Shown: in pieces, positions 1 through 64,000 of the stretch
How positions within the stretch are numbered: position 1 is the stretch's first letter
Layout of the letters: every line of letters begins with the position of its first letter
The notes under the pieces: generated by a model
What the model was told of the DNA's origin: nothing
Seen by the model: the letters and a program-made list of their open reading frames with translations, nothing else
The model's database searches: none
Position numbers and translations under genes: made by a program
NCBI RefSeq assembly: GCF_900109225.1
Contig: NZ_FNZK01000002.1
Span: 248,001 to 312,000 of the forward strand
Source: Propionispira arboris
GTDB taxonomy: Bacteria > Bacillota > Negativicutes > Selenomonadales > Selenomonadaceae
Length of the DNA stretch: 64,000 bases
Direction: 5' to 3'

Positions 1-279
1 TTATTCGATGAAATCGATACAGGGGATGGTGTATTGGGATTCTGTGATTTTCTGGGTGGTACGCCAGCTAATACGCTGATGCGGTGTATGAAAAAGAAAT
101 ATTTCCCCTGCATCACGGGCGTTAATATGCCAATGCTGATCGAAGCTCTCACAAATCGAGAGTCTATTTCAGTAGAGGAATTAAAGGATCGTTGCATCAT
201 CATCGGCACCAATAGTATTTTGAGCTTGAAAAATGTAATCGAAGAAGCTGCACAACAAAATACGGAAGAAGAATTTTAA
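1..279 (+). CDS. PTS mannose-family EIIA component (5' partial)
   Basis: This is the C-terminal part of a cytoplasmic mannose/fructose/sorbose-family EIIA domain, which passes phosphate from HPr to EIIB. The reading frame is open from the first base of the window, so the phosphorylated N-terminal histidine lies outside. Visible family features are the segment DEIDTGDGVLGFCDFLGGTP, in which the Gly-Gly-Thr-Pro turn is typical of EIIA-Man, and the following alpha/beta half. It is followed after 14 bp by EIIB, so IIA and IIB are separate polypeptides here. The operon promoter is upstream of the window. Confidence 0.9.
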   Translation, partial: LFDEIDTGDGVLGFCDFLGGTPANTLMRCMKKKYFPCITGVNMPMLIEALTNRESISVEELKDRCIIIGTNSILSLKNVIEEAAQQNTEEEF

Positions 280-293
280 GGAGGTCTTTTATC

Positions 294-773
294 ATGTATA
301 TAAGCGGAATTGTCTTAGTGCGGATTGATGATAGACTCATTCACGGACAGGTTATGACTTCGTGGTTAAATTATACGGGAGCTAATAAAATCATGATTAT
401 TGATGATGAATCTGCCGTTGATCCGTTTATGAAAAGTGTATTTAAAACGTGTGTGCCGGATGATGTTAAGGTAGCAGCCTTCACGGTTGCAAAAGCGATT
501 CCTCGTTTGAAAAAAGGTTTTCAAAAAGATAAGTGCATTATACTGGTGAAATTTCCGAAAACTTTGTATGAGTTAATGGAAGCTGGCATTATTTTTGAAC
601 ATATTAATATAGGTGGTATGGGAATTCGCGGGACGAGAAAGAAATTTTATAAGAATATTTCAGCTTCGGAGGAAGAACGCGGCATGTTAAAAGCATTAAT
701 AGAAAAAGGTTCAAAAGTTTCTGTACGAATTGTCGCGGATGATACGGAAACCGATGTTGCTACGCTGGTATAG
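294..773 (+). CDS. PTS mannose-family EIIB component
   Basis: Cytoplasmic EIIB of a mannose/fructose/sorbose-type PTS: accepts phosphate from EIIA on a histidine and gives it to the sugar bound in IIC/IID. The N-terminus has the diagnostic RIDDRLIHGQV motif with the phospho-acceptor at His17. Its 159 residues are the normal length for a stand-alone IIB. A strong AAGGAGG ribosome site sits 8-9 bases before the ATG. It is the second gene of the PTS operon. The substrate cannot be read from sequence; sorbose, fructose or mannose-type sugars are all possible. Confidence 0.93.
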   Translation: MYISGIVLVRIDDRLIHGQVMTSWLNYTGANKIMIIDDESAVDPFMKSVFKTCVPDDVKVAAFTVAKAIPRLKKGFQKDKCIILVKFPKTLYELMEAGIIFEHINIGGMGIRGTRKKFYKNISASEEERGMLKALIEKGSKVSVRIVADDTETDVATLV

Positions 774-829
774 TTTTTGGGAATACTTCGTTTAGCGAAA
801 CATATTTTAATTAAAATGGAGTGATAAAA

Positions 830-1630
830 ATGACAATTGAATTTTGGCAGGCAGCCTTAATTGGCGTATTCTATTATTTAAGTCAAACTGGATCACTGTT
901 TTTTGGCTGCATCGGCAGTTTATCCATTCTTTATAAACCACTGGTAGCTGGTACCATCGTAGGATTTATTCTGGGTGATCCAGTTAGCGGTTGTATCATT
1001 GGGGCAGCGATTCAACTGCCGTATATCGCCTTTATATCTGCCGGAGGCTCTCAGCCGATGGACCCAGGACTTGCCGGATATGTCGGGACGGCCTGGGCTA
1101 TGGTTGCCGGCGTATCTCCGGCTGCGGCAGTAACCATTGCCTTGCCTTTGGGATTGTTGGGAACTATGATTTGGATCGCCCATATGACGTTAGATGTTAC
1201 GTTTGTGCATATGGCAGATAAAGCGGCTGAAAAAGGTGATTTGGATAAAATTTGCTTTTTGCATGTTTGGCCGCCGCAGATTTTACTGTTTTTTCTTAGT
1301 GTGATTCCAGCGACGATTGCTGTTTATTATGGTGCGGATGCAGTCGCTGATATTATTGCTAGTTTATCAAGTACGCCTTTGCATGTTTTAGAGGTTATTG
1401 GTGGTTTACTTCCAGCACTTGGTATTGCGATGAATCTTAGAGCTATTGGACGTACGGGAACAATACCGTTTTTCATTTTAGGGTTTATTTTTATCATTTA
1501 TTTCAAATTGCCTATTACGGCAGTCGCTGTTATAGCGGCAATTATCGCTTTTTTCTATACGCAATTAAGTCATCCGGCAGAAGAAGCTTTGGCCAGTGCC
1601 GGGGATAGCACGGAAGAGGAGGACTTTTAA
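830..1630 (+). CDS. PTS mannose-family EIIC membrane component
   Basis: Integral membrane EIIC subunit that forms the sugar channel together with IID. About seven to eight hydrophobic segments are visible. The Pro/Gly-rich segment PYIAFISAGGSQPMDPGLAG and a later LPALGIAMNLRAIG are characteristic of the family. I chose the ATG at 830 because GGAG lies about eight bases upstream; an in-frame GTG at 821 would overlap that site. Length 266 aa is normal. A 56-bp gap separates it from IIB and it almost abuts IID. Confidence 0.92.
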   Translation: MTIEFWQAALIGVFYYLSQTGSLFFGCIGSLSILYKPLVAGTIVGFILGDPVSGCIIGAAIQLPYIAFISAGGSQPMDPGLAGYVGTAWAMVAGVSPAAAVTIALPLGLLGTMIWIAHMTLDVTFVHMADKAAEKGDLDKICFLHVWPPQILLFFLSVIPATIAVYYGADAVADIIASLSSTPLHVLEVIGGLLPALGIAMNLRAIGRTGTIPFFILGFIFIIYFKLPITAVAVIAAIIAFFYTQLSHPAEEALASAGDSTEEEDF

Positions 1631-1631
1631 A

Positions 1632-2453
1632 ATGATTGAACAGAAAAGTTTATCCAAAAAGGATTTAGTGATTGCTTATTGGAGATGGATACTTTTTTCA
1701 AATTGCAATTACAATTATGAAAGATTAATGGCAACAGCGGTTGTATTTTCATTTAAAAATGTATTCAAAAAGCTGTATGGGGATAACAAAGTGGAATATA
1801 AAGCCGCATTGAAACGGCATATGCAGTTTTTTAATACAGAACCGCATTTTGGCAGTATTATACACGGCATTGTTTTAGCGATGGAAGAACAGCGTGCGCA
1901 GGGGAAGCCTGTTACGGATGAGGCTATTAATGGTATAAAAACAGGGTTAATGGGGCCATTTGCCGGAATCGGTGATACGTTGTGGCAGGGGACTTTGACA
2001 CCAATTCTTTTGGCATTTGGTCTTAGTATGGGGTCACAGGGGAATTTGATGGGCCCACTTGTTTATTCCGTTTTGATGGCGTGTATTATGTTTCCAATCG
2101 GTTACATGTGTTTTATGAAAGGTTATGGACTTGGTCGTGAAGGAATTGAAAAAGTGCTGGGCGGGAATCAGATCAAAAAAGTTATTACGGGAGCTTCGTG
2201 TATGGGGGCTGTTGTTTTGGGTGCATTAGCCGCGCAATTTGTTACCGTATCTTGTCCGCAGACGATTCAAATGGGTGCGTTAAGCATGGGGATGCAAAAA
2301 GAAGTGTTTGATAAACTATTTTTGGGAATTTTGCCATTAGGTGCTACTTTATTGACTTTGTACATGTTGAAAAATCGTCAAATGAAGCCGACTCTTGTTA
2401 CCGGAATCATGGTTCTGGTTGGCATGGTTGGCGGCGTATTCTGGATTTTGTAA
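1632..2453 (+). CDS. PTS mannose-family EIID membrane component
   Basis: EIID subunit that pairs with EIIC in mannose-class permeases, a feature unique to this PTS class. Family signatures are NYERLMATAVVFSF near residue 30, the soluble stretch FNTEPHFGSIIHGIVLAMEEQ, the GLMGPFAGIGDTLWQGTLTPI motif, and C-terminal membrane spans. The start is the ATG one base after the EIIC stop, preceded by GAGGAGGAC; an in-frame codon further upstream would read into EIIC. The close coupling to IIC suggests stoichiometric translation. Confidence 0.93.
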   Translation: MIEQKSLSKKDLVIAYWRWILFSNCNYNYERLMATAVVFSFKNVFKKLYGDNKVEYKAALKRHMQFFNTEPHFGSIIHGIVLAMEEQRAQGKPVTDEAINGIKTGLMGPFAGIGDTLWQGTLTPILLAFGLSMGSQGNLMGPLVYSVLMACIMFPIGYMCFMKGYGLGREGIEKVLGGNQIKKVITGASCMGAVVLGALAAQFVTVSCPQTIQMGALSMGMQKEVFDKLFLGILPLGATLLTLYMLKNRQMKPTLVTGIMVLVGMVGGVFWIL

Positions 2454-2492
2454 TCTTGGCAGGATAGAAAAAGGAATAGAAGGTGTTTTTTT

Positions 2493-3152
2493 ATGATACA
2501 AATATCACCATCCATACTGGCGGCAGATTTTTCCTGTTTGTCGCATGAGGTGAAACGGACAGCAGAGGCTGGCGCAGATTCGATTCATATTGATGTGATG
2601 GACGGACATTTTGTTCCCAGTATCACGATTGGGGCAATGGTTACCGCTTCTTTGCGGGATAAGGTGGATATTCCCTTTGATGTCCATTTACAAGTGATGG
2701 CACCGGAAAGGCAAATTGCAGCATTCGCCGAAGCAGGCGCTGGTATATGCACGTTTCAGGTCGAAACAGCATCCAATATGTATCAAATCATCGAAAATAT
2801 AAAGAAATTGGGTATGAAGGCAGGTGTTGCTCTTGCACCGGGAACGTCGTTAGCTTTTATTGAAGAAGTATTGCCGACCGTAGATCGTGTATTGTTATTG
2901 TCGGTAAATCCGGGTTACGGGGGACAAAAATTTTTACCATTTGTACTTGCAAAAATTCGCATGCTGCGATCACTGCTGACTGCGCAGTCTTTAGCGACGG
3001 AGATTGAAGTGGATGGCGGCATTGATTTTGTGACAGCCAGACAAGCGATTCAAGCAGGTGCAACTATTTTGGCAGTAGGAACAACCGTGTATAAAGCACC
3101 GGATATGAAAGAAGCAATTCAAAAATTGAAAAGGGCGCAAGATTTGCAATGA
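2493..3152 (+). CDS. rpe: Ribulose-phosphate 3-epimerase family protein
   Basis: Cytoplasmic TIM-barrel epimerase that inverts C3 of a pentulose (or hexulose) phosphate. The sequence opens with the family hallmark ISPSILAADFSCL. The metal ligands of the family are present: His and Asp in IHIDVMDGHFVP, His in FDVHLQV, and Asp in EVDGG. NPGYGGQKF is the phosphate-binding loop region. Length 219 aa is typical. It sits 39 bp after PTS IID, followed by aldolase and triosephosphate isomerase, so it probably serves a PTS-imported sugar rather than only the pentose pathway. A second, divergent member lies near 45.8 kb; either could act on allulose-6-phosphate-like substrates. Confidence 0.88.
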   Translation: MIQISPSILAADFSCLSHEVKRTAEAGADSIHIDVMDGHFVPSITIGAMVTASLRDKVDIPFDVHLQVMAPERQIAAFAEAGAGICTFQVETASNMYQIIENIKKLGMKAGVALAPGTSLAFIEEVLPTVDRVLLLSVNPGYGGQKFLPFVLAKIRMLRSLLTAQSLATEIEVDGGIDFVTARQAIQAGATILAVGTTVYKAPDMKEAIQKLKRAQDLQ

Positions 3153-3177
3153 AAGAAATAGGGAGATGCATGGAACA

Positions 3178-4002
3178 ATGCTTACAGGTTCAAAAGAATT
3201 TTTACTTCAAGCGAAACAAAATAAATATGCGATACCAGCTACTGATTTTGTGGATCAGTTGTCGGCGGAGGCTTACACGGAAGTTAGCAGTGAATTGCAA
3301 TTGCCATTGATTTTATCATGGGCAGAGTCGCATTCGACGTATTTATCATTAGAGGAAGCAGCTATGCTGGGGAAATTTTATGCACAAAAAACAAATGCTC
3401 CCATTATATTGCATTTGGATCATGGTGTGACCTTTGAGACGATCACAAAATCGATTGATTATGGATTTACGTCGGTCATGATTGACGCATCTACCCAGCC
3501 ATTCGGGCAAAATATAAAAACCACTAAAAATGTTGTGGAATATGCACATAAGAAGGGGGTCACGGTAGAAGGCGAAATTGGTCATGTGGGAGTTGGACTC
3601 AGTAAAACGGATGAATCTTTTTATACATCGGTGGAAGAAGCTGTGGAATTTGCACAAAAAACGCAGGTTGATTCGCTGGCGATTTCTATCGGAACCTCTC
3701 ATGGCGTTTATAAAGGCAGCCCCAAACTTAACTTTTTACGACTAAGTGAAATCGCGGCAAAGGTCGATATCCCTCTGGTTTTGCATGGCGGGTCGTCTTC
3801 TGGTGATGAAAACCTGGAAAAATGTGCGCAAAATGGGATTAGTAAGATCAATATTTATACAGATTTTATTTTAGCGGCGAATTCGGCAATGAAAATGGGT
3901 CAGCTAAAGGATTATTTTGCTGTAAAATCTTTAGCAAAACAAGGCATGAAGAGTGTACTCAGACGCTATTATAAGGTTTTTCATACACAAGCAATAAAAT
4001 AG
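3178..4002 (+). CDS. Class II ketose-bisphosphate aldolase (Fba/KbaY/GatY family)
   Basis: Zinc-dependent aldolase that cleaves a ketose bisphosphate to dihydroxyacetone phosphate plus an aldehyde. Counting from the ATG at 3178, the active-site pair Asp81-His82 (LHLDHG) and the zinc ligands His175 (GTSHG) and His203 (LHGGSS) are all present, together with the NIYTDF loop. The start at 3178 matches the usual MLxxxKExLxxA beginning; an ATG at 3166 is possible but has GGGAG directly against it. Substrate (fructose-, tagatose- or sorbose-type bisphosphate) is not resolved. It is 25 bp after rpe and 16 bp before the isomerase. Confidence 0.88.
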   Translation: MLTGSKEFLLQAKQNKYAIPATDFVDQLSAEAYTEVSSELQLPLILSWAESHSTYLSLEEAAMLGKFYAQKTNAPIILHLDHGVTFETITKSIDYGFTSVMIDASTQPFGQNIKTTKNVVEYAHKKGVTVEGEIGHVGVGLSKTDESFYTSVEEAVEFAQKTQVDSLAISIGTSHGVYKGSPKLNFLRLSEIAAKVDIPLVLHGGSSSGDENLEKCAQNGISKINIYTDFILAANSAMKMGQLKDYFAVKSLAKQGMKSVLRRYYKVFHTQAIK

Positions 4003-4018
4003 TAAAGGAGCGGTTTAC

Positions 4019-4711
4019 ATGAAACCAATCAGAAAACCTTTTTTTATGGTGAACCCTAAATCCTATTTATGTGGTAAAAATTTGTTGAATTTGGCACTTG
4101 CTGCGGATGCTGCGGCAATGGGAAAAGACTTTGATGTTTTTTTTACGGCGCCCTTTGTTGATATTACAAGGATCGCGGAAAACACACAAAATCTTATCGT
4201 GACGGCACAGCATATGGAGAGTATAAAAATGGGGCGCGGCATGGGGCATATTGTTCCGGAAATGTTAGTGGGAGCCGGAGCGAGAGCGGTATTTTTGAAT
4301 CATGCCGAAAATTCTTTAAAATTGGTCGATTTGGTTCAAACAATGGAACGGGCAAAAGAGGTTGGCTTATATACCATTGTGTGTGCAGATTCTATTGCTG
4401 AAGCGAAAGCAATCGCGGTGCTGAATCCAGATATTTTACTATGTGAACCAACCGATCTTATCGGGAAAGCGACGATCAGCCCGACGAGTTATATCCAGCA
4501 GACAATTCAGCAGATAAAAGCAATTAATCCGGACATTTTGGTGATGCAGGCAGCGGGTATTCGTACGGGTGAGGATGTTTATCATGTGATTATGGAAGGC
4601 GCGGAAGGCACTGGTTGTACGAGTGGTATTGTATGTGCCGACAATCCGCAGGCGATGTTAAGGGAAATGATCGATGCTGTAGAAAAGGCAGGAAAGGCTG
4701 GAGGAAAATAA
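4019..4711 (+). CDS. Triosephosphate isomerase-family protein
   Basis: Interconverts dihydroxyacetone phosphate and glyceraldehyde 3-phosphate. The catalytic set is intact: Asn12 and Lys14 in NPKSY, His95 in FLNHAE, and Glu143 in LLCEPTDLIG. At 230 aa it is shorter than the usual bacterial glycolytic enzyme (about 250) and resembles the short, archaeal-like group. AAAGGAG precedes the ATG by about nine bases. Its place directly after the aldolase suggests a dedicated copy that balances the trioses produced by this operon; the main glycolytic tpiA is presumably elsewhere. Confidence 0.85.
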   Translation: MKPIRKPFFMVNPKSYLCGKNLLNLALAADAAAMGKDFDVFFTAPFVDITRIAENTQNLIVTAQHMESIKMGRGMGHIVPEMLVGAGARAVFLNHAENSLKLVDLVQTMERAKEVGLYTIVCADSIAEAKAIAVLNPDILLCEPTDLIGKATISPTSYIQQTIQQIKAINPDILVMQAAGIRTGEDVYHVIMEGAEGTGCTSGIVCADNPQAMLREMIDAVEKAGKAGGK

Positions 4712-4714
4712 AAA

Positions 4715-5230
4715 ATGGCAGTTTATCAGGAAGAGATTGAAGTGGTATCCAATGGTAATCGGGTTTCGTATCATGAAGTCACCAAAGAGGTTCGTGAAGC
4801 TGTAGTAAAAAGTAAGATTCAAAATGGAATTGTCGTTATTACAACGCCGCATACAACGTGTTCGGTGATATATGAGGAATACTCACATGATCGTGATTTT
4901 TGTGGTGATGAGTATCTACAGGTTGATTTAAATGAAACGTTGGAAAAAATATTACCACGCTGTGTTACGGAAGGGCAATACCATCATCCAGGACCAGAAC
5001 ATGTTGCTTTTGGTGAAAAAGATTGTGATGCTGCCCTAGTACCAGATAGAAGATCCTTGCTTAATACTGAAGCGCATTTAAAAGGATCATTATTAGGCGA
5101 AAGTGTGACTTGCGCAGTGAAAGAGGGGGTCATTCAAATCAATCAGGTTACGGGTTATTTTTATTTTGTGGATTGGGATCAGAATCGTCCACGCACCAGA
5201 AAATGCAATATCGTTGTTATGGGCGAATAA
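4715..5230 (+). CDS. YjbQ/UPF0047 family protein
   Basis: Member of the YjbQ (UPF0047) family, for which a promiscuous thiamine-phosphate synthase activity has been reported; its physiological role is unsettled. The recognisable parts are the TTPHTTCSV strand-loop, the LNTEAHLKGSLLGES segment that carries the conserved His, and the C-terminal beta strand ending in VVMGE. At 171 aa it is about 30 residues longer than the common form because of an insertion rich in Asp/His around residues 55-105. Three bases separate it from the isomerase and GGAGG precedes the start, so it is translated with the sugar genes. A role as a sugar-phosphate-handling protein is possible but not shown. Confidence 0.8.
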   Translation: MAVYQEEIEVVSNGNRVSYHEVTKEVREAVVKSKIQNGIVVITTPHTTCSVIYEEYSHDRDFCGDEYLQVDLNETLEKILPRCVTEGQYHHPGPEHVAFGEKDCDAALVPDRRSLLNTEAHLKGSLLGESVTCAVKEGVIQINQVTGYFYFVDWDQNRPRTRKCNIVVMGE

Positions 5231-5313
5231 TCATAAGTATAGAAGCAAGCGTCCTGAAGCCATTGCTTAGGTAAATCAGGACTGATTCATGGAAAAATGA
5301 ATACAGAAAGAAA

Positions 5314-5784
5314 ATGGCCAAAAGTGCAATCTGGGAAGATCCCTTCTTATTGGTGACGCAAAAAGATCATTTTTTAAAAAAATATGCTCAACAAGATTCA
5401 GGGAGTGAATATCCTAAGATTGATTTGGCATTGTTTAAAAAGGAACCGTTTATTTTATTAAATGAAGGACAAAAAATACGGCAAATATCCGATTTGATTT
5501 TGCAGGAGGCTGCGTTTGAACCAAATGTAATTTTAATAACAAAAAGCTTTGAAACGGCGAGACGGTTGAGTAGTAAAGGGTTGGGAGTTAGCTTTATTCC
5601 ACGACAATATATAGGGATTTTTCCGAATGCTTATGAGGCAGATTACTATTATATCGATCAAAAATATATGCCTTATTGGACTTTGTGCGTTAAGGCTCAG
5701 CAGCATGCTTATATGTCAAAAGCCGAACGATTGTTTATTCGGATGCTGGGCAGTCAGTTTGGGGCAAAAGGTCTGATGGACTGA
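5314..5784 (+). pseudogene. Truncated LysR-type regulator (effector domain only)
   Basis: The 156 residues match the C-terminal half of the LysR substrate-binding domain: DPFLLVTQKDHFL, a central FILLNEGQKIRQI strand, the ETARRLSSKGLGVSFIP hinge segment, and a final YMSKAERLFIRM helix. A complete LysR protein has about 300 residues; here the helix-turn-helix and first effector subdomain are absent. The same frame is closed by TAA at 5272 and no HTH is coded in any nearby frame. It therefore looks like a remnant of a regulator that once sat beside the PTS operon. Expression as a free effector domain cannot be excluded. Confidence 0.75.
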
Positions 5785-5809
5785 GCGATCTAAATCGGAG
5801 AATAAGAAA

Positions 5810-5834
5810 GGCAGACGTAATCATTACGTCTGCC
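5810..5834. terminator. Hairpin terminator between convergent genes
   Basis: A perfect 11-bp stem (GGCAGACGTAA and its complement) with a 3-base loop lies between the convergent LysR remnant and the symporter gene. The U-tract is weak on both sides. Confidence 0.7.
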
Positions 5835-5851
5835 TAAATGCATTATTAAAA

Positions 5852-7102
5852 TTAATCGTCGTAATCTTGTTTATAAGCGATCTGAAGTACATCGTCAGGT
5901 AATTCTTTTTCCCAGCGAGCCACAACAACGGCGGCAATACAATTCCCGGTAACATTGCAGGCTGTACGTGCCATATCAAGGATTCTATCTACGCCAAGAA
6001 TAATGGCAATCCCTTCCACGGGAAGACCAAAGGCGGCAGCTGTGCCAGCAATAACGATCAGGGAAGCACCCGGTACGGCGGCGATTCCTTTTGTTGATAA
6101 CATCAAAGTAATCAGCATCAGGACTTGTGTTTCAATTGGAAAAGGCATTCCATACACCTGAGAAATAAATACGACGGCTAAAGCACTATATAAAGTAGAA
6201 CCATCCAGATTGAAGGTATAGCCGAGCGGCAGCACAAAAGTTACAATGTGTTTTGGTACACCGAATTTTTCGAGCTTGTCCATTGCAATCGGTAAGGCAG
6301 CTTCACTGGCAGCTGTTGAAAATGCCAGAATAAGCGGTTCTTTCAATGCACGAAGCAGGTGAAAGAAGTTGACCCGTACCGTAATGGAAGCTATTACAAT
6401 GACAAGTGTAATAAAAATAATTAAAGCTAAATATAAAGATAGGATCAGTTTTCCTAAAGGGAAAAGCATTTCTAATCCATAGGTGCTAACGGTATAGGCA
6501 ATCGAACCAAAGATTCCGATCGGTGCCAATAACATAACATAATGTGTAAACTTAAACATTACGTTTGCGACAGTCGTAGCAAAATCAATGACAGGACGGC
6601 CATTTTTGCCAATCGCAGCGGCAGCTACACCAAAGAAGCAAGAAAAGACAATAATTTGCAGCATATCTTGACGTGCCATCGCATCAATGATATTTGTGGG
6701 AATAAGGTTGACCAGCATATCAATGTGATTAATGGATTTTTTTGCAGCTTCAGCAATTGCATCACTGTTGCCATTCGTTATAACAACACCGAGACCTGGT
6801 TTTAAGACATTTACAACGACTAAACCGACAACCAGGGCTAAAGTGGTAGCAAATTCAAACCATAAAATTGCTTTACCGCCTAAACGGCCTAGTTTTTTAA
6901 AATCACCAGTACCGGCAATACCCATGATCAATGAGCTGAAAATTAATGGAACAACGATCATTTTGATCATGCGGATAAAAGCATCGCCAAGTGGTTTTAA
7001 ATTTTTCCCGTATTCAGGGAAGAAATAACCGAAAGCAATACCTAAAATAAGTCCAATAAAAATTTGTGTTGCAAGCCCTAGGCCTTTTTTTTGTTCTGAC
7101 AT
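5852..7102 (-). CDS. Dicarboxylate/glutamate:cation symporter (DAACS family)
   Basis: Inner-membrane Na+- or H+-coupled symporter for dicarboxylates or acidic amino acids (GltP/GltT/DctA family), 416 aa with about eight membrane spans and two re-entrant hairpins. HP1 carries the Ser-rich tip FSTAASEAALP; TM7 has the NLDG motif of the sodium-binding NMDGT region; HP2 is AAVPGASLIVIAG; TM8 has DRILDMARTACNVTGN, including the Arg that binds the substrate side-chain carboxylate. The final Asp of the usual NVxGD is Asn here. A GGGG-type ribosome site lies rather far (about 12 bases) upstream. Glutamate, aspartate or C4-dicarboxylates are the likely substrates. Confidence 0.9.
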   Translation of the reverse strand: MSEQKKGLGLATQIFIGLILGIAFGYFFPEYGKNLKPLGDAFIRMIKMIVVPLIFSSLIMGIAGTGDFKKLGRLGGKAILWFEFATTLALVVGLVVVNVLKPGLGVVITNGNSDAIAEAAKKSINHIDMLVNLIPTNIIDAMARQDMLQIIVFSCFFGVAAAAIGKNGRPVIDFATTVANVMFKFTHYVMLLAPIGIFGSIAYTVSTYGLEMLFPLGKLILSLYLALIIFITLVIVIASITVRVNFFHLLRALKEPLILAFSTAASEAALPIAMDKLEKFGVPKHIVTFVLPLGYTFNLDGSTLYSALAVVFISQVYGMPFPIETQVLMLITLMLSTKGIAAVPGASLIVIAGTAAAFGLPVEGIAIILGVDRILDMARTACNVTGNCIAAVVVARWEKELPDDVLQIAYKQDYDD

Positions 7103-7377
7103 AAAATTTAAAAACCCCTTTTATTCATTTTTAATGAGACAGTCCTTTGTAACGGGACATCAATTGTGATAATGTAACTACACAACTATAAAAGATTCGT
7201 TATAAAATGTCAATAGGAAAGTCGTTTTATAAGAGTTGTGTTCACTGCAAAAACACAAAGAATTTCTATAAATGGATTTTACGGTGTAAAAGTATATAGT
7301 TTCTTTCGTACATAACAAAACATTCTGGGCTGCAAAAGTTTTTATCAGTAAGATAATGGGGTGTGTTGGCACACTAA
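7103..7377. other. Non-coding upstream region of the symporter gene
   Basis: AT-rich DNA holding the 5' leader and presumably the promoter of the symporter gene. I see no convincing promoter pair, and a 64-codon minus-strand frame here has no ribosome site or family features. Confidence 0.5.
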
Positions 7378-7413
7378 AAAAGCAAGTATAAAATGAATTT
7401 ATACTTGCTTTTT
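7378..7413 (-). terminator. Intrinsic terminator after the small secreted protein gene
   Basis: A perfect 16-bp stem with loop TGAA; the stem ends in A and T runs that make the terminator usable on both strands. It starts 18 bases past the stop of the 66-residue gene. Confidence 0.85.
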
Positions 7414-7430
7414 ATATTTACTTTTTAGTA

Positions 7431-7631
7431 TTAGGTGTTTTTAGCGATAAGTGCTCCAACTACAGCACCTACGATACCGGCGGTATTAACTTCACCTTGT
7501 GAATGAGTGTCTTCTTGTGATTGGTCTTCGTGATAACGATGATGGGCTTCAGAAATACCACCAAAAAGACCGGCAAACATTAAGCTGCAAAGTGCAAGTG
7601 AAACAATTTTAGTTGATTTATTTTTCATCAT
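7431..7631 (-). CDS. Small secreted or membrane-associated protein, unknown function
   Basis: A 66-residue protein with an N-terminal signal peptide: Lys-rich start, hydrophobic core SLALCSLMFAGLFGGI, likely cleavage near SEA-HH. The mature part is short and polar (His, Asp, Gln, Ser), and ends with a glycine-zipper-like helix GIVGAVVGALIA. AAGGAGG lies about eight bases before the tandem ATG-ATG start, and a strong terminator follows, so the gene is well supported as a single unit. No family is recognised; the C-terminal zipper resembles that of small bacterial outer-surface or pore-like peptides, which is only a resemblance. Confidence 0.75.
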   Translation of the reverse strand: MMKNKSTKIVSLALCSLMFAGLFGGISEAHHRYHEDQSQEDTHSQGEVNTAGIVGAVVGALIAKNT

Positions 7632-7802
7632 GAGGAAAGCCTCCTTATATTCTCTGGAACAAATTCTCTACAAGTCATAGTATAAGGTTTTATTATTTGA
7701 AATAGGTTTGATTTTGAAATATATGTAAGGAATATTTTATTTTTATTTAACAATTGAAGTGACAACTGCGAGGCGACAGGGCTATAGCGTGATTTACAAT
7801 AT

Positions 7803-7835
7803 AAAAAAGGCAGATTCTCGAGGAATCTGCCTTTT
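7803..7835 (-). terminator. Intrinsic terminator of the cheX operon
   Basis: A 13-bp perfect stem (AAAAGGCAGATTC with its complement) and 5-base loop; on the minus strand it is followed by a run of six U. It lies 58 bases past the cheX stop. Confidence 0.88.
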
Positions 7836-7892
7836 GCTTGTGCAAAAATTTTGTTAGGCGGATTTGCGGCTGCTATGAAAGACGGAGGTCTG

Positions 7893-8351
7893 TCAGGCGA
7901 GTCCAACATAAATTTTTACGTCAATATTGTCGCAGGTGAAATCTATGATAATAGCTTGTGGAACAGGCAGTGTAGCCTGACCTTGCCCCATCATAAGTGT
8001 TGGTGGTGAAATATCCAAACCGCCTACGTCGATTTTACTAAATTGTGTGCAGGCATTCGCACAAACCATATTTCCCATTTCGGAAATAGCACTTTGGGCT
8101 AATTTGTCAAATTCAGCTACTTCCATGCCCATCATCATTTTAGAAGCGAAGCTTTTGGCATCATCAATACTCATGCCAATTAAAATTACACCTTTTATGG
8201 AACCGATCATAGCAATGTTGAGCAAAATGCCATCATAATCAAAGGTCGAACCAACAAGGGCAATCTTCTTTTTTTCAATTTGCTGAAAACCGATTTGCGG
8301 TAGTATTTCTGTAAATGCGGATAAGATTGGGTTTATAATGTTTACATCCAT
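7893..8351 (-). CDS. cheX: CheX/CheC-family chemotaxis phosphatase
   Basis: A 152-residue single-domain CheC/CheX/FliY-family protein; members dephosphorylate CheY-P. The active-site helix SAISEMGNMV has the family Ser/Asp-x-x-x-Glu-x-x-Asn pattern. A single such helix fits CheX rather than CheC, which usually has two. It overlaps the 3' end of the upstream response regulator by 10 bases, so the two are translationally coupled. No cheA, cheW or flagellar genes are adjacent in this window. It may act on the receiver domain of its operon partner. Confidence 0.85.
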   Translation of the reverse strand: MDVNIINPILSAFTEILPQIGFQQIEKKKIALVGSTFDYDGILLNIAMIGSIKGVILIGMSIDDAKSFASKMMMGMEVAEFDKLAQSAISEMGNMVCANACTQFSKIDVGGLDISPPTLMMGQGQATLPVPQAIIIDFTCDNIDVKIYVGLA

Positions 8352-9202
8352 AAAGTCGACCCCTTTTTAAAACCAACGCCTAAGAAGATTACGCCATACT
8401 CTGTTTGGGCTAAAGATTTGTGTATTTTAACGCTAGGACTTACAAGCTCAGCTGAATTGCCATGGAACATGCTTGGCGGTGATACACGCAGACCCAATGC
8501 TTTTTCTCTTTTATTGAGCATTGAACAGGCAATACCGCCGATAATATTCGCAAGTTCAGAAACCATAGCCAGTACTTCTTCAGGATTTTTGGCGGGGCGC
8601 CGTAAGATCGTTTCAGCAATTTTTTCAGCAACTTCAAATGATAAATCCAAAATCATGGTCCCGGTGTATTGACCGATAATACCAATGATTGTAGTGACAC
8701 CTTTCGATTGATAAGGGTCGTCAATTTCGGCATCTTCAATGAAACTTACGGATGTTTTGGCCATGCGGGTAATGTTTTGCGACAAAGCTTCCTTGAACGT
8801 ATCCAATCCACGAGATAGCAATTCTTGGAAAAGTGTATCTGGTGATAAGACTTTACGGATTACTTCAAATAAATTATCTGCTTCTACTGGTTTTTGAACG
8901 TAGCCGGAAATGCCAACACGTTTTGCCTCTAGTTCCGTTTCTTCGTCTTTCATCGAACTTGATAGGATGATCTTGGCTTTCGGATCATTCCTTAATAGGG
9001 CGCGGCTTACCTCAAAGCCATCTGCTTCGGGCATAGCTATATCCATCGTAACAATATCAGGTTTCGTTTTATTATACGTTTCGAGCGCCGTTTCTAGTGA
9101 ATCAGCTTCACCAACAACTTCATAACCTCCATCTGTTAAAGTTTCGGCAATAATTGTTCGTGAAAATGGAGAATCGTCAACAATCATAATTTTAATCGCC
9201 AT
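8342..9202 (-). CDS. Response regulator with receiver domain fused to a CheX-like domain
   Basis: Residues 1-120 form a CheY-like receiver: acidic pair Asp9/Asp10, phospho-acceptor Asp54 (VTMDIAMP), Ser82 region (ILSSS) and Lys104 (VQKP). Residues about 130-287 form a CheX/CheC-like domain with the helix VSELANIIGGIACS, again Glu-x-x-Asn. The protein thus couples a phosphorylatable receiver with a putative aspartyl-phosphatase fold. The ATG at 9202 is chosen because AAGGAG stands eight bases ahead; an in-frame GTG at 9211 overlaps that site. It is the first gene of a two-gene minus-strand operon with cheX. The partner histidine kinase is not in the window. Confidence 0.88.
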   Translation of the reverse strand: MAIKIMIVDDSPFSRTIIAETLTDGGYEVVGEADSLETALETYNKTKPDIVTMDIAMPEADGFEVSRALLRNDPKAKIILSSSMKDEETELEAKRVGISGYVQKPVEADNLFEVIRKVLSPDTLFQELLSRGLDTFKEALSQNITRMAKTSVSFIEDAEIDDPYQSKGVTTIIGIIGQYTGTMILDLSFEVAEKIAETILRRPAKNPEEVLAMVSELANIIGGIACSMLNKREKALGLRVSPPSMFHGNSAELVSPSVKIHKSLAQTEYGVIFLGVGFKKGSTLWM

Positions 9203-9343
9203 ACAATTCACTCCTTTTTATATTATATTTAGTATCTTTTTATAAGATTCGACAAAAAATATTAAAACCTTTCAAAATAAAATAGCTTTTTATGAGGATA
9301 TATGTAAGAGCAGCCTTAGTATATTGTAGTTGCTGTTTTTCAC

Positions 9344-11065
9344 TTAACGAATAACGACTCTGTTGCGACCCGCTGTTTTTGCTTCATATAATGCTTTGTC
9401 AGTGCGTTCAAATAACGCAGCTTCATTATCTTGAGCAGTAAGTGTTGAGATGCCGATACTTACTGTAACTTGAACGGTTTTTTTGTTTGTGGGTCTAAAT
9501 GTTTTGGCAGCAAAATCACGACGAATATTTTCCGCGATTTTGCTAGTTTCGACTGCGTCAAGATTGGGGAGTAAGATAACAAATTCTTCACCACCAAAAC
9601 GAAATGCGAGTTGAGTATCATTCAGGTTCTTTAATAAAACGTTGCTAAAGCCTACCAGTACCTGATCACCCTGCCAATGCCCGTAAGCATCATTATATTT
9701 TTTAAAAAAATCAATATCCATGATCATAAGTGAGAGTGAGATACCTTCGGTGAGTGCCTGACTGATTTCTTTTTGCATTTTACTATTCAGGCAGCGGCGA
9801 TTATATAGTCCGGTTAATGCATCCGTCAAACTTAAATCACGATAATAATGTAAATTGCGAGTCAGTGTCAACTGTGTAATCCGCAAATCACGGAAGCGTG
9901 CGGATAACGCAAGTGACAACAAAATAGATTCTAGTGCAGTTGCCAGCATGAGTACATTGGAGCTTGTTGTACGATCTGGGAGGAAGATCCAGCCCAAAAT
10001 TCCACAAGATAGAATCCCCCAGGCGAGAAGATAATAAATGGCCGGGCGAAATCCATTGCGAAATCGGTAGAATGCTAAACCTATGAAAACTAGTGGCTGG
10101 ATAAGTCCTAATCCATGAGACAGCCAATTTGCGGGAATTGAGCAGCCTGGTATTCCCAAAATACCAATGAGAATTGACAGGAGTAGAATTAAATTAAAGA
10201 TTCGTTTCAAAAATATCTCATCTGAATGTATTTGTAAAAATTTAGCGGAAAATAAAGCAGCGAACGAAAATGCGGCTGATAAGCAGAACCAAAATAGAGC
10301 ATTGTAAAGTCGATAATCGATATCCAGCCATAACCTTAAATGCCCATGTGAGTTGAATTGATAGATCAGCATGAAAGCGATATATAGGACATAAAATAAA
10401 TAGGTTCGATCTTTGAGTACAAAAACAATAAATAAATTATAGAATACCATGGAAAGCAAAATGCCATAAAATAGCCCGTAGGCGATGTTTTTCAGTAAAG
10501 CAGCATGGATAAAATCTTTTTCCTGCCAGATCATAACGGGCAGGTTCATAACAGAAACACTTTGCAGGCGTAAATAAATATACTTGCCTTGAATATATTG
10601 ATGCGGCAGAGAAAATGTCCAGTCAGCGTCCCAAATCTCGCGTGCTGTACCAGGTCGCTCTGCGCCAGCTTGTTTTAGAATGTAGTTTCTGCCTTTAGCG
10701 ATTGTCGAGTCTTTAACAGGAATATACACATCTAGTTTATTGATGCTGGGATTGGTAAAATTCAATAGGAGAGGATCGGATTCATCAAAATAATTTTCTG
10801 CCGGGGGAATAAAACGTACCCAAAAAACAGAAGGCGAGATGCCCAGTGAAATGTTTTCCTGCACATGCTGGTGAAAAGCTTCATCAAAATCAGGTGAGCT
10901 TACGGTAGAAAAATCGTATTGTCCATCGACATCTTCCAAAATTTCAAAATTTTTTATTGTAAAACTGCTGGCTTCAGGCGATTTTACTTCGGCTAAAGTT
11001 GTAGCTGTGTTCAAAATAAATAAAAGGGAAAGAATTGCGAATATCTTCTGTAGAGATCTCTGCAT
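9344..11065 (-). CDS. 7TM (7TMR-DISM) sensor diguanylate cyclase
   Basis: Membrane-bound enzyme that makes cyclic di-GMP from two GTP. Order of parts: signal peptide (residues 1-25), extracytoplasmic 7TMR-DISM sensor domain (about 40-180), seven-helix 7TM block (about 190-390), and a C-terminal GGDEF domain (about 410-573). The catalytic motif is RFGGEEF, an active variant. The product-inhibition RxxD site is missing: the position of its Asp, four residues before the Arg of RFGG, is Gln. TTG codons upstream of the ATG at 11065 are in frame but the GGTGG ribosome site favours the ATG. The sensor domain of this type often binds carbohydrates or other small ligands. Confidence 0.9.
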   Translation of the reverse strand: MQRSLQKIFAILSLLFILNTATTLAEVKSPEASSFTIKNFEILEDVDGQYDFSTVSSPDFDEAFHQHVQENISLGISPSVFWVRFIPPAENYFDESDPLLLNFTNPSINKLDVYIPVKDSTIAKGRNYILKQAGAERPGTAREIWDADWTFSLPHQYIQGKYIYLRLQSVSVMNLPVMIWQEKDFIHAALLKNIAYGLFYGILLSMVFYNLFIVFVLKDRTYLFYVLYIAFMLIYQFNSHGHLRLWLDIDYRLYNALFWFCLSAAFSFAALFSAKFLQIHSDEIFLKRIFNLILLLSILIGILGIPGCSIPANWLSHGLGLIQPLVFIGLAFYRFRNGFRPAIYYLLAWGILSCGILGWIFLPDRTTSSNVLMLATALESILLSLALSARFRDLRITQLTLTRNLHYYRDLSLTDALTGLYNRRCLNSKMQKEISQALTEGISLSLMIMDIDFFKKYNDAYGHWQGDQVLVGFSNVLLKNLNDTQLAFRFGGEEFVILLPNLDAVETSKIAENIRRDFAAKTFRPTNKKTVQVTVSIGISTLTAQDNEAALFERTDKALYEAKTAGRNRVVIR

Positions 11066-11203
11066 ATAATCCACCAACTGACATCGTATTTAATGCATTG
11101 TAGTATATTTAAACTTCACAGCTAAAGGTGTTTCTATAGCTAAAAAATCTCCAAGCACTTTGGTCTGAAATCGTATGAAGCAGAATAACTGGCATTTATG
11201 CAA

Positions 11204-11231
11204 ATTATAGCACAAAAGTACTAGATTACAA
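11204..11231 (-). promoter_or_regulatory. Sigma-70-type promoter for the diguanylate cyclase gene
   Basis: Minus strand TTGTAA, 16 bases, TATAAT. It leaves a leader of roughly 130 bases before the ATG at 11065. Confidence 0.6.
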
Positions 11232-11277
11232 AAGTTATTTTATGCAGGTTAAGCTAGTTATGAGGCTAATTTATTAC

Positions 11278-11320
11278 AAAAAAAGGATACTTAGATATAA
11301 AATCTAAAGTATCCTTTTTT
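11278..11320. terminator. Bidirectional intrinsic terminator
   Basis: Stem GGATACTT/AAGTATCC extended by AGAT/ATCT with one bulged A, flanked by A7 on the left and T7 on the right. No plus-strand gene ends just upstream. On the minus strand it would stop read-through that enters antisense across the K+ channel gene from the 12.4-13.2 kb genes. Confidence 0.75.
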
Positions 11321-11340
11321 TGTTCCATTTATGGTATATT

Positions 11341-11375
11341 TAGTATACTTGTATTTTTATTGGGCAAGTATACTA
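11341..11375 (+). repeat. 11-bp inverted repeat near the channel gene start
   Basis: TAGTATACTTG and its exact complement separated by 13 bases, lying 25 bases before the proposed channel start. It may be an operator or a 5' hairpin in the messenger. Confidence 0.6.
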
Positions 11376-11399
11376 GATTATCTTAGGATAATAGGGGAG

Positions 11400-12410
11400 A
11401 TGGCCATTATAGCTGTATTGCAGCATATGAAATTAGCAATTATACTTTTAGCCTGTGTCATTGCAGGCGGTGTTTCTGGATATATGGCATTGGAGGATTT
11501 ATCAATTTATGATGCCATATACCTTGTGGTGACAACGATTTCTACGGTCGGATATGGAGATATTACACCGAAAACTATAGCTGGTCGTATTTTCACAGTT
11601 TTCTTGATTATTTTTGGTGTTGGTATTGTATTTTATACTTGGACTTTAGCCGTGAGCCTGGTTGTTGAAGGACGTATGAAAGATATTTTTGGGAGGCGTG
11701 AAATGAAAAAGCGAATTGGAAAATTAAGTCAGCACGTTATTATTTGCGGTGCGGGAAAAGTTGGGTCGAATGCGATTCTTCGCTTGCAGCAAGAAAATGA
11801 AAAATTTGTCGTCATTGACAATAATCCAGTAATTTGTGAACGATTGGAACAAGAAAGAGTTCCGGTTATCCAAGGTGACGCTACGATGGATGACGTTCTC
11901 TTAGAAGCAGGTCTGTTACAGGCAAAAGGTGTTATTGCGGCATTGTCGGGAGATGCAAATAATGTGTATATTACTTTGACTGCCAGAAACATACGCCCGG
12001 ATATTTTTATTGTAGCTAGAGCGGACCGCCCTGAGGCAGAAGACAAAATGCGTCGCGCTGGAGCAACATCGGTTGTTTCGCCAGCGGTGATGGGGGGGCG
12101 CCATATGGTCAATGCCTTGACAAAACCTTTAATTATGGATTTGCTTGAAAATGTCTTTTATAATCAGGAAATCCATCTGGATATGGCTCAGATCACCATT
12201 CACAACGGTTCAAGTCTGGTTGGTAAAGATTTGACAAATAGCGGGATTAAGACCGTATATGGTGCTATTGTTATTGCGATCCAACGTGGCACCGAAATGG
12301 TGGTAACACCAACGGCAGAAGAAAAAATTCGCTGTGATGATGTTTTAATTTTAATGGGAGAACGTGAAGCTCTGAATAAACTCAATCAATTGGCTGGTAA
12401 TGAAGCATAA
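11400..12410 (+). CDS. Two-TM potassium channel with RCK (TrkA-N/TrkA-C) domains
   Basis: MthK-like K+ channel in the cell membrane. After a first membrane helix (LAIILLACVIAGG) comes the pore helix and selectivity filter TVGYGD, then a second helix, then a cytoplasmic RCK_N Rossmann domain (GAGKVGSNA; acidic tip VIDNN) and an RCK_C domain in the last 75 residues. The start is uncertain: ATG 11400 has GGGGAG directly against it, ATG 11427 begins just before the first helix, and an in-frame ATG at 11331 lacks a ribosome site. The RCK domains suggest gating by Ca2+ or nucleotides. The stop lies only two bases from the stop of the convergent next gene. Confidence 0.87.
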   Translation: MAIIAVLQHMKLAIILLACVIAGGVSGYMALEDLSIYDAIYLVVTTISTVGYGDITPKTIAGRIFTVFLIIFGVGIVFYTWTLAVSLVVEGRMKDIFGRREMKKRIGKLSQHVIICGAGKVGSNAILRLQQENEKFVVIDNNPVICERLEQERVPVIQGDATMDDVLLEAGLLQAKGVIAALSGDANNVYITLTARNIRPDIFIVARADRPEAEDKMRRAGATSVVSPAVMGGRHMVNALTKPLIMDLLENVFYNQEIHLDMAQITIHNGSSLVGKDLTNSGIKTVYGAIVIAIQRGTEMVVTPTAEEKIRCDDVLILMGEREALNKLNQLAGNEA

Positions 12411-12412
12411 AA

Positions 12413-12865
12413 TTAATTTTCATAAAGCCATTCGAAGATAGCCGCATAGGTTTTGCTTTGAATTGAATTCGCGCTGACCACACTTTTGTTTTCATCGTTT
12501 ATTGTCGCGATCAGATTATTGTCACCATCGAAAAAACGATAATTTTTTGACAACAGGGTTTTATCTTTTTGATTATAGACCGTATAGATAACGCTGTACT
12601 TGATTTTATTCCAGTTGGCTGTATCATAGCTGGCTTTATACTTGGTCATTATTTCTTGAAGCATCGTTTGTGATAAATCTGTTTTTAAATCTACACTAAG
12701 GATATCAGGAGAACCAATGGTTTTAACGGTGTTTGTATCGAAATAAACTGTGGCATCATTGTCCTTATAAGCTGTTTGCCAATTTGATTGTGTGTCTGCC
12801 GCCGAAGCGGTCGTGAAAAACAACATAAAGAGACAAGTAATTAATAATAGATTTCTTTTTATCAT
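12413..12865 (-). CDS. Secreted protein, possible surface-adhesin E-like fold
   Basis: A 150-residue exported protein with a clear signal peptide (core LLLITCLFMLFFTTASA, cleavage at ASA-AD). The mature part begins with NWQTAYKDNDATVYFDTNTV, a beta-rich pattern that resembles small periplasmic proteins often annotated as surface-adhesin protein E, in which a Trp-rich strand is followed by a repeat-like beta sheet. This assignment is by pattern only. AAGGAGA lies before the ATG. It is 14 bases downstream of the next minus-strand gene, probably in the same transcript. It may be delivered to the periplasm or surface. Confidence 0.72.
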   Translation of the reverse strand: MIKRNLLLITCLFMLFFTTASAADTQSNWQTAYKDNDATVYFDTNTVKTIGSPDILSVDLKTDLSQTMLQEIMTKYKASYDTANWNKIKYSVIYTVYNQKDKTLLSKNYRFFDGDNNLIATINDENKSVVSANSIQSKTYAAIFEWLYEN

Positions 12866-12879
12866 AGTAATAATCTCCT

Positions 12880-13191
12880 TTATTTTTCGCTTCCAATGTT
12901 ATGGGGACTATACAAATTTATCATACGGATATCATTCGTATTTTGTTGTACCTGCATGGAAAGGGTCGATAGTTTCTGCTCAATCGAATCCGTTTTTGAT
13001 TTAGAGTTTGTGTAGGTTTGCAGGGCTGCTGTTTGTGTTTGCAGATCAACAATACTGGACTCAGTATCTGATAACCGCTTTTCAACGGCAGACATATCAT
13101 GCTCGGCAGAAAGTTCTGTCTGAATTTGTTGTATTGTGGTATTTTGCTGCCAGATCACAATACTTAAGGCAATAATAATGATAAGAAACAA
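12880..13191 (-). CDS. Membrane-anchored coiled-coil protein, unknown function
   Basis: About 103 residues: one N-terminal membrane helix (FLIIIIALSIVIW) and a long polar region with heptad-like spacing (TTIQQIQTELSA ... VEKRLSDTESSIVDLQTQ ... IEQKLSTLSMQVQQN) that should form a coiled coil. The start is uncertain: a TTG at 13191 is the nearest standard start, but the frame is open for about 14 codons more, beginning at a stop, with AAGG about eight bases before an ATT codon. It shares a likely operon with the exported protein downstream. Confidence 0.6.
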   Translation of the reverse strand: MFLIIIIALSIVIWQQNTTIQQIQTELSAEHDMSAVEKRLSDTESSIVDLQTQTAALQTYTNSKSKTDSIEQKLSTLSMQVQQNTNDIRMINLYSPHNIGSEK

Positions 13192-13362
13192 ACAGTTTTT
13201 TATTATGTTGAAAATTTTAATACTAACACGACCTTATCTGTTGATAATAGATGCGGGGGCTTATTTTTGCTATATGGGAAACTACTGAAAATATTATAGC
13301 ATATCATCTGCTGGATTACATGCATCGTTGTATAACGGAATGTAGTTTATGCAAGCTGGTTT

Positions 13363-14262
13363 TTATAGTGTTATTTGTGTTTTAAAAGCAATAACTGCTG
13401 TTCCGCCTATTTGCACTTGCGTTGGTTCATCATTTTGGATTTTTACTTTTACATGTACTGTGCCTTCACGCAAAATGGTTTCTCCTTGTATTCCGGTAAA
13501 TACAAACATAGAATTATCATGTTTTACAATTTTGTGTTTAACCAGGTAGGCCCCGAGGGGACCGTTGGCATTGCCGGTTACCGGATCTTCTTCGATACCA
13601 ATTGCCGGGGCAAACATTCTGCCATGGGTTACTATTTCAGGGGTGTCATCATCCAGCGTAAAAACAAAATATCCATTACAGGCAATCTGTGTACTAAAAT
13701 TACGCAGCATACCCATGTCAGGAGATAGTGTATTGAGCTTGGCACGTGACTTGATGCCAATCATTACTTTAGAGTGCCCGGTGGAAACAATTTGTGCTGG
13801 GCAGCGTGGGTCCATATCAGCTTTTGTTAAGCCTAATGCGGTCAATAGCTGTTTTTCTTCTGTGGCTGAAAACAGTTCAGAAAACTCAATCTTTCCCTGT
13901 GTCATCCAGATGATATAATCCTTTGCTTTTATAATATTTACAGGCAAAAGACCAATGCCAATTTTTTGTGTGAGCTGGCAGGAGCAAAGCTGCTTTTCAA
14001 CGGCACGAGCATAGTGAGCGGCAATTGTAGCATGACCACAAGACGGAACTTCAGTTGTTGGCGTGAAATATCTAAGCTTGACGTCATGTGAGGAATCTTC
14101 GGGTGCGAAAATAAAGGCTGTTTCCGAGTTGTTTAGTTCGCGAGCAATCTTTTGCATTGTTTGTTCAGATAATCCATCAGCATTTGTGATAACGCCGGCA
14201 GGGTTTCCTTTGAACTTTTCCGTAGTAAATGCATCAACTTGATAGATGGTATAGGTTTTCAT
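13363..14262 (-). CDS. PhzF-family isomerase/epimerase-like protein
   Basis: Cytoplasmic two-domain PhzF fold (diaminopimelate-epimerase superfamily). Signatures: QVDAFTTEKFKGNPAGV at the N-terminus, catalytic Glu47 in NNSETAF, PSCGHATIA, and EDPVTGNANGPLGAYL in the C-terminal half. The start is the ATG at 14262, preceded by AAGGAGA; an extension to 14322 has no ribosome site. Length 299 aa is normal. Physiological substrates of most members are unknown; there are no phenazine genes here. It faces the sigma-54 activator gene across a 290-bp AT-rich divergent region. Confidence 0.88.
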   Translation of the reverse strand: MKTYTIYQVDAFTTEKFKGNPAGVITNADGLSEQTMQKIARELNNSETAFIFAPEDSSHDVKLRYFTPTTEVPSCGHATIAAHYARAVEKQLCSCQLTQKIGIGLLPVNIIKAKDYIIWMTQGKIEFSELFSATEEKQLLTALGLTKADMDPRCPAQIVSTGHSKVMIGIKSRAKLNTLSPDMGMLRNFSTQIACNGYFVFTLDDDTPEIVTHGRMFAPAIGIEEDPVTGNANGPLGAYLVKHKIVKHDNSMFVFTGIQGETILREGTVHVKVKIQNDEPTQVQIGGTAVIAFKTQITL

Positions 14263-14552
14263 TGAACAGGTCTCCTTATAAAACAAATAATTATGGATTT
14301 CTCTTCTGTTATAATAGTGCAAAACTTAGGATAAGTAAAAGAAAATTTATAGATATGATAAAAATGCAGCTTGCTTTATTTGTGATAAATTTTATTTATG
14401 ATATAAAATGCTTTTGATTATGCATTATATTTGTTAGAATGTACATATTAAGAAATATAATAGATTGTAAAAAAATAATAGAGCTGCATTTTGAATTTGA
14501 TATAAAATTTGTGACGGAATGCGTGATTTTTAAGTAAGGGAGAGAAATTGGT

Positions 14553-16604
14553 ATGTTAGTACGAGACTTTATGACGCCGAATCCTCATGTTTTGGACAAA
14601 AAAGCAAAATTAAAAGATGTTGTAAATTTATTTTATAAGTACAAATTGGAAGCTGTTCCTATTTTAGATGAAGCTGGAAAATTGTGCGGTCTTGTAACGA
14701 GAACCGATATTATTGATACGATGGTAGACCAACTGTCAACGTCGATTAGTATTGAGTGTATTATGACCAAAAGTGTAGTTACCGTTCATCCTGACAATAC
14801 ACTGGAGGAAGCTTGGCAGATACCGATCACACATTTACCAGTTGTTGATTATGATGATAAAATTATAGGTTTATTAAACAGACAGGATTTTGTTGAAATC
14901 TTTTATAAAGAGCTGAGTAAATATAAGAATTCGGTACAGCAGTTAAGTGAATTATCATATAGCGGCGTTATTGGCATTAACCTCTATGGAATAATCAATC
15001 AGATTAATTCGGTCGCCGCGTGTTTGCTTGGTGTAACGCAAGAGTGTGCTTTGGGAAAATTTATCCATGATATTATTCCGAATACACGACTTATGGAAGT
15101 TGTACATACGGGCAAAAAAGAATTAGGTGCCACTATCGAAATTAATGGACAAAAATTGACGGTGAATCGAGCTCCTATTTGTGAAGGTTATAAAATTGTT
15201 GGTGCAGTCGTAATTATTCAGGATGTCTTTCCCAAGAATACGCTTGAAAAAGAAAATTTACTTAAATTAGAGGCAAAAGCAGAGGTATTGGAGCAAGTCT
15301 TTAGTAGTTTAAAACAAGGATTAATTATTGTTGATACGGATAACATCATTCGTTTTGTTAACGATGCTTATGAAGAAATAATGGGGATTCCCCGTGAAAA
15401 ACTGTTGAATCATAATGCGCAGGAGGCAGTTGAAAATTCAAGGATGCATATTGTATTGAAAACGGGAATTCCTGAGCTGGATGCGATGCAATCCGTGCAA
15501 GGTCGTCAAATTATTGCGGATCGTGTACCATTTTTTAAAAATGGAAAAGTGGTTGGTGCGATTGGCGAGGCGATTTTTAAGGACATTAGTGAGGTTGAAC
15601 AATTATTAAAAAGAAATAAAAGACTGATGGAAGAAAATCCAGCGAATAAAAGGATAAAGAGTAATGATTTACAGCCAAAATTGATGACTTTTGAGAATAT
15701 TATTGGGCAATCAAGGAATATGATCCAGGTAAAAAGTCTGGCAGCTAAAATAGCTGCAACGGATACAACGGTGTTAATTCAAGGGGAGAGTGGAACGGGT
15801 AAGGATCTTTTTGCTCAGGCCATTCATAATGCCAGTAATAGAAATAATAATAAATTAGTAGCAATTAACTGTGCGGCAATTCCGGCAGATTTACTTGAAT
15901 CAGAATTGTTTGGCTATGATGAAGGGGCTTTTACCGGGGCAAAGAAAGGTGGGAAAAAAGGTAAGTTTGAAATTGCTGAAGGTGGAACTTTATTTTTGGA
16001 TGAGATTGGTGATATGCCAATGGTTATGCAGGCGAAATTGCTTAGAGTTATACAGAATAAAACATTCGAGCATGTAGGCGGGGAAAATGTCCATGTTTGT
16101 AATGTACGATTTATTGCTGCAACAAATAAAAATTTACAAGATTTAGTAAAAAAAAGGTTATTTCGTGAAGATCTGTATTATCGTTTAAATGTCGTTTATT
16201 TAAAAGTTCCGCCACTTCGGGAACGGAAAGAAGATATTCGTGAAATCATTGAAATGATGATGCCGGTTATCTGTAATAATTTAAATATAACAATTAAGCA
16301 ATTTTCAGAAGAAGCAATCGATAAAATGCTTTTATATAAATGGCCGGGAAACATACGCGAATTGATTAATGTATTGGAACAGATTGCTGCGACCGTTAGC
16401 AGCATGATCATTCAAGTCAAAGATATTCCAGCCTTTGTTTTGGAAAAAGAAAAGAGTGAGTATTTCGAAAATGAAAATATTGATGAGGCCTCACAGTTGC
16501 GGTCTGTTTTGGATAAAACACATGGAAACAAAGCATTAGCCGCTAAAATGCTGGGGATTCATCGGTCAACATTATATGAAAAATTAAAGAAGTATGAAAT
16601 ATGA
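14553..16604 (+). CDS. Sigma-54-dependent activator with CBS pair and PAS domains
   Basis: Enhancer-binding activator of sigma-54 RNA polymerase. Order: two CBS domains (residues about 1-125; FMTPNPHVL and CIMTKSVVTVHP), a PAS domain (about 130-235), a second PAS domain (about 245-345), the AAA+ domain with Walker A GESGTGKD near residue 411 and the sigma-54 contact GAFTGA near 455, and a C-terminal Fis-type helix-turn-helix ending at residue 683. CBS pairs commonly bind adenine nucleotides, so energy state or S-adenosyl compounds may be sensed (inference). The next operon starts with a -24/-12 promoter, so this is very probably its activator. GGGAGAG precedes the start. Confidence 0.92.
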   Translation: MLVRDFMTPNPHVLDKKAKLKDVVNLFYKYKLEAVPILDEAGKLCGLVTRTDIIDTMVDQLSTSISIECIMTKSVVTVHPDNTLEEAWQIPITHLPVVDYDDKIIGLLNRQDFVEIFYKELSKYKNSVQQLSELSYSGVIGINLYGIINQINSVAACLLGVTQECALGKFIHDIIPNTRLMEVVHTGKKELGATIEINGQKLTVNRAPICEGYKIVGAVVIIQDVFPKNTLEKENLLKLEAKAEVLEQVFSSLKQGLIIVDTDNIIRFVNDAYEEIMGIPREKLLNHNAQEAVENSRMHIVLKTGIPELDAMQSVQGRQIIADRVPFFKNGKVVGAIGEAIFKDISEVEQLLKRNKRLMEENPANKRIKSNDLQPKLMTFENIIGQSRNMIQVKSLAAKIAATDTTVLIQGESGTGKDLFAQAIHNASNRNNNKLVAINCAAIPADLLESELFGYDEGAFTGAKKGGKKGKFEIAEGGTLFLDEIGDMPMVMQAKLLRVIQNKTFEHVGGENVHVCNVRFIAATNKNLQDLVKKRLFREDLYYRLNVVYLKVPPLRERKEDIREIIEMMMPVICNNLNITIKQFSEEAIDKMLLYKWPGNIRELINVLEQIAATVSSMIIQVKDIPAFVLEKEKSEYFENENIDEASQLRSVLDKTHGNKALAAKMLGIHRSTLYEKLKKYEI

Positions 16605-16665
16605 TATATATATAATATTTAATGCAACTTATTTAGAAAGCGTATTTATTTTTAAAAGTGTTGGG

Positions 16666-16714
16666 AAAGTGTCGGAACAGACAATCACTGTCTGTTGATC
16701 CGACACTTTTTTTT
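16666..16714 (+). terminator. Intrinsic terminator after the sigma-54 activator gene
   Basis: Long stem (AAAGTGTCGG with complement, then AACAGACA with complement, a 3-base bulge between) followed by a run of T. It ends the activator transcript before the target operon promoter. Confidence 0.85.
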
Positions 16715-16787
16715 ATTTGAAGTGTCGGCATTACGTGCGCCTCAAAAAAATAACCATAACTTTTTTTTATAATAAAATAACCTTTAG

Positions 16788-16805
16788 ACATCAATGGTTT
16801 GATGT
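16788..16805 (+). promoter_or_regulatory. Candidate upstream activator site
   Basis: Inverted repeat ACATCAATGGTTTGATGT (7-bp arms, 4-base spacer), centred about 70 bases before the expected start of the sigma-54 promoter. A TGTCGG heptamer motif also recurs at 16669, 16700 (inverted), 16722 and 16910. Which, if either, binds the activator is unknown. Confidence 0.45.
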
Positions 16806-16840
16806 TTTTTGATAATTTAATTTGATAAAAAGATAAGGTT

Positions 16841-16856
16841 TGGCATGTGAGTTGCA
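16841..16856 (+). promoter_or_regulatory. Sigma-54 (-24/-12) promoter of the fatty-acid operon
   Basis: TGGCATGTGAGTTGCA matches the consensus TGGCAC-R-N4-TTGCW at every fixed position except one C to T. It lies about 90 bases before the acyl-CoA dehydrogenase start and directly follows the gene for a sigma-54 activator. Confidence 0.85.
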
Positions 16857-16945
16857 TTAACAAAAGATGACACGGAAACGCAATTCAATGTTCAAGGTTA
16901 TATAAAAACGTGTCGGTTATAAAAAATTATTGAGGAGGATTTATT

Positions 16946-18085
16946 ATGGATTTTCAACTTACAGAAGAACAAACGCTATTACAACAAAGTGCCAGAGAAT
17001 TTGCTGCTACATACTGTGAACCAATTGCAGCAGAAATAGATAAGACTGGCAGGTATCCGGCAGAAACAATTGAGCAATTGGCAAAACATGATTTTATGGG
17101 GATGCCTTATCCAGAAGAATATGGTGGAGCTGGTGCTGATTATCTGAGTTATACGCTTGCTGTAGAGGAAATTTCAAAAGTATGTGCTTCAACAGGAATT
17201 ATTTATTCTGCGCATTGCTCTTTAGGATTATGGCCAATTTATAAATGGGGATCGGAAGATTTGAAGAAAAAATATCTTGTTCCTTTATGTAAAGGCGAAA
17301 AATTAGGAGCTTTTGCATTAACTGAACCTGGTGCAGGGACGGATGCAGCATCCGGAACTTGTACGGCGATATTGATGAATAATGAATATGTCTTGAATGG
17401 GACGAAATGCTTTATTACAAATGGTGGATTGGCCGATGTCTATATCATTTTTGCTTTAACGGATCCATCGAAAGGCATAAAAGGGTTAAGTGCTTTTGTG
17501 GTAGAAAAGGGTCTGGTTGGTTTCGAAATTGGCAAACACGAAGATAAAATGGGGATTCGTGGTTCACAGACAACAGAATTGATTTTTAAAGACTGTCATG
17601 TAGCGAAAGAAAATCTTATTGGCGAAGAAGGCAAGGGTTTTAAATATGCCATGCAGACTTTGGATGGTGGTCGTGTTGGTGTTGCTGCACAAGCAATCGG
17701 CATTGCTCAGGGAGCGTTGGATGCGGCCGTTAAGTTTGCAAAGGAAAGAGTTCAGTTTGGTAAGCCGATTGCTACAAAACAGGCGATTCAGTGGATGCTG
17801 GCAGATATGGAAACACAGATACAAGCTGCTCGTTTGCTGGTATATAATGCTGCTGCAGCAAAAGACAGAGGGGAATCCTTTAGTAAAGAAGCGGCCATGG
17901 CGAAATTATTTGCTGCGGAAACAGCAGACTATGTTTGTACAAAAGCAATTCAGGTTCATGGCGGGTATGGATATATTAAAGATTTTAAAGTAGAACGTTG
18001 TTATCGTGATGCAAAAATTTGTTCATTGTATGAAGGTACGAGTGAAGTACAACGAATGGTTATTTCTGGAGCGTTATTACGCTAA
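16946..18085 (+). CDS. Short-chain acyl-CoA dehydrogenase
   Basis: FAD flavoenzyme that oxidises acyl-CoA to 2-enoyl-CoA (or the reverse) and exchanges electrons with ETF. It has the three-domain plan of the family: N-terminal helices (DFQLTEEQTLLQQSAREFA), the flavin motif FALTEPGAGTDA, the ITNGG strand, and the catalytic base Glu363 in SLYEGTSEVQR, the position used by butyryl-CoA dehydrogenases. Length 379 aa is typical. TGAGGAGGA lies before the ATG. It is the first gene behind the sigma-54 promoter; genes for ETF and crotonase follow, so a butyryl/crotonyl-CoA substrate is likely. Confidence 0.92.
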   Translation: MDFQLTEEQTLLQQSAREFAATYCEPIAAEIDKTGRYPAETIEQLAKHDFMGMPYPEEYGGAGADYLSYTLAVEEISKVCASTGIIYSAHCSLGLWPIYKWGSEDLKKKYLVPLCKGEKLGAFALTEPGAGTDAASGTCTAILMNNEYVLNGTKCFITNGGLADVYIIFALTDPSKGIKGLSAFVVEKGLVGFEIGKHEDKMGIRGSQTTELIFKDCHVAKENLIGEEGKGFKYAMQTLDGGRVGVAAQAIGIAQGALDAAVKFAKERVQFGKPIATKQAIQWMLADMETQIQAARLLVYNAAAAKDRGESFSKEAAMAKLFAAETADYVCTKAIQVHGGYGYIKDFKVERCYRDAKICSLYEGTSEVQRMVISGALLR

Positions 18086-18118
18086 TTTATAGCTGAAGAA
18101 AATAAGGATGTGATAAGA

Positions 18119-19678
18119 TTGAAAATTATTACGAAAGAAGCAGCGATACAACTGATAAAAGATGGTTCTTTTGTTGGTTTGGCTGGGTTTGTTGGATGCG
18201 CGCATCCTGAAACTTTAACGGCAGCCTGTGAAGAAAGTTTTTTAAAAAATGGGCACCCTAAAAATTTGACGATTCAATTTAGTGCTGGTATTGGTGATGG
18301 TAAAACAAAAGGATCAAATCATTTTGGAAATGCAGGAATGGTTAAGCGAATTATTGGTGGTCATTATGGTTTGGCACCGCGCCTGGGTGAATTGATTTCC
18401 AAAAATCAAACCGAAGCATATAACCTTCCACAGGGGATTGTCGCGCATCTTTGGCGTGCGGCGGCTGGCAATAAACCAGGTGTTCTGAGCAAGGTTGGTT
18501 TAAAGACTTTTATTGATCCTCGCTTAGAAGGCGGTAAGCTTAATGAAAAAACAACAGAAGACATTGTAAAACTGATGCCGATTGATGGGGAAGAGTATTT
18601 GTTTTATAAGGCGTATAAACCAGATGTGGCTTTAATTCGTGCAAGCACGGCGGATGAAAACGGAAATTTGACGATGGAACGCGAGTCTGTGATAACCGAA
18701 GCTTTTGCTATTGCTGGAGCAGCAAAGGCAAATGGTGGTATTGTCATTGTGGAAGTGGAACGAATTGCGGTAAAGGGAACTTTGAAACCGATGGATATAA
18801 AAATTCCAGGGGTACTGGTTGATTATGTAGTTATGGGAGATAAAGACAAATTCTTGCAAACAAATGGTGAATATTATAATCCTGCTTATACAGGCGAAGT
18901 GAAATTTCCGTTAGGAAATGTCGTTCCACTGCCGCTTACAGAACGCAAGGTCATTGCCCGCAGGGCAGCAATGGAATTAAAGCCTCATTGTAAGGCAAAT
19001 CTGGGTATCGGGATGCCGGAAGGTATCGCAACGGTAGCTGCTGAAGAAGGATTTGGTGATACGTTGACAATGACAGTTGAATCCGGTGGCTTTGGTGGAG
19101 TACCGGCTGCTGGGGCAAGCTTTGGCGCAACGGTAGATGCAGAAGCGATGATTTGTCAGACTGATATGTTTGATTTTTATGATGGAGGGAATTTGGATGT
19201 TACTTGTCTTGGCATTGCTCAGGTTGATAGCTTTGGCAATTTAAATGTCAGCAAGTTTGGACCGAAAATTCCCGGCTGTGGTGGATTTATTAATATTTCG
19301 CAAAATGCAAAAAAAATTGTTTTTTGTGGAACTTTAACGGCAGGCGGACTTAGGGAAACAATAAAGGATGGCAAGCTGGTTATTGAACAAGAAGGCAGAT
19401 CTAAAAAATTTGTTCAAAAGGTAGAGCAGATTACGTTTAGTGCAGAATATGCAAAATCGATTCACCAACCCGTGATCTTTATTACGGAAAGAGCTGTTTT
19501 TGAATTGCAGGATGAGGGACTTGTATTAACGGAGATTGCCCCGGGTATGGATTTGCAAAAAGATATATTAGGGCAGATTGATGCTAAGGTGAAAGTGGCG
19601 GCAAATCTTAAAGTTATGGATGAAAGAATTTTTAAAGAGAAAATCATGGGCCTGGCGGCTGATATGATAAATGCGTAG
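18119..19678 (+). CDS. Propionate-type CoA-transferase (acyl-CoA:acetate)
   Basis: Single-chain CoA-transferase of about 520 residues, both halves (alpha and beta type) fused, resembling the Megasphaera propionate CoA-transferase. N-terminal half: DGSFVGLAGFVGCAHPETL and the GGHYGLAPRLGELI segment; C-terminal half: IGMPEGIATVAAEEG and the catalytic Glu321 in TMTVESGGFGGVP, which forms the glutamyl-CoA thioester. It can activate short-chain acids with acetyl-CoA or propionyl-CoA. The TTG start at 18119 has AAGGA ten bases upstream; an in-frame GTG at 18110 is too close to it. It is 33 bases after the dehydrogenase. Confidence 0.9.
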   Translation: MKIITKEAAIQLIKDGSFVGLAGFVGCAHPETLTAACEESFLKNGHPKNLTIQFSAGIGDGKTKGSNHFGNAGMVKRIIGGHYGLAPRLGELISKNQTEAYNLPQGIVAHLWRAAAGNKPGVLSKVGLKTFIDPRLEGGKLNEKTTEDIVKLMPIDGEEYLFYKAYKPDVALIRASTADENGNLTMERESVITEAFAIAGAAKANGGIVIVEVERIAVKGTLKPMDIKIPGVLVDYVVMGDKDKFLQTNGEYYNPAYTGEVKFPLGNVVPLPLTERKVIARRAAMELKPHCKANLGIGMPEGIATVAAEEGFGDTLTMTVESGGFGGVPAAGASFGATVDAEAMICQTDMFDFYDGGNLDVTCLGIAQVDSFGNLNVSKFGPKIPGCGGFINISQNAKKIVFCGTLTAGGLRETIKDGKLVIEQEGRSKKFVQKVEQITFSAEYAKSIHQPVIFITERAVFELQDEGLVLTEIAPGMDLQKDILGQIDAKVKVAANLKVMDERIFKEKIMGLAADMINA

Positions 19679-19692
19679 AGGAGTGGATGGAA

Positions 19693-20481
19693 ATGAAAGA
19701 ATATAATAATGCAATCGTAGAGATAGAAAATGGAACAGCAGTCGTGACCCTGAACCGGCCGCAAGCTTTGAATGCTTTGAATGATGAGTTAATGTCAGAA
19801 ATTAATGACATTTTTACAGATTTAAATCAAGATAACAGTGTAAAGGTTATTATTCTTACTGGTGCTGGTGAAAAATCTTTTGTTGCTGGTGCAGATATTA
19901 AAGAAATGAAAGATTTAAATGCGGATGAAGGAAGACGCTGGGCGGAAAAAGGTGAAACGACTTTCTTAAAAATAGAACAGTGTGAAAAGCCAGTGATTGC
20001 AGCAATTAATGGTTTTGCCCTTGGCGGTGGCTGTGAAATTGCAATGGCTTGTGATATTCGAATTGCCGCAGAAAATGCAAAATTTGGGCAGCCTGAGGTT
20101 GGATTGGGTATTATCCCTGGCTTTGGTGGAACACAGCGCATGAGCCGTTTAGTTGGGCGTGGTATGGCGAAATATCTTATTTATACAGCCAATATGATTA
20201 AAGCAGATGAGGCGTATAGAATCGGTTTAGTACAAAAAGTAGTTCCTCTGGCAAGTTTATTAGAAGAAGCTAAAAGTTTAGCGCAGACAATTATAAAAAA
20301 GAGTCAGACGGCAGTTTGTTTTGCTAAAGATGCAATTAATCGTGGTGCAGAAATGTCTATGGCAAATGCTATGGCCTATGAAGCTTATATTTTTGGTATG
20401 TGTTTTGGCGGTGAGGATCAAACGGAAGGTATGAATGCTTTTGTTACTAAAGCAAAACCAAATTTTACAGGGAAATTTTAA
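19693..20481 (+). CDS. Enoyl-CoA hydratase (crotonase)
   Basis: Hydrates trans-2-enoyl-CoA to 3-hydroxyacyl-CoA. The crotonase fold is plain: VVTLNRPQALNALN, oxyanion-hole segment AGADIKEMKDL, GGGCEIAMACDIRIA with the first catalytic Glu, and QPEVGLGIIPGFGGTQR with the second. Length 263 aa is normal. AGGAG lies nine bases before the ATG at 19693; an ATG at 19687 is in frame but only three bases from that site. It follows the CoA-transferase by 14 bases and precedes the ETF genes. Confidence 0.92.
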   Translation: MKEYNNAIVEIENGTAVVTLNRPQALNALNDELMSEINDIFTDLNQDNSVKVIILTGAGEKSFVAGADIKEMKDLNADEGRRWAEKGETTFLKIEQCEKPVIAAINGFALGGGCEIAMACDIRIAAENAKFGQPEVGLGIIPGFGGTQRMSRLVGRGMAKYLIYTANMIKADEAYRIGLVQKVVPLASLLEEAKSLAQTIIKKSQTAVCFAKDAINRGAEMSMANAMAYEAYIFGMCFGGEDQTEGMNAFVTKAKPNFTGKF

Positions 20482-20561
20482 AAGAAACAGTGCTGTTGCA
20501 GCCATTGAAAACAGTATTTTCTGATAATTGTGGCCGAGCAAAGCCAGAGGAGTTGAATCAC

Positions 20562-21341
20562 ATGGATATAGTTGCCTGTTATAAATGGGTATTAGATGAA
20601 CAAGATATAAAAATTGTCCCGGGAAGTCTTTTATTGGATACGAGTCGGGCTAAAGGGAAAATCAGTGACTATGACAAAAATGTCATTGAAGAAGCTGTAC
20701 TTCAGGCAGAGAAAGATGATACTGTCACGGTAACAGCACTTACTTTTGGTAATGCGAAAGCGAAACAGTCCTTAAAGGATGCTTTATCGCGTGGTCCGGT
20801 AAAAGGATATTGGGTGAATGATGCAGCAGCCGATATTGCAGATGGATTTGTAACAGCAAATGTACTGACTGCAGCACTCAAAAAAATAGGGGCATATGAT
20901 TTAATTTTATTTGGTGAAGGATCTTCTGATGCATATGGTCAGCAGGTTGGCCCGCGTGTTGCCGCTTTATTGGGAATCCCGGTAGTTACGTTTGTAACGA
21001 AATTAGAAATTTCAGAGGGGAAGGTTATGGCTGCGCGGAAAATCGGTGATTGCACAGAAGATGTAACGGTGAATCTTCCGGCAGTTATTACCCTGTTGCC
21101 AGAAGTATGCAAACCTCGTATTCCAGGATTGAAGCAAGTTTTAGGTGCTTCAAAAAAACCTGTTCAAGAATTTAAATTAGCCGATTTAGATCTTGTTGCA
21201 GAGAATACACTCCCTAAAAATAAAATAAAATCAATTCAGGGATATGCTATGGATCGTAAAAATGAAATTTATACCGATGGTACGGTTGATGAAAAAGTAA
21301 ATACATTAATAGCAAGTCTTACAAAAGAAGGACTGTTATAG
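20562..21341 (+). CDS. etfB: Electron transfer flavoprotein beta subunit (FixA-type)
   Basis: Beta subunit of the ETF dimer that carries electrons between acyl-CoA dehydrogenase and a membrane or soluble acceptor. Features: DIVACYKWVLDEQDIKIVP at the start, the YDKNVIEEAVLQAEK segment, LFGEGSSDAYGQQVGPRVA and the C-terminal domain with RIPGLKQVLGASKKP. GAGGAG precedes the ATG at 20562; the frame is open further upstream without a ribosome site. The order etfB-etfA-fixC-fixX is that of the FixABCX complexes, which are known to bifurcate electrons between quinone and ferredoxin/flavodoxin. Confidence 0.92.
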   Translation: MDIVACYKWVLDEQDIKIVPGSLLLDTSRAKGKISDYDKNVIEEAVLQAEKDDTVTVTALTFGNAKAKQSLKDALSRGPVKGYWVNDAAADIADGFVTANVLTAALKKIGAYDLILFGEGSSDAYGQQVGPRVAALLGIPVVTFVTKLEISEGKVMAARKIGDCTEDVTVNLPAVITLLPEVCKPRIPGLKQVLGASKKPVQEFKLADLDLVAENTLPKNKIKSIQGYAMDRKNEIYTDGTVDEKVNTLIASLTKEGLL

Positions 21342-21352
21342 GGGGTGGAAGT

Positions 21353-22288
21353 ATGAATGGGATTTTTGTATATTCAGAAGATATAGCCGTGACCAAGCAA
21401 TTGCTGAATATTGGGCGCAGCCTGGCTGATGTATTGCAGGTAAATGTAACGGCATTGGCTTTGAATGAAACGGAAACGGATACAGCGGGTTTGATCGCAT
21501 GCGGTGCAGAAAAAGTTATTGCATTGAGTGGCAGCAATCCATGGGTGGAAAGTTATGCCGAATCCATTGCCGAATGTATTGCAAAAGAAAATCCGTTGCT
21601 TGTACTGATTGGCGGTACAATGCGGGGTAAAGATGTTGCAGCAAGGATTGCTGCCTGGCATAGCCATGGTTTGGTAAATAGCGCCATGTCGATTGAGGTC
21701 GTTGAGCGTAAGCTGGAAACAAAACGAATGCTGTATGGCGGGTTGGCTGTTTGCAAGGAAGAACTCAGTGAAGGCTGTATCGTTACCATTGATCCACGGA
21801 CTTATGAGGAAGCCGCAGCAGATCCGCTGCGGAACGGTGATGTGGTTGCCTGTACAGCACAGTCCAATGATGCAGTGCTTGTTGGTGGTGTTTGCCCTAT
21901 TGTTCGAGAACGAGCAGATTTGGCAAATGCTGAAAAAATAATTTGTGTAGGCCGGGGGCTTAGTTCACAATCCGATATGAAACTAGTGGAAGACCTTGCA
22001 GAAAAAATTGGCGCAGAAATTGGCTGCTCACGGAGCATCGCCGAAGATTATCATTGGTTACCGACTGAATCTTATATTGGCCTTTCCGGGCAAAAGGTAA
22101 AGCCGCAATTGTATTTGTCTATCGGTATATCGGGGCAGGTACAGCATATTGTCGGTGCACGTGATGCAAGAGTTATTGTTGCAATTGATAAAAATGAAAA
22201 AGCACCAATTTTTTCTGCAGCTGATTATGGTATTGTCGGTGATTTATATGAAATTGTACCAAAGCTTATTGAAAAATTGGGGAAATAA
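21353..22288 (+). CDS. etfA: Electron transfer flavoprotein alpha subunit (FixB-type)
   Basis: Alpha subunit of ETF, 311 aa. The C-terminal FAD-binding domain is well conserved: VGRGLSSQSDMKLVEDLAEKIGAEIGCSR, then LPTESYIGLSGQKVKPQLYLSIGISGQVQH and the final AADYGIVGDLYEIVPKL. The N-terminal domain is of the FixB type, without a ferredoxin extension. GGGGGTGG lies before the ATG, 11 bases after etfB. It forms the heterodimer with the preceding subunit and donates to or accepts from FixC and the acyl-CoA dehydrogenase. Confidence 0.92.
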   Translation: MNGIFVYSEDIAVTKQLLNIGRSLADVLQVNVTALALNETETDTAGLIACGAEKVIALSGSNPWVESYAESIAECIAKENPLLVLIGGTMRGKDVAARIAAWHSHGLVNSAMSIEVVERKLETKRMLYGGLAVCKEELSEGCIVTIDPRTYEEAAADPLRNGDVVACTAQSNDAVLVGGVCPIVRERADLANAEKIICVGRGLSSQSDMKLVEDLAEKIGAEIGCSRSIAEDYHWLPTESYIGLSGQKVKPQLYLSIGISGQVQHIVGARDARVIVAIDKNEKAPIFSAADYGIVGDLYEIVPKLIEKLGK

Positions 22289-22313
22289 GTTAGTGACCGG
22301 GGAGATGTGAAAA

Positions 22314-23597
22314 ATGGAAGATGAAAAATTTGATGTTATTATCGTTGGCGCCGGTCCGGCAGGGAGTGCCTGTGCATATATTCTGGCTCGTGAGGGCAAG
22401 TCGGTTTTAATGATTGAACGCGGTGATACAGCTGGTAGTAAAAATGTCACGGGTGGTCGTCTGTATACGTATGCTTTGGAATTAGTTGAATCTAATTTGT
22501 ATAAAGAGGCCATATTAGAACGTGCTGTTGTGCGAGAACAAATTATGATGCTCTCTGATAAAACGGGTCTTACAATTGATTATTTCGCCGGGACAAATAT
22601 GGAAGAACGTATGCCGCAGTCCTATACGATTTTACGGGCACCATTTGATGAATGGTTTGCTGGCAAGGCCGAAGAACAAGGAGCAATGATTGCGGCTGGT
22701 ATCTTGGTAGATGAACTGATCGAAAAAGATGGTAAAATTGTTGGCGTAAAAGCTGGTGGTGACGAAATGTATGCGGATCTTGTCATAGCAGCCGATGGTG
22801 TTAATTCGTCTATGGCAAGGCAGGCTGGGTTGAAGAAGGAATGGAATGGACATGAGGTCGGTATTGGGGTAAAAGAAGTCATCGAATTAGATCCGGAAAC
22901 AATACAACAGCGGTTTAATATTGGACCGGATGAAGGCGTTGCACGAGCCATTCTTGGTGGCACAGATTCTGTAATGGGCGGGGGCTGTTTGTATACAAAT
23001 AAGGATACTATTTCATTGGGGGTTGTCTTAAGTCCGGCATCTCTTGCGGCACAAAAGCGTTCTATTGCTGATATATATCAAGATTTTAAGATGCATCCTG
23101 CCATTTATCCATTGATAAAAGATGGAACGACCGTAGAATATAGCGCTCACCTTGTACCGGAAAACGGATGGAACAGTGTACCAAAAAAATTGTACCGTGA
23201 TGGTTTTTTAATGGTGGGGGATGCTGCTGGATTTGTCATAAATACCGGGACAATGATACGAGGTATTGATTTGGCTATTGTTAGCGGCGTAGCAGCAGCA
23301 CGTGCTGTTTTGAAAGCCGCTGCACCAGCTGATGTCGGGCAGCTTTATATGAAAGAATTAAATGAGCTGCAGCTCATTTCAACTATGCAGTTATTTGCTG
23401 GCTGGCCGCAAATTACGGGGCTGCCTCGTATGTCTTCTGTGTATCCGGATTTGGCCAACGAAATGATAGGGTCATTGTTTTATGTTGATGGTAAACTTCC
23501 CAAACGCATGGATAAATCAATGCTGCAGATTTTGAGAAAACATGTTGGCATTGGCCAGGTTTTGGCGGATGCATGGAAGGGGTTTAAGGCACTATGA
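22314..23597 (+). CDS. fixC: FixC-type flavoprotein (ETF-quinone oxidoreductase family)
   Basis: FAD-dependent oxidoreductase of 427 residues related to ETF:quinone oxidoreductase. N-terminal Rossmann motif IIVGAGPAGSACAYILAREGKSVLMIERG; TGGRLYT; AADGVNSSMARQAGL; and the second FAD contact FLMVGDAAGFV. The iron-sulphur part of the oxidoreductase is supplied separately by the next gene, which overlaps it by four bases (ATGA). With EtfBA and FixX it should connect the dehydrogenase to the quinone pool and, if bifurcating, to ferredoxin. Confidence 0.92.
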   Translation: MEDEKFDVIIVGAGPAGSACAYILAREGKSVLMIERGDTAGSKNVTGGRLYTYALELVESNLYKEAILERAVVREQIMMLSDKTGLTIDYFAGTNMEERMPQSYTILRAPFDEWFAGKAEEQGAMIAAGILVDELIEKDGKIVGVKAGGDEMYADLVIAADGVNSSMARQAGLKKEWNGHEVGIGVKEVIELDPETIQQRFNIGPDEGVARAILGGTDSVMGGGCLYTNKDTISLGVVLSPASLAAQKRSIADIYQDFKMHPAIYPLIKDGTTVEYSAHLVPENGWNSVPKKLYRDGFLMVGDAAGFVINTGTMIRGIDLAIVSGVAAARAVLKAAAPADVGQLYMKELNELQLISTMQLFAGWPQITGLPRMSSVYPDLANEMIGSLFYVDGKLPKRMDKSMLQILRKHVGIGQVLADAWKGFKAL

Positions 23598-23881
23598 CAG
23601 TACAAAAGCAAGGAACAGATGAACTATTAGGTTTGGATAAATTTACGGTAGATGAAGAAAATGCGCATATTGTGCTGGATAAAACGGCTTGTGCTGTTTG
23701 CAATGATAAACCTTGTCTGGTCGTTTGCCCAGCCGGGCTTTACAAATTAAATGACAAAGGTGAAATCCTTTTTGATTACGCGGGGTGTTTGGAATGTGGT
23801 ACTTGCAGAATCATGTGTCATCAACTTAAACAATGGAAATATCCAACCGGAACTTTTGGCGTATCATTTCGATTTGGTTGA
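23594..23881 (+). CDS. fixX: FixX ferredoxin-like protein
   Basis: A 95-residue ferredoxin-like partner of FixC. Cysteines: CAVCNDKPCLVVCP in the first half and CLECGTCRIMC in the second, enough for [4Fe-4S] binding. It begins inside the fixC stop (ATGA overlap), so stoichiometric synthesis is expected. Its C-terminal end (YPTGTFGVSFRFG) is the usual FixX tail. Confidence 0.92.
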   Translation: MTVQKQGTDELLGLDKFTVDEENAHIVLDKTACAVCNDKPCLVVCPAGLYKLNDKGEILFDYAGCLECGTCRIMCHQLKQWKYPTGTFGVSFRFG

Positions 23882-23910
23882 TTTAAAATTGGAAGGAGTG
23901 GAATAATGTT

Positions 23911-24627
23911 ATGAATAAAGTAATGGAACTAGATCAAGTAATGGGGAAAGTTCATGATGGCATGAGTATTATGTTTGGTGGATTCTGCGGTGTTGGGGCG
24001 CCACTCACTTGTATCCAAAAGATCGCTGAGTCAGGAGTTAAAGACTTAACGGTGATGGCAGTTGTTGCTACATATCCAGGGGGGCACTTTGACTTGGCTC
24101 CTCTTTTTGCAAATAAACAAATAAAAAAATTCATCTGTTCTCATGTGGGAACTTCGCCAGAAGCTGTACAAGCCTTAAAGACAGGTGATTTAGAAATTGA
24201 ATTTTTCCCACAAGGCAGTTGGATAGAAAAAGTACGAGCTGGTGGAGCTGGCTTAGGTGGTGTACTAGTTCGTACGGGCTTGCACACTATGGTAGAAGAA
24301 GGCAAAGAAAAAATTACAATTGATGGAATAGAATACTTGATAGAAAAACCACTTCATGCGGATATGGCTTTTATTAAAGGTTATCGTGCAGATAAATGGG
24401 GGAATGTTGAATATCGCTATACAGCTATCAATAGTAACCCGACGATTGCTACGGCTGCTGATTTTACTGTGGCGGAAGTTAACGAAATTGTTGAAGTCGG
24501 CGATATTGATCCACAAAGGGTGGGCACTCCGGCAGTTTTTGTTAAAGCAATCATACAAGGAAATACATTTAAAGAGCATAAGGCTGTTTACCACGATATA
24601 TGGGCGAGCACAGGCCAACTTAAATAA
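23911..24627 (+). CDS. atoD: 3-oxoacid/butyrate-acetoacetate CoA-transferase subunit A
   Basis: Alpha subunit of the two-subunit CoA-transferase family (AtoD/ScoA). Typical parts are DGMSIMFGGFCGVGAP near residue 16, FFPQGSWIEKVRAGGAGLGG with its Gly-rich CoA-binding loop, and ADMAFIKGYRADKWGNVEYR. Length 238 aa. AAGGAG lies about 12 bases upstream, slightly far. Together with the next gene it should exchange CoA between acetoacetyl- or butyryl-CoA and free acids. It is a second, unrelated-layout transferase besides the fused one at 18.1 kb. Confidence 0.9.
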   Translation: MNKVMELDQVMGKVHDGMSIMFGGFCGVGAPLTCIQKIAESGVKDLTVMAVVATYPGGHFDLAPLFANKQIKKFICSHVGTSPEAVQALKTGDLEIEFFPQGSWIEKVRAGGAGLGGVLVRTGLHTMVEEGKEKITIDGIEYLIEKPLHADMAFIKGYRADKWGNVEYRYTAINSNPTIATAADFTVAEVNEIVEVGDIDPQRVGTPAVFVKAIIQGNTFKEHKAVYHDIWASTGQLK

Positions 24628-24761
24628 TATGAGCTTGTTGTTAAAATAAGTAAAAATTTTTTTCTTTGTCATAGATGAAAGAATTGATTTATCTATTATT
24701 GCGTGTAGAAATGAAAAGATGTTATGTGAAAATAGAATTATATAAGGAGGTATCTTTTGAT

Positions 24762-25421
24762 ATGAACGCAAAAGAAATGATTGCTCGTAGAGCGGCCAAA
24801 GAATTGTCAAATGGAGAAGTTGTAAATCTTGGTTTTGGTATTCCAACTACTGTGGCAAATTTTGTTCCTGAGGGCGTGGAAGTTCTTTTAGAATCAGAAA
24901 ATGGTGCACTTGTATTTGGTGCTGCACCAAAGGATGGAGAAGAAGATCCGGATCTTGGTAATGCGGGTGGTTTGCCTATTACAATGATACCAGGTTCTGC
25001 TTGCTTTGATGAAGCTACATCTTTTTGCATTATTCGTGGCGGTCATGTTGATACGACTATTTTAGGTGCGCTTGAAGTGGATCAGGAAGGCAGTATTGCT
25101 AATTGGGCCACACCGGTTGCACCAGGAAAATGGAGTCCTGGCATGGGTGGTGCTATGGATCTCGTAATGGGAGCTAAAAAAGTTATTGCCACCTTTGTTC
25201 ATACACTCAAAGGCGCTCCTAAAATTCTGAAAAAATGTTCTCTTCCTATTACGGGTAAAGGCTGTGTATCTAAGATTATTACCGAAAAATGTGTTTTAGA
25301 AGTTACGCCAAAAGGTCTTTTACTTGTAGAATTGGCTGAAGGGGTAACGATTGAAGAACTTAGAGCTTGTACAGAAGCAGAGTTTTTGGTAGCGGATGAA
25401 GTAAAACCATATCAATTATAA
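24762..25421 (+). CDS. atoA: 3-oxoacid/butyrate-acetoacetate CoA-transferase subunit B
   Basis: Beta subunit of the same CoA-transferase. NLGFGIPTTVANFVPEG and the active-site LLESENGALVFG are present; the Glu of SENG makes the CoA thioester. The ATG at 24762 is preceded by AAGGAGG at a spacing of about ten bases; an upstream extension to 24675 has no ribosome site and no homology. Length 219 aa is normal. A gap of 134 bp to subunit A is long for this pair and holds only AT-rich DNA. Confidence 0.9.
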   Translation: MNAKEMIARRAAKELSNGEVVNLGFGIPTTVANFVPEGVEVLLESENGALVFGAAPKDGEEDPDLGNAGGLPITMIPGSACFDEATSFCIIRGGHVDTTILGALEVDQEGSIANWATPVAPGKWSPGMGGAMDLVMGAKKVIATFVHTLKGAPKILKKCSLPITGKGCVSKIITEKCVLEVTPKGLLLVELAEGVTIEELRACTEAEFLVADEVKPYQL

Positions 25422-25498
25422 ATTAATAAAGTAGAATAGAGTTATAGTTGTTTTAAAATATGGGCGTTTAATAGTGCAAAAAAATATCATGGATGAAG

Positions 25499-25544
25499 AG
25501 GTTGTGCTATTGCAGAATTAAAAGCTTACAAGCATAACCTTTTT
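25499..25544 (+). terminator. Possible intrinsic terminator before the transporter gene
   Basis: AGGTTGTGCT pairs with AGCATAACCT (one G-T pair) across a 22-base loop, followed by five T. It could partly separate expression of the transferase from the transporter. Confidence 0.5.
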
Positions 25545-25611
25545 ATGTTTTATTAATTTTTTTAGTTAAAGCATTCTGCTATAGATGGAAATAGAGGGAG
25601 ATGGATTTTGT

Positions 25612-27000
25612 ATGAGCAGTCATGATCTAAATCAATCAGGTAAAAAAAAGATAACAGACTATTTTACGGAATTTGCGGAGCGCTGGGTTCCGGATTCGTA
25701 TGTTATTGCTCTTGTTTTAAGTGTTGTAGCCTTTGGACTTGCGGCGATTTTTACACCAAATAATCCATATCAAATCGTACAGGCATGGGGAAAAGGGTTC
25801 TGGACACTACTAGAATTTTCGATGCAAATGTCGTTAATTGTTATTACGGGATATGCTTTGGCGACAACACCTCTTTGTAAAAATTTAATTGCTGGTGTTT
25901 GTAATAAGCCGAGCACAGCACCACAGTTTTATGTGTGGGCAGTTATTATTTCTTCCATTGGTTATTATCTTAATTGGGGGTTTGGCTTGGTTTTTGCAGC
26001 ACTCATTACAAAAGAATTAGCCAGGCAGGCAGCCAAGAAAGGGATTTTAGTTGATTATCGTTGTTTATGCGGTGCCAGCTGGACAGCATTTTATATTTGG
26101 CATATGGGACTTTCCGGGTCAGCACCGCTGTTGGTTGCTACTGCAAATCATTTTATGGTGAAAGAAATTGGCATTATTCCAATCACACAAACCATTTTTC
26201 ATCCATATACTTTAATTTTACTTGGTATTTCCGTGCTGGCAATTGTCATATTATTTTGGAAAGTGTTGCTACCAACCGACGCTGGCAAAATTAAAACGTT
26301 TGCGGATTTAAGGCCTGATTTGGCAATTGATGAAAAGGTTGAAGTCGTTCAAAATAAAAAAATAACCACACCAAGTGAATGGTTTACTTATACACCATGG
26401 TTTTCTTATATTATTGGTATCATGTTTTTAGTATATCTGTATTATCATTTTGTTGAACTGGGCAAATCGCTCGATATTAATGTGCTGAATTTTATCTTTT
26501 TGATGTTAATTATCTTTTTGTACAAAAAACCAGCTGATTTAATTAAAGCAATTAAGGCCTCTACATCGGCATCGTGGGGGGTTATTTTACAGTTCCCATT
26601 TTATGCTGGTATATTTGGCATTATGAAATATACTGGACTGGTGGATACTCTTTCACAATGGGTTATTAGTTTTAGTACAGAGTTCACTTTCCCCGCAATT
26701 GCAGCAGTACTGACGGCAGGAATCGGATATTTTATCCCGTCTGGTGGAAGCAAATGGGTTATAGAGGCACCATTTCTTATTCCGGCAGGTCAGGCATTAG
26801 GGGTTCCGGATGCAAAAACAATTATAGCATATATGTTTGGTGGAGATTTAGTGGCATTAATTCAACCATTTTTCGCAGTACCATTTATGGCCGTAGCGGG
26901 GCTTGAATTTAAAGATTTTGTTGGTTATTCATTTGCTGCATTTATTGTTTTGGGCATCATCATGGTTTTAGGGTTAACTTTTATCCCATTTGCACTATAA
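25612..27000 (+). CDS. atoE: Short-chain fatty acid transporter (AtoE family)
   Basis: Membrane permease with about ten to twelve hydrophobic spans. Family features: FAERWVPDSYVIALVLS near the start, GYALATTPLCKNLIAG, YLNWGFGLVFAALITKELAR, HMGLSGSAPLLVAT, and FIPSGGSKWVIEAPFLIPAGQ in the C-terminal half. Known or proposed substrates are short-chain fatty acids such as butyrate. The start at 25612 has GGGAG upstream; an ATG at 25585 is in frame. Its place between CoA-transferase and dehydrogenase genes supports import (or export) of the C4 acid used by the pathway. Confidence 0.9.
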   Translation: MSSHDLNQSGKKKITDYFTEFAERWVPDSYVIALVLSVVAFGLAAIFTPNNPYQIVQAWGKGFWTLLEFSMQMSLIVITGYALATTPLCKNLIAGVCNKPSTAPQFYVWAVIISSIGYYLNWGFGLVFAALITKELARQAAKKGILVDYRCLCGASWTAFYIWHMGLSGSAPLLVATANHFMVKEIGIIPITQTIFHPYTLILLGISVLAIVILFWKVLLPTDAGKIKTFADLRPDLAIDEKVEVVQNKKITTPSEWFTYTPWFSYIIGIMFLVYLYYHFVELGKSLDINVLNFIFLMLIIFLYKKPADLIKAIKASTSASWGVILQFPFYAGIFGIMKYTGLVDTLSQWVISFSTEFTFPAIAAVLTAGIGYFIPSGGSKWVIEAPFLIPAGQALGVPDAKTIIAYMFGGDLVALIQPFFAVPFMAVAGLEFKDFVGYSFAAFIVLGIIMVLGLTFIPFAL

Positions 27001-27034
27001 ATAAAATAAAAAGATAAAGGAAAGAGGCTATTTT

Positions 27035-27988
27035 ATGAAAATGGAAGATATTAAAAATATTTGTAACTTAGGAACGGGAACCATGGGGTTTGGTACAGCG
27101 CTGCTATTTGCTAAAAAGGGTTATAATGTGCGGATGTTTGGACGCTCTGACGCGAGTGTTGAACGAGGCTTTCACAGTATAAAAGCTACATTGGAAACAT
27201 ATAAAGAAAATCAATTGGTAACAGAAAAAGAAATACCAGAAATTGTAGGCAGAATTAAAGGTTGTACAACTATCGAAGAAGCAGTGCAAAATGCGGATTT
27301 TGTTATAGAATCTATTGCTGAGGATTTGGCTATAAAAAGAGAAGTATGGAAAAAAGTTGAAAGTTTGAGTGGTCCTGATACTATTTTTGCAACAAATACT
27401 TCCGGTCTCAGTCCAACTGATATTGCTGAAGCATTGACAAGAAAAGATAAATTTGTTGTTGCTCATTTTTGGAATCCACCTCATCTGGTACCGCTGGTGG
27501 AAATTGTACCTGGGAAATATACTTCACAGGAAACGGTGGATGTGACCTGGAAATTAATTGAGAAAATTGGTAAGAAACCAGTAGCGTTAAAACGTGAAGC
27601 CCTTGGCTTTATTGGTAATCGTTTACAGCTCGCCTTACTGCGTGAAGCCTTATATATTGTTGAATCAGGGATTGCAACACAGGAAGCCGTTGATACGGCT
27701 GTAAAATATAGCATTGGTCGCCGCTTGTCAACAACGGGACCATTGGAAACAGCAGATCTGGGCGGGCTGGATATTTTTCATAATATAGCAGCTTATTTGT
27801 ACGCTGATTTATGCGATGTAAAAGAACCTTCTGAACTATTAAAGAAAGCAATGAAGGAAGGAAATCTTGGAGCAAAAACCGGTACGGGACTTTATGACTG
27901 GACGCCGGACGGGCTGCAAAAAATCAAGAAGACTCGAGAAAATATTTTAATTGAATGGTTACAAAAAGATAAAATCATGACGTTCTGA
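27035..27988 (+). CDS. 3-hydroxybutyryl-CoA dehydrogenase (HBD family)
   Basis: NAD(P)-dependent 3-hydroxyacyl-CoA dehydrogenase. Rossmann motif LGTGTMGFGTALLFAKKGY; SIAEDLAIKREVWKKV; FATNTSGLSPTDIA; and the catalytic stretch AHFWNPPHLVPLVEIVPG containing the His-Glu dyad. NRLQLALLREAL belongs to the C-terminal helical domain. The 317 residues are somewhat longer than the clostridial Hbd (about 282), because of an extended C-terminus. GGAAAGAGG precedes the ATG. It yields 3-oxobutyryl-CoA from the crotonase product. No thiolase gene lies nearby. Confidence 0.9.
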   Translation: MKMEDIKNICNLGTGTMGFGTALLFAKKGYNVRMFGRSDASVERGFHSIKATLETYKENQLVTEKEIPEIVGRIKGCTTIEEAVQNADFVIESIAEDLAIKREVWKKVESLSGPDTIFATNTSGLSPTDIAEALTRKDKFVVAHFWNPPHLVPLVEIVPGKYTSQETVDVTWKLIEKIGKKPVALKREALGFIGNRLQLALLREALYIVESGIATQEAVDTAVKYSIGRRLSTTGPLETADLGGLDIFHNIAAYLYADLCDVKEPSELLKKAMKEGNLGAKTGTGLYDWTPDGLQKIKKTRENILIEWLQKDKIMTF

Positions 27989-28016
27989 TTTTAGAATGTA
28001 CAATCGCTTTTCGTAG

Positions 28017-28067
28017 AAAGACAGTATGTCATATCCTTGGTAGTTGAGGGGTGATGTACTGTCTTTT
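28017..28067 (+). terminator. Intrinsic terminator after the hydroxyacyl-CoA dehydrogenase gene
   Basis: AAAGACAGTATGTCAT pairs with GTGATGTACTGTCTTT (three G-T pairs) and is followed by T. It marks the end of the fatty-acid operon before the hydrogenase genes. Confidence 0.72.
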
Positions 28068-28128
28068 AATATATCAAGAAAATTTAGAGTTGGTGGAATT
28101 TCAAATGAGATTTGAGGGGGTTATTTTT

Positions 28129-28626
28129 ATGTCAGAAAATATACTGGAAAGAGTATTAACAAGAGAATTAGCACGGCAAATTGATGGAATTTTAAGTAAC
28201 TATCAATATGATGCATCGTGTTTGATCGGAATTTTATTGGATATACAGCAAATTATACCTAAACATTATATTCCAGAAGAAATAGCTTATTATTTAGCAC
28301 AAAAACTTAATGTAAAAATTACCAATATTTACGATTGTATCACTTTTTATAGCTCAATCTATAGTAAAGCCAGAGCAGAGTATCCCTTGCAAATTTGTAA
28401 TAGCATTGTTTGCAAAGTGAAAAAAGGGGAACGATTAGCGATGAATCTGAAAAAAATTTTGAAGGTAGAAATCGATCAAGCAACTGCAGATGGTAAATTT
28501 ATTATTGAAATGGTACCTTGTTTTGGTGCCTGTGATGTGGCTCCAGCAGTCAAGGTAAATGGGAAAATATATGGTAATTTAAATAATGAAGAAAAAATCA
28601 AAGCAATGCTTCAAAAACTTGTGTAA
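28129..28626 (+). CDS. NuoE-like [2Fe-2S] subunit of trimeric [FeFe]-hydrogenase
   Basis: About 165-residue thioredoxin-like [2Fe-2S] protein of the NuoE/HydC family. The four cluster cysteines are Cys-x4-Cys in ICNSIVC and Cys-x3-Cys in VPCFGACDVAP. The N-terminal helical part includes YIPEEIAYYLAQKLNVKITNIY, typical of the family. I chose the ATG at 28129 (GAGGGGG upstream); the open frame further left lacks a ribosome site. With the next two genes it forms a NAD(H)-linked hydrogenase, passing electrons between the NuoF-like flavin and the H-cluster subunit. Confidence 0.9.
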   Translation: MSENILERVLTRELARQIDGILSNYQYDASCLIGILLDIQQIIPKHYIPEEIAYYLAQKLNVKITNIYDCITFYSSIYSKARAEYPLQICNSIVCKVKKGERLAMNLKKILKVEIDQATADGKFIIEMVPCFGACDVAPAVKVNGKIYGNLNNEEKIKAMLQKLV

Positions 28627-28639
28627 AGGAGATAAAACG

Positions 28640-29911
28640 ATGACGATGGCAGTTAAGTTTATGACGAAAAATTTTGGCCGTTATGATATCCGTTCGCTTG
28701 CTTCTTATATGGAAATTGGTGGATTAACAGCCTTAAAAAAAGCGATTCAGATGCCAGGCGCTGATATAGCAGCATTGCTTACCGCAGCAGGCATTAAAGG
28801 ACGGGGTGGAGCCGCGTATCCAATGGGAAAAAAATGGCTGCAGGCAAGAGCTGTAAAAGCGGCAGAAAAAGTGATCATTTGTAATGCCGATGAAGGGGAA
28901 CCTTGTACATTTAAAGATAGAACTCTTATTCAAAATGATCCTTTCAATTTGTTGGAAGGTATGATTATTGCTGGATATGTCATTGAGGCACAACATGGTT
29001 ATATTTATTTGCGTGAAGAATACAGCTATTTGAAATCTATCTTGTTAAACGCAATCAAGCAGCTTACGGAAAAAAACTTTTTGGGAAAGAATATTCTTGG
29101 TAAAAAAGGCTTTGATTATGAATTACATCTTTGCAGTGGTGCCGGGGCATATGTATGTGGTGAAGGGACGGCGCTGATTGAATCTATAGAAGGTAAAAGC
29201 GGCAGGCCTAGAATGAAACCACCTTATATAAAACAGTGTGGTTTATATAATCATCCGACATGTGTACAAAATGTTGAGAGTTTATCACTTGTTGCAGCTA
29301 TTGTGAATGATGAAAATAACATATATCAGACGTATGGAACGAAAGGAGAAAAAAATTCCATTGGAACGAAACTGATTAGTGTTGCCGGGAATGTAAAGCA
29401 GCCAGGCGTTTTCGAAATTCCTTTTGGAATAACAATAAGAGATATTATTTATGGACTTGCCGGGGGGCTGGAAGGTCAGCCAATCAGTCTTATCCAATTT
29501 GGCGGAGCATCTGGTAAAGTTGCTAGTAAAGATATACTCGATACACCATATTCTTATGAACATTTGATAAAAGCTGGTGTGGGTGTGGGTTCAGGGGCTA
29601 TCTTGGTTGTCGATGAAAGTACAAGTGTAATTGATTTTTTAATTACAACACAGGCGTTTTTCAGTCATGAAAGCTGTGGACAGTGCGCTCCCTGCCGTGA
29701 AGGCAATCGACATATTCGGTTATTGCTGCAAAAGATTAAAGATGGAGTACATACGCAGGCAGATATTGAAAAACTTAATTCAATTGCAGATATTATGACA
29801 GTATCTTCTTTGTGTGGACTGGGACAGGCATCGCAAAATGCTCTTAAAACAGCTATGAAAGTATTTCCTGATGCATTTAAAATCATGGAACGAGGTGTGA
29901 AAATTGGCTAA
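28640..29911 (+). CDS. NuoF-like NADH-binding subunit of the hydrogenase
   Basis: FMN and [4Fe-4S] subunit that oxidises or reduces NAD(H). NADH site GIKGRGGAAYPMGKKW; FMN site VIICNADEGEPCTFKDR; SGAGAYVCGEGTALIESIEG; cluster N3 ligands ESCGQCAPCREG plus a fourth Cys in SLCGLGQ. Length is 423 aa, as in NuoF of complex I. HydB of electron-bifurcating hydrogenases usually has extra N- and C-terminal iron-sulphur domains; these are absent here. AAAGGAG precedes the ATG; the gene overlaps the H-cluster subunit by eight bases. Confidence 0.92.
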   Translation: MTMAVKFMTKNFGRYDIRSLASYMEIGGLTALKKAIQMPGADIAALLTAAGIKGRGGAAYPMGKKWLQARAVKAAEKVIICNADEGEPCTFKDRTLIQNDPFNLLEGMIIAGYVIEAQHGYIYLREEYSYLKSILLNAIKQLTEKNFLGKNILGKKGFDYELHLCSGAGAYVCGEGTALIESIEGKSGRPRMKPPYIKQCGLYNHPTCVQNVESLSLVAAIVNDENNIYQTYGTKGEKNSIGTKLISVAGNVKQPGVFEIPFGITIRDIIYGLAGGLEGQPISLIQFGGASGKVASKDILDTPYSYEHLIKAGVGVGSGAILVVDESTSVIDFLITTQAFFSHESCGQCAPCREGNRHIRLLLQKIKDGVHTQADIEKLNSIADIMTVSSLCGLGQASQNALKTAMKVFPDAFKIMERGVKIG

Positions 29912-31652
29912 AATCAATGTGAAAATTAATGGAGTTCTGATTGAAGTTGAATCAGGCACCCGAATTATTGAGGCGGCAAAACGTTTAAATATAGAAATTC
30001 CTCATCTATGCTATCATCCGGACCAAAGAATCAAAGCATTATGTCGTATTTGTTCAGTGGAAGTTGTTGGCAGTAAAAAAATGTCAGCGGCCTGTTCAAC
30101 TTATGTATGGGATGGGATGGAAATTCTAACGAACACCAAGAAAGTGTATGATACACAAAAAGGTATTCTGGAAATGATTTTGGCCAATCATAAACAGGAC
30201 TGTTTGTCTTGTTCAAGAAATGGAAATTGTGAGCTTCAGAATCTTTGTAGGAGGTTTGGAATTCAAAGGCAGACGCTGGATAAAACGATAAATCCTGTTT
30301 ATTTAGATGATAATCCCTGTATTGAACGTAATATGGATAAATGTGTAAAGTGTGGCCGCTGTGATAAGATTTGTCGCGACGTGCAGGGGGTGAGTGCTAT
30401 AACCTGGGCCGGACGATCTGAAACATTTATGTTTACAACAGCCTATAACAAGTCCTTGATGGATACGGATTGTGTGCTTTGCGGTCAATGTACGACGGTA
30501 TGTCCTGTCGGTGCTATTGTAGAAAAAGATAATACGCAAACAGTTCGGGAAGCCATACAAGATTCGGGGAAACATGTTATTGTTCAAGTAGCACCTGCTG
30601 TTAGAGTGGCTCTTGGTGATATTTTCGGGTTGGAGAAAGGAACTGTTGTAACTGGCAAAATGGTGACCGCCTTGAAACAGCTTGGTTTTGATAAAGTGTT
30701 TGATACCGTATTTGCTGCCGATGTGACTATTATGGAAGAAGGAAATGAGCTATTGGATAGAATTCGTAATAATGGAATATTGCCAATGATTACTTCTTGC
30801 AGTCCAGGCTGGGTAAATTATATGGAAAAACATTATAGTGATCAGATTGATCATTTGTCTACAGCTAAATCCCCACAGCAAATTTTTGGTGCAATCGCAA
30901 AATCTTATTACGCTGACAAAAACAATATGAATAAAAAGAACATAGTAACGGTATCTGTTATGCCTTGCGTTACAAAAAAATTTGAGGCGGCGAGACCCGA
31001 GATGGCAACCGATGGAGTAAGAGACGTGGATATTGTTATTACGACGCGGGAACTTGCAAAAATGATTCAGTATGCTGGAATAGATTTTGTCGCTTTAGCA
31101 GAGTCTGAATTTGATAGTCCGTTGGGAGAAGGAACTGGTGCGGGTGTTATTTTTGGGACAACGGGGGGAGTCACGGAAGCTGCTGTCAGGACCGTATATG
31201 AAGTGGTAATGGAAGATGAACTTGAAAAACTCGAATTTAAAGATGCAAGAGGTTTGCAAGGAATTAAAGAGGCTGAAGTTGATTTAAAGGGTAGAAAATT
31301 GAAAATCGCAGTAGCACATGGACTTGCTAATGCCCAAAAAATTATGGAACAAATCAAAGCGGGAACAAGTCCCTACACGTTTATTGAAATTATGGCTTGT
31401 CCAGGCGGGTGTATAGGTGGAGGTGGCCAACCGCTTAACACAACAATTGACGGCAAGAAAATGCGTATGGATGCAATTTATGAAATTGATTGTAGTAAGA
31501 AGATTAGAAAATCGCATGAAAACCCAGAAGTGCAAAAACTATATCAAGAGTTTTTGGGGAAACCGCTTAGTGAGAAAGCACATGAATTATTGCATACACA
31601 TTACCATAAGATGAATAGACGTTATGATTTTTCTTATTTAGGTGAATCATAA
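29904..31652 (+). CDS. hydA: [FeFe]-hydrogenase catalytic subunit
   Basis: H2-forming subunit of 582 residues. N-terminal [2Fe-2S] ferredoxin domain (residues 1-80), His/Cys-ligated cluster HKQDCLSCSRNGNC, two [4Fe-4S] sites CVKCGRCDKIC and CVLCGQCTTVC, then the H domain with all three signatures: TSCSPGWVNYMEKHY, MPCVTKKFEAARPE and MACPGGCIGGGGQP. A TTG start overlaps the NuoF-like stop, with GAGGTG upstream. Maturases HydEFG are not in the window. It should reoxidise NADH, with or without ferredoxin, by making H2. Confidence 0.94.
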   Translation: MAKINVKINGVLIEVESGTRIIEAAKRLNIEIPHLCYHPDQRIKALCRICSVEVVGSKKMSAACSTYVWDGMEILTNTKKVYDTQKGILEMILANHKQDCLSCSRNGNCELQNLCRRFGIQRQTLDKTINPVYLDDNPCIERNMDKCVKCGRCDKICRDVQGVSAITWAGRSETFMFTTAYNKSLMDTDCVLCGQCTTVCPVGAIVEKDNTQTVREAIQDSGKHVIVQVAPAVRVALGDIFGLEKGTVVTGKMVTALKQLGFDKVFDTVFAADVTIMEEGNELLDRIRNNGILPMITSCSPGWVNYMEKHYSDQIDHLSTAKSPQQIFGAIAKSYYADKNNMNKKNIVTVSVMPCVTKKFEAARPEMATDGVRDVDIVITTRELAKMIQYAGIDFVALAESEFDSPLGEGTGAGVIFGTTGGVTEAAVRTVYEVVMEDELEKLEFKDARGLQGIKEAEVDLKGRKLKIAVAHGLANAQKIMEQIKAGTSPYTFIEIMACPGGCIGGGGQPLNTTIDGKKMRMDAIYEIDCSKKIRKSHENPEVQKLYQEFLGKPLSEKAHELLHTHYHKMNRRYDFSYLGES

Positions 31653-31684
31653 AAATTTAAAATAAGGAGGTCGCTGGAATTTAT

Positions 31685-33652
31685 ATGAGAAGTATTCAAT
31701 CTATTTTTGTTATATTAATGATTGCAATTTTAGTGGTTACGGCTGGTACCTTAACAACGATTCACTATATCAAAACGGAAATTGTTTTGGTTGATGGCAT
31801 AGAACAACATTTAACGGATACGACCAGAGAAGCAGCGGGAAATGTTGATTCTTGGCTGCAATTGCGTATGTCGGAATTGGAGGGCTTGGCGAATTCTCCA
31901 GTCTTACGTAGTGGTGATGAAAAGGCAATTAATACATATTTGCTGCAGGAAAATAAAAGACTGCCAATTTATAGTGCTTTTTGGGTATCTGATCCGGATG
32001 GAAATTGGTATTCGCCAGTTGGCTCATCGGGAAGTATTCAAGAAAGAGCTTATTATAAACAGGTTTTAACAACGAAAAAAACCGTAATTTCTGAGCCTTT
32101 GATTGGAAAAGCAGATGGGAAAATGGCAGTTGTTGTTGCTGTTCCGGTGGTCAAAGATGGGCAGTTAGTAGCGATTTTGGGCGGTAATGTAAAAATGGAT
32201 GAATTGATGCAATTGATTTCTTCTATTAAGATTGGGCAGTCGGGGTTTGCTACATTGTATCAATTTGATGGTACTGTCTTAGTGGATCGAGATTCGAAAA
32301 AAAATTTGCAGTATAATCCATTACAGGAGGCAGACAGCCCCTTGTCTGGAGTTGTAAAAAAACTACAAAATGCACAATCGGGTATTGAGGAGATTGTGGA
32401 AAATGGAGAGGCTGAATATGTGTCTTATGCCCCGTTGAAGAATGTAAACTGGGCAATTACAGCAACAGCTTTCGTCCATGAATTTAAGAATCCGCTGATT
32501 ACCATTCGCTTATGGTCCATTATTTCTGCTATTATTCTTGTTGTTTTAGCAGCATTGGCGGTATTGTTCTTTACAAGACGTCTTATCAAGCCTTTAAAAC
32601 AGTTGCAGGTGGCGGCTGAAAAATTGTCGAATGGTGATTGTACAACGGTTATAGATATACAAGAGAAAAATGAAATTGGCAAATTGGCAGAGTCGTTTAA
32701 AATAATGATGCAGAATATTCAAGGTTTGGTTGGACATATCAAACAATCCGCCTTACAAGTAGCTTCATCATCTGAACAGTTAACTTCTAGTGTAGGACAA
32801 TCGGCTGAGGCAGCTAACCAAGTTACTCTTGTTATTGCAGAGGTTGCTAAAGGAGCAGACATACAGGTCAAGGCTGTGGATACAGCAACTCTTATTGTAG
32901 AAAAAATGTCTGGAAATATTCAACAGGCAATTGATGGTGCAGCTAGTGTAGTTCATGTTACCAGCAAAACATCTCAGGCTGCCGAAACGGGGAATAAAGC
33001 GCTGCAATCTGCCTCAGATCAGATGAAAAATATTGAAATTGCAATTGAAAAAGTAGCTGAAGTTGTTGGAAAATTGGGTGAACGTTCCAAGGAGATTGGA
33101 CAAATAGTGAGTGCTATTTCAGGAATTGCCGGGCAAACTAATTTATTGGCACTTAACGCTGCGATTGAGGCTGCTCGAGCTGGTGATCAGGGACGTGGTT
33201 TTGCGGTGGTGGCAGAAGAAGTGCGCAAACTAGCCGAACAATCGGAGGGGTCGGCCAAAAAAATTGCGACTCTTATTGGTGAAATTCAGTCTGATACAGA
33301 ATGTGCGGTCATTTCTATGGATGCGGGAACTCATGAAGTAATCTGTGGTACAGAAGTTGTCACTTCAGCTGGCTTGACCTTTAAAGAGATTGCTGAATTG
33401 GTTAAACAAGCAGAGTCCGAAGCTCACGGTATTTCAGCTGTAATTGGGCAGGTGTCGGTTGACAGTAAAAATTTGGTTTCTGATATTGAGTCAATAAATC
33501 ATATTAGCGGAGAAACATCAGGACAAACGCAGACTGTTTTAGCATCAACGGAAGAACAATCTGCTGGTATGCAAGAAATTGCATCATCTAGTCAGGCTTT
33601 AGATCAGATGGCTGAGGAATTACAGCATGCGGTTAGTAAGTTTAAAATCTGA
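31685..33652 (+). CDS. Methyl-accepting chemotaxis protein with Cache sensor domain
   Basis: Membrane chemoreceptor, 655 aa. TM1 at about residues 8-28, extracytoplasmic dCache-type domain (about 35-270; [18 protein letters not shown] and [21 protein letters not shown] are typical), TM2 near 280-300, HAMP ([20 protein letters not shown]), and a cytoplasmic signalling hairpin with the conserved tip [23 protein letters not shown]. No C-terminal pentapeptide for CheR. AAGGAGG lies about 14 bases from the ATG, farther than usual. The gap to hydA is only 32 bases without a terminator, so the receptor is probably cotranscribed with the hydrogenase. Confidence 0.92.
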
Positions 33653-33687
33653 TTCAAGAAAAACTTATTTATATAGGATCAAAATAC

Positions 33688-33720
33688 AATCGGACTGCAG
33701 AAAAATTCTGCAGTCCGATT
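33688..33720. terminator. Hairpin terminator between convergent genes
   Basis: A perfect 15-bp stem (AATCGGACTGCAGAA) with loop AAA between the chemoreceptor and the YheO-type regulator. Short T runs on both sides. Confidence 0.75.
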
Positions 33721-33821
33721 AGTTTATAAGGAACATTATATGATGGATTGAACTTTTAAAATTGAGGTCATGACTTCGTCAGCAAGTCGGTTTTGCTTGA
33801 TATATCAGGAGTAAACCCGGT

Positions 33822-34466
33822 TTACTCATTTTCGCTCTTTTTTATAGCGTCAAGATAGCTGTAAACCGTAACCTTGGATATATTTAATTTTTCGGCAACT
33901 TTTTCTATTGCTCCTTTGATTAGAAAAACACCTTTTTTGTCCATAAATTGAATCAATTCGATTTTATCTTTTCGTTTTAAAGTTGTTACAGAGCTATTGC
34001 CAATCATTTTATTTATAAGATCTTCTACGATTTCGATAACGTTATCAAAGGGTTCTACGTTGGCTTCGATTTTTTCTTGCTGTGTGTCCATAAATTCATC
34101 TAATAATATTTTCATATCGTTTAATGGGCTTAAATCGTAATTTACACACAAAGCACCTATTACTTCACCCTTAACATCGCGAAGAAGTGCCGTGGACGAT
34201 TTGATTTTTTTCCCAGCAATGGTCGTAGTTCTGTAATTTGCGGTACAATCGTTCTCAAAATTTTTGGAGAGCAAAACGTCTTTTATTAAATGTTCAAATG
34301 GTTGTCCGACCTGACGTCCCGTGACGTGGTTATTAACGGTATATACCACTGAATTTTGAGGAATTGATAAATCATGGAGTACTACTTCACAATTTTTGCC
34401 GAAGGTTTGCGCTATTAAATTTGCGATGGGTATGTAGGTTTCTAATGCTTTATTTTTACTAGTCAC
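33822..34466 (-). CDS. YheO/DauR-family PAS-HTH transcriptional regulator
   Basis: 214-residue regulator with an N-terminal YheO-like PAS domain (ANLIAQTFGKNCEVVLHDLSIPQNSV; STALLRDVKGEVIGALCVNYDLSP) and a C-terminal winged or simple HTH (AIEKVAEKLNISKVTVYSYLDAIK). Members include DauR, the regulator of D-arginine catabolism; the ligand here is unknown. It starts with GTG, with AAAGGAG about 11 bases upstream. It is divergent from ridA and the PLP enzyme, which are its likely targets. Confidence 0.87.
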   Translation of the reverse strand: MTSKNKALETYIPIANLIAQTFGKNCEVVLHDLSIPQNSVVYTVNNHVTGRQVGQPFEHLIKDVLLSKNFENDCTANYRTTTIAGKKIKSSTALLRDVKGEVIGALCVNYDLSPLNDMKILLDEFMDTQQEKIEANVEPFDNVIEIVEDLINKMIGNSSVTTLKRKDKIELIQFMDKKGVFLIKGAIEKVAEKLNISKVTVYSYLDAIKKSENE

Positions 34467-34508
34467 TTAAATTTTAGCTCCTTTTGTATAAAAAAATCTA
34501 TAAATACC

Positions 34509-34537
34509 TTGAATTTGTATAATTTTTTATATATAAT
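34509..34537 (+). promoter_or_regulatory. Sigma-70-type promoter for the ridA operon
   Basis: TTGAAT, 17 bases, TATAAT, in the divergent region with the YheO-type regulator. The leader to the ridA start is about 100 bases. Confidence 0.65.
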
Positions 34538-34642
34538 ATAGAAAAGAGGTAGAATATACTATTTATTATATATTTTTTTATATGATAGTCAAATATTTTA
34601 CTTTGAAAATTTATATGTTAGCAAAATGAAAGGGTACATATT

Positions 34643-35026
34643 ATGGAAAAAATTATACCCGGATATGCTTCTGAAAACAAAGGACATTATACCCCGGGAA
34701 TTATTTCAAATGGAATGCTGTATATTTCGGGACAACTATCCATTGATCCTGATACACACAAAGTGGCAAATGGTGGAATAGAAGAACACGCAAGGCTTGC
34801 TTTGGCAAATCTTGATCATATCTTAAATGAATCAAATTGTTGTCGCACAGATGTTATCCAGTGCAGAATCTATATTTCGGATATTGAACAATGGGATGCG
34901 GTAAACCGTGTTTATATGGAATTTTTTGAGGAACACAAGCCAGCTCGGATCGTTGTGCCTGTAGGCCAGCTTCATTTTGGCTGTCTTGTGGAAATTGAAG
35001 CGATTGCTGAGGTGAATGGAAAATGA
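34643..35026 (+). CDS. RidA-family (YjgF/UK114) enamine/imine deaminase
   Basis: A 127-residue protein of the RidA superfamily, which hydrolyses reactive enamine/imine intermediates released by PLP-dependent dehydratases. LYISGQLSIDPDTH and the C-terminal VEIEAIAEV are typical, as is PARIVVPVG with the substrate-binding Arg. It overlaps the next gene by four bases (ATGA), so it is coupled to the PLP enzyme, in agreement with a RidA function as its helper. Confidence 0.9.
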   Translation: MEKIIPGYASENKGHYTPGIISNGMLYISGQLSIDPDTHKVANGGIEEHARLALANLDHILNESNCCRTDVIQCRIYISDIEQWDAVNRVYMEFFEEHKPARIVVPVGQLHFGCLVEIEAIAEVNGK

Positions 35027-36117
35027 AATACATTTGTTCTCAATGTGGAAAAGCGATACCAGTAACAACCAGAAAGTCAAAATGTGATTGTGGTGGACTT
35101 TGGAAGCTTGATTATAAACCGCCGAAATTTGATCTGTCTTTGATTGATCGTGATACGTGGAGCCTTTTTCGTTATCGAGCATTTATGCCAATTTTTGACG
35201 AACATTGGCGTGAGGTTACTTTAGGAGAAGGTATGACACCTGTAATAGAGTTTGATGAGAACGTTCTATTGAAAATGGAGTATTACATGCCGACTTTATC
35301 TTTTAAAGATAGAGGGGCAGCTGTATTGATGGCTCATTGTAAATCGATTGGAGTAGATTCTGTTGTACAAGACAGCAGTGGGAATGCTGGAAATAGTGTA
35401 GCGGCTTATTGTGCAAAAACGGGTATTACCTGTGAGATTTTTGTTCCTGAAGGAACATCACAAAAAAAGATTCATATGATTGAATCTCATAAGGCTCGGG
35501 TGAATATTGTCTCGGGGTCGAGAGATCACTGTGCCGATGTCTGTCGGGCGAAAGTAGAATCAGAAGGAATGTATTATGCAAACCATGTTTATAATCCATT
35601 CTTCTATCAAGGAACAAAAACTTACATTTATGAAGTTTTTGAACAGTTGCATCGAATACCCCAAAACATTTTTGTTCCGTTAGGTAACGGAACCTTGTTT
35701 ATTGGTATTGTAAAGGCGTTGGAGGAACTTATGGATAGTGGGATTATTGAAAAATTTCCTAATATTATTGCAGTTCAAAGTGAGTGTTGTGATCCTTTTG
35801 CGAAGGCCATGCGTATTGGGTCAAAACATCCAGCTATAGTAACTCCTTCACCGACAATGGCGGAGGGAATTGCAATCGGCATACCGATGCGCGGTGATGA
35901 AATATTGGAATATACCTATAAGTATCATATAAAAATAATTACAGCTCCTGAAAATCAAATTATGGAAGCTAGAATGGCACTGGCGGCGAAAGGGATTTAC
36001 TGTGAACATACGACAGCTGCCACGTATGCAGCATATATGAAATATTGTGAGTTAAATGGCAAAACAACGGATTGTTTGCTTCCTATGTGTGGAGCTGGTC
36101 TTAAATCAGATCATTAA
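35023..36117 (+). CDS. PLP-dependent threonine-synthase-like enzyme (fold type II)
   Basis: 364-residue pyridoxal-phosphate enzyme of the tryptophan-synthase-beta superfamily. N-terminal zinc-ribbon-like CSQCGK...CDCGG; PLP lysine in TLSFKDRGAA; SSGNAGNSVAAYCA phosphate-binding loop region; VPLGNGTLFIG. This is nearest to threonine synthase or related threonine/serine dehydratases and lyases. Coupled RidA and the YheO-type regulator argue for a catabolic lyase that releases enamine intermediates, rather than a threonine-biosynthetic role; the substrate is not determined. Confidence 0.85.
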   Translation: MKYICSQCGKAIPVTTRKSKCDCGGLWKLDYKPPKFDLSLIDRDTWSLFRYRAFMPIFDEHWREVTLGEGMTPVIEFDENVLLKMEYYMPTLSFKDRGAAVLMAHCKSIGVDSVVQDSSGNAGNSVAAYCAKTGITCEIFVPEGTSQKKIHMIESHKARVNIVSGSRDHCADVCRAKVESEGMYYANHVYNPFFYQGTKTYIYEVFEQLHRIPQNIFVPLGNGTLFIGIVKALEELMDSGIIEKFPNIIAVQSECCDPFAKAMRIGSKHPAIVTPSPTMAEGIAIGIPMRGDEILEYTYKYHIKIITAPENQIMEARMALAAKGIYCEHTTAATYAAYMKYCELNGKTTDCLLPMCGAGLKSDH

Positions 36118-36148
36118 TGGCAGTAAAAAACTATATAAATAATGAATT

Positions 36149-36189
36149 AAAAACAACTTTCTATGATAAAATTATAGGAAGTTGTTTTT
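36149..36189 (+). terminator. Intrinsic terminator after the PLP enzyme gene
   Basis: AAAAACAACTTTCTAT pairs with ATAGGAAGTTGTTTTT (one G-T pair) across a 9-base loop, ending in T5. Confidence 0.85.
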
Positions 36190-36242
36190 ATTATGTCATG
36201 TCCGTCGCGGTTATATTTAGGTAGAGGTCGATCATTTGTGAT

Positions 36243-36272
36243 TTGAACGGAAGATGATGATTTTTGTAGTAT
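36243..36272 (+). promoter_or_regulatory. Possible sigma-70 promoter of the second sigma-54 activator gene
   Basis: TTGAAC, 18 bases, TAGTAT, ending 37 bases before the ATG. Moderate match. Confidence 0.45.
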
Positions 36273-36309
36273 ACTCATAGAGGATTTGGATTAGAAGAGG
36301 TGTATAAAT

Positions 36310-38130
36310 ATGGAGTCAATTTTATTTGTTGCTCCGTTTAAAGAAATAGCGGATGTTGCGAAACGTGTTATTTTAGAAATGGAACTATCAATACCAGTTA
36401 TCATTGCCAATAATGAAACAGCCTTGTCGGCGATCAAAGAGTTCCCCGACGCATCTGTATTAATAAGTCGTGGCGGGACGGCGAATGATTTGAAAGTTTT
36501 ACCAGAAAAAACAATTGTTGAAATTAATACATCATTTACGGATATTTTGCTGATCATTGAAAAAGCTTTGTGTAAAGGCTATAAACGTATTGCAATCGTA
36601 ACGAAGGATAATATTATTGATAATATAGAAACGGATTTTAACTTTCTTGGAGTAAAGATACAAGTGCGCCCTTGCCATACTGATATTGAAATCGCGACGA
36701 TGGTCAGATCTTTAGACAAAGACGATATTGATTGTATTATCGGCTGCAAGCGAGCTGTCGAAGCGGCAGATGCCTGTGGTATTGATCATGCTTATATTGA
36801 ATCAGGGGAAATATCCATACGCAAGGCGATTAAGGAAGCACAAAATATCGTTTATTCAAAAGGCATTGCCACACTTCAACTGGAAAGAATGAACGCCATT
36901 ATTAATAATATTCAGGAAGGGGTTGTGATTCTGGATCGTGAACAAAAACCAATTTTTTCGAATCGGATTGCCAATGAAATATTAAATACTGAAAATGATT
37001 TTGACTGGCGGCAGGATATATTGAGAAAAATAGAAGGGGTTCATAAGGAGAAGATAGTTGAAATCGGTGATAATCAGATATTATTAAAAAGTATTTCGCT
37101 GGAGGTATACAATCAATATAAAAATGATGTGTGGATCTTTCAAGAAATAAGCCGTATCGAAAAAAACGAACGAAAAATAAGGCTGTCGATGTATAACAAG
37201 GGTTTTTATGCAAAATGGCATTTTGCGGATATTATAACACGTTCTCCTGTTATGAAACAGGTTGTAATGACGGCAGAAAAATTTGCAGCAGTAAAGTCGA
37301 ATGTCTTGATTTATGGTGATACGGGAACTGGCAAGGAGGGACTGGCTCAAAGCATACATAATGCGAGCCAGCGAGCTCAGGAACCATTTATATCCGTGAA
37401 TTGTGCATCCTTGCCGCCTAATTTGATTGAAAGTGAATTGTTTGGCTATGCGGAAGGTGCTTTTACAGGAGCGCGTAAATCAGGAAAGCGTGGTCTTTTT
37501 GAACTAGCCCATAAGGGGACAATATTCCTCGATGAAATTGGTGAAATGCCACTAGCGGTTCAGAGTCGGTTACTGCGTGTCTTACAAGAACGTGAGATTA
37601 TGCGCATTGGTGATGACAAAATTGTGCCGCTTGATATTCGTGTTATTTGTGCAACGAATAAAGATTTATTAAAATTATCGCAAGCGGGAAAATTCCGTTT
37701 TGATTTATATTATAGGATTAATGTATTAAAGTTACAGCTGCCTTCATTGAAAGAACGACAGGAAGATATTATGCCGATTTTTAATTATTATCTAAGAAAA
37801 TATCATACCGATGAAAATGATTTTCCCAAGCTGGATGCAAAAAGTGAAAAAATTTTAATGGAATACAGCTGGCCGGGAAATATTCGTGAGTTAAAAAATG
37901 TTGCAGAGGTTTTGGCTTTTGAAAGTGGAGTTATTGATGCCAGACAGGCGGCATCAATTTTAGAACCCATTGTAGAATCCGAAGGGTTAGACATTCATTT
38001 ATCGACCAATCTATCTCTCAAAGAGATGGAACGTGAAATTATTCGACATTTATTAAAAACACATACAGCAGAAGAGGTGTGTGCAAAAATGGGAATTAGT
38101 CGTGTAACTTTATGGAGAAAAACAAAATAG
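36310..38130 (+). CDS. Sigma-54-dependent activator with PrpR_N and PAS domains
   Basis: Enhancer-binding activator of 606 residues. The N-terminal 180 residues match the PrpR_N sensory domain (ISRGGTANDL; CIIGCKRAVEAADACGI), followed by a PAS domain (about 190-300), AAA+ domain with Walker A GDTGTGKEG near residue 335 and GAFTGARKSG near 383, and a Fis-type HTH at the end (TAEEVCAKMGISRVTLWRKT). PrpR_N domains bind catabolic intermediates. A -24/-12 promoter 180 bases after the gene leads to the fucose-type operon, its probable target. AGAGGTG precedes the ATG. Confidence 0.92.
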   Translation: MESILFVAPFKEIADVAKRVILEMELSIPVIIANNETALSAIKEFPDASVLISRGGTANDLKVLPEKTIVEINTSFTDILLIIEKALCKGYKRIAIVTKDNIIDNIETDFNFLGVKIQVRPCHTDIEIATMVRSLDKDDIDCIIGCKRAVEAADACGIDHAYIESGEISIRKAIKEAQNIVYSKGIATLQLERMNAIINNIQEGVVILDREQKPIFSNRIANEILNTENDFDWRQDILRKIEGVHKEKIVEIGDNQILLKSISLEVYNQYKNDVWIFQEISRIEKNERKIRLSMYNKGFYAKWHFADIITRSPVMKQVVMTAEKFAAVKSNVLIYGDTGTGKEGLAQSIHNASQRAQEPFISVNCASLPPNLIESELFGYAEGAFTGARKSGKRGLFELAHKGTIFLDEIGEMPLAVQSRLLRVLQEREIMRIGDDKIVPLDIRVICATNKDLLKLSQAGKFRFDLYYRINVLKLQLPSLKERQEDIMPIFNYYLRKYHTDENDFPKLDAKSEKILMEYSWPGNIRELKNVAEVLAFESGVIDARQAASILEPIVESEGLDIHLSTNLSLKEMEREIIRHLLKTHTAEEVCAKMGISRVTLWRKTK

Positions 38131-38166
38131 TTTCAAAAATGAAATATATGTAATTCATTTTTGAAA
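38131..38166 (+). repeat. 13-bp perfect inverted repeat, 10-base spacer
   Basis: TTTCAAAAATGAA and its exact complement, beginning right after the activator stop. It lacks a following T run, so an activator-binding site (about -190 from the sigma-54 start) is as likely as a terminator. Confidence 0.6.
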
Positions 38167-38209
38167 TAAAAAAGTTAAGTTGTGAGAAAAATCAAAATAA
38201 AATTCTTCA

Positions 38210-38249
38210 GATAAAATCCGCTCATAAATTTTTTTGAGCGGATTTTATC
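38210..38249 (+). repeat. 15-bp perfect inverted repeat, 10-base spacer
   Basis: GATAAAATCCGCTCA and its exact complement. The T-rich stretch is in the loop, not after the stem. Its centre is about 105 bases before the expected sigma-54 start site, a usual enhancer distance; termination of the activator transcript is the alternative. Confidence 0.6.
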
Positions 38250-38308
38250 GCGAAATACATAGCTTTAGGCATACCATATTCAGAAAATAATGAATACGCA
38301 GTAAAAGT

Positions 38309-38324
38309 TGGCATTGTTATTGCT
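38309..38324 (+). promoter_or_regulatory. Sigma-54 (-24/-12) promoter of the fucose-type operon
   Basis: TGGCATTGTTATTGCT matches TGGCAC-N5-TTGCW with one C to T change and correct spacing. The expected start near 38336 leaves a leader of about 180 bases before the dehydrogenase ATG. Confidence 0.82.
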
Positions 38325-38514
38325 TTGTATTATAGTGTGATAATTTTTATGAATGGAGTTTAGCATATATAGGAACTCATTGCTGTTATAAATTACGTTA
38401 CATAAGATTTGAAATGGAAAACATGTATTTATTTCTGAATATACTGTGTTTGGTATGTAGACGATTTATAAATGTTTTTTTATCACAATAAATAAAAAAA
38501 GAGGGTCTGTCAAA

Positions 38515-39534
38515 ATGAAAAGCATAATAATTAATCAACCTGGTCGTGTAGAAATTCATGAAGTAGAAAAACCAGTACCCAAAGAAGGTGAAGCGTTATT
38601 GAAGGTTTTGTATGGCGGGATTTGTGGCAGCGATCTTGGGACGTATCGAGGTACTTTTGCATATGCTTCTTATCCAAGAATTCCGGGACATGAATTTTCA
38701 GCAGAGATTATAGAAATAGGCGCAAATCATCAGGGACTTAAAACGGGAATGATTGTAACCTGTAATCCATATTTTAATTGTGGTAAATGTTATTCTTGTG
38801 AACGCGGGCTCGTGAATTGCTGTACAAGTAATGAGACACTAGGGGCACAAAGGGATGGGGCTTTTTCTGAATATATAACGATGCCGATTGAACGTATCTA
38901 TGATGGGAAAGGGCTTCCGGCTAAAACATTGGCTTTGATTGAACCATTTTGTATAAGTTATCATGGTGTTAGTCGTGCCAATGTGCAAAAGGAAGATAAA
39001 GTTTTAGTAATTGGTGCTGGTACAATTGGCGTCTTGGCGGCTGTCTCTGCCAGAGCCCTGGGGGCGAAGGTTTATATAGCAGATATAGCGAAAGGCAAAA
39101 TAGAATATGCGGTAAATACGTTTGAACTGGCAGGTGGTATCTTAAACGATACTGCAGAAAATTTTACAAGGAAAATAGCAGAGTGTACAGAAGGTAAGGG
39201 CTTTGATGTTACGATTGAAGCGGTTGGTTTACCGTCAACATTTCAAAATTGTATTGATGCTGTAGCTTTTGGTGGTAAAGTTATCCAAATTGGTGTTGGT
39301 AAGAAAAATCTTGATTTTGACTTTACTTTATTGCAGAAAAAGGAATTAAATGTTTTTGGTTCCAGAAATGCATTAAAAAAAGATTTTCTTGCTTTGATTG
39401 ATTTAGTAAAAAGCGGGAAAGTTGATTTAGAAAAAATAATTACGAATACCTATAAAATGGAAGATGCGGCAAAGGCTTTTGACGACTTTGATAAAAATGC
39501 GGCATCAATGCTCAAAGTTGTGCTGAAGTTTTGA
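38515..39534 (+). CDS. Zinc-dependent sugar/polyol dehydrogenase (MDR family)
   Basis: Medium-chain zinc dehydrogenase of 339 residues. Catalytic zinc ligands GGICGSD and PGHE; structural-zinc cluster CGKCYSCERGLVNCC; NAD site VLVIGAGTIGVLAA. It resembles the threonine/galactitol/L-galactonate-type dehydrogenases. As first gene behind the sigma-54 promoter it probably oxidises a polyol, aldonate or 2-keto-3-deoxy intermediate of the sugar degraded by the operon; the exact substrate is not known. GAGGGT precedes the ATG. Confidence 0.88.
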   Translation: MKSIIINQPGRVEIHEVEKPVPKEGEALLKVLYGGICGSDLGTYRGTFAYASYPRIPGHEFSAEIIEIGANHQGLKTGMIVTCNPYFNCGKCYSCERGLVNCCTSNETLGAQRDGAFSEYITMPIERIYDGKGLPAKTLALIEPFCISYHGVSRANVQKEDKVLVIGAGTIGVLAAVSARALGAKVYIADIAKGKIEYAVNTFELAGGILNDTAENFTRKIAECTEGKGFDVTIEAVGLPSTFQNCIDAVAFGGKVIQIGVGKKNLDFDFTLLQKKELNVFGSRNALKKDFLALIDLVKSGKVDLEKIITNTYKMEDAAKAFDDFDKNAASMLKVVLKF

Positions 39535-39598
39535 AAGGAAAAATAGAAGATTCGTATATTTATGGAGTATGGTATAAAAGAATTGGTGGGGTTTACTC

Positions 39599-40462
39599 AT
39601 GGGTGCAGAACAAAAAATTATTGACACACATAATCATTTATGGAAATTGAAGGGAGAGCATTTTTCCTGGATTACAGAGGAAATGGATTTAATTCGAAGG
39701 GATTTTTCGTTTGTTGATTTAAAAAAAGTGCTTTCGACGAATCATGTAAATGGGTCCATTTTAGTACAAGCCATTCCGACAACGGAAGAATCAGAAGCAT
39801 TGTTGAAAATTGCGGATGACAATGAACTGGTTAAAGGCGTTATTGGCTGGTGTGATATTCGTAAAGGTGCAAGGGTCCAACAGGATATTGATCATTTGAA
39901 ACAAAGCGGTTCGCTGTTGAAGGGCATTCGTTTTATGTCACAGGGCTTGCCAGCAGACCATTTACTGAAACCGGATTTTATCGAAGGTTGTCGTACGGTA
40001 GGAAAGAACCGACTTGTCTATGAACTACTAATTATAGCAAAACAACTGCCCGAAGCAATCGAACTGGTAAAGCAGTGCCCAGATGTAACTTTTGTAATTG
40101 AACATATTGCAAAGCCTGCGATTAAGAAACAGGAGATTTCTTTATGGCAGGAAAATATGATGAAAATGGCACAGGTATCCGATAAAACTTATTGCAAAAT
40201 ATCAGGTATGGTGACAGAAGCTGATTGGAAAAAATGGCAGCAAAAAGACTTTGAGCCATATATCGATAGCGTCTATCGGGCGTTTGGACAGGATCGAATT
40301 ATGTTTGGTTCTGATTGGCCTGTTGCATTGGTTGCAGCTGAATATGAACAGGTGGTAAAAATCTTAAATAAATGGTTGGAAAAACATATAGAGCTGGATA
40401 AAAATAAGTTGTTTTATAAAAATGCTGAAAATGTTTATTCGCTTTCAGCAGATCATGTATAA
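39599..40462 (+). CDS. Amidohydrolase-2 family lactonase (L-fucono-lactonase-like)
   Basis: 287-residue TIM-barrel hydrolase of the amidohydrolase-2 family. IIDTHNHLWKL at the N-terminus gives the metal-binding His pair; FVIEHIAKP the next His; MFGSDWPVALV the final Asp. Members adjacent to sugar dehydrogenases hydrolyse aldonolactones such as L-fucono-1,5-lactone or L-rhamnono-lactone. Here the neighbours (aldo/keto reductase, FucU mutarotase, FucP permease) support hydrolysis of L-fuconolactone to L-fuconate. GGTGGGG precedes the ATG. Confidence 0.87.
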   Translation: MGAEQKIIDTHNHLWKLKGEHFSWITEEMDLIRRDFSFVDLKKVLSTNHVNGSILVQAIPTTEESEALLKIADDNELVKGVIGWCDIRKGARVQQDIDHLKQSGSLLKGIRFMSQGLPADHLLKPDFIEGCRTVGKNRLVYELLIIAKQLPEAIELVKQCPDVTFVIEHIAKPAIKKQEISLWQENMMKMAQVSDKTYCKISGMVTEADWKKWQQKDFEPYIDSVYRAFGQDRIMFGSDWPVALVAAEYEQVVKILNKWLEKHIELDKNKLFYKNAENVYSLSADHV

Positions 40463-40485
40463 AAGATACTGAAAGGGTGATTGTA

Positions 40486-41475
40486 ATGATTAAAATGAAT
40501 AGAATCAAAAGTGTAGGTTTGGAAGTGCCGGCATTGACGTTTGGGGCATCTGGAATGGGGAATTTATTCCACAAACTTTCGAACACCGAAGCAATTGAAA
40601 CGATAGAAGGAGCAATCAAAATGGGCTGGCGAGCTTTTGATGTAGCACCGCATTATGGCAGCAGCTTGGCAGAAATTCGGCTGGGACTTGGTCTTCGTAC
40701 ATTGGATAGAGATCAATTTGTATTGTCGACAAAGGTTGGACGGCTTTTAATGCCACGGCAGGAAGCTGGTCTGCAGGCGGCTGATTTTTATGATGAAAAT
40801 CCGTTTAACAGAGTGTATGACTATTCCTATGATGGAATTATGCGTTCGTATGAAGATTCTCTGCGGAGAATTGGTACGCGCCGTATCGACATTTTATATG
40901 TTCATGATATTGGAAAATATGCACATAGTGATAATGCCGATGAAAGAAAACATTTTAAAACATTGTGCACGTCTGGGTTTAAAGCGTTGGAAGAGCTTAG
41001 AAAAAATGGCGATATCAAGGCATTTGGTATTGGTGCGAATGAAACAGAAATCATGATGGAAGCAATGGATTATGCAGATATGGATATTATGCTACTAGCT
41101 AATCGTTATAATCTTTTAGAAACGGATCGAGCTGATTTCTTTATGAAGTGTGAAAAGCATAACGTTTCAGTGGCTGCCGCCGCAGTGTTTGCTTCAGGAG
41201 TATTAGTTAAAAAAGATATTTCGTCTGGGCATTATGAATATGGGAAGGTTCCAGAAAAAGTGTTTAATAGAGTTATGGAGATTTCTAAAGTATGTGATAA
41301 ATATAATATTCCGATTGGTGCAGCAGCACTGCAATTCCCTTTACGTAATAAAAATGTTGTGAGTGTAGTATGTGGTGTGTCTTCATTTAAACAAGTGCAA
41401 AAAAATTATGAATGGGCGCAAGTGGATATTCCAGTAGCTTTATGGGCCGATTTGGCTGAACTTGGTATTAAATAG
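40486..41475 (+). CDS. Aldo/keto reductase, probable L-fucose (aldose) dehydrogenase
   Basis: About 330-residue aldo/keto reductase. Tetrad residues are visible: Asp and Tyr in AFDVAPHYGSSLAE, Lys in LSTKVGR, His in ILYVHDIG. The C-terminal NAD(P) region reads VVCGVSSFKQVQKN. This branch includes aldose 1-dehydrogenases acting on L-fucose or D-arabinose; with the adjacent lactonase it would oxidise L-fucose to the lactone. The ATG at 40486 has GAAAGGG upstream; an in-frame GTG at 40477 lies inside that site. Confidence 0.86.
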   Translation: MIKMNRIKSVGLEVPALTFGASGMGNLFHKLSNTEAIETIEGAIKMGWRAFDVAPHYGSSLAEIRLGLGLRTLDRDQFVLSTKVGRLLMPRQEAGLQAADFYDENPFNRVYDYSYDGIMRSYEDSLRRIGTRRIDILYVHDIGKYAHSDNADERKHFKTLCTSGFKALEELRKNGDIKAFGIGANETEIMMEAMDYADMDIMLLANRYNLLETDRADFFMKCEKHNVSVAAAAVFASGVLVKKDISSGHYEYGKVPEKVFNRVMEISKVCDKYNIPIGAAALQFPLRNKNVVSVVCGVSSFKQVQKNYEWAQVDIPVALWADLAELGIK

Positions 41476-41540
41476 TGGATAGTTTTCTACGCATGACGGA
41501 TTGATTATTTTTTTTATAATAAATATGTGGGGTGAAATCT

Positions 41541-41972
41541 ATGTTAAAAAATATACCCAATATTCTTACGCCAGAATTATTGAAAATTTTAATGGAGATG
41601 GGGCACGGAGACGAACTGGTGTTGGCTGATGGTAATTATCCTCGGTTGGGGCATCCATCAAGGGTTGTTCGCTGCGATGGTCATGGTATACCGGAACTGC
41701 TAGATGCCATTATGAAATTTATGCCACTTGATTCGTATGTTGAAAATCCAACAATACTTATGGAAGTATTACCAAATGATCCATATGTGCCGACAATATG
41801 GAATACATATCGAGAAATTATTGGTAAATATGAAGAAACTGGTGCGCGTGAATTGCCTATTAATAAGTATGAGTTTTATAAACGTGGCGCACAGGCATAT
41901 GCAGTAGTGACAACAAGTGAACAAGCCATGTATGCAAATGTTATTTTAAAAAAAGGTGTAATTAAGCCATAA
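41541..41972 (+). CDS. fucU: FucU/RbsD-family sugar mutarotase
   Basis: 143-residue RbsD/FucU-fold protein that interconverts sugar anomers. MLKNIPNILTPELLKILMEMGHGDELVLADGN is the classic N-terminal signature with the catalytic His; YAVVTTSEQAMYANVILKKGV is the C-terminal FucU signature. GTGGGGTG precedes the ATG at 41541. With FucP next to it the natural sugar is most simply L-fucose. Confidence 0.92.
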   Translation: MLKNIPNILTPELLKILMEMGHGDELVLADGNYPRLGHPSRVVRCDGHGIPELLDAIMKFMPLDSYVENPTILMEVLPNDPYVPTIWNTYREIIGKYEETGARELPINKYEFYKRGAQAYAVVTTSEQAMYANVILKKGVIKP

Positions 41973-42049
41973 ACTTTAGGCTCAATTGATGAATATACGT
42001 TTCAACAAAAAATATAGATTTGTTTATTTGAAAGGCAGGATGATTAAAA

Positions 42050-43390
42050 ATGTCTAAGAACTGGACACAATTATCGGATGGATATTTAACCAAGACACCT
42101 ATTCTACAATTTGCATTAATGACAATGCTGTTTCCGTTATGGAGCATAGCAAACAGTTTGAATGATGTTCTTATAACACAGTTTAAGAGTGTGTTTGAAC
42201 TTAGTAATTTTGCTAGTGCATTAGTGCAAAGTGCATTTTTTGGTGGGTATTTTGTAATGGCACTTCCCGCAGCTATTCTTATTAAAAAAAGTTCATATGT
42301 TTCTACGATTCTTGCAGGTTTGTTCTTTTATATATGTGGGTGTTTTTTATTTTTTCCAGCATCGCATATGGCAACTTATAACATGTTTCTTGTAGCAATT
42401 TTTGCTATTGCTTTAGGTTTGAGCTTTCTTGAAACTTCGGCAAATACTTATAGTACAATGCTTGGACCAAACAAGTCATCAACTTTCCGTATTAATTTAA
42501 GCCAAACGTTTACTCCTATTGGCAATATATGTGGTATTTTGCTTGGTAAATATTTAGTTTTTCAGGAAGGCGAGAGCCTGACCTCTCAAATGGCACAAAT
42601 GACACAGGATCAAATTCATGTTTTTCAGTTGGAAATGCTTCAGTATACACTTACTCCATATAAAATTATTGTTTGTATTTTGGTAGTATTGTTTGTACTG
42701 TTTATGCTTATTAAATTTCCAAAATGTAAACCTGCTGTAGAAATGGCAGATAATGCGCCTAAGATAAAATTAAATTCTATGAAAACATTACGGTATATGT
42801 TTAGTGTAAAGAGATTTAGACGCGGTCTTTTAGCAATGTTTCTTTATAATGGTATGCAAGCGGCTGTATGGTCATTTACGATCAGATTAGCACTTGTTAT
42901 GGATACATCGATCAATGAAAGAGAAGCGGCCAACTATATGATAGCAAGCTTTATCATATTTTTTATTGGGAGAGCTGTAGCAAGCGCACTTTTGAGTAAA
43001 TTATCGGCTAACAAAGTTTTATTATGGTATTCTCTTGCAGGCTGTCTCTGTCTTGCCTATGTCGTACTTATACCAGATTTCTCAGTTATGTATGCGGTTG
43101 TACTTGCGAGTGCTTTTATGGGGCCGGGCTATCCAACAATTTATGCAAAATCACTTGATAATGTTGATCCATCTTATCGTGAAGCTGCAGCAGCAGCGAT
43201 GGTAATGTCTATTATTGGTGGAGCTATATTCCCAGCTGTTTTTGGTTTGTTTGCTGATATAACAGGAGTTATGCACATGGCGTTCTTTATTCCGCTTATT
43301 TGCTTTATTGTTATTGCATGGTATTTCTATACAGAAATAAAAGAAGATAAAAGTGCAGAAGCTAGTCGGGTTTTATCAATGGAGCACTAA
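42050..43390 (+). CDS. fucP: FucP-family L-fucose:H+ symporter (MFS)
   Basis: 446-residue MFS permease with twelve hydrophobic spans. FALMTMLFPLWSIANSLNDVLITQFK is the FucP-type first helix; LETSANTYSTMLGP and SQTFTPIGNICG follow in the N-half; GPGYPTIYAKSLDN in the C-half. It belongs to the FHS (fucose/galactose/glucose) branch of the MFS. AGGCAGG precedes the ATG. It is the last gene of the operon and is followed by a terminator. Confidence 0.9.
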   Translation: MSKNWTQLSDGYLTKTPILQFALMTMLFPLWSIANSLNDVLITQFKSVFELSNFASALVQSAFFGGYFVMALPAAILIKKSSYVSTILAGLFFYICGCFLFFPASHMATYNMFLVAIFAIALGLSFLETSANTYSTMLGPNKSSTFRINLSQTFTPIGNICGILLGKYLVFQEGESLTSQMAQMTQDQIHVFQLEMLQYTLTPYKIIVCILVVLFVLFMLIKFPKCKPAVEMADNAPKIKLNSMKTLRYMFSVKRFRRGLLAMFLYNGMQAAVWSFTIRLALVMDTSINEREAANYMIASFIIFFIGRAVASALLSKLSANKVLLWYSLAGCLCLAYVVLIPDFSVMYAVVLASAFMGPGYPTIYAKSLDNVDPSYREAAAAAMVMSIIGGAIFPAVFGLFADITGVMHMAFFIPLICFIVIAWYFYTEIKEDKSAEASRVLSMEH

Positions 43391-43414
43391 AAAAATATAT
43401 TCTTGGATATAAGC

Positions 43415-43454
43415 AACGATGCCGCATTAAAAATATTAATGTGGCATCGTTTTA
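43415..43454 (+). terminator. Intrinsic terminator after fucP
   Basis: AACGATGCCGCATTAA pairs with TTAATGTGGCATCGTT (one G-T pair), loop AAATA, then T run. Confidence 0.87.
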
Positions 43455-43528
43455 ATAAAATAAGTATAAGTTTCGTATGAATATTAAAATGCTTAGATAT
43501 TAGCAATAAATTATGATAAAACATTAAG

Positions 43529-44437
43529 CTATGTTTTGTTAGCGAAGTAAAGTTTTTTTCCTCGGTTGGAAACCGAAGAAAAAGTATATAGCGCAAGAGC
43601 TGACCAGATAAATATAAATGCCATTATGTGGGCTGTTGATAGTGTTTCACGATAAAGAAAGACACCGACCAGGAGTGACAGGGTTGGCGAAATATATTGA
43701 AGTATACCTAACATGGATAAGGAAACAGTTTTCGCACTCTTTGTAAATAATAAAAGCGGTAGAGCGGTTACTGCACCGCTGCCCATTAATAGCAAACTTG
43801 TTGAAATGGATTCAGTGAATTGCAATTGCGTTTGCACCATCAAATGACTTAAATATAAGAATGCAAATGGGGCAATTGACATTGTTTCTATGGCTAGTCC
43901 CATTGTCGAATCTGTTTTAATAACCTTCTTTACTAAACCGTAAAATCCAAAGGTGAGAGCCAAACTAAGTGACAGCCAGGGAACCCCGCCGTAATGAAAC
44001 GTTAAGATGAATACACCAATTCCAGCTAATAAAAATGAGATGGTTTGTAGTTTGTTTAATCGTTCTTTTAGTAGAATTACACCCAATAGTATGCTGGTAA
44101 GAGGTGTAATATATTGTCCGAGGCTGGCTTCTAATATCCTTCCATGGATCACTGCCCACATAAAAATACCCCAGTTTGCACTAATTAATATTGAAGCAAT
44201 ACAAAGTGATAACAATAGTCTTGGTTTTTCCAGGAGCTCTTTTATGAAAGCAAGAAACATAGACCATTTTTTCATGATCAGTAGAATTCCCAGCATAAAA
44301 ATAAAAGACCAAAAAATTCTCTGTGCTAAAATTTCTGCTGAAGATACGTGCTGGATTAGTTTCCAATAAATTGGTGTAAGACCCCACATAAGATAAGAAA
44401 GTACGGCGTACACAATGCCTTTTTTTTCACTACTCAA
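43529..44437 (-). CDS. rarD: RarD-family EamA permease
   Basis: 302-residue drug/metabolite-superfamily transporter with ten hydrophobic helices in two EamA repeats. GIVYAVLSYLMWGLTPIYWKLIQHV and SAEILAQRIFWS are the RarD N-terminal signature; SLGQYITPLTSILLGVILLKERL and LQYISPTLSLLVGVFLY close each repeat. It begins with TTG (AAGG about 12 bases upstream). Substrate unknown, as for most RarD proteins. Confidence 0.87.
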   Translation of the reverse strand: MSSEKKGIVYAVLSYLMWGLTPIYWKLIQHVSSAEILAQRIFWSFIFMLGILLIMKKWSMFLAFIKELLEKPRLLLSLCIASILISANWGIFMWAVIHGRILEASLGQYITPLTSILLGVILLKERLNKLQTISFLLAGIGVFILTFHYGGVPWLSLSLALTFGFYGLVKKVIKTDSTMGLAIETMSIAPFAFLYLSHLMVQTQLQFTESISTSLLLMGSGAVTALPLLLFTKSAKTVSLSMLGILQYISPTLSLLVGVFLYRETLSTAHIMAFIFIWSALALYTFSSVSNRGKKLYFANKT

Positions 44438-44641
44438 TTTTCTGTGAGCCTTCTTTCTGAAATTAGATTACCTGATTTAAATTTACAGTTAGTCATTTCC
44501 ACGGATGAGAAAGGTATGGTGAAATGCTTTGCTCATTATACTAGGATTTGAGTAAATCATCAAATTTAAAAATGCCATATTATCAGAGTATAAAGAATTT
44601 ATCATAACAAAAAGACCAATAATTTAATTGATATTGGTTAC

Positions 44642-44675
44642 AAAAAAGCATCGACTGTGAAGCCGATGCTTTTTT
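44642..44675 (-). terminator. Intrinsic terminator after the DeoR regulator gene
   Basis: 12-bp stem AAAAAAGCATCG with its complement and a 10-base loop; A6 and T6 at the ends make it bidirectional. It lies 39 bases past the regulator stop. Confidence 0.85.
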
Positions 44676-44713
44676 GTGACCAATTTAGAGATTTCCCTAA
44701 ATGTTGTAAATTT

Positions 44714-45490
44714 TTACTGTGGGAATGAAGTTATTATAATTAATTCAACATGTTTTTTTAAATTATCTGCATCAATAGAAGCCATTCCGTTATCCGTGAC
44801 TAAATAATCTATATTTTTCCAAGAGGTGTATTCCACTAAAGCTGTAGAGTGTGATTTGTTACTGTCTGCTAGAACTACGGCTAGTTTAGAGTTATCAATC
44901 ATTGTTTGCTTAACATTAGCATCGGAAAAATCTATAGAAGTCGGTCCATTATGTTCTTTAAAGCCACTGGAGCCTAAAAAAGCTATATCAACTTTAATTT
45001 TACTTAGAAAATTAGTAGCACCGAAGCCTTCTAAAGCCATGGTGGTATTGTTTAACTGCCCACCGCTCATGTGTATTATGTTTTGGCTATTGGATAAAAC
45101 GTTGGCAGCACTAAATGAGTTGGTAATAATAGTAAGTCCTTTTTTTAAATACAGGAGTTTGGCCAAACACAGAGTGGTGCTGCCAGCATCAATAAAAATA
45201 ACAGAATTATTTTTTACAAAAGAAAGGGCTTTATTTGCTATAGCATTTTTTAAATCAAAATTTTCCGTGTTTCTATATTCTAGCGGCTTTTCAATAATCT
45301 CTAAAGAGGATAAAGCACCACCACGACTTTTTTTGATGACGCCAATTTTATCCAAATAAATCAAATCTTTTCTAATAGTTTCCGTTGAAACATCAAATTT
45401 TTTTGCGACTTCTCCAACTTTGATGCTTCCATTGGAGATAATTAATTCAGCTATGTTATTTCTTCTTTCGGCTGTTATAAGCTTGGGCAT
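44714..45490 (-). CDS. DeoR-family sugar-phosphate-responsive repressor
   Basis: 259-residue DeoR regulator. HTH at the N-terminus (ISNGSIKVGEVAKKFDVSTETIRKDL), then KSRGGAL, then the sugar-phosphate-binding DeoRC domain (IFIDAGSTTLCLAKLL; ITNSFSAANVL; VLADSNKSHSTALVEY). AGAGGTG lies eight bases before the ATG at 45490. It is divergent from the epimerase-hexuloisomerase pair and most likely represses them and the PTS gene behind them; a ketose phosphate or polyol phosphate is the expected inducer. Confidence 0.9.
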   Translation of the reverse strand: MPKLITAERRNNIAELIISNGSIKVGEVAKKFDVSTETIRKDLIYLDKIGVIKKSRGGALSSLEIIEKPLEYRNTENFDLKNAIANKALSFVKNNSVIFIDAGSTTLCLAKLLYLKKGLTIITNSFSAANVLSNSQNIIHMSGGQLNNTTMALEGFGATNFLSKIKVDIAFLGSSGFKEHNGPTSIDFSDANVKQTMIDNSKLAVVLADSNKSHSTALVEYTSWKNIDYLVTDNGMASIDADNLKKHVELIIITSFPQ

Positions 45491-45593
45491 AATAAGCACC
45501 TCTTAATAATATTATTTGGAGATATTTCCTTGTTTTTTATGAATATGAATGTAAAACGAGTATCATGATACCATATTTTTAGCAATGATCACT

Positions 45594-45628
45594 AAAGGAT
45601 TATAATTATTGTAATATTATAATCCTTT
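45594..45628. repeat. 13-bp inverted repeat in the divergent control region
   Basis: AAAGGATTATAAT and its exact complement with a 9-base spacer, between the DeoR gene and the epimerase operon. Possible operator; no T run follows. Confidence 0.55.
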
Positions 45629-45641
45629 TATGTCAAATAAT

Positions 45642-45773
45642 CGCAATGTTTAACAATATAAAAATCAATTTATTGCAATTAAAAACAATAAAATAATATT
45701 GACAAAATAATAAAACAATGATAATCTTGCTTTAAAGGCCATTAAAACAATAATATTATTGTTAAACATTGCG
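45642..45773. promoter_or_regulatory. Paired 17-bp operator arms around the epimerase promoter
   Basis: CGCAATGTTTAACAATA at 45642-45658 and its perfect inverted copy at 45757-45773, 98 bases apart. One arm lies upstream of the predicted -35 box, the other downstream of the start point, near the ribosome site. This is the layout expected for a repressor that loops DNA, here presumably the adjacent DeoR protein. Confidence 0.65.
45699..45727 (+). promoter_or_regulatory. Promoter for the epimerase-hexuloisomerase operon
   Basis: TTGACA, 17 bases, TAATCT, between the two operator arms. Confidence 0.6.
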
Positions 45774-45788
45774 AAAGGAATGGTGAGT

Positions 45789-46499
45789 TTGAAAAAATAT
45801 ATAGAGGTATCTCCTTCACTTATATGTGCAGATTTATGCAATTTAGAACAGGAGGTTAATACTTTGCAAAAAGCAGGGATGCGATCCTTACATGTTGATA
45901 TTATTGATCCACATTTCAGCCCAAGTATGCCGATAGGGCTTTCCAGCGTGGAGCAGCTTAAAGCTAAAAGTAGTATGGACTTTGATGTGCATATCATGTC
46001 TACTGATAATGAATTCTTTATTAAAAAACTGGTGAAAATAAAACCAGCTAGTATTATTTTTCATTATGAATCAGGTATTCATGTAGAAAAGATGTTGCAA
46101 CTTATAAAAGAGGCAGATATCAAAGCAGGAATTGCTCTTAATCCGGCGACTCCGTTGGACGTACTTGAGTACGTTGTTGAAGCTTGTGATTATGTTTTAT
46201 TAATGTTAATAAACCCGGGCTATGCTGATGGGAAAAATGAGAGGATGGTGCCATATGCTTTAGAAAAAATACATCATTGCAAAGAATTTTTGAAGTGTCA
46301 TAATTCTAAAGCTAAAATAATTGTTGATGGTCGTGTTTCATTGGAATCAATTCCTAAATTGTTGAACGCGGGTGCGGATGTATTGGTAGCTGGCAGCAAA
46401 AGCGTTTTTCGTAAAGAAAATAGTTATGCAGCAAATTATCAGCAGGTGAACGAAATCGTTAATAATTTTTTCAAAGGAGGTAAGCATGATGAATTATAA
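45789..46499 (+). CDS. Ribulose-phosphate 3-epimerase family protein (divergent paralogue)
   Basis: About 237-residue TIM-barrel epimerase. Metal ligands of the family are kept: His and Asp in LHVDIIDPHFSP, His in FDVHIMS, Asp in IIVDGRVS. The usual MDG is IDP and VDGG is VDGR, so it is more divergent than the copy near 2.5 kb. The closest reading is an epimerase for a hexulose phosphate such as allulose-6-phosphate, or ribulose phosphate. TTG 45789 has AAAGGA at nine bases; ATG 45780 and GTG 45783 are in frame but sit against that site. It overlaps the next gene by 14 bases. Confidence 0.82.
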   Translation: MKKYIEVSPSLICADLCNLEQEVNTLQKAGMRSLHVDIIDPHFSPSMPIGLSSVEQLKAKSSMDFDVHIMSTDNEFFIKKLVKIKPASIIFHYESGIHVEKMLQLIKEADIKAGIALNPATPLDVLEYVVEACDYVLLMLINPGYADGKNERMVPYALEKIHHCKEFLKCHNSKAKIIVDGRVSLESIPKLLNAGADVLVAGSKSVFRKENSYAANYQQVNEIVNNFFKGGKHDEL

Positions 46500-47046
46500 A
46501 ATGGCAGTAAAACTAGTTTTAAGTGAATGTTCATCAGCATTAGATAAAATTAATGAAGACGAAGTCAATAACTTTATGAATATGCTTTTGGAAGCTGATC
46601 AAGTTTTTTTTGTAGGAGTGGGTCGCGTAAAACTAGAATTAGAAGCTTTTGCTAAAAGGCTGGCACATCTTGGTATAAAGGTGCATATAGTGGGTGATAT
46701 TAATGAGCCAGCGATGACATCAAAAGATGTTTTAGTGATAGGATCTGGCAGTGGTGAATCTTTAATTCCAGTAGCTATCGCTAAAAAGGCTAAGCAGATA
46801 GGTGGAAAAATCATACACATAGGGTCCAATTCTAAAAGTTCTTTGGCGCCTATTACAGATTTAATGGTACGTATCCCGGTTCAGACAAAACTTTATTTGT
46901 CTGATGAAATTGTATCAAAACAGCCAATGTCCAGTTTATTTGAGCAAAGCCTGTTTTTATTTGGTGATGTGGTAGCAGTGATGATTATCGATAAAAAAAA
47001 TATTGAGTTGAAAAAGTTATGGAATTATCACGCTAATCTGGAGTAA
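46486..47046 (+). CDS. hxlB: 6-phospho-3-hexuloisomerase (SIS domain)
   Basis: 186-residue SIS-domain isomerase of the PHI family, which converts 3-hexulose-6-phosphate to fructose-6-phosphate. Matching segments: VFFVGVGRVKLELEAFAKRLAHLGI, VIGSGSGESLIPVAIAKKAKQIGGKIIHIGS, and QPMSSLFEQSLFLFGDVVAVMI. AAAGGAGG precedes the ATG-ATG start. In the ribulose-monophosphate pathway PHI works with a synthase (HPS); here the partner is an epimerase-type protein, so a hexulose-phosphate catabolic route is more likely than formaldehyde fixation. Confidence 0.87.
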   Translation: MMNYKMAVKLVLSECSSALDKINEDEVNNFMNMLLEADQVFFVGVGRVKLELEAFAKRLAHLGIKVHIVGDINEPAMTSKDVLVIGSGSGESLIPVAIAKKAKQIGGKIIHIGSNSKSSLAPITDLMVRIPVQTKLYLSDEIVSKQPMSSLFEQSLFLFGDVVAVMIIDKKNIELKKLWNYHANLE

Positions 47047-47217
47047 GAGTAGCACTCATTAATAGATAGTCGTGATACTTCAAGCAACCTTATGCATTAA
47101 TATATTAAAAAATCAGAATTATTAAATTATAATAATCTGTTCAAAGCTAAATTTTTTAATGTAATGCAAAAAATACTTTTGACTTTAAATTTCTTATTGG
47201 TATTACTATTAATTGAT

Positions 47218-47246
47218 TTGTCAGTTAATCATTATTTTTTTATTAT
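47218..47246 (+). promoter_or_regulatory. Promoter for the PTS IICB gene
   Basis: TTGTCA, 17 bases, TATTAT, in the 236-bp gap after the hexuloisomerase gene. The rest of this gap is AT-rich without other recognised features. Confidence 0.55.
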
Positions 47247-47282
47247 ATAGAAATATGATGTGAATTTGAAAGGAGAATAAAT

Positions 47283-48689
47283 ATGACAACGAATATAAGA
47301 GCTAAAATTCAGGCATTTGGTGGTTTTTTGACAGCCATGGTAATTCCTAATATGGGAGCCTTTATAGCTTGGGGGTTTATTACTGCACTATTTATACCGA
47401 CAGGATGGTTTCCCAATGAAGCGTTTGCTAAATTAGTAGGCCCGATGGTCAGTTCCTTATTACCTTTGTTATTAGCATACGCTGGGGGGAAGTTAGTATA
47501 TGATGCAAGAGGTGGAATTGCTGGAACTGTAGGAACGATAGGTCTTATTGTAGGAGCTAATATACCTATGTTTCTTGGTGCAATGATTATGGGGCCGCTT
47601 AGTGCTTATGTGATTAAAAAATTTGATAAAGCAATTAAAAATCATATTCCATCAGGGTTTGAAATGTTAATTGACAATTTTTCTCTAGGTATTGTAGGTC
47701 TTATTTTATGTCTCTTAGCAAATTCACTAATTGGTCCAGCTGTACAGGAAGCAAATAATCTTATCAGTATAGTAATAAAAGTATTGGTAAGCACTGGTAT
47801 TTTACCAATATTGGCGTTAATCAATGAACCAGCTAAAGTATTGTTTTTAAATAATGTTATTGATCAGGGAGTATATTATCCTTTGGGAATGCAAGATGCT
47901 TTAGATACAGGAAAATCTATTTACTTTATGGTTGCATCAAATCCAGGGTCGGGGTTAGGCTTATTGCTGGCGTATGCGTTATTTGGTCAAGGCGTATCAA
48001 AAAGTACAGCACCCGGTGCAATAATAATACATTTCTTCGGTGGTATTCATGAAATGTATTTTCCATTTGTACTAATGAAACCTATTACTATTATTTCTAT
48101 GATTTGCGGGTCTGCATGTGGAATAATTACTTTTCAATTATTTGGGGCAGGTCTTGTCGCAGGTCCTAGTCCTGGTTCTATTTTTGCCTACTTAGCACTT
48201 ACACCAAAAGGTAATTTTTTAGGTGTAATAGCTGGTGTTTTTGTTGCAGCCGTAGTAAGTTTTCTAATTACAGCATTCATTCTTAAAATTTCTAAAACGA
48301 ATAAGGATGAAGATTTAAATGAGTCTATTGTTCGGACCAAGTCAATGAAACAGGAAGGAAAAAATATTCTTACCGATATAACAAATAATACATCTCAAAA
48401 ACTCATTACTTTTGTTGCCTTTGCCTGTGATGCGGGTATGGGAAGCAGTGCAATGGGAGCAAGCGTTATGAAAAAAAATTTAGACAAACTGGGAATCGAT
48501 ATTCGTGTTGAACATTTTGCTATTGAAAATATTCCGACTGAAGCTGATATTATTGTTACACATAAAAAATTAGTGGATCGGACTCGTATGGTTGTTAAGG
48601 ACAAGCCAATCATTGCAATTGAAAATTATTTAAAAGATCCTGAGGTTACGAAACTCATTGAAAAGATAGAACAACAATACCATAAATAA
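47283..48689 (+). CDS. PTS mannitol-type EIICB permease
   Basis: 468-residue membrane transporter. IIC domain (residues about 1-345): AKIQAFGGFLTAMVIPNMGAFIAWG, the GGIHEMYFPFVLM motif, and AGPSPGSIFAYLAL. IIB domain (about 370-468): phosphocysteine Cys382 in VAFACDAGMGSSAMGA. The IIA domain found fused or encoded next to many MtlA proteins is absent, as is a mannitol-1-phosphate dehydrogenase. GGAGA precedes the ATG. It may import mannitol or another hexitol as the phosphate; the adjacent epimerase and hexuloisomerase point to a non-mannitol hexitol or ketose. Confidence 0.9.
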   Translation: MTTNIRAKIQAFGGFLTAMVIPNMGAFIAWGFITALFIPTGWFPNEAFAKLVGPMVSSLLPLLLAYAGGKLVYDARGGIAGTVGTIGLIVGANIPMFLGAMIMGPLSAYVIKKFDKAIKNHIPSGFEMLIDNFSLGIVGLILCLLANSLIGPAVQEANNLISIVIKVLVSTGILPILALINEPAKVLFLNNVIDQGVYYPLGMQDALDTGKSIYFMVASNPGSGLGLLLAYALFGQGVSKSTAPGAIIIHFFGGIHEMYFPFVLMKPITIISMICGSACGIITFQLFGAGLVAGPSPGSIFAYLALTPKGNFLGVIAGVFVAAVVSFLITAFILKISKTNKDEDLNESIVRTKSMKQEGKNILTDITNNTSQKLITFVAFACDAGMGSSAMGASVMKKNLDKLGIDIRVEHFAIENIPTEADIIVTHKKLVDRTRMVVKDKPIIAIENYLKDPEVTKLIEKIEQQYHK

Positions 48690-48886
48690 TAATTAACTCA
48701 AACTTCGCAGGCGAATCATTGCCTATGAGCCTTAAAGATGGCAATACCTTGCCGGTATTAATATAGAAATATCATTTATCATACATCAGAGCTTTACCGT
48801 AAATATTCTCATATCGAGAAAAATCAGGCGCCGCCATGGCAGATATTGGAAATATTTGCTATATGAAATAATTTTAAAATGTGGCA

Positions 48887-48932
48887 TTGACTTTTGTAAG
48901 GTACCTTGCTATAATAAAAACTAAGGTACCTT
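48887..48932 (+). promoter_or_regulatory. marR promoter with two AAGGTACCTT operators
   Basis: TTGACT, 17 bases, TATAAT. The palindrome AAGGTACCTT occurs at 48898-48907, inside the spacer, and again at 48923-48932 (as TAAGGTACCTTA), centres 25 bases apart. This is a classic autorepression layout for a MarR protein. Confidence 0.85.
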
Positions 48933-48956
48933 ACAAATATAGAGGAGTGATATTTT

Positions 48957-49637
48957 ATGGAAAAATTTATTACATTAGGGCGTATGATGATGTATAGTCA
49001 TCATCATACAAAAGGGCATTGTATGCATAGTCCGTATCGCGGACAAGGAAGAATTCTATCGTTACTTAAATTGGAACCTAAAATGAGGCAAACAAAGCTC
49101 GCTTTTTTATTAGGAATACGCCCGCAATCAATGGGTGAATTGCTAGCAAAACTTGAACAAAACGGAGATATTGTGAGAATTCCTTCTGAAGAAGACAAAC
49201 GGGCATTAGATATTGAATTAACAGAAAAAGGAATGGAAGAAGCTGCTAAAAATGAAGATTTATCAGCGACCGATCAAAATCGCGAAGATGTCTTTAGCTG
49301 TCTTGCTGTAGATGAGCAGGCTAATATGAGTAATTACATGGATAAATTAATTGACGAATTAAAATCTAAAATGCCAGAAGGCCATCAATCTTTGATGAAT
49401 CACCCTATGCATGAACATCATCACCACGGTGAACACGAAGGCTTTGCTGAGCACTTCATGAAAAAGTGTATGCACCACCATTATCATGGTAAAAATGGGC
49501 ATAGAGGTATGGATGAAAATGGCCATGAACATCAAGCTCAAAGCGATGATAAACTTTGTCCAATTTGTAAAAATCATTGCGATCTCGATACTCCTAAATG
49601 TAATCGTGGTGCGGAATATAAAAATAATAGATCATAA
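48957..49637 (+). CDS. MarR-family regulator with His-rich and Cys-rich tail
   Basis: 226 residues. Residues about 25-105 form a winged helix of the MarR type (GRILSLLKLEPKMRQTKLAFLLGIRPQSMGELLAKLEQNGDIVR). The N-terminus has SHHHTKGHCMH, and the C-terminal third is very rich in His (MHEHHHHGEHEG, MHHHYHGKNGH) and ends in a four-Cys knuckle, CPICKNH...C...C. This strongly suggests metal binding. AGAGGAG precedes the ATG. It is alone in its transcript, autoregulated by the promoter palindromes, and lies inside a decayed mobile element. Confidence 0.85.
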   Translation: MEKFITLGRMMMYSHHHTKGHCMHSPYRGQGRILSLLKLEPKMRQTKLAFLLGIRPQSMGELLAKLEQNGDIVRIPSEEDKRALDIELTEKGMEEAAKNEDLSATDQNREDVFSCLAVDEQANMSNYMDKLIDELKSKMPEGHQSLMNHPMHEHHHHGEHEGFAEHFMKKCMHHHYHGKNGHRGMDENGHEHQAQSDDKLCPICKNHCDLDTPKCNRGAEYKNNRS

Positions 49638-49666
49638 TTATTAACACCGTTATAAGTTTTTTTGTA

Positions 49667-49713
49667 AAAACCTCCAAGATGATTTTATATTACATCATCT
49701 TGGAGGTTTTCTT
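49667..49713 (+). terminator. Intrinsic terminator after marR
   Basis: 17-bp perfect stem (AAAACCTCCAAGATGAT) with a 10-base loop and T-rich tail. Confidence 0.9.
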
Positions 49714-49724
49714 TGTGACAAAAA

Positions 49725-49887
49725 ATAACACTTCATATATCTGGTAAACACAATCGCCACATGGGCCGTCATTGTATCATACGAAAGCCCTTGGCATTCC
49801 TCGCTGAGCTTCAGATAAGATTTGCGAATTTGAAAAATATCTCGATGCCCTAGCGTTTGCCGTAAAGACGAATCATTTCTTTTAGCG
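49725..49887 (-). pseudogene. Decayed IS4-family transposase fragment
   Basis: On the minus strand the DNA reads EMIRLYGKR, a stop where Trp is expected, GIEIFFK, then after a frameshift RKSYLKLSEECQGLSYDTM and TAHVAIVFTRYMK. This matches the conserved YGKRWxIEvFFK...KSYLKL block near the C-terminal part of IS4-type DDE transposases. It holds at least one nonsense codon and one frameshift, and the N-terminal half is missing. Confidence 0.75.
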
Positions 49888-50123
49888 ATTAAATTATACT
49901 AAAAATGGAAGTTTCAGGCTATTTTTATGCCAATTATTATTGAATTTTTAGGGTACACAGGTCATTTCGCAACTGCGAAGTTTGAGTTAATAAATTTTCT
50001 GATTAATCGTGAGTGCAGTGGGAATTTATTAATTTTATGTTGAGAATTGATGAATGTATAAAAGTATGCATAAATGTTAACATTTTGCGCACTACTGCAA
50101 TAATAGCTTTTCATGCCATAAAA

Positions 50124-50184
50124 ATATGCTCCCTTTATAGTAGACAGTTTTATTATTTTAACTGTCCATGAAAAGGGAGCATAT
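50124..50184 (-). terminator. Long hairpin after the HAD phosphatase gene
   Basis: Outer 13-bp stem (ATATGCTCCCTTT) and inner 7-bp stem (GACAGTT) around a 10-base loop. On the minus strand it is followed by TATTTTT and lies past the phosphatase stop, so it can terminate that gene. The two arms also look like a pair of insertion-sequence ends (see findings). Confidence 0.7.
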
Positions 50185-50217
50185 CAATTTTTAAGCTGTT
50201 TTTTTGTGTTTTTTGTA

Positions 50218-50994
50218 TTAATGCGTAGGAATATCCCCGACGCCATTTAAAACTAATCTTGGATGGTATGGGTATTTTTCCATTTCACGGCGAGTCGTGA
50301 CACCAGAGAGAACTAAAATTGGATCGAGACCACTTTCGATGCCGGCGATGATATCTGTATCCATGCGGTCACCGATCATTGCGGTTTCTGCTGAATGGAT
50401 GCCCAAAATCTGCAGGCCAGTGCGCATCATTAGCGGATTTGGCTTTCCAATATAATAGGCTTTTTTCCCAGTTGTGAGCTCAATTGGTGCAACCAGAGCA
50501 CGGCAGGCAGGGAGAATCCCATTTTCGGATGGTCCGGTTAAGTCTGTATTTGTGCCAATGAGTTTTGCCCCGTTTAAAACATGATGCATGGCTTTGCATA
50601 TGAGATCGTAGTTATAGTTAAGGGCTTCACCTATGATAACGTAGTCAGGATTAACATCCGTAATTTTAATGCCTGCATCTTGCAAGGCATTAAATAGACC
50701 TGATTCGCCGACCACAAAGGCACTGCAGCCTGGGTGTTGATGCCCTAAGAATTTCGCTGTTGCCAAGGCGCTTGTATAAAAATGACTTTCATCTACATCA
50801 AGGCCCATATGAGCTAGTTTCTGATGTAGTTCTTTCGGGGTTTTTCCACTATTATTGGTTAGAAATAAAAAATCTTTATTTTCGCGGTATAACCAGTCAA
50901 CGAATTTTTTGACGCCAGGGAGAAGCTGGTTGCCTTGGTAGATTACACCATCCATATCACATATAAAACCTTTTTTTGCTCTCAATAAATCCAA
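50218..50994 (-). CDS. HAD superfamily IIA phosphatase (NagD-like)
   Basis: About 258-residue HAD phosphatase. Motif I GFICDMDGVIY, motif II LFLTNNSGKTP, motif III Lys in YIGKPNPLMM, motif IV MIGDRMDTDIIAGIESG; the C2-type cap lies in between, as in NagD/AraL. It hydrolyses sugar phosphates or nucleotides; substrate unknown. TTG 50994 is chosen because AAAGGTGG stands eight bases ahead and it gives the usual NagD length; an ATG at 51081 would add 29 residues without a ribosome site. Confidence 0.87.
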   Translation of the reverse strand: MDLLRAKKGFICDMDGVIYQGNQLLPGVKKFVDWLYRENKDFLFLTNNSGKTPKELHQKLAHMGLDVDESHFYTSALATAKFLGHQHPGCSAFVVGESGLFNALQDAGIKITDVNPDYVIIGEALNYNYDLICKAMHHVLNGAKLIGTNTDLTGPSENGILPACRALVAPIELTTGKKAYYIGKPNPLMMRTGLQILGIHSAETAMIGDRMDTDIIAGIESGLDPILVLSGVTTRREMEKYPYHPRLVLNGVGDIPTH

Positions 50995-52216
50995 AATCAA
51001 TCCCACCTTTGCATATAACAGCCTTTTGTTTAACGGATATATTGCTACTTGATATATTCGTTTGAATATCCGAAAATACATGACTGTGCTTTAATAATAA
51101 GTATCCTATTAAAATAGTATTCTTCTACTGTAAGGTATATTCCTTTTTGGCAACATAAAAAAGATCTTTTAAATTGTAAACTATTTGTAAAATTTATTAT
51201 ATAAATACTATTTTATTTACTATTTTAAAAATATTTATTGGTTTATCAAAAATTAAAATTATGCAGAAAAAATTTCTATTCTTTATAAATGAAATACATT
51301 AAAATAATAATCATTATATATGAGAAATTTATTAAAAGATGATGGAGAAAATATTAAACTTAGGGATATAATACTTTATAATAAAAAGCTTGTAGACAAC
51401 GGCATTTTTTATTCGACTAGAAAAATAAAGAATTCATAAACTGGCTGTTGGTCCAGAAGTTATCTATTTGAGTATATTACGGAAAACTTCTTTATAAATA
51501 GACCATAGAATGTGCTATTTTTATATGAAAACGATAATAATTTACTTTCGTTGTCTATGGGCAGGTGGTATAAAACAAATTGAAAATTAAAATTTGTTTG
51601 TGGTTTTGTAATTAAAACTATAGATAGGGATCATCCGTTTATTTTTATTTATATTTAGAAAAATCAAATATGTTATTTTTTATAATAAACATTTGTTATT
51701 TTTTTATAAATTTTAAGATGAAAAAGCACTGTCTGCTCAGCTTAAGTTGGATTACTGTTTGTATCTGAAAATATTGAGTAGAAGTGCTTAAGTTTGATCG
51801 CTTTTTGGTGATGCGAAACCCTTGTATAATCAACGATTTTACAGGATGTATATAGAGTGTTTTAGATCGGGGCAGGGCACGTTTTATTGGAGTTTTCTGC
51901 TTTTTCAGTGAACTCTTTCACGCGGATAATTTGTGAATTTTAGAAGGACAAATAAATTTTCTCGTGCTATAATTATCTCAAATGGTATAAACTGTCTTTA
52001 TACATACCCGATACGAAGAAATATATTATTTATATAAAATATGACAGAGATAGAGTATAGAGCGTGGATTCTGTTGTGAATTTAAATAGAATAAGTATCA
52101 AATCTCTGGAGTGGGCAGGCTTTTGTTTTTTAGGCGGATAGCTCGGTATCGAGTGTGAACGGTGTTTACTATTGAACTATGTGAAATAATTCTTTAATGG
52201 AGGAGGAGAAGCCAGG
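50995..52216. other. AT-rich region without recognised genes, upstream of the nuo operon
   Basis: About 1.2 kb with many stops in all frames. A 40-codon plus-strand frame near 51320 lacks a ribosome site. The right end must carry the nuo promoter; I see only weak -10-like boxes and a small CTCG/CGAG hairpin near 52140. No riboswitch or small RNA family is recognised. Confidence 0.55.
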
Positions 52217-52579
52217 ATGTTACAAGAGTTTGGCAATATTGGGCTATTACTGCTGGTTGCCTTGATATTTCCGGTAATGGCATTAGGAACCGCATTTATG
52301 ATTCGCCCTCGCCCTCGTCATAATGACGTGGAAAAATCTATGCCATATGAGTGTGGTGTAGATACGGTTGGCGAAACGTGGATTCAATTCAGAGCAAGTT
52401 ATTTTTTATATGCATTAGTATTTGTCGCATTTGACATTGAAACTGTCTTTTTATATCTTTGGGCAATTAAATTTCGGCAATTAGGGACATTTGCCTTTAT
52501 TGAAATGTTTATTTTTCTTGGCATTTTAGTGGTAGGGCTAGCCTATGCATGGAAGAAGGGAGCATTGGAATGGAAATAA
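52217..52579 (+). CDS. nuoA: NADH-quinone oxidoreductase subunit A
   Basis: 120-residue membrane subunit with three helices. The conserved loop reads [22 protein letters not shown], followed by [22 protein letters not shown] precedes the ATG. First gene of an 11-gene complex I operon (A,B,C,D,H,I,J,K,L,M,N); it overlaps nuoB by ten bases. Confidence 0.95.
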
Positions 52580-53085
52580 GTAAATTGCAAACACAAGAAG
52601 AGCAAGCCAATGAATTGCTGCAAAAAAACATCATTTTAACAAGTTTTGATACTGTATTAAAATGGGCGCGAAGTAATTCTTTGTGGCCGTTGTCGTCAGG
52701 ACTGGCTTGCTGTGCGATCGAGATGATGTCGGCTGCGGCTGCGCGCTTTGATTTGTCGAGGTTTGGCTATGAGGTCTTTCGTGCTTCGCCAAGACAAGCT
52801 GACTTGCTTATTGTAGCGGGAACTTTGACTTGGGCGATGGCAGGACCTTTGAAGCGTTTGTATGAACAGATGCCTGAACCGAAATATGTGATTGCCATGG
52901 GCAGTTGTGCAAATTCGGGAGGACCTTTTGCGGATTCTTATTCGGTTGTACCTGGTGTGGATAAGATTCTGCCAGTTGATGTTTATATTCCTGGCTGCCC
53001 GCCGCGTCCGGAAGCTCTGATTCATGGCATGCTGGAGTTGAAACGCAAGATTAAGCATCCTGAGGCTGCGAGGAGAAAAATATGA
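52570..53085 (+). CDS. nuoB: NADH-quinone oxidoreductase subunit B
   Basis: 172-residue peripheral-arm subunit carrying cluster N2. Ligands: adjacent cysteines in [11 protein letters not shown], then GSCANSGG and [10 protein letters not shown]. The ATG at 52570 has GAAGGGAG upstream; an ATG at 52549 would lie deep in nuoA. It ends with a four-base overlap with nuoC. Confidence 0.95.
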
Positions 53086-53552
53086 GCAATCTAGATATAA
53101 ACGAGGTGCTGGCTGCGCTGCAAGCACACTGCGGAGAATCTATACAATTGATTGGTGAGGACTCTCAAGCAGCGCTGCTTGTTATGCCGGAACGAATGTT
53201 GGAAGTTTTGGATATTCTTAAAACGAATGAACTTTATCAATTTAATATGCTGCGTAATTTGACCGCGGTTGATTATCTGGAATATATGGAGATTGTGTAT
53301 CATTTATATTCCTTGCCGCTTCGTCATGCGATTACGATAAAAGTTCGGTGTACAATGGAAGATTCAACAGTTCCGTCTGTGACAAAGATTTGGCCTTCGG
53401 CAAATTTTCAGGAACGGGAGATTTATGATTTATTAGGTGTGGATTTTACGGATCATCCTGATTTGCGACGTATTTTAATGCCAGAAGAATTCACGGAGCA
53501 TCCATTGCGCAAGGCGTATAACTTCGTTGCTAATACGGGAGAAAAGAGGTAA
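53082..53552 (+). CDS. nuoC: NADH-quinone oxidoreductase subunit C
   Basis: 156-residue 30-kDa-type subunit. The hallmark block is [21 protein letters not shown] followed by [20 protein letters not shown]. It is a separate protein, not fused to NuoD. Starts inside the nuoB stop (ATGA). Confidence 0.95.
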
Positions 53553-53559
53553 TCAATTC

Positions 53560-54657
53560 ATGGTAAAGACAGAAACCTATACTTTGAATATGGGACCGCA
53601 GCATCCTAGTACGCATGGCGTTCTGCAAGTTGTACTGGAGCTAGATGGCGAACTGGTAATTCAAGCAATACCACATATGGGCTATCTGCATCGCGGTATT
53701 GAAAAACTGGCGGAAAGTCGTACGTATACTCAGTTTATACCTTATACGGATCGGTTGGACTATGTTTCATCTATGGGGAATAACTGGGGATATTGTCTGG
53801 CCGTAGAAAAGCTGATGGGAATTACGGTGCCTGAACGGGCCGAATATTTACGGATTATCATGACAGAACTGAATCGTATGGCCAGTCATTTGATTTTTAT
53901 GGGTTCACTGGCCATTGATCTTGGTGCTTCGACCGGAATGATGTTTGGGTTTCGTGCTCGTGAACGAATTTTAGATTTATTTGATATGACCTGCGGTGCC
54001 AGACAGACCTATAATTATATAAGATTTGGCGGTGTATCTGTCGATATACCACCACAGTTCATTCCTGAATTAAAACGTTTCTTGGCAGATTTTCCCGCGA
54101 TGCTGGCGGAATACCACGAGTTATTAACTGGTAATGAAATTTTGTATCATCGTTTAAAAGGTACCGGTGTGATTACAGCTGAGCGAGCACTTGAAATTGG
54201 TTTGACTGGACCTGCCTTACGGGCATCCGGCGTTGACTATGATATTCGAAAAATAGAACCATATGGTATTTATGATCGTTTTGATTTTGAAGTACCGCTC
54301 GGCAAAGTTGGCGATTGCTGGGATCGTTATATTGGTCGCATGGAAGAAATGAAGCAGAGTGCGAGTATTGTGGCTCAGGCGTTGGAGCAAATGCCTGAGG
54401 GTGAAGTTATGACGAAAATTCCTAAGGTAATCAAACCACCAATTGGGGATGTGTATCATTCTATCGAAAACCCCCGTGGCGAACTAGGTTTTTATATCGT
54501 TAGCGATGGCTCTACGAAACCTTATCGTATTCATGTGCGTCGTCCTTCCTTTATTAATCTGCAGGTATTAAACGAAACCTGTCAGGGGTTGTTAATCGGT
54601 GATGTTGTAGCAGTACTGGCGACCTTGGATTCGTTAATGGGGGAAGTAGATTGCTAA
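53560..54657 (+). CDS. nuoD: NADH-quinone oxidoreductase subunit D
   Basis: 365-residue 49-kDa-type subunit that forms the quinone pocket with Nuo[37 protein letters not shown], and the C-terminal [19 protein letters not shown] are present. Ribosome site GAAAAGAGG about ten bases before the ATG. Gap to nuoH is 25 bases. Confidence 0.95.
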
Positions 54658-54682
54658 ACTTTATAAAGAGGAGTCACAAAGT

Positions 54683-55132
54683 ATGCAAGAGATAATGAGC
54701 TTATTTCAGATTGCAAAAATGCTGAGAGCATTATTAGAAAGCTTTTTACCGGATCAACAGCTTGTCGATATCTGTATGAGCCTGATTAATATCGGAGCTA
54801 TTTTTACGATCATTTCCTTATCAGCAGTTGTATTAGTTTATGCTGAGCGCAAGGTAAGTGCTTTTATGCAGAGACGATCAGGTCCGAATCGCGTTGGTCC
54901 TAAGGGAATATTTCAGTCGGTTGCTGATATGGTAAAACTCATGGCGAAAGAGGATATTATGCCAGATGGTGCGGATCGATGGATGTGGATGTTAGCACCG
55001 ATGTTGCTATTTATTCCCGCCGCGGCAGTTTTCGTAGTATTTCCTTTTGATAACAAGGCTATTTTTGCAGATTTGAATATTGGGATTTTTTATTTTATCG
55101 CGATATCCGCGCAGTCGGTTTTGCCTTTTTGA
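54683..55132 (+). CDS. nuoH: NADH-quinone oxidoreductase subunit H, N-terminal part (frameshifted)
   Basis: First 149 residues of NuoH, the membrane subunit next to the quinone site. Good family match through [40 protein letters not shown] and [14 protein letters not shown]; then the frame goes wrong and ends in QSVLPF. The expected continuation ([14 protein letters not shown]) lies in the -1 frame. The stop overlaps an ATG of the downstream part (TGATG). GAGGAG precedes the start. Confidence 0.85.
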
Positions 55133-55722
55133 TGGCTGGATGGGCCTCAAATAATAAGTATTCGCTCGTAGGCGGTATGCGTACAGTCGCACAGATGCTT
55201 AGCTATGAGGTTCCAATGGTGCTTTCAATTTTAGGCATTGTCATGTTGGTTGGTTCAATGCGGATGAGTACAATCGTAGCCGCGCAAGAGCAGGTTTGGT
55301 TCATTTTTTTACAACCAATTGCTTTTGTGGTTTATGTGATTACAGCAACCGCAGAAATTAATCGGGCACCATTTGACTTAGTTGAAGGTGAATCAGAACT
55401 TGTTGCCGGACCATTTACGGAATATACAGGTATGCGTTGGGCATTGTTCTTTTTGGCTGAATATGCCAATTTACTGGCTGTTTCAGCGATTGCGGCGACA
55501 TTGTTTTTAGGCGGCTGGAACGGACCTTGGCTACCGGGATGGATATGGTTTTTCCTTAAAATCGGTGCAATGATTTTCCTGTTTATGTGGTTTCGTTGGA
55601 CTTTTCCAAGACTGCGTATTGATCAGCTTATGTCTTTTGGCTGGAAAATATTACTGCCATTGGCATTGGCTAATGTTATTATTACAGGGATTGGTATGTA
55701 TATTTACGAGTTTTTCAGTTAG
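55132..55722 (+). CDS. nuoH: NADH-quinone oxidoreductase subunit H, C-terminal part (frameshifted)
   Basis: Remaining ~196 residues of NuoH from [29 protein letters not shown] onward, including the quinone-site loop [33 protein letters not shown] and the final membrane helices. Both halves together give the normal length of about 340. No residue change other than the frameshift is seen. Either a sequence error, a mutation, or a split or recoded gene. Confidence 0.85.
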
Positions 55723-55734
55723 GAGGGATAAAAT

Positions 55735-56205
55735 ATGCTTGGTAAAGGCTTATTAAAAGGCATGCGTGTAACCTTTAAAACTTTTTTTCACAAAAAGGAA
55801 ACGCTGCAGTATCCAGAAGAAAAGTTAACCATGCCCGCGCGCTTTCGTGGCGGTGAGTTGGATTTAAATACGGAAAAATGTATCGCCTGTGGGCTGTGCA
55901 AAATGGCCTGTCCAAATCATGTGATTGAGATTACGACTGCTATGGATGACGCGAAAAAACGGCACTTAAAGTCATATGTATATCATTCAGGATTGTGCCT
56001 ATATTGTAATTTTTGTGTGGAAGCATGTCCCACGAAGGCTATTTCTTGGGACAAAAACTATGAAAATTCTCGGTACTTTCGGGATGAACTGGATGTTGAT
56101 TGTTTAGCAATTGCAAAGCAGAAATTAACAAAAACGATATCGGCAGATGATAAAGCGTCTGGTGAAAAAGACAATACCCTTAAAGGAGGAATTTTGGATG
56201 AATGA
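55735..56205 (+). CDS. nuoI: NADH-quinone oxidoreductase subunit I
   Basis: 156-residue ferredoxin-type subunit with two [4Fe-4S] sites: CIACGLCKMACP and CLYCNFCVEACP. In a complex without NuoEFG this subunit is the probable entry point for electrons from reduced ferredoxin. The C-terminal 30 residues are Lys/Asp-rich. AGGAGGG precedes the ATG. Confidence 0.95.
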   Translation: MLGKGLLKGMRVTFKTFFHKKETLQYPEEKLTMPARFRGGELDLNTEKCIACGLCKMACPNHVIEITTAMDDAKKRHLKSYVYHSGLCLYCNFCVEACPTKAISWDKNYENSRYFRDELDVDCLAIAKQKLTKTISADDKASGEKDNTLKGGILDE

Positions 56206-56707
56206 GCTGGCCTATAATGCTGCATTTTTTATATTTGCGGCGATTACAGTAGCATCGGCAATTGGGGTTGTGACAAAAAATGACCTTGTTCACAGTGCAT
56301 TGCTATTGGCGTTGTGCTTTATTGGCGTAAGTGGTTTGTACGTACTTTTGCAGGCGGATTTTTTGGCAGCTGTCCAAATTTTAATTTACAATGGGGCTAT
56401 TGCAATCGTTTTTGTTTTGGGAACGATGCTTACCAGAAGAAGTGCTCGGCATGGAACGAATGATACGGAAAAAAATATTCCATCCCGTTTAGTTGCGGTA
56501 GTCAGTGGTTTGTTTGTCGTTGTTACACTGGGCGTGATTGCTACAACACCATGGCATTATTTTGGTGAGGGAGTTGTTGAAGATACCCCATCACTTATTG
56601 CACAGTTCATTTTAACGGATTATATGGTGGCAATGGAAGCTGCAGCCGTGCTTTTATTGGCGGCTATGATTGGGGCAATTGTTTTGGCAAAGGGAGTGGA
56701 AGAATGA
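56198..56707 (+). CDS. nuoJ: NADH-quinone oxidoreductase subunit J
   Basis: 169-residue membrane subunit with five helices. [44 protein letters not shown] is the conserved TM2-TM3 region including the pi-bulge area. ATG 56198 has AAAGGAGG upstream and overlaps nuoI by eight bases. Confidence 0.93.
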
Positions 56708-57012
56708 TTGGGATGGCTCATTTTTTGACCGTTGCGGCCATTATATTTGCGATTGGTTTGTACGGCGTATTGACCAAGCGCACAATCATTGGCATTTTGA
56801 TGAGTATTGAATTGATGCTCAATGCGGTGAATATAAATTTAATTACATTTTCACATTTTATCACACCGGAGGCTTTAACCGGGCAGGTATTTGCTATATT
56901 TACGATTACGGTAGCAGCTGCTGAAGTAGCAGTGGGACTAGCAATGGTCTTTCGCGTATATCATGATCGGAACACAGTGCATGCAGCGAGACTTGATGAG
57001 ATGCACTGGTAA
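56704..57012 (+). CDS. nuoK: NADH-quinone oxidoreductase subunit K
   Basis: 102-residue three-helix subunit. The conserved Glu of TM2 is present in [20 protein letters not shown], the second in [17 protein letters not shown] overlap with nuoJ. Confidence 0.95.
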
Positions 57013-57040
57013 GATTGCATGAGAGAGTAGGTGAGAAATT

Positions 57041-58945
57041 TTGTTTAACCAATATGCATTACATCATGCTTGGCTTATTCCGTTGTTACCGGCATTCGCT
57101 TTTATCTTCGTAGGATTTTTTCTGCGTCGTCTTCCCGCAGTAGCAGGATTTGTCTCTATTTGCATGAGTTTGCTTAGTTTTATATTGAGTTTAGGTGTAG
57201 GGTATGGTGTTATAGCAAGGCAAATCACGGTGGATAATCCACTCGTACAGAAAATACCATGGGTTTCTATAGCAGGGTTTCAGGCTGATATGGGAGTCTA
57301 TGTTGATCCAATATCAGCGATGATGCTGGTAGTTGTTTCATTGGTAGCATTGCTTGTACAAATCTATTCGCTTGGCTATATGCGGGGGGATAACGGCTTT
57401 GGACGATTTTTTGCCTATTTGTCGTTGTTTGCGGCATCTATGCTGGGGTTAGTTATTGCAGTTAACTTCGTACAATTGTTTGTTTTTTGGGAGTTAGTGG
57501 GCTTATGCTCCTATCTGCTAATTGGTTTTTATTTTAATAAAGTTTCCGCCAGGGAAGCGGCTAAAAAAGCTTTTATTACAACACGAATTGGTGATTTCGG
57601 CTTGTTAATAGGAATCTTGTTTTTGCAGATTTTATTTGGGACGCTAGACTTTCAGCAGTTGGCAGCAACTGTTCCGACTTACGTTATGCAGCATGGGACA
57701 GCCCTTTTAACGATTGTGGCTTTGCTTATATTCCTTGGTCCGATCGGGAAATCCGGTCAGTTTCCACTGCATGTGTGGCTACCGGATGCGATGGAAGGTC
57801 CAACACCAGTATCAGCTCTGATTCATGCTGCTACGATGGTAGTAGCTGGGGTATATCTGGTAGCTAGAGCCTTTTTCCTATTTAGTGTTTTGCCGGATGC
57901 GATGGCAGTTATTGCCTGGATCGGGGCTTTTACCGCTTGTTTTGCAGCAAGCATTGCCTTTACGCAGCGCGATATCAAACGTATTTTAGCGTATTCTACG
58001 ATTAGCCAGTTAGGCTATATGATGCTGGCCCTTGGTGTTGGTAGTGTTACGGCATCCATGTTTCATTTGATGACACATGCTTTTTTTAAGGCATTGATGT
58101 TTTTAGCAGCTGGTGCGGTGCTGCATGCTTTGCCGGAAAAAAATGATATCTTTACGATGGGCGGGTTGCGGCATAAAATGCCAGTTACTTTTGCCGCGAT
58201 GACAATTGGTGTACTTGCTATATCGGGTATTCCACCATTTGCTGGATTCTTTTCTAAAGACGAAATACTATTGGCGGTAGCTCAGGTGAGTACGCCATTA
58301 TATACGATTGCGGTCGTGACTTCATTTATGACGGCTTTTTATATGGCAAGGCTCTTAATTGTTGTATTTTGTGGAGAAGAAAAACCAGAGAATCAGCCAC
58401 ATGAAGCGCCGCTGTCTATGCGTATACCTCTTATAGTGCTGGGGGTTCTTGCTGTTATTGGCGGCTATATACCATATGCAAATAACTTTGGTGACTGGGT
58501 TCGTTTCGGTGCAGCTGTTCATGAAGGAATCGATTTTAGCGTTGCGGCGACGTCGACAGTAATTGCTATCTTAGCAATGTGTCTGGCTTGGTTTATATAC
58601 GGGAATGGTATGGTTAGATCGGATAAAATTTCTCGGCGTTTTCGTATTTTCTATAAAGTCAGTTTCCATAAATATTATATAGATGAATTGTATTTGTGGT
58701 TTAATCACACGTTTGTGGATGGGTTCGGAAAACTTTTGTATTGGCTGGAACTTCATTTTGTTGAAGCAATTCTTATAAAAGTGGCAGCAAGTTTACCAGT
58801 TAAACTTGGCAATGTTGTGCGCAAAAGCCAAAATGGTAACTTGCAACGGTATGGTTTAGTCATGTTTGGCGCCATGATCCTTGTTGTCGTATGGTTAGTA
58901 CTACTCAATCCACTATTTAATGGTGTAGCAGGAGGTGCTTACTAA
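57041..58945 (+). CDS. nuoL: NADH-quinone oxidoreductase subunit L (proton-pumping)
   Basis: 634-residue antiporter-like subunit. FVFWELVGLCSYLLIGFYF (TM5 Glu), GKSGQFPLHVWLPDAMEGPTPVSALIHAATMV (TM7 Lys region), FTQRDIKRILAYSTISQLGYMMLALG and the long C-terminal lateral helix region. TTG start with AGGTGAG upstream. Confidence 0.95.
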   Translation: MFNQYALHHAWLIPLLPAFAFIFVGFFLRRLPAVAGFVSICMSLLSFILSLGVGYGVIARQITVDNPLVQKIPWVSIAGFQADMGVYVDPISAMMLVVVSLVALLVQIYSLGYMRGDNGFGRFFAYLSLFAASMLGLVIAVNFVQLFVFWELVGLCSYLLIGFYFNKVSAREAAKKAFITTRIGDFGLLIGILFLQILFGTLDFQQLAATVPTYVMQHGTALLTIVALLIFLGPIGKSGQFPLHVWLPDAMEGPTPVSALIHAATMVVAGVYLVARAFFLFSVLPDAMAVIAWIGAFTACFAASIAFTQRDIKRILAYSTISQLGYMMLALGVGSVTASMFHLMTHAFFKALMFLAAGAVLHALPEKNDIFTMGGLRHKMPVTFAAMTIGVLAISGIPPFAGFFSKDEILLAVAQVSTPLYTIAVVTSFMTAFYMARLLIVVFCGEEKPENQPHEAPLSMRIPLIVLGVLAVIGGYIPYANNFGDWVRFGAAVHEGIDFSVAATSTVIAILAMCLAWFIYGNGMVRSDKISRRFRIFYKVSFHKYYIDELYLWFNHTFVDGFGKLLYWLELHFVEAILIKVAASLPVKLGNVVRKSQNGNLQRYGLVMFGAMILVVVWLVLLNPLFNGVAGGAY

Positions 58946-58946
58946 A

Positions 58947-60452
58947 ATGGTTCATTTTCCATTATTAACGACAATTTTATTAACGCCTATCTGGGGAATA
59001 CTCGTACTATCGATTATGCCGCGTGAAGCTGATAAAACGATCAAGATGATCGCAGCGGTAACGATGGCAATCGCTTTGGGGTTAACCTTATATGCATATT
59101 GGGCTTATGATATTACGTTGGGCGGCCTGCAATATGTAGAGCATGTTCCTTGGATTGAAGAGCTAGGTGTGGCTTATTCATTGGGAGTGGACGGAATTTC
59201 TTTGCCATTACTCTTATTGACTATGTTAGTGGGCTTTTCAGCGGTCTTTGTTTCTTGGAATATCGATAAACGTTCTAAAGAATTTTTTATTCAATTGCTT
59301 CTGTTGATAGTTGGTGCAATTGGCACGTTTGTATCGCAAGATTTGTTTATATTCTTATTGTTTTATGAACTGGGGATTGTTCCTACGTATATTATGATGG
59401 TTGTTTGGGGATCTGCGGAGCGAGTGAGTAAAGAATACGCGGCGATGAAGTTGACGATTTATTTACTGTTAGGTTCTGCCTTTATGCTTGCTGGTGTTAT
59501 TGCGTTATATGTGAATGCATTTCCGGCAGGGATGCGAACATTTGGTATGCAGGCTTTAGCGCAGGCACATGTTCTGGGGAACTTATCAGAACATGTTCAA
59601 GTCATTGTGTTTTTTCTATTACTGCTTGGTTTTGGTTCGACCTTATCGATGTGGCCGTTTTACAGTTGGGCACCAGATGGTTATGCGGCTGCTCCGACAG
59701 GGGTATCGATGCTTCATGCCGGCGTATTAAAAAAAGTCGGTGGCTATGGGTTGATTCGGATCGGTTTGCTTATTTTACCGCTCGGAGTTAAATTTTGGGC
59801 ACCATTTATCGCTATTTTTGCGGTTGTAAATGTTTTGTATGCTGCATTTGTTGCTTTAGCACAAAAAGATTTGAAATATATCATTGGATATTCTTCGATA
59901 TCTCATATGGGTTATATACTGATTGGTTTTGCGGCTTTAAATGTTATCAGTATTGATGGGGCGATTGCTAATATGTTTGCTCACGGAATCATGAGTGCTT
60001 TGTTTTTTGCAATGATTGGTCTGGTTTATGATAAAACAAAGACACGGCAGGTTCCTGAACTTGGCGGATTAGCGCATCAAATGCCGCGCATTGCTACTGG
60101 CTTTATGTTAGCAGGAATGAGCTCACTCGGACTACCGGGACTCGCAGGCTTTATTCCAGAATTCACGACCTTTGTCGGTGCATTTAAGGTATATCCGTTA
60201 TATACGTTCATCGCGATATCAGGTATTGTTTTTACGGCTGTCTACATCTTGCGCATGTTAGCAAATGTTCTGTTTGGACCGCGGCGTGAAGAATTTGATA
60301 GTTGCCGGGATGCTTCTGGTGCTGAGTTAGTATCCCTTGTACTACTAGGTACTGTTTTAGTTGCATTTGGGTTTTTCCCACAAATATTAATAGGTGTGAT
60401 TAATAGTAGTGTAGAACCGATTATGGCGACTTTGATGGGAGGTGCTTTTTGA
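58947..60452 (+). CDS. nuoM: NADH-quinone oxidoreductase subunit M (proton-pumping)
   Basis: 501-residue antiporter-like subunit. FLLFYELGIVPTYIMMVVWG, FYSWAPDGYAAAPTGVSMLHAGVLKKVGGYG, and AQKDLKYIIGYSSISHMGYI are the signature blocks. ATG 58947 has GGAGGTG upstream; its stop overlaps the next start (TGATG). Confidence 0.95.
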   Translation: MVHFPLLTTILLTPIWGILVLSIMPREADKTIKMIAAVTMAIALGLTLYAYWAYDITLGGLQYVEHVPWIEELGVAYSLGVDGISLPLLLLTMLVGFSAVFVSWNIDKRSKEFFIQLLLLIVGAIGTFVSQDLFIFLLFYELGIVPTYIMMVVWGSAERVSKEYAAMKLTIYLLLGSAFMLAGVIALYVNAFPAGMRTFGMQALAQAHVLGNLSEHVQVIVFFLLLLGFGSTLSMWPFYSWAPDGYAAAPTGVSMLHAGVLKKVGGYGLIRIGLLILPLGVKFWAPFIAIFAVVNVLYAAFVALAQKDLKYIIGYSSISHMGYILIGFAALNVISIDGAIANMFAHGIMSALFFAMIGLVYDKTKTRQVPELGGLAHQMPRIATGFMLAGMSSLGLPGLAGFIPEFTTFVGAFKVYPLYTFIAISGIVFTAVYILRMLANVLFGPRREEFDSCRDASGAELVSLVLLGTVLVAFGFFPQILIGVINSSVEPIMATLMGGAF

Positions 60453-61867
60453 TGAATATTGCACTGCTCACGAGTGAAATAGCGGTTGTTATTCTCGCTT
60501 TGCTTATCATCATTTTTGACTTACTGCTGCCACGACAAGAAACGCGTCGCAGTTTAGGAGCTTTTGCAGTTTGTGGTTTATTGGGAATTCTCGTATATAC
60601 CTTTAGTCAGTATGGAATTTCAGCTACGGTATACCACGGATTTTTTGTGGTTGATACGTTTGCTTTGTTTTTCAAACAGTTATTCATTGTGGCTACGATA
60701 TTAACGCTGTTGTTTTCGTTGGATTATGTAGAAAAAATGACTCGCAATGCGGGAGAATTTTATGCATTATTATTGCTGGGTTTAGTTGGCATGATGGTCA
60801 TGGCATCCGCAACGGATTTATTAACCTTGTTTGTTGGGTTAGAACTGATGACTATTGTGTTTTATGTTCTTGTTGGTTTTGATTTGAAAAGTGTTAAGTC
60901 AAGTGAAGCTGGTATAAAGTATGCCATTTTAGGCTCGGCTTCTAGTGCGGTTTTCTTATATGGGGTGAGCTGGATCTACGGGTTTACCGGCAATATTATG
61001 TTAAGCCAAATTGCTGAACATATTACAGCTAGTCCAGCTGTACTTTTTGGTATGGGCCTTATGATTGCTGGCTTCTGTTTTAAATTATCCATTGTTCCCT
61101 TTCATATGTGGGCACCGGATGTTTATGAAGGGGCGCCGATTCCAGTTACGGCAATGCTGGCTATGGCATCAAAAGCTGCAGGATTTGCAATTGTGCTGCG
61201 AGTCTTTTTTGTAGCATTTAACGATTTACAAATGTACTGGCTGCCGATTGTCAGCGCCTTGGCAGGGCTTAGTATGGTTGTTGGCATTGTAGGCGCGATA
61301 TGGCAGAAGAATACGAAACGTATGCTGGCTTATTCGTCAATAGCGCAAGCCGGATATATTTTATCAGGCATGTTAGCTGCTAATCCAGCTGGAGTCAAGG
61401 GAATGTTAGTGTATGCAGTACTTTATATGGTTGCTAATGTTGGAGCCTTTGCTGTAACATTAGCTGTTTATAATCAATGTGGTTCCGATGATATTGAAGA
61501 TCTATCTGGTTTGTCACAAAAATCACCGTTGCTCGCTGTGGTTATGACCGTATCCTTGATGTCGATGGCTGGTCTTCCGCCAATGGCAGGTTTTGTTGGT
61601 AAGATGTATATATTTATGGCGATTGCAGACAGTGGCTATTTATGGCTTGCTATATTAGGTCTGGTTATGTCGATGATTTCAGTGTATTACTATATACTTG
61701 TGGTCAGAGCGATGTATAGCAATGCTGTAAAGGATCAGCAGATCTTTACGATGAGTGGTTCACTGCGAATTGTAGCTTTGCTTAGTTTGATTGCAACCTT
61801 ATTCATTGGTATATATCCAGCTCCACTTGCCACACTGGCAAATGCGGCAGCAATGGCGCTGTGGTAA
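60452..61867 (+). CDS. nuoN: NADH-quinone oxidoreductase subunit N (proton-pumping)
   Basis: 471-residue antiporter-like subunit. LFVGLELMTIVFYVLVGFD, FKLSIVPFHMWAPDVYEGAPIPVTAMLAMASKAAGFA, and WQKNTKRMLAYSSIAQAGYILSG. Last gene of the operon; a terminator follows 22 bases later. Confidence 0.95.
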   Translation: MNIALLTSEIAVVILALLIIIFDLLLPRQETRRSLGAFAVCGLLGILVYTFSQYGISATVYHGFFVVDTFALFFKQLFIVATILTLLFSLDYVEKMTRNAGEFYALLLLGLVGMMVMASATDLLTLFVGLELMTIVFYVLVGFDLKSVKSSEAGIKYAILGSASSAVFLYGVSWIYGFTGNIMLSQIAEHITASPAVLFGMGLMIAGFCFKLSIVPFHMWAPDVYEGAPIPVTAMLAMASKAAGFAIVLRVFFVAFNDLQMYWLPIVSALAGLSMVVGIVGAIWQKNTKRMLAYSSIAQAGYILSGMLAANPAGVKGMLVYAVLYMVANVGAFAVTLAVYNQCGSDDIEDLSGLSQKSPLLAVVMTVSLMSMAGLPPMAGFVGKMYIFMAIADSGYLWLAILGLVMSMISVYYYILVVRAMYSNAVKDQQIFTMSGSLRIVALLSLIATLFIGIYPAPLATLANAAAMALW

Positions 61868-61889
61868 AAAAATAAAAATGATCTTCCTG

Positions 61890-61936
61890 AAATCACAAAA
61901 GAAAGCAGATTTTTAAGCTTCCTTTTGTGGTTTTTT
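61890..61936 (+). terminator. Intrinsic terminator of the nuo operon
   Basis: AAATCACAAAAGAAAGC pairs with GCTTCCTTTTGTGGTTT (one mismatch, one G-T pair), followed by T6. Confidence 0.85.
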
Positions 61937-62009
61937 ATGCTATTTTATGCCGTAGATGTAAAAAACATTCAAGGTCTTCCAGTTTTATTACAGTAGATCC
62001 AATTCATGA

Positions 62010-62039
62010 TTGACATAATAAGTGTAGCATGCTACACTT
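62010..62039 (+). promoter_or_regulatory. Promoter with perfect 20-bp palindromic operator
   Basis: TTGACA at 62010, 17 bases, TACACT at 62033. AAGTGTAGCATGCTACACTT at 62020-62039 is a perfect palindrome covering the spacer and -10 box, so a dimeric repressor probably controls the small exported protein downstream. Confidence 0.8.
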
Positions 62040-62083
62040 TTGAATATAAACTTATGAATCTATAATATATGGGAGTGTTTAGC

Positions 62084-62419
62084 GTGAGAAAAATAAACAA
62101 GAAAATGATAGTAGCATTATGTTTTTCAATGGTTTTGTCTTTTACAGTGATGAATTTTTCTAATATGAATACAGTAGTTTTTGCCGCTTCTAGTGAAAGT
62201 CAGGCAAAAGCAGAAATTGATGCCTTAAAAGCAAAAGGATATTCTGCTTCAGATATACAATCTGCTGGAGCCATCGCATTTGCAAGTAATAATTCAATAT
62301 CTACAGTTGCAGGAAAGAAAACAAAATCTAATACGTGGAAAGATGTTCAAAAAACATTTAATGTAAGTGATGCGGCTTATAATCAAGCCTTAAAGAACAT
62401 AAAGAGTATGAAAAAATAA
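62084..62419 (+). CDS. Small exported protein, unknown function
   Basis: About 111 residues. A signal peptide (KKMIVALCFSMVLSFTVMNF, probable cleavage at VFA-AS) is followed by a mature domain of about 80 residues, Ala/Lys/Ser-rich, with two helix-like parts (AKAEIDALKAKGYSASDIQSAGAIAFAS and WKDVQKTFNVSDAAYNQALKNIKSM). GTG 62084 has GGGAGTG eight bases ahead; an ATG at 62069 lacks a ribosome site. No family recognised. Its promoter carries a strong palindromic operator and the next gene is a MarR regulator. Confidence 0.75.
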   Translation: MRKINKKMIVALCFSMVLSFTVMNFSNMNTVVFAASSESQAKAEIDALKAKGYSASDIQSAGAIAFASNNSISTVAGKKTKSNTWKDVQKTFNVSDAAYNQALKNIKSMKK

Positions 62420-62511
62420 TATATTTTAAAATAATAGATTCTAAGTTTATAAAGAATAAATCATGTTTTTAATGTAAAAAATGAGAACTTTCTCTACTTT
62501 ATTATTAATAG

Positions 62512-62555
62512 GAAAACCCCTTATCTATGCTATAATTAATAGATAAGGGGTTTTC
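62512..62555. repeat. 17-bp inverted repeat between the exported-protein gene and marR
   Basis: GAAAACCCCTTATCTAT and its exact complement with a 10-base spacer that contains TATAAT. It may be a terminator for the gene upstream, an operator-promoter for the MarR gene downstream, or both. Confidence 0.65.
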
Positions 62556-62582
62556 TTATTCATAAGTTTAGTGAAGGGGGAA

Positions 62583-63011
62583 GTGATTATAATAAAACCT
62601 ATAGGCTTTATTATTAAACTCATTAATGATAGCATTGTAGCTCAGGTGAATTTGTTTTTGAAACCTTATGAAGTAACTCTTAGACAACTTCGTATTTTAG
62701 GGTATTTGCACGATAATAAAGATAAGTTAGTGACGCAGAAAGAACTGGAAGAAGAATTACAGGTTTCTCATCCTACGGTTGTAGGAATTTTAAAACGTTT
62801 AGAAAAAAAAGGACTTATTCAAACTTTTTTGAATCCTAATAAAAAAACAATGAAAATTGTAACACTTATAGAATACGAAGCAGAGTTATTTAAAAATATC
62901 AATCAAGAGAAAGAAAAATTTGAAAATAAATTGTTGACTGGATTTACAGATGATGAAAAAGCTCAGTTGGAAGAATTCTTGATTCGCTTGCATAGAAATG
63001 TCAATTCATAA
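62583..63011 (+). CDS. MarR-family transcriptional regulator
   Basis: About 142 residues with a winged helix: VTLRQLRILGYLHDNKDKLVTQKELEEELQVSHPTVVGILKRLEKKGLIQT. The N- and C-terminal helices for dimerisation are present. The start is uncertain: GTG 62583 has GGGGG only two bases upstream, and GTG 62571 has none. Likely targets are its own promoter (inverted repeat just upstream) and possibly the palindrome-controlled exported protein gene. Confidence 0.82.
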   Translation: MIIIKPIGFIIKLINDSIVAQVNLFLKPYEVTLRQLRILGYLHDNKDKLVTQKELEEELQVSHPTVVGILKRLEKKGLIQTFLNPNKKTMKIVTLIEYEAELFKNINQEKEKFENKLLTGFTDDEKAQLEEFLIRLHRNVNS

Positions 63012-63286
63012 AGAATATACCGCAAAAGACATAATGAGAGTCAATGCACAGAACGATGTAGTTGATCCGTCATGGCTCAGTTCTGTAAGTAGCAGATGTG
63101 AGAACACTGACTATTTAAAAACTAATAATGAATTTAAAATATTGAGTTGTTACATTATATAAATAGATGTTGTGATCCCAATTAAAGAGTATAATGAAGT
63201 TAGCGGCAGGTAAGATAGAAATGTTTTTTTTCAATGCAATAAGAAAATTGATATATTTTTTTACGGTTTTGCGGAGGAGTGAGTTT

Positions 63287-64000
63287 ATGAATTATATTGA
63301 AGTAATGAATGATGCCATTGAATATATTGAAAACAATTTGCAGAAAACAGTTCGACTTGATGAACTCGCAGCAAAATATTATATTTCTCGTTATCATTTC
63401 TATAGAATTTTTCGGTCGTTGACCAATGCCACATTAGCGGAATATATTACCCAGCGGCGTTTGTCAGAAGCGGCAAAAAAAATCAAAGCGACGAAGCAGA
63501 GCATTATTGATATTGCATTCGACTATGGTTTCGAGTCTCCTGAAACCTTTTCGAGAAGCTTTAAACGATTTTTTAAGATTACCCCGCTTGCCTGTCGGAA
63601 CTTAGATTTTAGAATGCCATTTATTGAAAAAAAAGAAATTGTCGAAAGAAAATTTAAAAATGTTCATAATGATATTATTGTTGATTTTACCCTGAAACAT
63701 GTAGCTGAATTCCAGTTATTCGGAAAACGCTTAGCGTTTAAGCCAACGGTAAAGAATGATTTAGATAAAGTAGTAAATTCCGTTCAAGAATTTTTGACGA
63801 ATGTTATTAAACGGAGAAACATTGAACCAATGTATAATATAACAAAAAAGGAAGCCGGAAATTTGATCTATTTTACTGGCTGTAAAATAAAACGAGATCA
63901 GGCTGATGTTGATTTTGTAGAATTAACAGTGCCGGAGTCCGACTATGCTGTTTTCAAATATTCGACAGACCTGTTTTTGATTTATAAAACAGTAGTTCAA
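63287..64000 (+). CDS. AraC-family regulator with GyrI-like effector domain (3' partial)
   Basis: 238 residues to the window end, frame still open. Two AraC helix-turn-helix motifs lie at the N-terminus (LDELAAKYYISRYHFYRIFRS and IIDIAFDYGFESPETFSRSFKRFFKITP), followed from about residue 120 by the start of an effector-binding domain (KHVAEFQLFGKRL; LIYFTGCKI) like those of Rob-type multidrug regulators. GCGGAGGAG precedes the ATG. The gene upstream gap of 275 bp holds nothing recognised. Confidence 0.87.
   Translation, partial: MNYIEVMNDAIEYIENNLQKTVRLDELAAKYYISRYHFYRIFRSLTNATLAEYITQRRLSEAAKKIKATKQSIIDIAFDYGFESPETFSRSFKRFFKITPLACRNLDFRMPFIEKKEIVERKFKNVHNDIIVDFTLKHVAEFQLFGKRLAFKPTVKNDLDKVVNSVQEFLTNVIKRRNIEPMYNITKKEAGNLIYFTGCKIKRDQADVDFVELTVPESDYAVFKYSTDLFLIYKTVVQ

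Follow-up and report, generated by a model that had tools for sequence, protein, structure and literature searches.

Gene organization

The window, the whole stretch of 64,000 nucleotides analysed here, comes from a Propionispira genome that is sister to P. raffinosivorans. An earlier reading made from the sequence alone had named a series of genes in it, and the annotation of the window placed each of them on one strand at the positions listed below. Only the start of hydC, read as GTG 28051, had to be moved, since the ATG at 28129, which is preceded by GAGGGGG, is most likely the start.

14553..16604, + strand: sigma-54 activator (profile matches to two CBS stretches, PAS, AAA+ (Sigma54_activat) and a Fis-type HTH)
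16666..16714, + strand: inverted repeat AAAGTGTCGG...CCGACACTTT followed by a T run, 3' of the activator gene; terminator-like, by eye
16841..16856, + strand: sigma-54 -24/-12 promoter TGGCATGTGAGTTGCA (motif match, conserved before acd)
16946..18085, + strand: short-chain acyl-CoA dehydrogenase / enoyl-CoA reductase, acd (PF00441; NCBIfam AcrC nearest)
18110..19678, + strand: single-chain CoA-transferase, YdiF/FadX type (profile and PDB match)
19687..20481, + strand: short-chain enoyl-CoA hydratase (crotonase), crt (PRK05809, 386.6 bits, cut-off 394)
20490..21341, + strand: EtfB, FixA-type (profile and PDB match)
21353..22288, + strand: EtfA, FixB-type (profile match)
22314..23597, + strand: FixC-type ETF:quinone oxidoreductase flavoprotein (profile and PDB match)
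23594..23881, + strand: FixX-type ferredoxin-like protein (profile match)
23911..24627, + strand: 3-oxoacid/acetate CoA-transferase subunit A (profile match)
24675..25421, + strand: 3-oxoacid CoA-transferase subunit B (profile match)
25585..27000, + strand: AtoE-type short-chain fatty acid transporter (PF02667, 376.5 bits; TIGR00366, 368.2 of 575.75)
27035..27988, + strand: 3HCDH-family dehydrogenase of a separate subfamily, here called hbd (NPPH loop, GRS cofactor loop)
28016..28067, + strand: terminator-like hairpin 3' of hbd (folding against shuffles, comparison with relatives)
28129..28626, + strand: HydC, NuoE-like (profile match; start moved)
28586..29911, + strand: HydB, NuoF-like, non-bifurcating pattern (domains and residue alignment)
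29904..31652, + strand: HydA, NADH-dependent [FeFe]-hydrogenase of group A6 (NF040763 cut-off passed)
31685..33652, + strand: dCache chemoreceptor, mcp (profile match; sensor domain orthologous in module receptors of Sporomusa)
33687..33721, listed on the - strand: 16-pair inverted repeat at the block end, terminator-like (terminator scan)

No thiolase gene was found in the block, and scanning the window against Rfam and for tRNA genes gave no matches. In P. raffinosivorans the gene order is otherwise identical and the proteins are 94-100% identical, but both subunits of the two-chain CoA-transferase (23911-25421) are missing. Thus the two CoA-transferases noted earlier hold for this genome and not for the genus.

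The same operon, from the activator to hbd and followed by the receptor gene, is present in Sporomusa acidovorans, and genome G141 carries the same set with atoE-hbd located 5' of the activator. Pectinatus has retained the core, with no atoE-hbd in the 20 kb read, while in genome G145 the CoA-transferase-crt-etfBA-fixCX genes and atoE-hbd were found and no acd was seen in the stretch. In the gene-order comparison among Negativicutes that had been proposed as a check, S. acidovorans has the operon and the receptor gene but no hydABC.

Sigma-54 activator and promoter

The nearest NCBIfam model of the activator is PrdR (520.9 bits, below the cut-off of 795). Relatives with an orthologue 5' of this operon are S. 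acidovorans (78%), genome G141 (61%) and Pectinatus (51%). The promoter match as sole proof of sigma-54 control was rejected, since the window contains 40 matches to the -24/-12 pattern with at most two mismatches against 35.8 expected. The site before acd is convincing because it is present in all five genomes compared (the source genome counted, and P. raffinosivorans having a nearly identical site), where it agrees in 9-10 of the 11 specified bases and begins roughly 90-160 bp 5' of acd. Both an activator gene and a conserved -24/-12 site before the first gene are thus present, as expected of a sigma-54-dependent acyl-CoA operon, and this part of the sequence-only reading stands.

The hexamer TGTCGG, a motif picked after the gap had been inspected, occurs four times in the 341-bp gap before acd, compared with 23 copies in the remaining 63.7 kb, and its frequency in the window as a whole is also above that in shuffles (27 against 13.4). 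It is enriched before acd in four of the five genomes, the exception being Pectinatus, which has TGTCGA twice instead; these copies are candidate activator sites. The inverted repeat in the same gap was read by eye and is missing from the terminator-scan list.

Acyl-CoA dehydrogenase and Etf/Fix core

The CoA-transferase, acd, EtfB, EtfA, FixC and FixX genes are contiguous as in the Ydi/Fix systems, with the crotonase interposed, and the proposed FixABCX-type electron transfer with C4-type partners is borne out by gene content and contiguity. The best PDB matches are E. coli YdiF (2ahu, 466.6 bits) for the single-chain CoA-transferase, CarD of caffeyl-CoA reductase (6fah) for EtfB and T. maritima EtfABCX (7koe, 213 bits) for FixC. 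Fix-type EtfB, EtfA, FixC and FixX models are among the best curated matches of the block proteins. Since the curated cut-offs were failed (PRK12342, 189.8 of 338 bits; PRK11916, 227.5 of 528; PRK10157 (FixC), 388.5 of 610; PRK15449 (FixX), 100.4 of 166), these proteins are relatives, not equivalogs, of the E. coli ones; PRK12342, PRK11916 and PRK10015 are the models which we take to be YdiQ, YdiR and YdiS. By homology, the complex would be an electron-bifurcating FixABCX. S. ovata is reported to contain ubiquinone in a passage of PMC9430772.

No PF00441 match other than the acd product was found in the genome. The best NCBIfam model of this protein is AcrC, acryloyl-CoA reductase, at 547.5 bits (cut-off 640 missed), which is nearer than the E. 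coli model PRK12341 (260 against 547 bits). This match, together with the CarD likeness of EtfB and the Pectinatus core read without atoE-hbd, would agree with respiration of an enoate other than a C4 acid (acrylate/3-hydroxypropionate, or a branched or aromatic acid), resembling that of E. coli cai-fix or Acetobacterium car. We consider this unlikely, since atoE and the 3HCDH gene are joined to the operon in Propionispira and S. acidovorans and point to C4 acids, as do the thiolase, canonical Hbd and AtoSC-like genes found close to hbd orthologues of other Sporomusa.

The atoE-hbd pair

Outside the window, an hbd orthologue adjoins atoE in 17 of the 27 stretches that entered the count (30 stretches minus L101, L104 and L105, whose hbd frame the gene caller did not retain). 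The block enzyme is the only strong 3HCDH match of its genome. It reached 218.4 of the 408 bits needed on PRK05808, the 3-hydroxybutyryl-CoA dehydrogenase model, on which the canonical Hbd of Sporomusa G299 scored 447.1 bits, and its cofactor loop reads GRS where the other 3HCDHs examined have Asp, so that it looks NADP-preferring. Because of the missed cut-off and the GRS loop, neither a CoA substrate nor NAD as cofactor can be taken for granted for this enzyme, and the claim of full C4 beta-oxidation steps up to acetoacetyl-CoA could not be upheld. If the enzyme is NADP-dependent, it would not feed the NADH-linked hydrogenase directly.

With hydC starting at ATG 28129, the gap between hbd and hydC is about 140 bp and holds a strong hairpin (28016..28067; z -3.25, equally stable in 1 of 200 shuffles), the 5' arm of which is also found 3' of hbd in P. 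raffinosivorans and S. acidovorans. In front of hydC no good sigma-54 site was detected; the closest match there agrees in 7 of 11 bases. The sequence-only reading had taken the whole block for one regulatory unit; against this, a hairpin that also follows hbd in S. acidovorans precedes hydC. In view of both findings, co-expression of hydABC with the rest of the block is a presumption that may not hold.

Hydrogenase and chemoreceptor

HydA passed the cut-off of the curated group A6 model NF040763 (878.1 bits, cut-off 765). In the residue alignment HydB shows T and K at the NADH site, Y near the FMN, and GGASG, whereas the seven bifurcating-type control loci have A, M, F and GGPSG; for several HydB rows only some of the positions were scorable, and the F/Y position was aligned to T. 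maritima 312 by our own assignment where the paper prints 367. By the criteria of Losey 2020, a non-bifurcating beta subunit carries T/S and K/S/A in its NADH site and a Tyr close to the FMN, and it lacks GGPSG and an extra Fe-S domain. By Pfam, HydB has only the FMN, SLBB and NADH_4Fe-4S domains and none of the extra domains of bifurcating HydB. Judged from these sequence features, HydABC is an NADH-linked [FeFe]-hydrogenase of the non-bifurcating type with a putative ferredoxin-independent H2/NADH activity, in agreement with the NADH linkage first proposed.

HydA matches were found in 153 of 380 genomes. From longer match lists 49 hydrogenase stretches were hand-picked, which are no random sample, and C4 genes lay near the hydrogenase in only 3 of them; thus the link is not a general one. 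HydC (and HydB) directly follows hbd in two Sporomusa genomes, and in a third HydABC adjoins thiolase-Hbd-crt-acd. In Sporomusa G299 the order hbd-hydCBA-receptor bridges a contig gap. Clade tests were carried out on 27 of the 49 rows of the hydrogenase tree. A common linked ancestor of the Propionispira and G299 C4-linked hydrogenases was rejected (one clade, p-AU 2.6e-42), as was a simple recent copying of the block hydrogenase from the second A6 HydABC of the genome, the C10 copy (one clade with P. raffinosivorans, p-AU 0.008); the groups had been chosen after inspection of the tree, so these are not the values of a blind test. Since the G299 hydrogenase belongs to another lineage, the coupling of a hydrogenase to the module would have arisen at least twice; the relatives suggest that a hydrogenase was joined to such C4 blocks more than once. 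The recurrence in Sporomusa with a different hydrogenase lineage supports the linkage of C4 genes, hydrogenase and receptor.

For the sensor domain of the receptor, identities of 46-62% were seen only with receptors that are associated with this module, and chance adjacency was judged unlikely.

It could be argued that hydrogenase and receptor are unrelated neighbours, with hydABC regulated on its own for general fermentation, as the C10 copy may be. The hairpin and the missing sigma-54 site before hydC, the existence of the C10 copy and the 46 of 49 stretches without C4 genes speak for it. On the other hand, another hydrogenase lineage was separately recruited beside hbd in Sporomusa, the receptor sensor is conserved with the module whether a hydrogenase is present or not, hydABC sits between hbd and its receptor gene, and the block hydrogenase is no simple C10 duplicate. 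We consider this reading improbable.

Thiolase and butyrate oxidation

No canonical thiolase was found in any of the four genomes that have the activator, the acd core, atoE and hbd, namely the source genome (97% complete), P. raffinosivorans, S. acidovorans (no match at E 1e-10) and G141. One divergent thiolase each was found in both Propionispira and in G141 (146-151 bits), compared with 301-367 bits in Sporomusa G299 and G303, 280 in G145 and 209 in Pectinatus, which has the core only. The thiolases of G145 and Pectinatus count against the main reading given below, in which the carbon chain stays uncut. The divergent thiolase of the source genome scored 335.3 bits on the subfamily model TIGR01930 (cut-off 240.55) and did not reach the listed equivalog cut-offs. 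Its neighbours are a gene that we interpret as BioY and one for an acyl-CoA ligase. By eye it seems to retain the active-site motifs, and it could cleave acetoacetyl-CoA.

These results bear on syntrophic-type oxidation of butyrate to two acetate, in which HydABC would dispose of NADH by forming H2 in the manner of Syntrophomonas wolfei. In its favour, the hydrogenase is of the same kind by the A6 cut-off and the beta-subunit residues, CoA-transferases, acyl-CoA dehydrogenase, crotonase and 3HCDH occur together, and the divergent thiolase is present in the genome. A passage of Losey 2017 (PMC5626996) also counts for it, as it ties such a hydrogenase to electrons from 3-hydroxybutyryl-CoA. However, without a canonical thiolase it is not apparent how the oxidation to acetate would be completed, and the 3HCDH with its GRS loop falls below the 3-hydroxybutyryl-CoA dehydrogenase cut-off. 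The resemblance to syntrophic butyrate oxidisers claimed by the sequence-only reading is thus not supported in the four genomes, and we regard such oxidation as improbable. That reading was correct, however, in that oxidation and crotonate reduction cannot be told apart from sequence.

Proposed function

Our tentative main reading, to which we give a probability of about 0.47, is a sigma-54-switched module, passed between Negativicutes lineages, which takes up C4 acids and places electrons onto them or moves electrons between them with the carbon chain uncut, and to which HydABC was added. We favour reduction or dismutation of C4 acids to butyrate with H2 exchanged via NADH, substrate and direction being what we infer. 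AtoE would import acetoacetate, 3-hydroxybutyrate or crotonate, and the YdiF-type CoA-transferase would charge the acid by exchange with butyryl-CoA or acetyl-CoA. The crotonase would interconvert hydroxybutyryl-CoA and crotonyl-CoA, and the 3HCDH the 3-hydroxy and 3-oxo levels with its presumed cofactor. EtfBA-FixCX would feed acd, which would reduce crotonyl-CoA to butyryl-CoA, and butyrate would be released by the CoA-transferase; the carbon chain may never be cut. HydABC, added downstream, would interconvert NADH and H2, with H2 as the donor or as the outlet for surplus NADH, while the receptor would guide the cells to the C4 acid.

A more far-reaching version, possible though more doubtful than the main reading, is a horizontally mobile module of Negativicutes that combines chemotaxis with respiration. 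C4 acids would accept electrons or be dismutated via FixABCX with the chain intact, and the NAD(P)H outlet next to AtoE-3HCDH would be exchangeable: hydrogenases of two lineages, or an NfnAB-like transhydrogenase, would have been added independently. Transfer of the module between Negativicutes lineages is presumed here as well. If true, the FixABCX of Sporomusa, whose role was described in 2021 as unaddressed, would gain a definite function. Since FixABCX lies in a sigma-54 operon with its own acd, CoA-transferase, transporter and receptor, also in S. acidovorans, the role is testable in cultured strains. Hydrogenases of the non-bifurcating type were repeatedly placed next to the same 3HCDH, and this suggests H2-linked C4-acid metabolism beyond the classical syntrophs.

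Comparison with known systems

In the open-licence literature no description of such an island was found in print and, by title or abstract, none of Propionispira hydrogenase or C4-acid physiology. The parts are known singly; the block combines them with a hydrogenase and a receptor. In the car system of Acetobacterium, CoA-transferase, enoyl-CoA reductase and Etf form an H2-driven respiration; EtfB resembles its counterpart there, but the block has FixCX, C4-type partners and a hydrogenase of the non-bifurcating type. In E. coli the genes are ordered ydiF-ydiO-ydiQRST and fixABCX-cai. The block shares with them the YdiF-type CoA-transferase and Fix-type Etf, FixC and FixX, and it differs in the crotonase, atoE, the separate 3HCDH, the CBS-PAS sigma-54 control, the receptor and the hydrogenase. 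A passage of a review (PMC10318755) describes ydiO-ydiQRST as parts of an anaerobic acyl-CoA dehydrogenase complex. Hyd1ABC of S. wolfei, as presented in parts of PMC5626996 and PMC7311640, is similar in its three subunits, its A6 model and its non-bifurcating beta-subunit residues, but the block hydrogenase adjoins a C4/FixABCX operon and a receptor gene in a host without canonical thiolase. AtoE and the two-chain CoA-transferase recall E. coli atoSC-atoDAEB, from which the block differs by the absence of the AtoB thiolase and by its CBS-PAS activator. In the Sporomusa relatives the likeness extends to atoSC, since genes for a histidine kinase and for a sigma-54 regulator, in which a receiver domain was recognized by eye, lie ahead of atoE-hbd there.

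Gene content and the sigma-54 promoter

The sequence-only reading had described a sigma-54-controlled C4 acid island joined to an NADH-linked hydrogenase and a chemoreceptor. Gene calls and domain searches of the window (C36:248001-312000 in an assembly of 4.26 Mb, 97% complete) recovered all the genes it had named, on one common strand. The observation as a whole was confirmed and its interpretation supported in part; the substrate, direction and co-expression of the block we infer.

16841-16856: -24/-12 site at the start of the acd operon
Sigma-54 activator: CBS, PAS, sigma-54 AAA+ and Fis-type HTH domains (domain search)

By count alone the -24/-12 matches were not enriched in the window (40, with 35.8 expected). 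The site before acd, the acyl-CoA dehydrogenase gene, was present with 9 or 10 of the 11 specified bases in all five genomes compared (the window's genome, the nearly identical Propionispira raffinosivorans, Pectinatus brassicae, Sporomusa acidovorans and genome G141). In the same gap TGTCGG was enriched in four of the five, the Poisson estimates of 6e-5 to 8e-9 having to be read as those of a motif picked after the fact. The motif, a candidate activator site, also makes up the arms of a terminator-like repeat that follows the activator gene.

Core enzymes and their relatives

The best solved relatives of the single-chain CoA-transferase and of FixC were E. coli YdiF and T. maritima EtfABCX, respectively. 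EtfB, EtfA, FixC and FixX were nearest to the E. coli-type Fix/Ydi models, none reaching the curated cut-offs, and the acd product was nearest to the acryloyl-CoA reductase AcrC, below the cut-off. Matches to the dehydrogenase (E 1e-100 or better) were found in 4 of 61 genomes of the family searched, a patchy distribution. Searches of the window's genome gave a single acyl-CoA dehydrogenase match and a single strong 3HCDH match, both within the block.

Genome contigs searched with a FixC alignment gave 16 loci, every one of which was mapped. Pectinatus has activator-acd-CoA-transferase-crt-etfBA-fixCX, and atoE, hbd and hydABC were not found in the 20 kb read there. In five of the 16 loci (L032, L034, L035, L036, L039) etfBA-fixCX is accompanied by a CoA-transferase and two dehydrogenases, and the regulator in front of these genes is nearest to the window's second activator; in L037, L038 and L040 the gene set is the same, with no regulator detected. 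These eight FixABCX operons, in which a single CoA-transferase goes with a tandem pair of acyl-CoA dehydrogenases, belong to Sporomusa malonica, Anaerospora, Pelosinus, other Bacillota MAGs and two Acidobacteria MAGs.

P. raffinosivorans DSM 20765, of the same genus as the window's genome (Negativicutes, Selenomonadaceae), lacks the two-chain CoA-transferase pair that the window has between fixX and atoE (window 23911-25421; L013:13381-13560); the pair was gained or lost inside the operon within the genus.

Chain-preserving role or butyrate oxidation

The likeness to syntrophic butyrate oxidisers was not supported. The only thiolase of note in the window's genome is divergent (146-148 bits), meets a subfamily cut-off and no listed equivalog cut-off, and adjoins an acyl-CoA ligase and a gene that we read as BioY. 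P. raffinosivorans and G141 each have a single, equally strong match, and a thiolase search of S. acidovorans matched none. Thiolases of 301-367 bits occur in two genomes taken as Sporomusa (four in G299, three in G303). Against the trend, Pectinatus has one of 209 bits and genome G145 one of 280; G145 carries CoA-transferase-crt-etfBA-fixCX and atoE-hbd, with no acd in view.

The 3HCDH encoded by hbd scored 218.4 of the 408 bits set by the 3-hydroxybutyryl-CoA dehydrogenase model. Its overall scores to 4om8, a non-CoA dehydrogenase, and to solved 3-hydroxybutyryl-CoA dehydrogenases were nearly equal (187 and 189 bits), and NPPH, also present in 4om8, is common to 30/30 orthologues. The cofactor loop reads GR in 28/30 orthologues, as against Asp in 6/6 other 3HCDHs of the same stretches. 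Replacement of Asp by GR in a Rossmann-fold cofactor loop points to NADP(H), and the loop suggests this cofactor here. Because of the thiolase distribution, the 3HCDH score, the cofactor loop and NPPH, a chain-preserving redox role, possibly with a free hydroxy acid as the 3HCDH substrate, is more likely than beta-oxidation to acetate. The loop also weakens a direct NADH hand-over from 3HCDH to the hydrogenase; if the 3HCDH is NADP-linked, H2 would serve the FixABCX branch.

The hbd-atoE unit and the receptor

Among 380 Negativicutes genomes, 30 had a 3HCDH orthologue at E 1e-80 or better, at 31 places in all, the window's genome included; 29 places outside the genus and that of P. raffinosivorans were read, and 27 were countable. 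The neighbours of hbd were atoE in 17/27, hydC in 3/27 (P. raffinosivorans, G299 and G301) and a receptor in 2/27 (S. acidovorans, G303). Within the hbd stretch, a FixC-crotonase core occurred in 4/27, a second 3HCDH together with thiolase in 4/27, and a pair that we read as NfnAB-like in 3/27. This pair, close to atoE-hbd in three genomes (L082, L083, L086), fits an NADP-linked 3HCDH. Upstream of atoE-hbd, several Sporomusa and relatives encode a histidine kinase together with a sigma-54 regulator whose receiver domain was identified by eye, an arrangement like AtoSC.

S. acidovorans has activator-acd-CoA-transferase-crt-etfBA-fixCX-atoE-hbd-receptor, with acd and hbd 90% identical, and G303 has kinase-regulator-atoE-hbd-receptor-acd-etfBA-crt; no hydrogenase lies at either locus. 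Elsewhere G303 carries thiolase-Hbd-crt-acd-hydCBA with a receptor of a different type, 25% identical in the sensor. In G299 and G301 hydC follows hbd immediately, close to a contig end, and another G299 contig begins inside hydB and continues with hydA-receptor (63%, full length)-acd-etfBA-crt. From the gene order of G303, these two G299 contigs are probably neighbours. A further two G299 contigs are likewise broken in hydB; both hydB genes are cut by contig ends within roughly the same internal stretch (L084, L143, L177, L183), as expected if a shared repeat collapsed in assembly.

Over the sensor part (residues 1-275) the receptor shares 59-62% identity with its counterparts in G303 and G299 and 46% with that of S. 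acidovorans; these counterparts all lie within the module. The other receptors found in the fetched loci gave no more than 28%. By these identities the receptor is a stable partner of the module, with or without hydrogenase.

The hydrogenase and its linkage

The start of hydC is most likely 28129. A hairpin with a U-rich end separates hbd from hydC; 1 of 200 shuffles folded equally well. Behind hbd in S. acidovorans, where the receptor comes next, the 5' arm recurs along with a matching 3' arm. This hairpin makes hbd the probable last gene of the C4 operon, with hydABC-mcp behind the operon's terminator. Upstream of hydC no good sigma-54 site was found (best match 7/11).

HydA reaches the A6 cut-off, and the domain search found no extra domains in HydB. 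The HydB residues T, K, Y and GGASG are those that, according to Losey et al. 2020 (PMC7311640), mark non-bifurcating enzymes at these positions; seven bifurcating-type loci scored likewise gave A, M, F and GGPSG, the F/Y position being our own assignment. A second non-bifurcating-type A6 HydABC (L045, contig C10; HydA 64% identical) is present in the window's genome.

A tree of HydA groups the island copies with Selenomonadaceae and three nearby families and puts the C4-linked Sporomusa copies inside the Sporomusa clade. Since a single clade of the two was rejected (p-AU 2.6e-42; 7.4e-36 with the second G299 copy), the linkage of hydrogenase to module appears to have arisen at least twice. 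C4 genes were near the hydrogenase in just 3 of the 49 stretches examined, which counts against the generality of the link.

Neighbouring loci

A second sigma-54 activator, PrpR/PrdR-like, lies in 36310-43390, with a -24/-12 match at 38309-38324 (TGGCATTGTTATTGCT, one mismatch) ahead of a dehydrogenase, an amidohydrolase, an aldo-keto reductase and a transporter, all named by eye from their sequences; these genes may form a sigma-54 unit of their own for a sugar or sugar acid. At 33822-36117 a YheO-type PAS/HTH regulator stands opposite a RidA-like and a threonine-synthase-like gene.
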